DNA from: a virus
Strand: one strand, 5' to 3'
Length of the DNA stretch: 20,763 nt
Virus record (IMG/VR): IMGVR_UViG_3300017714_000224
Coordinates: 1-20,763 of that record
Part shown: in pieces, positions 1-20,763 of the stretch
Layout of the letters: every line of letters starts with the position of its first letter
Numbering within the stretch: the first letter of the stretch is position 1
Position numbers and translations under genes: made by a program
Notes under the pieces: generated by a model
The model's database searches: none
The model's input: only the letters and a program-made list of their open reading frames with translations
What the model was told of the DNA's origin: nothing

Positions 1-167
1 AGCAATGGTAATATTGCGTTATATAACTTCCCTAGTTTTGCTTCCGCTGCAGCTAATTCTGTTGTTGCAGTAGTAGCGGTTGATTTGACTGATTGTACAG
101 CTTCAAGTTCATTTTCATCAACTGCTGTAAAACCGAAATCAAAATCTAAATCTATATTATCTGCCAT
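1..167 (-). CDS. Partial small acidic/alanine-rich conserved phage protein (3' end outside window)
   Basis: An open frame starts at ATG 167-165 and runs off the window at position 1, giving 55 visible residues. It begins MADNIDLDFDFGFTAVDENE and continues with an Ala/Thr-rich, probably helical stretch. An AGGAG Shine-Dalgarno sits about 6 nt upstream (around 174-178). The start overlaps the 3' end of the 49-codon ORF above it, so the two are probably translationally coupled. I recall similar N-termini (DFDFGFTAVDE-like, then a helical segment) in small proteins of marine T4-like phages, but I cannot assign a function. The C-terminal part is not visible. Confidence 0.75.
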   Translation of the reverse strand, partial: MADNIDLDFDFGFTAVDENELEAVQSVKSTATTATTELAAAEAKLGKLYNAILPL

Positions 168-306
168 AAGTTTCTCCTGACATTTTGTGCTTTTCTTTAC
201 GATTATATTTTGTTTTATCTTCTTCGACTTTTGTTACCGCATGCACAGGAGTAATTTTCCTATGTTTAGGCTTTTCAATTTTTAATGTAAATCCGTTAAA
301 CTTCAT
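157..306 (-). CDS. Small basic protein, 49 aa, unknown function
   Basis: ATG at 306-304 opens a 49-codon frame ending in TAA at 159-157. The start overlaps the last codons of the RimK-like gene (stop at 296) by 11 nt, and the stop overlaps the start of the next gene (167) by 11 nt, so it exactly bridges two genes in a tightly coupled operon. The product is very basic (about 13 Lys/Arg), starts MKFNGFTLKIEKPKHRK, and has no membrane segment or cysteine. No family is recognised. The fit between neighbours is the main argument that it is real. Otherwise the gap of about 130 nt would be non-coding, which is rare in this window. Confidence 0.6.
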   Translation of the reverse strand: MKFNGFTLKIEKPKHRKITPVHAVTKVEEDKTKYNRKEKHKMSGETYGR

Positions 307-1726
307 ATTTATCTTGTCTACTTGTATAATCGCTTAATGCAAAACGTTTGTTAACGTTAATTGCAACTCTAAATAATTTAATTGTATCTCTATTTAATAA
401 TAATTCACTCGCAGTATCTTTTAATGTTAAACCCAATTTTACTAAATATTTTTTATTATTAAATGTAATATTATGCTCAATCATTGGTCTTTCATCAACT
501 GCATCCATATGTCTAGCTTTTGAAATACCTAAAAGATCAGATGTAAATTTCTTACCTGATTTTTCCCAATGAACTTTTTTAGCTTTTTCATCTACTTTCA
601 TTTTTTCAACATTAAACATCGATGCATTCGTACCATTTCCAGAGTCAAGTTTAGCTCTTACTGGATCATGTTCTAATCCTTCTACTATAATACTTTCAAT
701 AAATCCTGCTTCTAATCTAAAGAAACTTCTTCGATTATCAGGATCTAAAAGATATTGTAGAAAAGCATCAAACGTTTTAACATCTGACATTTTCTTTGTT
801 TTCTTTTGAGTATATAAATCATAACCCATAAAATGAGATTTCACTCCTGGTGACCCATTTACTTCTAAAATATATACTTCTCCATTTACAATAGCATGAT
901 CAACACCAACAAAATATCCACCTACTGCTTTTGCAGCATCTATAACAATTTTAGCTTCTTTTACTGTTAATGTATGTGGTATTGTTTCTGCACCTAAATG
1001 CACATTCGATCTAAAATCTTTATTTTCTTTCTTTTGCCTTCTATGAGCACATGCTAATATATTACCATCGACTACTAATGTTCTATAATCTCCATCCATT
1101 TTTAAGAATTCTTGTAATATTAATTCTGCATCAAATTTCCATAAAGATTGACAAACAGAAACTAAAGAATCCATTGATTCTACTTTACTAACTCCAACAC
1201 CTTGTGTTCCTGTCATTGTTTTTATAATAACTGGAAACTTACCACCTACGGATTTATGTGCAAATTCTATACTCTCAACATTATTTAAAAGAACCGTTCT
1301 TGGTGTTTGAACATTCTGCCTATTTAGAGCAATAGTTGTTGACATTTTATTATCACATATCATCATAGCTTCTAAATCATTTACCATAAAAAATCCAACA
1401 GTTTGTAATGAAGAAATAATTGCTTGACCCGCTTTGGTTGCAATTGCTCCACCTCTAACAAAAACAATTGTTGAGTCAATATTCATCTCAAGTTTTTTAC
1501 CTTCACCATCAATATTTCTAAGCTCAACAGATCTTAATTCAACATCAGATTCACCTAAATATGCTTTATCAATATCAATTAGATTACATTTTATATCGTT
1601 AAAATCACACACATCGGACATTACTTTTGCTGCTGTTCCATCATCTAATGAATTAGCTAATATTACAACTTGAACCTTTTGAGAAGGTTCTGCGGCCTCA
1701 TGAATGTAATTTTTAGTATATAACAT
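296..1726 (-). CDS. RimK-like ATP-grasp ligase fused to a RimB-like retropepsin domain
   Basis: This 476-residue protein has two domains. Residues about 85-310 are an ATP-grasp fold of the RimK (ribosomal protein S6 glutamate ligase) type: K128, the IIKTMTGTQGVGVS nucleotide loop with K169, QEF with E206, and the metal-binding E288-x-N290 of YILEVNGSPG. Residues about 340-468 resemble the RimB / 'ATP-dependent zinc protease' retropepsin family: AKLDSG with D361, then ERPMIEHNITF, and LLLNRDTI followed by a hydrophobic segment ending near a conserved Arg, like the family's LLGR..L..RFLVD..RS. RimK adds glutamates to proteins and RimB trims them, so the fusion would hold writer and eraser together (inference). 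The first 11 residues, MLYTKNYIHEA, resemble the T4 capsid-targeting peptide. A late promoter box lies 5 nt before the ATG and no Shine-Dalgarno is visible. Confidence 0.85.
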   Translation of the reverse strand: MLYTKNYIHEAAEPSQKVQVVILANSLDDGTAAKVMSDVCDFNDIKCNLIDIDKAYLGESDVELRSVELRNIDGEGKKLEMNIDSTIVFVRGGAIATKAGQAIISSLQTVGFFMVNDLEAMMICDNKMSTTIALNRQNVQTPRTVLLNNVESIEFAHKSVGGKFPVIIKTMTGTQGVGVSKVESMDSLVSVCQSLWKFDAELILQEFLKMDGDYRTLVVDGNILACAHRRQKKENKDFRSNVHLGAETIPHTLTVKEAKIVIDAAKAVGGYFVGVDHAIVNGEVYILEVNGSPGVKSHFMGYDLYTQKKTKKMSDVKTFDAFLQYLLDPDNRRSFFRLEAGFIESIIVEGLEHDPVRAKLDSGNGTNASMFNVEKMKVDEKAKKVHWEKSGKKFTSDLLGISKARHMDAVDERPMIEHNITFNNKKYLVKLGLTLKDTASELLLNRDTIKLFRVAINVNKRFALSDYTSRQDKYEV

Positions 1727-1731
1727 AATCC

Positions 1732-1739
1732 TATTTATA
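1732..1739 (-). promoter_or_regulatory. T4-type late promoter box TATAAATA upstream of the RimK-like gene
   Basis: The minus strand reads TAGGTATAAATAGGATTATG: the stop of the GroES-like gene, the perfect 8-nt late box, 5 nt, then the start codon. T4 late boxes are centred near -10, so transcription would start at or next to the A of the ATG. The same box and spacing occur at 3703 and 8824. Confidence 0.7.
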
Positions 1740-1740
1740 C

Positions 1741-2007
1741 CTATTCGGATCTTATATAAGCTTTAATGTACTCTTGTTGTACTAAAACAGCAGCTTTACC
1801 TTCAACATTGACAGGCATAGATTTTGACCAATCAAGCCAAACACGATCACCTCTAAATAATCCATCAACATGTGGACCGTATTCTAATACAACTCCAGGT
1901 TTTGATGCTTTATCTAATTGTGTATCTGCAGATAGTATAATTCCACCTGCTGTTTTTTCTTCTTTTTCAGTTTCTGCCACTAAGACATAATCATTTCTTA
2001 CTTTCAT
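1741..2007 (-). CDS. GroES-like co-chaperonin (Gp31-like role)
   Basis: This 88-residue protein starts MKVRNDYVLVAE and carries EKTAGGIILS at residues 17-26, the mobile-loop signature of GroES (SAGGIVLT in Escherichia coli) that docks on GroEL. The remaining beta-barrel elements follow: GVVLEYGP at about 38-45, RGDRVWLD at about 52-59, and a C-terminal VLVQQEYIKAYI strand. GroES is about 97 residues and T4 Gp31 is 111, so this is slightly short, with a reduced roof segment. In T4 the phage co-chaperonin is needed to fold the major capsid protein, and the same role is likely here (inference). Its start lies inside the 3' end of the preceding ORF, and the late promoter of the RimK-like gene follows its stop by one base. 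Confidence 0.85.
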   Translation of the reverse strand: MKVRNDYVLVAETEKEEKTAGGIILSADTQLDKASKPGVVLEYGPHVDGLFRGDRVWLDWSKSMPVNVEGKAAVLVQQEYIKAYIRSE

Positions 2008-2284
2008 TTTCCCATTCCTTTAGTTTTTTTAATTCTCGATCTACTATTTTTTCTAAATCCTCTATATCAGGCATAGTATCGTAACCTGAAACAAATTCTT
2101 CATCAGTGGTGGAGCTGACAGGGGTCGAACCTGCGACCTCATCCGTGCAAGGGACGCGCTCTCCCAACTGAGCTACAGCCCCACTTTTTTTCTTTCCCCA
2201 AATCAAATCCCAATTATCTGCATATTTGCTTTCATCTGAATTTCTGCGTTTGGAACCTTTGCCTCCATGCCATTGTTTACTCAT
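1991..2284 (-). CDS. Small conserved N-terminal protein read through an in-frame tRNA gene
   Basis: The 97-codon ORF has three parts. Residues 1-33 (MSKQWHGGKGSKRRNSDESK, then YADNWDLIWGKKK) look like a short conserved protein common in T4-like marine phages. Residues 34-59 are simply the in-frame translation of the tRNA-Ala gene (AVAQLGERVPCTDEVAGSTP is the familiar peptide that tRNA genes yield when translated). Residues 60-97 form a charged helix with an internal Met (MPDIEDLEKIVDRELKKLKE) that could start independently. No stop codon separates the parts. Either the tRNA was inserted into or at the end of the gene and removed its stop, or only the first part is functional. RNase P cutting would destroy any mRNA translated across it. 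The start is well supported; the true protein end is uncertain. Confidence 0.5.
   Translation of the reverse strand: MSKQWHGGKGSKRRNSDESKYADNWDLIWGKKKSGAVAQLGERVPCTDEVAGSTPVSSTTDEEFVSGYDTMPDIEDLEKIVDRELKKLKEWENESKK
2107..2182 (-). tRNA. tRNA-Ala, anticodon UGC
   Basis: A full cloverleaf can be drawn by hand. The acceptor stem GGGGCTG pairs with CAGCTCC and contains a G3-U70 wobble, the alanine identity element. The D arm is GCTC-AGTTGGGA-GAGC. The anticodon arm CGTCC-CTTGCAC-GGATG has TGC at 2147-2149. The T arm is GCAGG-TTCGACC-CCTGT. The discriminator base is A and CCA is encoded in the DNA (2107-2109). The gene is 76 nt, much richer in G+C than its surroundings, and lies in frame inside an ORF. 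Confidence 0.95.
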
Positions 2285-2300
2285 TTAACTTTTTTTCCGT

Positions 2301-2308
2301 TATAAATA
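2301..2308 (+). promoter_or_regulatory. Plus-strand TATAAATA box (possible late promoter)
   Basis: A perfect TATAAATA lies on the plus strand, 10 nt before an ATG at 2319-2321 that opens a 44-codon, Lys/Met-rich ORF ending at 2453. Everything else here is transcribed on the minus strand, so this may be chance in AT-rich DNA. The 2285-2396 stretch otherwise holds no convincing minus-strand gene. Confidence 0.25.
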
Positions 2309-2396
2309 GATATAGAATATGACGATAAAGAAAGCATTTAAAAAATTTCATAAAATGATGAAATCGGGAAGAATCAATAAAATAGTAAATATAATG

Positions 2397-2558
2397 TTAC
2401 CAATGATGGATGATACCTGCTACGATAAAAAAACAAGTAGCAAAATTTACTAAAACCACAATAGATCTCATTCCAGCGACATGGTCACTGAAGCGATCAT
2501 CCTCGTTTTTTGCTTTTCCTCCGAGCGATTCTGCCCAAACTTTCCATATATATTTCAT
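2397..2558 (-). CDS. Small single-pass membrane protein, 53 aa
   Basis: ATG at 2558-2556 overlaps the TGA of the SET-domain gene (ATGA) and opens a 53-codon frame ending in TAA at 2399-2397. It begins MKYIWKVWAESLGGKAKNED, a hydrophilic amphipathic segment. A single hydrophobic helix of about 20 residues follows (RSIVVLVNFATCFFIVAGII, residues 31-50), then HHW at the C-terminus. It is too short for most gene callers, but the overlap and the clean hydrophobic segment make it convincing. I recall similar small MKY.WK.W-type membrane proteins in marine myoviruses, without a known function. A holin-like or superinfection role is possible but nothing here shows it. Confidence 0.75.
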   Translation of the reverse strand: MKYIWKVWAESLGGKAKNEDDRFSDHVAGMRSIVVLVNFATCFFIVAGIIHHW

Positions 2559-2875
2559 TCATAATACTCTTGTAGTGTGTAATAAATTGTTAACTCTTCA
2601 CCTTCGTATACAGGTCGAGTAGTATATAATTCTCTTTGATCACCGTGATGATAATGTATATTATTGTTTACGAAACAATTTGGATCCTCAGAATGATTTA
2701 AAAATCCACCTAAAGGTGTTCTAATCCAATCTCTTCTTTGAGAACACCATATATGAGTTTCTCCTAAAAATACTCCAGCTTTAAAATCTTCGGTCGCTAT
2801 TATTCCGTTTCCGTGCACTCCAGGTCCAACTTTTAAACCATCACACAATGGTTTATATCCATTATCAAAATTCAT
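2555..2875 (-). CDS. Minimal SET-domain protein (probable protein lysine methyltransferase)
   Basis: This 106-residue protein is essentially a bare SET domain. Residues 15-39 (KVGPGVHGNGIIATEDFKAG, then VFLGE) match the SET N-terminal signature. N60-H61-S62 with P65-N66 is the NHS..PN cofactor/active-site motif. GEELTIYY at 92-99 is the C-terminal motif with the catalytic tyrosine region. SET enzymes transfer methyl groups from S-adenosylmethionine to lysines of proteins. The pre- and post-SET zinc regions of eukaryotic enzymes are absent, as in other small phage and bacterial members. The substrate is unknown. It starts 2 nt after the upstream stop and overlaps the small membrane gene by ATGA. 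Confidence 0.85.
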   Translation of the reverse strand: MNFDNGYKPLCDGLKVGPGVHGNGIIATEDFKAGVFLGETHIWCSQRRDWIRTPLGGFLNHSEDPNCFVNNNIHYHHGDQRELYTTRPVYEGEELTIYYTLQEYYE

Positions 2876-2877
2876 AA

Positions 2878-3084
2878 TTATTCCTTATCTACGTATACTA
2901 TTTTAATTCCTCGTCTTACGAGTTCATTTCTACATTTTTGTTTAATTCTTGGTCTTCCATTTGCGCTATTAATATATTCAAATAGCTCATCTTTTGGCAT
3001 ACCTTTCATATAGTAATTTGTTGTTGTTAATTGTCCAGTTTTTCTATCTCTTACTGTTTGAGATGGTTTAAATTTTATTGGCAT
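2878..3084 (-). CDS. Conserved small basic phage protein, 68 aa
   Basis: This 68-residue basic protein starts MPIKFKPSQTVRDRKTGQLT, with a central YYMKGMPKDELFEYINS and a C-terminal basic RNELVRRGIKIVY stretch. I recall proteins of nearly the same layout (MPIKFKPSQ.VRDR.TG....YYMK.MP...L, then KQK.RNELVRRG) in T4-like marine phages, but no function is established to my knowledge. No cysteines or membrane segments are present. It lies between the HAD phosphatase (1 nt gap) and the SET-domain gene (2 nt gap), so all three are probably on one transcript. The basic C-terminal half could bind nucleic acid, which is speculation. Confidence 0.8.
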   Translation of the reverse strand: MPIKFKPSQTVRDRKTGQLTTTNYYMKGMPKDELFEYINSANGRPRIKQKCRNELVRRGIKIVYVDKE

Positions 3085-3085
3085 A

Positions 3086-3697
3086 TCACTTCACCGTTGT
3101 TATAGATCCATTCTTATTCACTCGGTATGCTTCAAACGTTACATCAGGATATTCTTCCTTTAGTGATGTAAGCGCTAATAAGTTTTCCATTGCATCATCA
3201 AATAATCTTATTCTTTTATAATTTCCAGTATCTAAATATTTTCTAAATACTACCTCTTTGTTTTTTGCGGAATTGTCTAAACCAATATTTCCAGCCCTTT
3301 CGATATAGACATCCTTCATATCTATACCGTGGGCCTCGAATGTAGCTACAAATAAGTTTTTGTCATCCATATCTCCGCGGGCAGTGACAACAATTACTTT
3401 TGAACCTTTTTTCGTAGCATTTTTGATAATCATTTTTGCTTTCGCAACCATTTTACCAACAGGTGTTGAGGTTTGATTAAATAGCTTTGCTGATTTAAAC
3501 TGACCGTAATCAAAAGATTCTCCAGATTTTAACTTATAAGAATTATATTCTATATTTGTTAAATCTTTTATAACCTTTCCACCTTTTTTTACTTGTATTT
3601 TTGCAGTAGTATGAAAAAGAGTTTCATCTATATCAAAAATCGTTAGGCCCTTTCCAGCAGCTGCTTCGATTATGTATTGTATTAATTCTCTTTTCAT
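3086..3697 (-). CDS. HAD-superfamily phosphatase with capsid-targeting-like N-terminus
   Basis: This 203-residue protein has the HAD motifs in order. FDIDETLF at 21-28 holds the nucleophile D22 and acid/base D24. VVTARG at 103-108 is motif II with T105. K146 or nearby lysines could serve as motif III. RLFDDAMEN at 164-172 is motif IV with D167/D168. The layout is close to the phosphatase half of T4 polynucleotide kinase and to stand-alone HAD proteins of marine phages, so nucleic-acid end or nucleotide phosphatase activity is plausible but unproven. The N-terminus MKRELIQYIIEAAAGKG precedes the fold and resembles the T4 capsid-targeting peptide with a possible cut after E11 (IIE|A). A late promoter box sits exactly 5 nt before the ATG and no Shine-Dalgarno is visible. 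Confidence 0.87.
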   Translation of the reverse strand: MKRELIQYIIEAAAGKGLTIFDIDETLFHTTAKIQVKKGGKVIKDLTNIEYNSYKLKSGESFDYGQFKSAKLFNQTSTPVGKMVAKAKMIIKNATKKGSKVIVVTARGDMDDKNLFVATFEAHGIDMKDVYIERAGNIGLDNSAKNKEVVFRKYLDTGNYKRIRLFDDAMENLLALTSLKEEYPDVTFEAYRVNKNGSITTVK

Positions 3698-3702
3698 ACT
3701 TC

Positions 3703-3710
3703 TATTTATA
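3703..3710 (-). promoter_or_regulatory. T4-type late promoter box TATAAATA upstream of the HAD gene
   Basis: The minus strand reads CGTATATAAATAGAAGTATG. The perfect TATAAATA contains the TAA stop of the upstream 72-aa gene and is followed by 5 nt and the HAD start codon. Predicted initiation is at or next to the ATG. There is no Shine-Dalgarno in between. Confidence 0.7.
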
Positions 3711-3924
3711 TACGTGGATTAGCTATTTTTAGATGTTTTAATACAACATCCATTTTATCTTCTGCATCTGCTATTTTAGCTATTTCTATATCCATAGTTT
3801 CTAAAATATCATGATGTTCTCCTACACCAACAGCATTTTCTAAGAAGATTTCAACATTGGCTTTTGCCATTTTAATTTGACCTTCATAGTGTGCTAATAA
3901 TGCGTTTAATATTAAATCTCTCAT
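3706..3924 (-). CDS. Conserved small helical phage protein, 72 aa
   Basis: This 72-residue, mostly helical and acidic protein starts MRDLILNALLAHYEGQIKMA, with a central VEIFLENAVGVGEHHDILET and a C-terminal helix. Small proteins with the VFL.N.VGVGEH.DI signature are, from memory, widespread in T4-like marine phages, with no known function. Its start overlaps the exonuclease stop by 4 nt (ATGA). Its own stop codon is embedded in the late promoter box of the HAD gene, so it belongs to the upstream transcript while the HAD gene can be transcribed separately. No catalytic motif is visible. Confidence 0.8.
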   Translation of the reverse strand: MRDLILNALLAHYEGQIKMAKANVEIFLENAVGVGEHHDILETMDIEIAKIADAEDKMDVVLKHLKIANPRI

Positions 3925-4580
3925 GAGTTTTTCCTCGACTTAAAGTCATTAATTACACTGATCAATTGGCCGTCCCAATGATCTCGATGTTCAACGAATA
4001 TCTGTGGACCAGCATCTCCTGCAATTGCAACTACTAATTGAGTAATAGGTTGACCCGTACGTTCTTCCCACATAATCGCATAAGCACATGCTTGCATAAA
4101 GTATGAACTAATCCATTCTTTCTTTTTAAATTTTGCTGATGTTTTCCAATCGATGATACTTATTTTACCATCCCAAACTCCAACACAATCTACCGTTCCA
4201 GCTACGCCTAAATGTTTTGAATACATTCTTTTTTCTGTAGCGTATACCTTTGTCAATTTATCATCAATGATAGGTTTAATATCTCTAAAATTAGACATTG
4301 CTATCATATGATCTGTTTCTTTAGGTTCATTTAAAATATATGATTCAATCATATCATGAACTTCATTACCTCTTCCAGCTGCGTTTCGTGAAACTCTGTT
4401 AGCTTCTTCTTCACCAACTCTAGCTCTCCATTTTGCAATTCCTGCAGCACTTAATATAGATAATACATTTGTTATACTATAGTATTTGTTTTCTTCAGGA
4501 TCTTGATAAAATCTACCACCTGGACCATTATTAACTTGATTTAATTTATAATCTTCTGTATTTAATTCTAATTCAAACAT
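3921..4580 (-). CDS. PD-(D/E)XK nuclease, MGME1/Cas4-like exonuclease family
   Basis: This 219-residue protein carries a GRGNEVH motif at 69-75 (a conserved His upstream of the core, as in RecB/Cas4/MGME1-type exonucleases). GTVDCVG follows with D131, then SIIDWKTS at 141-148 with D144 and K146 as the D-x-K centre, and a QACAYA motif with Q163. Together these are the PD-(D/E)XK active site that binds metal and cuts DNA. Related phage proteins are often annotated as exonucleases. A role in replication, recombination or host DNA breakdown is likely but cannot be narrowed. The start overlaps the glycosyltransferase by 8 nt, with TAAGG as a weak Shine-Dalgarno about 10 nt before the ATG. Confidence 0.85.
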   Translation of the reverse strand: MFELELNTEDYKLNQVNNGPGGRFYQDPEENKYYSITNVLSILSAAGIAKWRARVGEEEANRVSRNAAGRGNEVHDMIESYILNEPKETDHMIAMSNFRDIKPIIDDKLTKVYATEKRMYSKHLGVAGTVDCVGVWDGKISIIDWKTSAKFKKKEWISSYFMQACAYAIMWEERTGQPITQLVVAIAGDAGPQIFVEHRDHWDGQLISVINDFKSRKNS

Positions 4581-5649
4581 TATTTAATACCTTATTAAGT
4601 CTTTCCATATCTTTCTGTCTTGTATATTTTTTTTTAAAATATTGAGATGTTTCTTCTCTATCAAAGGATGCATTAGCTACTTCATATATAACTTTACAAC
4701 CATGAATAACACCTTCATATCCAACTAAACCGCATGTTTCTTTTAAAGTTGGCCATAACATAATATGTGTATCTGAAAGAGATTCCATAATATCAGAATG
4801 TAATGTATTTACATGTAAATTTATACCTGATTCTTTTACCATTTCCATAGCTTTAATAGTTTGTTGTTTAGTTAAATTTTCTTCGCGAGTGTAAACATGG
4901 CAATCCCATCCGTTTTTATCTAATTTTAACATTACATTAATTGCTTGAATAAATCCTTTATCTACAACAGGTCTTCCAACGAATACGATTTTATCTTTCT
5001 TAACTGGTTTTAAATCATGAGCATCTTCTAAATAATGTACGATATCGAATCTTCCATTATAAAATCCTTGTGATTCTAACGTATCACCCCATTTCTCTCT
5101 TTCCCAATCTCTTATTCTTTGCGTTCTAATTCTTGGTTCCCATTCTCTTGTTCTGTATGCTTTCATTGTTTCATTAGCTACCCAATCATTCGGAGATAAT
5201 ACTTTTCCACCAGCTTGAATAATCGCAAGTTGATTAAATATTGCAGTAAACGTTGGAATTGCTGCTTTTGTTAATTCATAGTAATGTTGCATATATAAAA
5301 TTTTATCTAATATACCTTCGAAATTCTTTCTTAATACACCAGAAGTCATCATCGATGAGAGTAATATCACATCATAATCATCATATCTTTCTTCAACAAA
5401 TTCATAAAATGTTTTAAAATCAAATTTGTGTGTATTACCTTCTTTTTTGTTATCGTATGGTCTAGATTTTAACGGTCCTAAAATAATATTAGGATCTGTA
5501 GTAATTGTATCGTTAGGTACTAAAAGTGTTACATCGTGTTCAGATTCCAATAATAGATCATATATATTTGAAACCCATTTTTCTACACCACCTACAAAAG
5601 ATTCACGATCATACGTTGATGATCTTGGCCATTCTAACAAAATTTTCAT
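4573..5649 (-). CDS. GT-B glycosyltransferase (GT4-like)
   Basis: This 358-residue protein has a GT-B layout. The N-terminal Rossmann half has the Gly-rich acceptor-side loop FVGGVEKW at 18-25. The C-terminal donor half starts at KIVFVGRPVVDKG (220-232), the usual start of glycosyl transferase group 1 domains. KETCGLVGYEGVIHG at 303-317 matches the E-x7-E nucleotide-sugar motif with E304 and E312. A retaining transferase using a nucleotide sugar is expected. The acceptor could be phage DNA, a virion protein or host surface glycan; nothing in the sequence decides this. Its length is normal for the family. It overlaps the upstream 82-aa gene by ATGA and the downstream nuclease by 8 nt. Confidence 0.85.
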   Translation of the reverse strand: MKILLEWPRSSTYDRESFVGGVEKWVSNIYDLLLESEHDVTLLVPNDTITTDPNIILGPLKSRPYDNKKEGNTHKFDFKTFYEFVEERYDDYDVILLSSMMTSGVLRKNFEGILDKILYMQHYYELTKAAIPTFTAIFNQLAIIQAGGKVLSPNDWVANETMKAYRTREWEPRIRTQRIRDWEREKWGDTLESQGFYNGRFDIVHYLEDAHDLKPVKKDKIVFVGRPVVDKGFIQAINVMLKLDKNGWDCHVYTREENLTKQQTIKAMEMVKESGINLHVNTLHSDIMESLSDTHIMLWPTLKETCGLVGYEGVIHGCKVIYEVANASFDREETSQYFKKKYTRQKDMERLNKVLNNV

Positions 5650-5894
5650 TTAGTATTAATCAATCCTCTATCTTTTGGAGGCATTCCAGATTTAATTCTA
5701 TCTTGAACTTCTTTCCAACCTGCTCCAGCTTTACTTAAAACTGCTCCATCTTTATTTGAAATAAATTTTATATTACCACTTATTTGTTGTTTCATATGAG
5801 GATTATCTTTCTTGAAATCATCAAGCTCTGATATCTTCATTATTTTTTCTTCTATCTCACCAGTTTTTGTATTTTTAAAATCATACGTTGGCAT
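5646..5894 (-). CDS. FmdB-like small protein lacking the zinc cysteines
   Basis: This 82-residue protein starts MPTYDFKNTKTGEIEEKIMK, followed by ISELDDFKKDNPHMKQ. The MPTY-type opening and the ISEL..F...NP continuation recall phage members of the FmdB-type zinc-ribbon family (MP.Y.Y.C..C in the canonical form). No cysteine is present here at all, so metal binding must be lost and the residual fold may serve protein contacts only. The C-terminal part contains GAGWKEVQDRIKSGMPP, seen in similar form in marine phage homologues from memory. The function is unknown. It overlaps the genes on both sides (14 nt upstream, 4 nt downstream). Confidence 0.75.
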   Translation of the reverse strand: MPTYDFKNTKTGEIEEKIMKISELDDFKKDNPHMKQQISGNIKFISNKDGAVLSKAGAGWKEVQDRIKSGMPPKDRGLINTK

Positions 5895-6438
5895 AATTAA
5901 ACCACTCCGGTATTGGGCGTTTTGTCCACGCCATTTTGAATCGTGCTTGTTTTGTTTGATAGAAATTCCTATACGATTCTACAGGATTTTCTACGATACA
6001 TTCTGGAAACTGTGCCATTGCTAATTTGAATGGTGTTTTAAAATTTGTAACTTGTATTTTATTTGGTAAATTACTTAATGCATATGATAATTTTGTTTCA
6101 GTTGCATGAATTTTTTCATATCTATATGTATATTCTTTGCATAATGCCATAAAGTGATCATAATGCCATCTATAATTAAGACTTGATTCTCTTGTCCATA
6201 CTGTTGATGGATGATTGAAATGACATGCTTTGTATAGCAAATCTTCTCGTTCATCTGGTAATTTCCAATATTGTAACATAGATCCGCTTTTTGAAGGCCT
6301 ACGTTCCATAGTACCATCTACCATACGATGTACGGTTGATAACATTTGTGCGGATTCTACGATCATTTTAACGACATGTTTGTCGCACTGCATTTGTGCA
6401 GCTATCACAGGATCATTATCTAAAATAAAAATATTCAT
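5881..6438 (-). CDS. Conserved phage protein, CDKHVVKM family, 185 aa
   Basis: This 185-residue protein starts MNIFILDNDPVIAAQMQCDK. Conserved-looking blocks follow: HVVKMIVESAQMLS at 21-34, CHFNHPSTVWTRES at about 72-85, YRWHYDHFMALCKEY at about 89-103, a PFKLAMAQ stretch, and a C-terminal PIPEWF. I recall this family from many marine T4-like phages, sometimes annotated loosely as pyrimidine-dimer DNA glycosylase. Similarity to T4 DenV is not apparent to me, so I leave it unassigned. The several His/Cys residues (C18, H21, H73, H76, H92) could bind metal. Transcription probably starts at the -10 box just upstream, only 7 nt before the ATG, with no Shine-Dalgarno visible. Confidence 0.75.
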   Translation of the reverse strand: MNIFILDNDPVIAAQMQCDKHVVKMIVESAQMLSTVHRMVDGTMERRPSKSGSMLQYWKLPDEREDLLYKACHFNHPSTVWTRESSLNYRWHYDHFMALCKEYTYRYEKIHATETKLSYALSNLPNKIQVTNFKTPFKLAMAQFPECIVENPVESYRNFYQTKQARFKMAWTKRPIPEWFNYANV

Positions 6439-6445
6439 AATATAT

Positions 6446-6474
6446 ATTATACCACATTTTGAGGTAAAAGTACA
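6446..6474 (-). promoter_or_regulatory. Early-type promoter TGTACT-N17-TATAAT before the 185-aa gene
   Basis: The minus strand has TGTACT (6474-6469), a 17-nt spacer ending in TGTGG, then TATAATATA (from 6451). It shares TGGTATAATATA and the TGTAC element with promoters at 8350 and 12818. The -35 departs from TTGACA, but the spacing is ideal and the -10 is perfect with an extended TGG. The ATG follows the -10 by 7 nt. Confidence 0.7.
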
Positions 6475-6497
6475 CCGGTATCTGCAGAATACCGGTG
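6473..6497 (-). repeat. Perfect 9-bp inverted repeat with CTGCAG loop (possible terminator or operator)
   Basis: CACCGGTAT and ATACCGGTG form a perfect 9-bp stem around a 7-nt loop. On the minus strand the stem is followed by TACTTTT, a weak U tract, so it could end transcription of the RNase H/DUF6433-like operon. Its 3' base touches the TGTACT element of the next promoter, so an operator role is also possible. The 6498-6574 stretch before it contains two strong Shine-Dalgarno-like sites (AAGGAGGTGATT and AAGGAGGG) but no credible ORF. Confidence 0.6.
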
Positions 6498-6574
6498 GAC
6501 TAAGTTTTTACTTGGGCAATCCCTCCTTATAATTAATGTTAAAAAAACATCATATAGGTAGAATAATCACCTCC

Positions 6575-7108
6575 TTATTTGTCAGTTTTCACTTTAGTAG
6601 CTTTAGATTTTTTATTCACTTTTTTCTTAGCTACCACCTTCTCTTCCTTTTTAGCTTTTGGTTTTTCAACCACGGGGATTAGGGCTGGAAACGTATCTTG
6701 TACTAACTTTAGCGTTATTCCTTTATATCTTCCAGTAAGTCCTTCTTTGCTCACCATTGCTAGGACAAGTTCAGCTTCATCTGGATGTAAACTTTCCAGC
6801 ATATTGATGAACATACCCTCACGTTTAACAGGAGTAAGTGAATCACCTCTCCCACCTTTCATAAAATATTTTCCGAACATTTTTTGTTGTCTATACAACG
6901 TAGTTGGTTCTAAACCTTTTGGAGCATCATCTTTTCTGTATGGTGGAACACCTTTTGGTAAATTCCATGTTACAGATTCATCAAATCCGCCCTTTAAAAT
7001 TGTTATTAGTGCAACTGAATAGTTGTCTTTTAAGTATTCTCTTCGTCCCTCTTGCGAATCAAGCTTTGCTGCTGATTCTAGGATTTCTGATATTAGTTTC
7101 TTAGCCAT
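6575..7108 (-). CDS. DUF6433-like conserved phage protein with Lys-rich tail
   Basis: I take the start at ATG 7108, because GGAGG lies about 9 nt upstream and it leaves only an 8-nt overlap with RNase H; an in-frame ATG at 7132 lacks such a site. The 177-residue product starts MAKKLISEILESAAKL, followed by a helical YLKDN and ALITILKGGFDESVTWNLPK. Next come GVPPYRKDDAPKGLEPTTLY and an FIN-MLESLHPDEAELVLAM block. It ends in a low-complexity Lys/Ala/Val tail of about 30 residues. From memory this layout matches DUF6433 proteins of T4-like phages, whose function is unknown. The basic tail suggests contact with nucleic acid (inference). The placement after RNase H hints at a replication-linked role. 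Confidence 0.8.
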   Translation of the reverse strand: MAKKLISEILESAAKLDSQEGRREYLKDNYSVALITILKGGFDESVTWNLPKGVPPYRKDDAPKGLEPTTLYRQQKMFGKYFMKGGRGDSLTPVKREGMFINMLESLHPDEAELVLAMVSKEGLTGRYKGITLKLVQDTFPALIPVVEKPKAKKEEKVVAKKKVNKKSKATKVKTDK

Positions 7109-7955
7109 TGTAAAATTCCTCCACTGACTCAATCAAGTTATTACATCTTTTCTTTATTAAATAATTTAAAACCTTCATACGCATTGCAGGTTTTTGGTTG
7201 TTATAATTATCTATAACAGTTTGAAACCTATCCGCAGGTATTTCGTGTAAATCTATTAATTTTTTATTTCTTTGATAATTACGATATTCTTCTGTTGACA
7301 TTACTTCTGCAAGTTTATCAGCATTTTCTGCCCAATGATCTATTTTCTTTTGAGTCATTGGACTTTGTCTGATTTCATCAACAAAGGTATTATCACCAGA
7401 TAAAACGTTTGGTATACCATCGCTTTTATCACCTCTACATATATGTTCAAATAAGAACTTGCGAGGATTTGGATCTGAAACAGCTTTCTTTTGTATTGGA
7501 GAAAATTGTTTCACATTCGAATATTTTTGTAATTGTACAAAATCTTTATCAGATGATATAATCATTACAGGTTCATTCTTACCAAATTCTTGTGTTTCTA
7601 TTGCTAATGCACCTATCATATCATCAGCTTCAAAACCTTCTTCATGCATTACTTTATATGGTAGATTTTCTTTGATCTCTTCTCTTACCATATTAAGTGA
7701 ATTAAAGATAATATTCCAATCCATACCAGAATCATCTCTTGCTTTTTTGCGATGTGCTTTATATTGTGGATAATACTCTTTTCTCCAAGTATTCATTCCA
7801 TCTGCACAAATCACCATTTGTCCGTATTCATCTCTATACTTTTTATTATACATACGTATAGAATTTAATATCATATGACGAATTAAATTCTCGTCATCTA
7901 TTTTTTGCACAATTATATTACTTAGTGCAATTTGGTTATAATCTAGTAAAATCAT
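7101..7955 (-). CDS. rnh: RNase H / 5'-3' exonuclease (T4 Rnh, FEN-1-like)
   Basis: This 284-residue protein has the metal-binding acidic motifs of the T4 RNase H/FEN family in order: ILLDYNQ with D5; ADGMNTWRKEYYPQYKAHRK at 51-70 with D52 and the helical-arch basic residues; EGFEADDMIG with E109, D111 and D112; SSDKDFVQL with D136 and D138; and RGDKSDGIPN with D176 and D179, followed by the helix-hairpin-helix-like region. In T4 the enzyme removes RNA primers and short DNA flaps on the lagging strand. The length is near the T4 protein (305 aa). It overlaps the upstream gene by ATGA. Confidence 0.92.
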   Translation of the reverse strand: MILLDYNQIALSNIIVQKIDDENLIRHMILNSIRMYNKKYRDEYGQMVICADGMNTWRKEYYPQYKAHRKKARDDSGMDWNIIFNSLNMVREEIKENLPYKVMHEEGFEADDMIGALAIETQEFGKNEPVMIISSDKDFVQLQKYSNVKQFSPIQKKAVSDPNPRKFLFEHICRGDKSDGIPNVLSGDNTFVDEIRQSPMTQKKIDHWAENADKLAEVMSTEEYRNYQRNKKLIDLHEIPADRFQTVIDNYNNQKPAMRMKVLNYLIKKRCNNLIESVEEFYNG

Positions 7956-8341
7956 TCATCATCCTCAAAGTCTAGTTCATCTATGTCTAATTCACCTTTT
8001 TGACTATATTCTATAACTTTTAATTTCATATATGTATCATTTATATCATCTTGTAATATATGTTTTAAACCAGCTTTTCGCATAAACATTGCTACAAATA
8101 AATTTAACATTACAAACATGTCTTTATATTCATCAGAATCTTTATCTTTTAGGTTAATAAGTATATCATCTCTACCATAATATTCTTTCAAACCATTTTC
8201 TATTAAATCAATACAGAATCTACCTAACTCAATGCATTCCTCATGAACATTCAACTCATGTAGCAATTCTTCTGATACGGGTGGTACTGGATTTTTGATC
8301 CTATGAGTAGGAAATTGTATTACGTTGTTTTTCTTCGACAT
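7952..8341 (-). CDS. Conserved phage protein, 129 aa, unknown
   Basis: This 129-residue protein has a basic N-terminus (MSKKNNVIQFPTHRIKNP) and then helical, acidic segments. FVMLNLFVAMFMRKAGLKHI at about 76-95 is hydrophobic but interrupted by charge, so it is not clearly membrane-spanning. The tail is very acidic (DIDELDFEDDE). The NNVIQFPTHRI.NP opening is, as far as I recall, a recurring feature of small T4-like marine phage proteins. No function is assigned. A promoter -10 box ends 8 nt before the ATG and there is no Shine-Dalgarno, so translation may start on a nearly leaderless mRNA. It is coupled to rnh by ATGA. Confidence 0.75.
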   Translation of the reverse strand: MSKKNNVIQFPTHRIKNPVPPVSEELLHELNVHEECIELGRFCIDLIENGLKEYYGRDDILINLKDKDSDEYKDMFVMLNLFVAMFMRKAGLKHILQDDINDTYMKLKVIEYSQKGELDIDELDFEDDE

Positions 8342-8349
8342 AGGGGTAT

Positions 8350-8378
8350 ATTATACCATAGTTTTAGAGTTTTGTACA
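8350..8378 (-). promoter_or_regulatory. Early-type promoter TGTACA-N17-TATAAT before the 129-aa gene/rnh
   Basis: TGTACA (8378-8373), a 17-nt spacer ending in TATGG and TATAATATA (from 8355) form a promoter nearly identical to those at 6446 and 12818, all preceded or flanked by A-rich DNA. The TAA stop of the GIY-YIG-like gene lies inside the TATAAT. The start codon at 8341 follows the -10 by 8 nt. Confidence 0.75.
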
Positions 8379-8818
8379 TGTTTTTCTTTTAAATATTTGA
8401 CAGAATTTCCACCAATACGTACGTTGATAATCCCATTGTAGTAATCCTCACGAAGTAATACATCTTTTTCGAACTGAACTTTTGCTTCCAAATAAGCACA
8501 TTCACCCTTAGTTTTACAAAGAATAAGAATCTCGCGACAGAAAGCTTCAGCTCCCATCGTTTCAATATCCTCCAAAAGCGCTTTGCTGCTTCCGTAATAT
8601 TTTCTCCAATCACTTTCTACTAATAGTTTTTTTCTTCTTTTTCGTGTTTTTGTAATGGGTAATGTTTTTTTACTCCAAAAGAACTTCTTACCGATATATT
8701 TCATACCTGTAAATCGATTTGTTATCTGATAAACAAACCCATACCAATCTTGACCATACCTTTCATACGTAAAAGGTTCGTCGGGTGCAAATTTGAGTCC
8801 TTGATATTTCCAATCCAT
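8351..8818 (-). CDS. GIY-YIG-like nuclease domain protein
   Basis: This 155-residue protein aligns by eye with the GIY-YIG nuclease core. GFVYQITN at 27-34 is the GIY strand with Y30. KYIGKK at 40-45 is the YIG motif with Y41-I42-G43. R72 in SDWRKYYGSS is a candidate catalytic arginine. FCREIL follows, then E111 (YLEAK) as the metal-binding glutamate, and YYN with N128. The order and spacing fit I-TevI and the T4 Seg enzymes. No DNA-binding module follows, so this is a catalytic domain alone with a basic insert (RKRRKK, 59-64). It may be a homing endonuclease relic or a domesticated phage nuclease. A late promoter box sits 5 nt before the ATG. Its last codons and stop overlap the promoter at 8350. 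Confidence 0.72.
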   Translation of the reverse strand: MDWKYQGLKFAPDEPFTYERYGQDWYGFVYQITNRFTGMKYIGKKFFWSKKTLPITKTRKRRKKLLVESDWRKYYGSSKALLEDIETMGAEAFCREILILCKTKGECAYLEAKVQFEKDVLLREDYYNGIINVRIGGNSVKYLKEKHVQNSKTMV

Positions 8819-8823
8819 ATATG

Positions 8824-8831
8824 TATTTATA
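8824..8831 (-). promoter_or_regulatory. T4-type late promoter box TATAAATA upstream of the GIY-YIG-like gene
   Basis: The minus strand reads GATGTATAAATACATATATGG. The perfect TATAAATA includes the TAA stop of the zinc-ribbon gene, then 5 nt, then ATG at 8818. The spacing is identical to the boxes at 1732 and 3703, and there is no Shine-Dalgarno in the spacer. Confidence 0.7.
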
Positions 8832-8991
8832 CATCATCTTCATCGTATTCTGGTAATTCTATATCAGGATCTGGAGCTCCACAAAATGGACAGAACGGAG
8901 GTTCTATTGTATAAGTATCATCATCATCTCTTTCGTAATGAATTTCAAACTCTTTAAAACAGTACGTACATTCTCTTGGAATTATTATCAC
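8827..8991 (-). CDS. Small zinc-ribbon protein with GTG start, 54 aa
   Basis: GTG at 8991-8989 overlaps the TGA of the glutaredoxin gene (GTGA) and opens 54 codons ending in TAA at 8829-8827. The product has two CxxC knuckles, CTYC at 8-11 and CPFC at 34-37, separated by an acidic linker, plus an acidic tail (PDIELPEYDEDDV). This is the pattern of a rubredoxin- or FmdB-like zinc ribbon. The GTG start and small size explain why a standard search would miss it. A role as a DNA-, RNA- or protein-binding adaptor is possible but nothing specific is visible. It closes the nrd/glutaredoxin operon. Confidence 0.8.
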   Translation of the reverse strand: MIIIPRECTYCFKEFEIHYERDDDDTYTIEPPFCPFCGAPDPDIELPEYDEDDV

Positions 8992-9224
8992 TTCTCATTC
9001 CAATCTGTTTTTGACCATTCTTCTAATTGTTGATAACCACCAATTATTTCTCCATCAACTTTGATTTGTGGAAATGTTCTAGCTCCTGGGAACTGTTCAA
9101 ACAATTCTTCTCTCGTAAAATCTACATCTAATTGTTTATAAACGTATTCTAAACCATCTCTTAAACATAATGCTTTTGCTTTATCACAGTATGGACACTG
9201 TGGTTTTCCATATATTTCTATCAT
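8988..9224 (-). CDS. Glutaredoxin
   Basis: This 78-residue protein has the CPYC redox centre (C10, C13), the TFPQIKVDGE segment with the cis-proline that binds glutathione, and the GGYQQLEEW C-terminal motif. That is a complete single-domain glutaredoxin. It sits two genes downstream of nrdB on the same transcript, so it most likely supplies electrons to the phage ribonucleotide reductase, as T4 NrdC does. The start overlaps the small membrane gene by ATGA and the stop overlaps the zinc-ribbon gene by GTGA. Confidence 0.93.
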   Translation of the reverse strand: MIEIYGKPQCPYCDKAKALCLRDGLEYVYKQLDVDFTREELFEQFPGARTFPQIKVDGEIIGGYQQLEEWSKTDWNEK

Positions 9225-9403
9225 TTAAATACCATTCCTATTGCTAGCATCGATAAACCCATAAATGCTAGTACTACTACTTGTACTATTGACATAATAA
9301 ATATTTGTCTCATGGGATGTACTTCTACTACTTTCTCTATCCAATCTTCGCTTGGGGCAAGATTAGCAGCTTGAAGAATCTTCTTCTCTGTTTCTTTTTT
9401 CAC
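9221..9403 (-). CDS. Small single-pass membrane protein within the nrd operon, 60 aa
   Basis: This 60-residue protein has a charged N-terminal region (MKKETEKKILQAANLAPSED, then WIEKVVEVHPMRQ) followed by a single hydrophobic helix, residues about 34-59 (IFIMSIVQVVVLAFMGLSML and AIGMVFK). Overlaps of 4 nt with nrdB upstream and glutaredoxin downstream mean it is co-translated with deoxyribonucleotide synthesis genes. No family is recognised. It may tether the nrd complex to the membrane or may simply be a passenger gene; the sequence does not decide. Confidence 0.75.
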   Translation of the reverse strand: MKKETEKKILQAANLAPSEDWIEKVVEVHPMRQIFIMSIVQVVVLAFMGLSMLAIGMVFK

Positions 9404-10473
9404 AAACTCAAACCATCTAAGGTAGATTGATCTACATCTTGTTTAACACCACCTGTTACATATGATGTTATTTCTGTTTCTTGAGGTGCAACTTGAACGT
9501 TTCCACCACCTATCCATTTCTCTGTCCATGGAAGAGGATTTAATTTTCCAACAGTATAAGGACATGTATATCCTAAAGCTCTCATTCTTTTACATCCTAT
9601 CCATTCAATATAATCACCTAATAATTGTTCGTTTAAACCAATCATAGAACCATCTTTAAATAAATAATGTGCCCATTCTTTTTCTTGTTCAATTACTCGA
9701 GTAAATAATTCAATTGCTTGAGGTTCCATTTCTTTTTTGATTTTAACAAAATCAGGATCTTCTTTTAACATATTCTTAAGAATAGTAGTAGTTGCTGCAA
9801 GGTGAGTATTTTCATCTCTTGCTATAAATTTAATTATTTTTGCATTTCCTTCCATTCTTTTAAGTTCTGCAAAAGCCCATGAACATGCGAATGATACATA
9901 AAAACGTATACCTTCTAATGCATTTGCACTTAACATACACATCCATAATGCTCTTTTATGATCCATTTTATTTGTGGGTCCAGCATTTGCATCTATTAAA
10001 TCATCATAATATCTAGCGATATCGTTTCCGCATTCTAAGATCTCTTTTGTTTCCAACATACCATCGAATACAACTGAAGGATCTGGATATATATTACGAA
10101 TAATATGAGTATAAGATCTTGAATGAATTGTTTCAAAGAATGACCATGTTTCAATCCAATTCTCAACTTCAGGTAATGAAGCAATTGGTAGAAATGCCAT
10201 ATTTGGTGCTCTTCCTTGAACTGAATCTAATAGAATTTGTCTTTTTAAATTAGATGTAAATATATGTTTTTCATGATCAGTAAGTTGATCAAAATCTTTT
10301 TTATCTTTAGATACATCAACCTCTTCTGGTCTCCAAAAGAAACCTAATTGTTTTTCTGTTATTTTATCGATTGCAGGATATTTCAAAATATCAAATCTTT
10401 GAATGTCCACTCCTTCATCTAAAAACATATTTTTTAATAAGTGTGACTTTTTATTCTTTTTTAATATTTTCAT
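9400..10473 (-). CDS. nrdB: Ribonucleotide reductase class Ia, beta subunit
   Basis: The product resembles Escherichia coli NrdB along its full length. With the start at ATG 10473 (ATGA overlap with nrdA) it has 357 residues; an upstream in-frame ATG at 10491 would overlap nrdA by 22 nt and is less likely. The diiron ligands and radical tyrosine are all present: LLDSVQGR with D83, FFETIHSRSY with E114, H117 and radical Y121, NALEGIRFY with E187, and ARDENTHL with E221 and H224. The C-terminal VAPQETEITSYVTGG keeps the relay tyrosine. The protein makes the tyrosyl radical that NrdA needs to reduce ribonucleotides. A loop found in the E. coli protein after SYYDELIE is shortened here. Confidence 0.96.
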   Translation of the reverse strand: MKILKKNKKSHLLKNMFLDEGVDIQRFDILKYPAIDKITEKQLGFFWRPEEVDVSKDKKDFDQLTDHEKHIFTSNLKRQILLDSVQGRAPNMAFLPIASLPEVENWIETWSFFETIHSRSYTHIIRNIYPDPSVVFDGMLETKEILECGNDIARYYDDLIDANAGPTNKMDHKRALWMCMLSANALEGIRFYVSFACSWAFAELKRMEGNAKIIKFIARDENTHLAATTTILKNMLKEDPDFVKIKKEMEPQAIELFTRVIEQEKEWAHYLFKDGSMIGLNEQLLGDYIEWIGCKRMRALGYTCPYTVGKLNPLPWTEKWIGGGNVQVAPQETEITSYVTGGVKQDVDQSTLDGLSL

Positions 10474-12782
10474 ATTACGCAGCTTTCGCAATCCTCATCG
10501 TCATCGATCGTTGATGATAATTCGGGCAAATCTTCTTTCATTTCCCCTGCACTATCATGTGTGTTAAAATAGTATAGTTGTTTTAATCCAAACTTGTATG
10601 CAGTAATAGTATCAGCTATCATCTGAGACATCGGAACTTTTTGATCTTCAAAATGTTCAGGATTATATGATGTATTGACACTTATTCCTTGGTCAATATA
10701 TTTTTGCAGAATAGCACAGATTTTTAAATATCCATCTGGAGTTTTTTGATCCCAAAGTAGATCGTATTTATTCTTCAGTTGAACAATGCCTGGCACAACT
10801 TGAGCCATGACACCATCTTTCGATTGTTTATATGATACCAAGGCCCTTGGAGGTTCAATACCATTTGTACTATTACTAATTTGTGCAGATGTTTCAGCTG
10901 GCATTAATGCCATGAGCGTAGAGTTTCTAATACCTGTTTTTTTGAGTTGATCTCTTAGATCGTCCCAAGGCATACGTTCTTTATGCTTAGTTAAATTATC
11001 TACTGCACCTTTATATGTATCAATTGGAAGAACCCCACGTGCATATTTTGTTTGTTTATTCCACGTACATGGAGCTTTTTCTTTTGCAAGATCTGCGCTT
11101 GCTTTAATTAGATAATATGACCAAGCTTCAGCATATTCATCAACGATATCAAATGCTGATTCATCATATTTTAATCCTCGTTTCGCAAGGAAATAAGCTA
11201 GATTAATAATACCAACACCTAAAGGCCTTCTTCCCATAGTTCCATTACGTGCAGCTTCTACAGGATAACTTTGATATTGAAGTAAATTATCTAATGCTCT
11301 TACAGCTAATGTGCAATATTTTTCGAAATCTTTAGGATCATTAATCATTCCCCAATTGATAGCGCTTAATGTGCATAAAGATATTTCTCCATCTTTTTCA
11401 TCATGATCTAATGGAGTTGTTGGTAAATCAATTTCACAACATAAATTAGACATTCTAATTGGTGCTTCATATGGATTAAACGCACCATGCTCATTTGCAT
11501 GATCAACATTCATTAAATATATTCTACCAGTATCTTTTCTTTCTGTTAAAAATGATTGAAATACTTCAAGTGCTGGAAGAGTTTTCTTTCTTATTGAATA
11601 TGCTCTTTCATATTTTTCGTATAATTGTTGAAATAGTTTTTGATCTGAATAGAATGCATCGTATAAATCTGGAACATCACCTGGATCAAAGAATGTTATA
11701 TTACCACCTTCTAATAAACGTTGATACATTAATTTATTAAATTGAAATGCATAATCCATATGCCTAACTCGTGTTTCATCAACACCTTTATTATTCTTTA
11801 AAACAATAAGATCTTCGAATTCATAATGCCAAACTGGTAGATACACTGTTGCAGCTCCACCTCTTACTCCACCTTGAGAACATGATTTTACTGCAGCTTG
11901 GAAATATTTTAAAAATGGTATTAATCCAGTATGAACAACTGAACCATCTCCAATTCTTGCACCTTGAGCTCTGATTCCACCTGCACCGATTCCGATACCA
12001 GCTTTCTTTGAAATATATTTTACTATGGAAGTAGCAGTACTATTAATACTATCAAGGGAATCGCCTGATTCAATAAGTACGCAGCTTGAAAATTGTCTGG
12101 TTGGAGTACGAACCCCAGCCATAATTGGTGTAGGTAAACTAATATAGAATTGAGATATTGCATCGTAGAACTCCTTTACCCATTTCATTCGGGTTTGATC
12201 AATCTCATCATCTGGTAAAGATGTTGATCTATCACCTGATGATTCGAATAAAGTTAAAGCTACCATCATATACAACATTTGTGGTGTTTCGTATACTTCA
12301 CCAGTAGATCTATCTTGTACTAAATACTTACCTCTAAATTGTTCCATTCCTGCGTAAGTAAATGTAAAATCACGATCGTGTTTTATATAATCATTAGCTT
12401 CTTGTAATTCTTTTTCATTATATCTTATCAATATTGCATCATCATAAATCTTCTTTTCAACATTCGTTTTGATTAAATCTACAATGTTTGATGGTTCATA
12501 TCCACCATATACTTCTTTACGTAATTTGTAATTAATTAATCTGGCCGCAACAAATTGATAATTTGGAGTATGATCGTTTATTAATTCTGATGCTGATTTA
12601 ATAAGTAATTCATGAAGATCATAAGCAGGAATATTATCATATAATTGTATATTTGCTTTTATCTCAATTTCAGATACTGAAACTCCTGTTATACCTTCGG
12701 TTGCCCAGAATAGGACTTTGTGGATCTTATCTAAATCAAATTCTTCTAATGTGCCATCTCGCTTTGTGACATTTATTTGCAT
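10470..12782 (-). CDS. nrdA: Ribonucleotide reductase class Ia, alpha subunit
   Basis: This 770-residue protein is the catalytic subunit of class Ia ribonucleotide reductase. Residues 1-90 are an ATP cone (VTKRDGTLEEFDLDKIHKVL), suggesting retained allosteric activity control. The active-site residues are C234 (FSSCVLIE) and C470 (ISLCTLSA) as the redox pair, the radical C448 with N446 and E450 in SNLCCEID, and the tyrosine pair Y737-Y738. The C-terminal CESC (C765, C768) is the pair that passes electrons from glutaredoxin or thioredoxin. The protein looks intact. It converts NDPs to dNDPs for phage DNA synthesis and is followed by nrdB, a membrane peptide and glutaredoxin. A dedicated promoter lies about 30-65 nt upstream. 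Confidence 0.97.
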   Translation of the reverse strand: MQINVTKRDGTLEEFDLDKIHKVLFWATEGITGVSVSEIEIKANIQLYDNIPAYDLHELLIKSASELINDHTPNYQFVAARLINYKLRKEVYGGYEPSNIVDLIKTNVEKKIYDDAILIRYNEKELQEANDYIKHDRDFTFTYAGMEQFRGKYLVQDRSTGEVYETPQMLYMMVALTLFESSGDRSTSLPDDEIDQTRMKWVKEFYDAISQFYISLPTPIMAGVRTPTRQFSSCVLIESGDSLDSINSTATSIVKYISKKAGIGIGAGGIRAQGARIGDGSVVHTGLIPFLKYFQAAVKSCSQGGVRGGAATVYLPVWHYEFEDLIVLKNNKGVDETRVRHMDYAFQFNKLMYQRLLEGGNITFFDPGDVPDLYDAFYSDQKLFQQLYEKYERAYSIRKKTLPALEVFQSFLTERKDTGRIYLMNVDHANEHGAFNPYEAPIRMSNLCCEIDLPTTPLDHDEKDGEISLCTLSAINWGMINDPKDFEKYCTLAVRALDNLLQYQSYPVEAARNGTMGRRPLGVGIINLAYFLAKRGLKYDESAFDIVDEYAEAWSYYLIKASADLAKEKAPCTWNKQTKYARGVLPIDTYKGAVDNLTKHKERMPWDDLRDQLKKTGIRNSTLMALMPAETSAQISNSTNGIEPPRALVSYKQSKDGVMAQVVPGIVQLKNKYDLLWDQKTPDGYLKICAILQKYIDQGISVNTSYNPEHFEDQKVPMSQMIADTITAYKFGLKQLYYFNTHDSAGEMKEDLPELSSTIDDDEDCESCVI

Positions 12783-12801
12783 AATTTATTCCATATTATA
12801 G

Positions 12802-12841
12802 TTTTCGCTAGGGTTATATTATACCATAACCGAAGCGAAAA
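12802..12841 (-). repeat. Nested 40-bp inverted repeat covering the nrd promoter -10
   Basis: The outer arms TTTTCGCT (12802-12809) and AGCGAAAA (12834-12841) pair over 8 bp. After a 2x2 internal loop the inner arms GGTTAT (12812-12817) and ATAACC (12826-12831) pair over 6 bp around an 8-nt loop holding most of the TATAAT. It could be an operator or form a cruciform. No U tract follows, so it is unlikely to be an intrinsic terminator. Confidence 0.65.
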
Positions 12842-12846
12842 GTACA
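12818..12846 (-). promoter_or_regulatory. Early-type promoter TGTACT-N17-TATAAT of the nrd operon
   Basis: TGTACT (12846-12841), a 17-nt spacer ending in TATGG and TATAATATA (from 12823) match the promoters at 6446 and 8350. The predicted start near 12811 leaves a leader of about 29 nt before nrdA, unlike the other two. A second TATAAT at 12800-12795 may be an alternative -10. Confidence 0.75.
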
Positions 12847-12850
12847 TGTT

Positions 12851-13180
12851 TTATTTTTTCTTAACTTTTAATCTTCGCTCGAGTTCCTTTAATCGATCAT
12901 CAATATCTTTATACCCATCGAACTCTTCTATACCACATTTAGGATGCGCTATACTTTCTAGGTATTTTAATCTATCTTCTTGTATTGGATAATCCGCTTC
13001 GAATTTAGATTGTTTTTTCATCAATTCTATTTCATATTTTTCAGATAAATATTCCATAAATTGATCTACTTTCGCTTGAAAGTATATACCTATTTTTGTG
13101 GTTTGATACCATTTATAAAACTGACTCCCTATCACTGAAGAAAATATTGACTTGAGTGTTAGGATGAACAGAAAATACAT
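12851..13180 (-). CDS. Membrane-anchored coiled-coil protein, 109 aa
   Basis: This 109-residue protein starts directly after the lipase stop codon. Its N-terminus (MYFLFILTLKSIFSSVIGSQ) is a hydrophobic anchor of about 18 residues without a signal-peptidase site. A long, charged, probably coiled-coil region follows (FMEYLSEKYEIELMKKQ and onwards), with a basic C-terminus (ELERRLKVKKK). It is the last gene before the nrd promoter and so the last of the spanin-lipase transcript. The topology suggests one membrane helix with a cytoplasmic or periplasmic helical tail. It could be a lysis-cassette component, but no holin or antiholin family is recognised. Confidence 0.7.
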   Translation of the reverse strand: MYFLFILTLKSIFSSVIGSQFYKWYQTTKIGIYFQAKVDQFMEYLSEKYEIELMKKQSKFEADYPIQEDRLKYLESIAHPKCGIEEFDGYKDIDDRLKELERRLKVKKK

Positions 13181-13936
13181 TTACTTCACTTTCGAAAGTT
13201 TAGTAATTGCTTTTACATAATTAGGCATACCGTGATCTACTATACCATCAAAGAATTTCCATCTTTTCCATGAATTTAGTATACCTTTAAATAAATCTTT
13301 CCAAGTTGGTTTTGGTTGTTGATTACCATCTGCATCAAAATAAATCATTTCACCGTGATGTGTAAATCCTAACCATGCTGGAGGTATTCTACATACGATA
13401 TCGTTATTATTTTGAAATCTTAAATGAGGGCAAGTAATGTTTCTAATGAATTTTGGTCCACCAACTCTTGGAGATCCAAAAGTAAACAACTCTACAGGTT
13501 CATGTCGTGTTGCAGCTATTGTAGCCATTGCAGCACCTAAAGAATGACCTGTCATATACACATCTTTCTTAACTTTTAACTGAGCATTATGTTCTAATTC
13601 TTTTAAAATATCCATCCAAAGATCATTCACTTCTTCTTGAAATCCTGAATGTACTTTTCCACCAGCTACTGCAGCTTGTTTTGCAAGTTTAAGATCAGCC
13701 ATAACATCATTTAATTTTGATGGTTCTGTTCCTCTAAATGCAAACCAAAGATCATTACGATCTTTAGCGATTAAAACCTCTGCTCCACCTTTGGAGATTA
13801 AATGTGCCCATGGGAATCCCATTTTTTTGCACGCTGTTACTGCTGCTTTTTCTGATTTATATGCATGAGCAGATAGTTTTGCTGCTACTAATGCTCTATC
13901 GATTTGAGTTCGATCTTCTTTCATTCTTGTTGCCAT
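13181..13936 (-). CDS. Class 3 lipase (alpha/beta hydrolase)
   Basis: This 251-residue protein has the fungal-type lipase_3 pattern. LWFAFRGTEP at 63-72 is the oxyanion-side strand. MTGHSLGAAMATIAA at 128-142 is the nucleophile elbow with S132. LFTFGSPRVGGPKF follows at 150-163, then NNNDIVCRIPP with candidate catalytic D179, and DHGMPNYVKAI with candidate catalytic H235; H194 in THHGEM is the other candidate. All motifs for an active serine hydrolase are present. No signal peptide is visible. Its start overlaps the outer-spanin stop (TAATG), so it is co-translated with the lysis genes. A role in breaking down envelope lipid at lysis is my inference from position; virion-associated or host-lipid roles are alternatives. 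Confidence 0.9.
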   Translation of the reverse strand: MATRMKEDRTQIDRALVAAKLSAHAYKSEKAAVTACKKMGFPWAHLISKGGAEVLIAKDRNDLWFAFRGTEPSKLNDVMADLKLAKQAAVAGGKVHSGFQEEVNDLWMDILKELEHNAQLKVKKDVYMTGHSLGAAMATIAATRHEPVELFTFGSPRVGGPKFIRNITCPHLRFQNNNDIVCRIPPAWLGFTHHGEMIYFDADGNQQPKPTWKDLFKGILNSWKRWKFFDGIVDHGMPNYVKAITKLSKVK

Positions 13937-14541
13937 TATTGTTTCACCTTCACTTGCGCTCCTACAGCATCTACATCGCCCTTTGGAGTTTTTATTGTTA
14001 CGTTACGATAGTAAACTACCACTTCTTGAACTTCTCGAATATATCTTCGTAGTTCTTGCATATTGCCGCTCATGATTTCATAATCGCCAACTGATATCGC
14101 CATAAATACAATATCACCATTATTTACTTCTTTATTCCTTTCGAGGAACTGATCTAAATATGAATAACCTTCTGGCCATTCAGGATGTTCTTTTCCATTT
14201 TTGCACACTCTAACTGGAGTTCCATCTTCTTTGAGTAAACCGTCAGGATGATCTTCTTTTTCTCTAGCTCCAGGTTTGTCTGGATCTGTGTCACTATTCT
14301 TAATGCATAAGTTGGCTATTGGAGCAGTTGATACAACATTCCATTTGATATCTTCTAAATCGATACCTCTTGGCATTGTTGGTTGAATTATATTAATTTC
14401 AACAGGTTTTGATGAAACTGTTATCGGTTGTGCTTTGCCTCCGAATACGGAGCAACCACTAATTGTTAGGATTAATATCGCCGGAAGGATCGTCGAGCGA
14501 ATCCAATTCCCTGCTGTCATTTTCGATTGTGTCAAAAACAT
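13936..14541 (-). CDS. Outer-membrane spanin-like lipoprotein (Rz1-like), enlarged
   Basis: The N-terminus has a basic/hydrophobic signal (residues about 11-29) ending in a lipobox, LTISGC with C30 as the lipidated cysteine (signal peptidase II type). The start at 14541 is supported by AGAGG about 7 nt upstream. The gene overlaps the preceding membrane/coiled-coil gene by 83 nt in another frame, the arrangement typical of Rz/Rz1 spanin pairs. The mature part (about 171 residues) has DIKWNVVSTAP, a charged Asp/Pro/Lys-rich loop of about 45 residues with two cysteines (C78, C112), and a C-terminal helical region (ELRRYIREVQEVVVYYRN). It is larger than classical Rz1. In spanin systems the outer lipoprotein pairs with the inner protein to fuse membranes at lysis. 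Confidence 0.75.
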   Translation of the reverse strand: MFLTQSKMTAGNWIRSTILPAILILTISGCSVFGGKAQPITVSSKPVEINIIQPTMPRGIDLEDIKWNVVSTAPIANLCIKNSDTDPDKPGAREKEDHPDGLLKEDGTPVRVCKNGKEHPEWPEGYSYLDQFLERNKEVNNGDIVFMAISVGDYEIMSGNMQELRRYIREVQEVVVYYRNVTIKTPKGDVDAVGAQVKVKQ

Positions 14542-14854
14542 TTTTTGTACCTCTATTCACTTTGGTTTCTAATAAACCTGGTTTTGCTATAGCTAATTGA
14601 TTTAAGTTATGTCTTTTAAACACATCCATATATCTAGCTTTTTCAGCTTCTATCTGAGCATTCTTACTCATCATTTGATTAAGGCTTTCACCTTGTTTTT
14701 CGTATGATTCTCTCATCGCGTCCATAGCTTCCTCTTGTTGAGTTATAGCTACTTCTAATTGCATATTATTAAATGTAAGAGTTTGATTTTCGCTGTATAA
14801 CCACCAGCAACCTAAACCTAATATTAATATAATTGCTATAAAAAATTGTTGCAT
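14459..14854 (-). CDS. Inner-membrane spanin-like protein (Rz-like)
   Basis: This 131-residue protein has an N-terminal membrane helix (residues about 4-20, FFIAIILILGLGCWWLY) followed by a periplasmic coiled coil (about 22-85, rich in Gln/Glu/Met). A KRHNLNQLAIAKPGLLETKV segment follows, with an acidic C-terminal tail. This is the topology of inner spanins, and the 3' end overlaps the lipoprotein gene by 83 nt. From memory, proteins with the YMDVFKRHNL..LA.AKPGL segment are widespread in T4-like marine phages beside small lipoproteins. The start overlaps the previous stop by TAATG. Function assignment rests on topology and the gene overlap, not on an identified domain. Confidence 0.78.
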   Translation of the reverse strand: MQQFFIAIILILGLGCWWLYSENQTLTFNNMQLEVAITQQEEAMDAMRESYEKQGESLNQMMSKNAQIEAEKARYMDVFKRHNLNQLAIAKPGLLETKVNRGTKNVFDTIENDSRELDSLDDPSGDINPNN

Positions 14855-15141
14855 TATTCAATTGTCTCCGTCATGTAATCCATAGGTGTAGCTGTTTTAA
14901 GCTCAACCTTACTTCCTGCCATTGTTTTAAATCTCATATGTTTGGCAGTGCACTTATAAAATTTTCTTACTTCGAACGTATGAACAATTACGTCAACAAC
15001 TTCTCCTTCTGAGTTATATTGATTTTGTCTTACACGAAGAGTTTGATGATTTTCAAACCATGAAACACACCATATAAATAACTTCCCTATCAATCGGCCG
15101 AACCGAATCAATAGATCCTTAATATAACGAAGGTACTTCAT
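14854..15141 (-). CDS. Conserved protein with amphipathic/hydrophobic N-terminus, 95 aa
   Basis: This 95-residue protein starts with a basic, aromatic and partly hydrophobic segment (MKYLRYIKDLLIRFGRLIGK, then LFIWCVSWFENH) that could associate with the membrane. A beta-rich domain follows: VDVIVHTFEVRKFYKC, KHMRFKTMAGSKVELKT and a C-terminal TPMDYMTETIE. I recall the ending (H..FK...G...E.KT..PMDY) from marine T4-like phage proteins without known role. It is coupled by TAATG to genes on both sides, directly upstream of the inner spanin, so a lysis or envelope role is possible but unproven. Confidence 0.75.
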   Translation of the reverse strand: MKYLRYIKDLLIRFGRLIGKLFIWCVSWFENHQTLRVRQNQYNSEGEVVDVIVHTFEVRKFYKCTAKHMRFKTMAGSKVELKTATPMDYMTETIE

Positions 15142-15383
15142 TATTCAGCCTTAGCTGCTTTTGCTTTAGCTTCCTTTGCTACTCTTCGAGCGTTCATTCT
15201 TTCTACAAACTTTCTTCCTGCTCTTGTGCGACCATCATATTGAGGAACAGCTCTTTTCTTCTTTTTCTTATCATGAACTGCATCTGCTGGCATTGAAACA
15301 CCACCACTCGCAACAGAGTTTGCTGCAGCATCTTCTTGACAATGTGCTGCTAATTCCCACTCTTTGTATCTTTCTATCTTCAT
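15141..15383 (-). CDS. Small basic Ala/Lys-rich protein, 80 aa
   Basis: This 80-residue protein starts MKIERYKEWELAAHCQEDAA, has a Gly/Ser/Ala linker (NSVASGGVSMPADA), a run of five lysines, and the sequence VPQYDGRTRAGRKFVERMNA followed by an Arg/Lys/Ala helix (RRVAKEAKAKAAKAE). The composition suggests an N-terminal helix joined to a basic, disordered or nucleic-acid-binding tail. I recognise the 'DGRTRAGRKF.ER' phrase as recurring in marine phage proteins but know no function. It is translationally coupled upstream (ATGA) and downstream (TAATG). Confidence 0.7.
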   Translation of the reverse strand: MKIERYKEWELAAHCQEDAAANSVASGGVSMPADAVHDKKKKKRAVPQYDGRTRAGRKFVERMNARRVAKEAKAKAAKAE

Positions 15384-15988
15384 CTTTTTATCTCTCCAAT
15401 AGATATATATAATTTTTGCTTTGTTAATACATGTAATACTTCATATATTGGAGTATTAAACACATATCCTTTTGGTTCAGTAAAGTCTTCTACTAATACC
15501 TTTGAATTTTTATAACCTAACATTTCACCCGTTACAGGTGATGGAACATCTTCGGTTAATATATATGTTCCAGGATTTAAAGATCCTTGTGTTTGAATCC
15601 ATGTATCTGAGGATTCTTTTAAACTTTCCCAATCAAAATCAACTAAGTCTTCAACTGCAGATTTTAATTGAGCATCAGTTAAATTTCCATTTTCTTTTAG
15701 AAGGTATAATGCTGTAGCCCATGAAGCTAAAACAGATTTACCGAACGGTATTTTACCTACTAATCTTTTTAGATTAAATACCAATCTATGAAAAATAGTA
15801 TAAGAAGCTTTTTCTGCTGGTGTTTCTGGACTTCTTAGTTTTGTACCAACTTTATCTACAAGACCTAATTTAAAGGCTTGAGTTTTCTCCCACTTTTGTG
15901 TAAGCAAGCGAACGAATCTAAAAGCATATACTGTATCTCCAGCTCTACTTAAAAATCCTTCTTCTAAAGGTCTTACTTGATAACTCAT
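15380..15988 (-). CDS. Conserved T4-like marine phage protein, 202 aa
   Basis: This 202-residue protein has a conserved-looking N-terminal half: FLSRAGDTVYAFRFVRLLTQ at 12-31, WEKTQAFKLGLVDKVG, then TPAEKASYTIFHRLVFNLKR and LVGKIPFGKSVLASWATALY. The C-terminal beta-rich part ends YEVLHVLTKQKLYISIGEI. The phrase RAGDTVYAFRF.RLLT..WEKT.AFKLG is familiar from several T4-like phages (memory only), where I cannot name a role. No catalytic motif or signal sequence is visible. It sits between the 122-aa protein and the small basic protein with 4-nt overlaps on both sides. Confidence 0.8.
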   Translation of the reverse strand: MSYQVRPLEEGFLSRAGDTVYAFRFVRLLTQKWEKTQAFKLGLVDKVGTKLRSPETPAEKASYTIFHRLVFNLKRLVGKIPFGKSVLASWATALYLLKENGNLTDAQLKSAVEDLVDFDWESLKESSDTWIQTQGSLNPGTYILTEDVPSPVTGEMLGYKNSKVLVEDFTEPKGYVFNTPIYEVLHVLTKQKLYISIGEIKR

Positions 15989-16353
15989 ATTTCTCTTAGT
16001 CTCTTAACTATTTCTTTATCCAAACTGATATCAATTTTATCTTCTTCTTTTAAATAGTTTAAAAAGACTAAGAAAGGTTTGATATACGAATAATGTTCTT
16101 CATTAATCTTAAACCAAACCATTCTATCAGCAGCTTCTACACCAAATACATTGTATATAACAATGAGATGGTTTAATATCAAGCGTTCTTGTAAATCACC
16201 TGACATTTCATAACGTTTTAACAGTCTTTTTAAATATTTAAATCGACTTAAATCTTCCTTAAACTCCAAAATATCGGTAGCTTCAGGGTTATTATAATGT
16301 TGTCCAGCGTATAACTCAAAGTTCCTTGCTGTTAGTTTTTCAAATATCTTCAT
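15985..16353 (-). CDS. Conserved T4-like marine phage protein, 122 aa
   Basis: This 122-residue, helical protein has NFELYAGQHYNNPEATDILE at 11-30, then FKEDLSRFKYLKRLLKRYE, LQERLILNHLIVIYNVFGVE, and a C-terminal KPFLVFLNYLK. From memory this pattern is a widespread small family of T4-like phages (DUF7207-like), of unknown function. The Shine-Dalgarno AGGAAG lies 4-5 nt before the ATG, inside the 3' arm of an 11-bp inverted repeat, and a TATAAT overlaps the same arm. Translation could therefore differ between read-through and locally initiated transcripts. Confidence 0.8.
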   Translation of the reverse strand: MKIFEKLTARNFELYAGQHYNNPEATDILEFKEDLSRFKYLKRLLKRYEMSGDLQERLILNHLIVIYNVFGVEAADRMVWFKINEEHYSYIKPFLVFLNYLKEEDKIDISLDKEIVKRLREI

Positions 16354-16357
16354 AATC

Positions 16358-16399
16358 TTCCTATTATATTATAGTATACAGTACTACTTATAATAGGAA
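16358..16399 (-). promoter_or_regulatory. 11-bp inverted repeat over the RBS and -10 of the 122-aa gene
   Basis: TTCCTATTATA (16358-16368) and TATAATAGGAA (16389-16399) pair over 11 bp around a 20-nt loop. In the minus-strand transcript the AGGAA Shine-Dalgarno of the gene starting at 16353 is in the 3' arm, paired with UUCCU. TATAAT boxes lie at 16373-16368 and 16368-16363. This resembles T4 late genes whose RBS is hidden in read-through mRNA. Confidence 0.55.
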
Positions 16400-16405
16400 A
16401 AACTG

Positions 16406-17485
16406 TTAAGCTTTAAGCTGTGGCCAAACGTCTATTACGTCCTCTTTGTCCCAACCATATGTGTCCGGATCTGTTAATAAACTTACAATAAGCTTATGAT
16501 CACCAGTTATATCAGCTGTTCCTTGACGATTGTTAACTTTAATTTTTACTTTAAACTTTTTCTCAGCAGCTTTAGTTTCTTTTGGAGAACCTATCCAATC
16601 AACATCAACTGTTGTTTTTCTTTCTGACATTGAAGTAAGCTTATTAATTTCAGCAGTTGAAATAGTAATAGTAGCTTCTTTTACTGGTTCCATTTCATCT
16701 TCTTCTTCATCAGCTTCATAGTTCTTATCTACGTAATCAAAGAATTCTTTCTTTTTATCACCTTCAAGTTCTGCTGGTGAATCAACTCCGAATTTCTTAA
16801 GCGCTTTATTAAAGAAATCTTGATACTTCTTTTGCTTAGGAGATAATTCTTCCTCTTTTGGTTCTGATTTTTCTGCAAGTTCTAATGCATCTTTTGCAAC
16901 TTGAACCCACTCATTTTGCTCACCAAATTCTTGTTCTAAATCTTTAAGCTTATCTTTTTTATCAGCACCCATATATGCAACGAAATACGCTACGATATCT
17001 TTTTCGCTTCCAGTAAGAGTCATTTTATCAGGACCGAACATATTGTCGCCTTTACCAGGCATTTTTTTAAGTTTTAACCTAAACTTTTTAGCTTGTTTTT
17101 CGATAGGATATTCGTCGAAATCAGTCATAGTTGTAATAGATGCTTCTACTATTTCTTCAGCTTCTTCTTTGACAATACCTCCATTTTCATTTTCACCAGT
17201 TTTTTTGATAACATGTTTAGCTTTGAATTCTTTTTCGCCTTTAGCTCTTGGTTCTTCAGGTGATTCTGCCATTAAATCATCATGATTTGCTGCAGCAAAT
17301 TCTTCAGCTTCTTCTTTTGTTTCAAATTCTTTGACAACATCGCCTTTTACGTTTTTGACAACAAATTTGTCTCCCTTTTCAGAAACATGATCTTTTGGAT
17401 CCATTTCCTTCAAAGGTGTTTTTCCCTCCAGAACGTTACTAACTGTGTCAGCAATGCTTAGAGTTTCTTTATCTTGCAATTTCAT
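16406..17485 (-). CDS. Large acidic, probable head-internal protein with duplicated domain
   Basis: The start at ATG 17485 is supported by AGGAGG about 7 nt upstream; a longer frame to 17554 would overlap the neighbour. The 359-residue protein is very rich in Glu, Lys and Asp. A small domain at 38-72 (FVVKNVKGDVVKEFETKEEA) is followed by a repeat-like domain at about 115-172 (QAKKFRLKLKKM then TLTGSEKDIVAYFVA). Next is a helical unit at 214-256 (SPKQKKYQDFFNKALKKFGV, then DSPAELEGDKKKEFF), and a second repeat at about 271-338 (KAAEKKFKVKIKVN then DITGDHKLIVSLLT). Glu-Ala or Glu-Gly sites precede domains (VLE20|G, IVE114|A, VKE270|A), resembling T4 Gp21 cleavage sites. I infer a scaffold-like or packaged internal head protein. 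Confidence 0.75.
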   Translation of the reverse strand: MKLQDKETLSIADTVSNVLEGKTPLKEMDPKDHVSEKGDKFVVKNVKGDVVKEFETKEEAEEFAAANHDDLMAESPEEPRAKGEKEFKAKHVIKKTGENENGGIVKEEAEEIVEASITTMTDFDEYPIEKQAKKFRLKLKKMPGKGDNMFGPDKMTLTGSEKDIVAYFVAYMGADKKDKLKDLEQEFGEQNEWVQVAKDALELAEKSEPKEEELSPKQKKYQDFFNKALKKFGVDSPAELEGDKKKEFFDYVDKNYEADEEEDEMEPVKEATITISTAEINKLTSMSERKTTVDVDWIGSPKETKAAEKKFKVKIKVNNRQGTADITGDHKLIVSLLTDPDTYGWDKEDVIDVWPQLKA

Positions 17486-17496
17486 GGTTTCCTCCT

Positions 17497-17838
17497 TTAT
17501 TGCATTAATAACATTCCAGATGTAACTGTTGCACCCGCAACTACTACTATCCAAAATACTTTGTTTATTACGTTAACTACTACTGCATTTTGATTTACTG
17601 TACCTTCCAGTCTTTCCATTCTGCGTGTTAGTTCACCAATCATTTCTGATTGTTGTTTACTGAAACTAGCAAGAGTAGTGATTTTTTCTTCTGCACGAGC
17701 TAACGATATTATCGCCTCGGACATTTTATCAATCTTCTCTTCAATTCTATCCAGTCTATCTGATTGTTCCATATGATCCCTTTTTACCTGTGCTATTTCT
17801 TTTTCAGTCATACCACGATTTGTTCCTTTTGTTGCCAT
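17497..17838 (-). CDS. Tail-anchored coiled-coil membrane protein, 113 aa
   Basis: The start at ATG 17838 (TAATG overlap with the upstream stop) is preferred over the in-frame ATG at 17883. The 113-residue protein has a short basic start (MATKGTNRGMTEKEIAQVKR), a long heptad-like coiled coil (about 20-85, DRLDRIEEKIDKMSEAI and onwards), and one C-terminal membrane helix (about 94-112, VFWIVVVAGATVTSGMLLM). This topology resembles XhlA-type and other phage membrane coiled-coil proteins associated with holins, but the similarity is general. It lies between probable head proteins. A holin accessory, a membrane-bound assembly factor or an unknown role all remain possible. Confidence 0.75.
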   Translation of the reverse strand: MATKGTNRGMTEKEIAQVKRDHMEQSDRLDRIEEKIDKMSEAIISLARAEEKITTLASFSKQQSEMIGELTRRMERLEGTVNQNAVVVNVINKVFWIVVVAGATVTSGMLLMQ

Positions 17839-18167
17839 TATCCGTCCACCGGTGCGTTTGCACGCCATTGATAACAAGACCAATATCTAGCTTTCCATTT
17901 TGGTCCAGGGTTATCACAATTAAATCTAGCTCTAAAAGACCTTAATCTTTTGGGATCGTCTCTTTTTATATCCATATTTGGATCTCCGAATCTTAATTTA
18001 ATTACATTACCCTTTTCGTTCTTTACATATACATGAAATTTAGCTTTACCATCATCTGATCTAATAGGATCATTAAGCTTAACTTTTCTTCCATCATATT
18101 CTGCAGCTTCAATTATATGATTGTAACTGCAATCTTCACAACAAAAATATTCAGAAAATGTTTTCAT
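17838..18167 (-). CDS. Conserved FRARFNCDNPGP-type protein with capsid-targeting-like start
   Basis: This 109-residue protein starts MKTFSEYF, like the T4 capsid-targeting peptide (MKTYQEF...), and has NHIIEAAEYDG at 16-26, where IIE|A is a possible prohead-protease site. The following domain is beta-rich (KFHVYVKNEKGNVIKLRFGD), then PNMDIKRDDPKRLRSFRARF and NCDNPGPKWKARYWSCYQW. The last blocks (GDP.M.IKRD.P.R..SFRARH.CD....K..ARYWSC..W) are a widespread phage signature in my memory, with no defined function. The Cys pairs (C9/C10, C13) precede the proposed cut. It overlaps both neighbours (TAATG). A packaged internal protein is the working guess. Confidence 0.78.
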   Translation of the reverse strand: MKTFSEYFCCEDCSYNHIIEAAEYDGRKVKLNDPIRSDDGKAKFHVYVKNEKGNVIKLRFGDPNMDIKRDDPKRLRSFRARFNCDNPGPKWKARYWSCYQWRANAPVDG

Positions 18168-18685
18168 TATGTTATTACATCGAACTCCATATCATCTGAC
18201 CAGTATATAGCCCATTTGTCCCATATACTATCTGATACATACATATATCGCAGATCGCCTTTATACTCTCCATCGATTACTTGATATATAAATCCAACAA
18301 AGCCATATTTCATTTTTAGGCCATTTGCTATATCATTAGCGAGTATACGCAATTTACCTGCTGCATTATACTGTGAAAGACCTCTATCATAATCATAATC
18401 ACTTCTAAGATCTTTGATTTGTGGTTTATATTTCTTTTTAAAATCATCAATACTTTTAGCTATGATATATTTCTTATTGGCTTTATCACCATGTGGTACT
18501 ACACCGAAACCTAAAATTTGTACTTTACTTCCTATACCGTAAGGATTATCTCCTTTTTTAAATCCGGATCTTTTAGCTAAACTGCCTTTTGCAAGAATCT
18601 GTACTTTATCACCAGCTTTTAGCTTAGTTATACCTATCTTACCCTCTGCGAGATATTCTTCTCTAATTTGTGTTAATGTTTTCAT
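18167..18685 (-). CDS. Probable head-internal protein, 172 aa, unknown fold
   Basis: This 172-residue protein starts MKTLTQIREEYLAEGKIGIT; LAE14|G fits the (L/I)xE|(A/G) site of T4-type prohead proteases. After it, beta-strand-rich sequence with repeated KVQIL phrases (KAGDKVQILAKG at 23-34 and GSKVQILGFG at 52-61) suggests a small barrel of SH3-like type. A helical SIDDFKKKYKPQIKDLRSDY stretch and a C-terminal YMYVSDSIWDKWAIYWSDDM region follow. No family is recognised. The ATGA overlap with the transglutaminase-like gene and TAATG overlap with the next gene put it in the same operon. Confidence 0.72.
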   Translation of the reverse strand: MKTLTQIREEYLAEGKIGITKLKAGDKVQILAKGSLAKRSGFKKGDNPYGIGSKVQILGFGVVPHGDKANKKYIIAKSIDDFKKKYKPQIKDLRSDYDYDRGLSQYNAAGKLRILANDIANGLKMKYGFVGFIYQVIDGEYKGDLRYMYVSDSIWDKWAIYWSDDMEFDVIT

Positions 18686-19122
18686 TTCTTTAGTGTCCTC
18701 ACAACTTTACTTATAATCATTTTAAGAGCAGTTTGATATGCCCAACCATAACCATAAAAAATATGGAAAGTATGATTCTTTTCTATTTTTGATTTTGGAC
18801 CAAACTTTTTAGTCCAATTATCTACATATTCTCCCTTATATCTTAAAACTGCATGTGACATTTTTAATTTACTTGGTCCAACACAACAAATTCCTGCTTG
18901 ATGAGTGATTAACATCCACCACATTTTTAAATCGTTTTCTCCACAAAGTCTCCATAAGATAGATAATGCGTAATCTTCACAATCACCAACATATTTTCCT
19001 TCTGCATCAACGGATCTAATAATTTTCCATGCATCCGCCATACCATATTGTTCTTTATCTTTTCTATATTTCCATTTAGAATTGAATGAACGTACTATCT
19101 TATTTCTTTCTTTAATATCCAT
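18682..19122 (-). CDS. Transglutaminase-like cysteine peptidase (BTLCP-like)
   Basis: This 146-residue protein has the Cys-His-Asp triad pattern of transglutaminase-like cysteine peptidases: GDCEDYALSILWRLC with C48, MSHAVLRY with H90, and YVDNWTKKF with D101. The phrase GDCEDYA followed by a helix is the signature of bacterial BTLCP/DUF920 proteins. The fold appears minimal and complete. Members cleave or crosslink proteins; the target is unknown. The gene is in the presumed head-protein operon, with AAAAGG about 8 nt before the start and ATGA overlap with the next gene. A C-terminal hydrophobic/basic helix (YGYGWAYQTALKMIISKVVR) may bind membrane. A processing or host-takeover role is inference. 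Confidence 0.78.
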   Translation of the reverse strand: MDIKERNKIVRSFNSKWKYRKDKEQYGMADAWKIIRSVDAEGKYVGDCEDYALSILWRLCGENDLKMWWMLITHQAGICCVGPSKLKMSHAVLRYKGEYVDNWTKKFGPKSKIEKNHTFHIFYGYGWAYQTALKMIISKVVRTLKK

Positions 19123-19125
19123 ATA

Positions 19126-19650
19126 CTACCTTTTTAAATCGTATCTAAATGTATTTCCTTTATTTTGACCAGATTTGGTTACTCCATATCCTGCCATTTT
19201 TGCTAATACTTGTACTTTTGGCCAAGCTTTTTCAAATTGTCCTTTAATTTTTAGTTTATGCATATCATCCATAATTTTTTGTACGATAGCATTTACTGTT
19301 TCCATATCGCTCATTACTAATGGTGAACCTTCATCAAGGTTATATGATTCATCAAACATACCTGAATCTTTCATCATTCTAAGAGCATCTTTCTTTGCTT
19401 TATCAGCATTATTTTTGTTGATTTTTTCAACTGCTTTCTTGATCATATCAAGACGTTTCTTTTTCTCTTTATCCGATAATGCTTCCGTTTGAAATTCTTC
19501 ATTAGCTTTCGCTAATAGATCTGCAATTTTAGCAAGAGTTTCTTTATCTTTCTTAGATATAGCTTTAAGCTTCTTATCATTAGCAATCTTTCTTAAAGAT
19601 TTACCATATTCGACAGTAGATTCTGCTCTTAAATTATTAAAATTTTTCAT
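19126..19650 (-). CDS. Lys-rich helical protein, probable head-internal, 174 aa
   Basis: I use ATG 19650, one base after the upstream stop, rather than an in-frame ATG at 19704 inside the neighbour. The product starts MKNFNNLRAESTVEYGKSLR, sharing the MKN[FL]N(N/E)LR opening with the protein encoded directly upstream. It is highly charged and helical (KKDKETLAKIADLLAKANEE, DKEKKKRLDMIKKAVEKINK). The C-terminal domain is more globular (LVMSDMETVNAIVQKIMDDM, then VLAKMAGYGVTKSGQNKG). No enzymatic motif is visible. It is probably a scaffold-like or packaged internal protein (inference from composition, opening sequence and neighbours). Confidence 0.7.
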   Translation of the reverse strand: MKNFNNLRAESTVEYGKSLRKIANDKKLKAISKKDKETLAKIADLLAKANEEFQTEALSDKEKKKRLDMIKKAVEKINKNNADKAKKDALRMMKDSGMFDESYNLDEGSPLVMSDMETVNAIVQKIMDDMHKLKIKGQFEKAWPKVQVLAKMAGYGVTKSGQNKGNTFRYDLKR

Positions 19651-19651
19651 A

Positions 19652-20122
19652 TTAATCTCTGTCCATATCAATAGTTCCGTCCCATTGGCCTCTTTCCACA
19701 CCATTCATATATGAATATAGTGCTTGTTCACATTCAACTAGACTATTGTAAATATCGTTTGGATTACCACCTTTTGTATAACCTGTTTCAGCAGTATACT
19801 GAAAGTCGTCTTGCATCTTTGCAACTTTATGAAGTGCTTTAATCATATTTTTGATGTTTTTTACTTCTTTCTTTTTGTCAAACTCTTTACCATCAAACTT
19901 AGTTGGTTTGTACATAGGTATTCTAGCTTCAGATAAATCTTCTGTAACTTCTTCAAACATGGGTGCAAGTGCTTTGATTACTTGACCTAAATATGATGGA
20001 TCCATATTAGAAATCATATCTTTTTCTTGATTAGTAACACCTTTAATATTTTTTACTTTATTCCAAATATTAGTGTATTTTCCTTTTTCAGTAAGAGTTC
20101 TTAATTCATTTAGATTTTTCAT
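19652..20122 (-). CDS. Helical protein with SEA-type cleavage motif, 156 aa
   Basis: This 156-residue protein starts MKNLNELRTLTEKGKYTNIW, paralleling MKNFNNLR in the next gene. It has a central VTEDLSEARIPMYKPTKFDG, where LSE|A (about residue 66) fits a T4-type prohead-protease site. After that point the sequence is mainly helical (VKNIKNMIKALHKVAKMQDD), with an aromatic C-terminal VECEQALYSYMNGVERGQWD. Cleavage would separate an N-terminal part of about 66 residues from a 90-residue body. The family is not recognised. The start overlaps the upstream stop (ATGA). Confidence 0.7.
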   Translation of the reverse strand: MKNLNELRTLTEKGKYTNIWNKVKNIKGVTNQEKDMISNMDPSYLGQVIKALAPMFEEVTEDLSEARIPMYKPTKFDGKEFDKKKEVKNIKNMIKALHKVAKMQDDFQYTAETGYTKGGNPNDIYNSLVECEQALYSYMNGVERGQWDGTIDMDRD

Positions 20123-20763
20123 TTTATTTTTCCTTTAATAATATCGTCTAGGTTGTTATCTAACCATTCAATAAAATCATCCGGATCATCAGTATTAACC
20201 TCACCATTATCCATTGCCCATTGCATTAAATCTTCTTCTGCTTTCTTAGATAACTCTAATGAACCTTTCTTTGCTGCATTTTGAAGTTCTTTTTTGTGCT
20301 TACGAGCTATGTCTTTCATTTTCATAGCTTCACTCACTGTCGCAGATTCATACTTAGGTGCTTTCATTCTTTTACCTACCATAACACCAGCTTTAGTTTT
20401 TATAGAGTTTTCAATCACGTTTGATTCTTTAATTTTTCCTAACATATGTTGAATAGCTCCGTAAACTTCTTCACGAGTCATAGTATCGTTCCAACCTAAG
20501 CTAGTAGGATATGTTCTTAGTTCATTTGATGCAACTAACCACAAATCATCTTCAGACTTTTTGTCACCACCAACTTTTGCTGCTTTAAGTGCATCGTTTA
20601 GCTTTTCATTATACTTCATATTTTTCTTTTGATTTTTATCAATAAATGCAAAGTAATAATCTCCATCTCTAACAGGATATCTTAAAGCTGTCCAAACTTT
20701 TGGTCTAGCTGAATTACCTGGGTGGTAATCTTTTTTCATTTCTTCTCTTGCTTTATCTAAATC
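20119..20763 (-). CDS. Partial charged protein, 5' end outside window
   Basis: The frame is open to the window edge: DLDKAREE precedes the first Met seen (20739), so the gene continues upstream and that Met need not be the start. The visible 214 residues include a globular part (KVWTALRYPVRDGDYYFAFI, then LWLVASNELRTYPTSLGWND), an EEVYGAIQHMLGK helix, and SATVSEAMKMKDIARKHKKE, where VSE|A resembles a prohead-protease site. A helical, acidic C-terminus follows (AEEDLMQWAMDNG, DDFIEWLDNNLDDIIKG). The function is not recognised; it is probably part of the head/internal-protein module. The stop overlaps the next start (ATGA). Confidence 0.7.
   Translation of the reverse strand, partial: DLDKAREEMKKDYHPGNSARPKVWTALRYPVRDGDYYFAFIDKNQKKNMKYNEKLNDALKAAKVGGDKKSEDDLWLVASNELRTYPTSLGWNDTMTREEVYGAIQHMLGKIKESNVIENSIKTKAGVMVGKRMKAPKYESATVSEAMKMKDIARKHKKELQNAAKKGSLELSKKAEEDLMQWAMDNGEVNTDDPDDFIEWLDNNLDDIIKGKIK

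What the first reader, a model, noticed from the sequence alone, without database searches (positions are those of the whole stretch)
296..20763. T4-like capsid-targeting peptides on enzymes and internal proteins: a possible injected-protein set
T4 internal proteins start MKTYQEFIAE and are cut after the Glu by the prohead protease. Here the RimK-RimB fusion starts MLYTKNYIHE|A (same length, cut after E10), and the HAD protein MKRELIQYIIE|A. The 17838-18167 protein starts MKTFSEYF with IIE|A at residue 20, and the 18167-18685 protein MKTLTQIREEYLAE|G. Others carry LSE|A, VSE|A, IVE|A or LTE|K. The RimK-RimB and HAD genes also have late promoters, as packaging would require. This suggests that enzymes acting on host proteins or nucleic acid are packaged in the head and injected with DNA.
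Basis: partly seen in the sequence, partly recalled or inferred. Interest (0 to 1): 0.66.

Follow-up and report, generated by a model that had tools for sequence, protein, structure and literature searches.

The report
Marine phage enzymes with head-packaging tags
Several proteins of this uncultured T4-like marine phage, among them an enzyme that probably adds and removes glutamate chains on other proteins, begin with the short tag that phage T4 uses to load proteins into its head, so they are probably packed in the virus particle and may be delivered into the host with the DNA.

Summary
The main N-termini are as reported. The loose motif (L/I/V)xE is uninformative, but the full T4 capsid-targeting pattern (hydrophobic 4, aromatic 7, I/L/V 8, E10) is far above chance: in 1,545 non-redundant proteins of the window and relatives it peaks at E10 (37 seen, background 0.7 per position).

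The leader is conserved in homologs: 22 HAD loci, and 80 RimK-RimB loci (E10 invariant in a 23-sequence alignment). In 55 of those 80, RimK-RimB lies between terminase and tail-sheath genes. All six RimK-RimB genomes searched encode a gp21-type protease. In cyanophage S-CREM2 (published proteomics) the exact pattern marks 5 of 25 non-structural virion proteins against 1 of 161 undetected ones (p=1.6e-4). The RimK-type enzyme of the distant phage YerA41 was detected in particles.

Packaging is well supported by inference, not shown for this phage; injection and host targets remain inferred. T4 targeting peptides are known; RimK-RimB as cargo, its abundance and the mosaic cluster look new in the papers searched.

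The parts
296..1726 (-). RimK-RimB fusion: RimK-type ATP-grasp glutamate ligase plus C-terminal retropepsin-like (RimB, PF05618-type) domain, catalytic D361 in D-(S/T)-G
   Evidence: PF08443 E=2.3e-29; best PDB fold matches are RimK; C-terminal domain matches bacterial retropepsins 2pma, 9g58, 9g59; PF05618 in homologs
1697..1726 (-). Codons of the leader MLYTKNYIHE, predicted cut after E10 before A11
   Evidence: E10 invariant in 23 homologs; sibling MFDFTNYITE|A matches T4 residues 4, 7, 8, 10; Mosig MQVQPFKNYLEE|A, Melnitz MTQKFSQFITE|E
1732..1739 (-). TATAAATA, late-promoter-like, 5 nt before the RimK-RimB start
   Evidence: conserved in relatives of the same clade
3086..3697 (-). HAD-superfamily phosphatase (acid-phosphatase / polynucleotide-kinase-phosphatase-like)
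   Evidence: PF03767 E=3.5e-8; phrog_415 E=4e-6
3665..3697 (-). Codons of the leader MKRELIQYIIE, predicted cut after E11
   Evidence: pattern kept in 21 of 22 homologous loci, directly before the core (two of those starts lie upstream of the tblastn match)
3703..3710 (-). TATAAATA, late-promoter-like, 5 nt before the HAD start
   Evidence: same in L009-L017 and L019, absent in L018
16406..17485 (-). Mosaic core-like protein with internal hydrophobic-x-E sites (IVE|A at 114, VKE|A at 270)
   Evidence: module after IVE|A is a separate gene behind MKNYKDIRE| in G004
17838..18167 (-). Small protein of phrog_7595 family with leader MKTFSEYF and IIE|A at residue 20
   Evidence: core starts just after the site; variable leaders ending in a similar site in many homologs; C48C1 homolog starts MKKFKQYIDE|G
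18167..18685 (-). Protein with leader MKTLTQIRE|EYLAE|G
   Evidence: matches second leader class; no homolog found
19126..19650 (-). Mosaic protein, corrected start MKNFNNLRAE|S, then modules B, A and C
   Evidence: same modules in other order or as separate genes in G004 and G010
19652..20122 (-). Cluster protein, leader MKNLNELRTLTE|K (weak)
20119..20763 (-). Cluster protein, open at the window edge; true N-terminus not in the window, VSE|A internal

Best explanation
The window is a fragment of a marine T4-like phage in which RimK-RimB, the HAD phosphatase and several proteins of the 16406-20763 cluster carry N-terminal capsid-targeting sequences of the T4 type. Likely mechanism: (1) the genes are transcribed late; (2) leader residues 4 and 7 dock the proteins on the scaffold core during prohead assembly; (3) the gp21-type protease cuts after the Glu of hydrophobic-x-E and frees them; (4) the enzymes stay in the DNA-filled head; (5) at infection they enter the cell with the DNA, where RimK-RimB would add and trim glutamate tails on a host protein (S6 is the known RimK target) and the HAD protein would act on nucleotides or nucleic-acid ends. 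Steps 1-4 are inferred from sequence, relatives and published virion proteomics; step 5 and the targets are inference from T4. The confidence given is for steps 1-4 for RimK-RimB and HAD; step 5 I put at about 0.6, the S6 target at about 0.35.
For: Positional peak of the full T4 pattern at E10 at exactly the residues that T4 genetics identified (PMC9026906). Leader pattern conserved while the following linker varies: 22 HAD loci, RimK-RimB with E10 invariant in 23 sequences. Leader specific: 25 of 411 distinct genes in 80 RimK-RimB loci, all RimK-RimB or HAD. RimK-RimB between terminase and tail-sheath genes in 55 of 80 loci. gp21-type protease in all six RimK-RimB genomes searched and in G010. 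S-CREM2 virion proteome: 5 of 25 against 1 of 161, p=1.6e-4. S-SZBM1 virion cytidylyltransferase starts MRFRQFIIE|A. YerA41 RimK-type protein g112 identified in particles by LC-MS/MS.
Against: No virion data for this phage or its near relatives. The window holds no protease gene. The YerA41 homolog lacks a T4-type leader. Many RimK-RimB relatives have D, K or E after the Glu, not the A/G usual in T4, so cutting there is less sure (T4 work shows that targeting can occur without cutting). S-SZBM1 gp191 and gp192 have leaders but were not detected. Authors of S-CREM2 note that such proteins could be contaminants. The S-CREM2 association was found after looking at the leaders and rests on one proteome.
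Confidence: 0.83

Rival explanations
1. The tagged proteins are packaged, but they serve head assembly or the particle itself (core filling, trimming of glutamate-rich scaffold) and do nothing in the next host.
For: The cluster proteins at 16406-20763 are small, charged and mosaic like core components; scaffold proteins of relatives are very glutamate-rich, and RimB cuts polyglutamate (PMC11957791).
Against: Most T4 internal proteins and Alt are ejected (PMC9026906); a folded ATP-dependent ligase and a phosphatase are odd core fillers, and ATP is not expected in a packed head.
Confidence: 0.12
2. The N-terminal peptide is a conserved docking or localisation motif with another role in the infected cell; the proteins are not packaged and virion detections are contamination.
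For: S-CREM2 authors mention contamination; YerA41 particles also contained many replication enzymes.
Against: Contamination does not predict that virion-detected proteins share the leader at T4 positions; gene placement in the head/tail operon; identity with experimentally defined T4 residues.
Confidence: 0.05
3. Chance resemblance in N-terminal sequences.
For: True for plain (L/I/V)xE and for the internal 'other' sites taken as targeting peptides.
Against: About 54-fold excess of the full pattern at E10 and absence of a peak with D, K or Q; conservation in homologs of about 50% identity.
Confidence: 0.01

Closest known systems
T4 capsid-targeting sequence of internal proteins IPI-III, with gp21 processing (Mullaney and Black; review PMC9026906)
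   Same: Ten-residue leader; hydrophobic/aromatic at 4 and 7, I/L at 8, E at 10; gp21-type protease in relatives; various unrelated proteins behind one type of leader
   Different: Cargo here includes RimK-RimB and HAD enzymes; residue after the Glu is often D, K or E in relatives; packaging not shown experimentally
Virion-associated enzymes of cyanophages S-CREM2, S-SCSM1, S-SZBM1 (cytidylyltransferase/NMNAT, SAM hydrolase, kinase)
   Same: The S-CREM2 and S-SZBM1 enzymes examined carry the same type of leader; cytidylyltransferase genes with leaders flank this cluster in relatives
   Different: A targeting sequence is not mentioned in the passages of those papers that I read; RimK-RimB is not in the S-CREM2 or S-SZBM1 lists
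Bacterial RimK, RimB and the hybrid RimBK (PMC11957791)
   Same: RimK ATP-grasp fold and retropepsin-like domain with D-(T/S)-G
   Different: Phage order is ligase then protease, the bacterial hybrid has RimB at the N-terminus; the phage version adds the leader
SPN3US / phiKZ-like ejection proteins cut by a prohead protease (PMC5694885)
   Same: Head-packaged proteins cut after Glu in a short motif
   Different: Their propeptides are mostly much longer; virus group differs
Polyvalent proteins of phages and conjugative elements (PMC5512222, abstract only)
   Same: Multidomain chains proposed to be delivered with the DNA
   Different: Here the modules are small and joined at prohead-protease-like sites; no sequence relation was tested

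Membership tests
T4-type capsid-targeting sequence | Residues 4 and 7 hydrophobic/aromatic, residue 8 I/L, E at residue 10, leader of 10-19 residues | tested here: met
   RimK-RimB sibling MFDFTNYITE exact; window RimK-RimB has Y7, I8, E10 with Y at 3 in place of 4; HAD shifted by one (L5, Y8, I9, E11)
T4-type capsid-targeting sequence | Gp21-type prohead protease in the same genome | tested here: inconclusive
   Absent from the 20.8-kb fragment; present in G010 and in six of six RimK-RimB genomes
T4-type capsid-targeting sequence | Protein found in mature virions | not testable with these tools
   Only by association: S-CREM2, S-SZBM1, YerA41 published proteomics
T4-type capsid-targeting sequence | Leader removed by cutting after Glu | not testable with these tools
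   No peptide-level data could be read
T4-type internal (ejected) protein | Enters the host with the DNA | not testable with these tools
   Inference from T4
T4-type late gene | TATAAATA placed upstream of the gene | tested here: inconclusive
   Count at chance; spacing is sharp (5-6 nt or about 18-28 nt) and shared with structural genes in relatives
RimK (S6 glutamate ligase family) | RimK ATP-grasp domain and fold | tested here: met
   PF08443 E=2.3e-29; PDB matches 5zct, 5zk6, 7qys
RimB retropepsin-like protease | D-T/S-G motif and retropepsin fold, PF05618 | tested here: met
   D361-S-G in the window, D and G invariant; PF05618 in L178 and Mosig though not in the window protein itself; fold match to bacterial retropepsins
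Prohead-protease-delimited mosaic proteins | Module boundaries coincide with hydrophobic-x-E sites | tested here: inconclusive
   Ratio 2.8 at well-supported boundaries, glutamate alone 2.1; clear single cases

The most novel reading that the evidence does not exclude
Marine T4-like phages carry protease-delimited cargo: small protein modules, shuffled like beads between genes, sit behind targeting leaders and are separated by hydrophobic-x-E sites, so that one gene yields several packaged peptides; alongside them a packaged RimK-RimB enzyme rewrites glutamate tails on host ribosomes from the first moment of infection.
Probability: 0.3. Interest if true: 0.8.

Novelty: new variant of a known kind. 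Interest (0 to 1): 0.62.

Why it matters
It gives a sequence rule that predicts which of the many unknown proteins of abundant marine T4-like phages travel in the virion, with a first check against published proteomics. It would explain why enzymes such as cytidylyltransferases keep turning up in cyanophage virions, a point that authors left open as possible contamination. It also names a new candidate cargo, a glutamate ligase-protease fusion with at least 502 related loci found in IMG/VR, that could modify host ribosomes from the start of infection.

Tried and rejected
Plain (L/I/V)xE|(A/G/S) as evidence: rejected, too common. The 'other' sites as targeting peptides: most are internal, re-read as module boundaries. 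TATAAATA count as evidence for late promoters: at chance, only spacing counts. YerA41 as proof of the leader: rejected, it has no T4-type leader. Module-boundary enrichment: real but moderate; [FYILVMW]xE ratio 2.8 at well-supported boundaries, but glutamate alone gives 2.1, so glutamate-rich linkers explain part. tblastn of HAD and of 18167-18685 against the phage collection found nothing, and 18167-18685 had no IMG/VR relative. No prohead protease in the window itself. A lax version of the pattern associates only weakly with S-CREM2 virion presence (p=0.02); the strict and exact-position versions are stronger. Not run: a full T4 proteome as positive control (T4 residues were taken from PMC9026906) and supplementary proteome tables (not available).
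Full report
What the window is. It is a 20.8-kb fragment of a virus record, with its credible genes on the minus strand, including a class I ribonucleotide reductase large subunit and a GroES-like protein. It is syntenic with larger T4-like marine contigs: G004 (49 kb), G011 (49 kb) and G010 (128 kb). G010 carries a gp21-type Peptidase_S77 gene (E=3.7e-44).

The observation. The four named N-termini are in the sequence. Two starts of the mechanical ORF list are too far upstream: 19126-19704 should begin at 19650 (MKNFNNLRAE|S) and 16406-17554 at about 17485; both corrected starts lie next to the stop of the preceding gene, and the second agrees with homologs (MKLQDKETL..., MKFNDDITM...).

Is it more than chance? 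The loose consensus is not. The full T4 pattern is. T4 genetics assign targeting to residues 4 and 7 and processing to residues 8 and 10, and gp21 cuts after L/I-x-E (PMC9026906). In 1,545 non-redundant proteins of the window and relatives, [hydrophobic]xx[FYW][ILVMF]xE occurs 37, 15 and 7 times with E at 10, 11 and 12, against 0.68 per position further in; replacing E by D, K or Q removes the peak. A second leader class, [FYL]xx[ILV][RK]E with E at 9, occurs 15 times against 0.41. These counts come from loci chosen around the cluster and include related families, so they show position, not genome-wide frequency.

HAD. Twenty-two IMG/VR loci encode it. The leader changes its letters but keeps its pattern, right before the core KGLTIFDID: MKRELIQYIIE|A, MKRKLLDLILE|A, MKRFEEYLIE|K, MKKFNEYITE|R, MKKFNEFLAE|R; the most distant homolog (L029) has no clear leader.

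RimK-RimB. An alignment-based scan found 502 related stretches in IMG/VR, of which 80 loci were kept. Of 37 distinct N-termini 29 match the strict pattern, 26 with E at residue 10. The exceptions include the window itself (Y at 3 in place of 4; Y7, I8 and E10 kept), a clade MKSISEYR...LEEE that keeps residues 4 and 7 and an LxE site, and truncated copies. E10 is invariant in a 23-sequence alignment, and is followed by a linker of variable length and sequence. The isolates Mosig (MQVQPFKNYLEE|A) and Melnitz (MTQKFSQFITE|E, TTG start; RimK part only) have the same design. The leader lies upstream of where bacterial RimK begins and is modelled with low confidence, as a loose end (residues 1-14 under pLDDT 50). 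The body folds like RimK; the C-terminal domain folds like bacterial retropepsins, and homologs hit PF05618. A bacterial RimBK hybrid is known with the opposite domain order (PMC11957791).

Gene context. In 55 of 80 loci RimK-RimB sits between the large terminase and tail-sheath genes, in a run that continues to tail tube, portal, head maturation protease, scaffold and major head protein. The window's own clade is not in that place. All six RimK-RimB genomes searched for the S77 protease have it. In those 80 loci 25 of 411 distinct genes carry the pattern with E at 9-13, and all are RimK-RimB or HAD.

Independent check on published proteomics. In S-CREM2 (PMC10665884, Table 3) the exact T4 positions are matched by gp6 (SAM hydrolase), gp13, gp14 (kinase), gp136 and gp154 (cytidylyltransferase), all found in virions, and by one of 161 undetected proteins (gp175, 55 residues). 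Against the 25 virion proteins that are not shell, neck, tail or lysis proteins this gives Fisher p=1.6e-4; for proteins of 75 residues or more it is 5 of 25 against 0 of 96. Against all 44 virion proteins that were read p is 0.0019. The Cas9-like gp12 has FASFMAE|A at residue 26. S-SZBM1 cytidylyltransferase, also in virions, starts MRFRQFIIE|A, while gp191 and gp192 have leaders but were not detected. YerA41 g112, a RimK-type homolog without T4 leader, was identified in particles. The association was looked for after the leaders had been seen, on one fully tabulated proteome, so it should be repeated.

The right-hand cluster. Proteins at 16406-20763 are mosaics. One module follows IVE|A inside 16406-17485 but is a separate gene behind MKNYKDIRE| in G004. 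Another follows LDE|G inside 19126-19650 but is a separate gene behind MKTFKDIRE|SNIEIDE| in G010. Two modules (A and B) occur in opposite order in the window and in G004. Across relatives, boundaries of shuffled homology carry [FYILVMW]xE 2.8 times more often than nearby positions when well supported; the D, K and Q versions show no excess, but glutamate alone gives 2.1. This fits chains cut by the prohead protease but does not prove it.

Promoters. TATAAATA lies exactly 5 nt before RimK-RimB, HAD and the gene 8351-8818. In relatives the spacing falls mostly into 5-6 nt and about 18-28 nt, and in G010 the short class also precedes genes that look structural. By T4 late promoter geometry (own knowledge) 5 nt would start the mRNA at the ATG.

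Conclusion. Packaging of RimK-RimB and HAD by a T4-type targeting sequence is the best explanation (0.83). Ejection into the host and the host targets are inference. The kind is known from T4, and its spread was foreseen in PMC9026906; the RimK-RimB cargo, its abundance and the mosaic cluster were not found in the literature searched, which covers open-licence papers only.

Noticed in passing
window 1732-1739, 3703-3710, 8824-8831; also G004, G010, G011: TATAAATA stands at two sharp spacings before start codons, 5-6 nt or about 18-28 nt. The short class would give leaderless late mRNAs and in G010 precedes genes that look structural.
   Followed up: partly
L090:5409-6014, L030:3192-3707, L092:2581-3789, L116:9843-11084: Other leader-bearing proteins in relatives: an adenylate kinase (PF00406), a possible 5'-nucleotidase (PF06941, under cut-off), cytidylyltransferase-like proteins with DUF5824, and DUF6267 proteins.
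   Followed up: partly
S-CREM2 gp12 (OR473000, 7704-10313): A protein annotated as Cas9/Csn1-like nuclease, detected in virions, has FASFMAE|A at residue 26, a late-placed targeting-like site.
   Followed up: no
L037, L047, L049, L068, L071, L076, L087: Homologs of the 17838-18167 protein occur at the end of long reading frames (about 650-1,185 residues ahead of it) that start with a nucleotidyltransferase-like domain.
   Followed up: partly
window 4573-5649 against L005:1774-2937: In an otherwise near-identical contig this gene is 387 residues long against 358 in the window, an in-frame length difference.
   Followed up: no
window 2555-2875: Small protein with GGFLNHSEDPNC, which by eye resembles a SET domain (protein methyltransferase); no targeting leader; matches phrog_28741 of unknown function.
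   Followed up: no
window 19126-19650: Very weak Pfam match to the crassvirus cargo protein 1 domain (E=0.047); may be chance.
   Followed up: no
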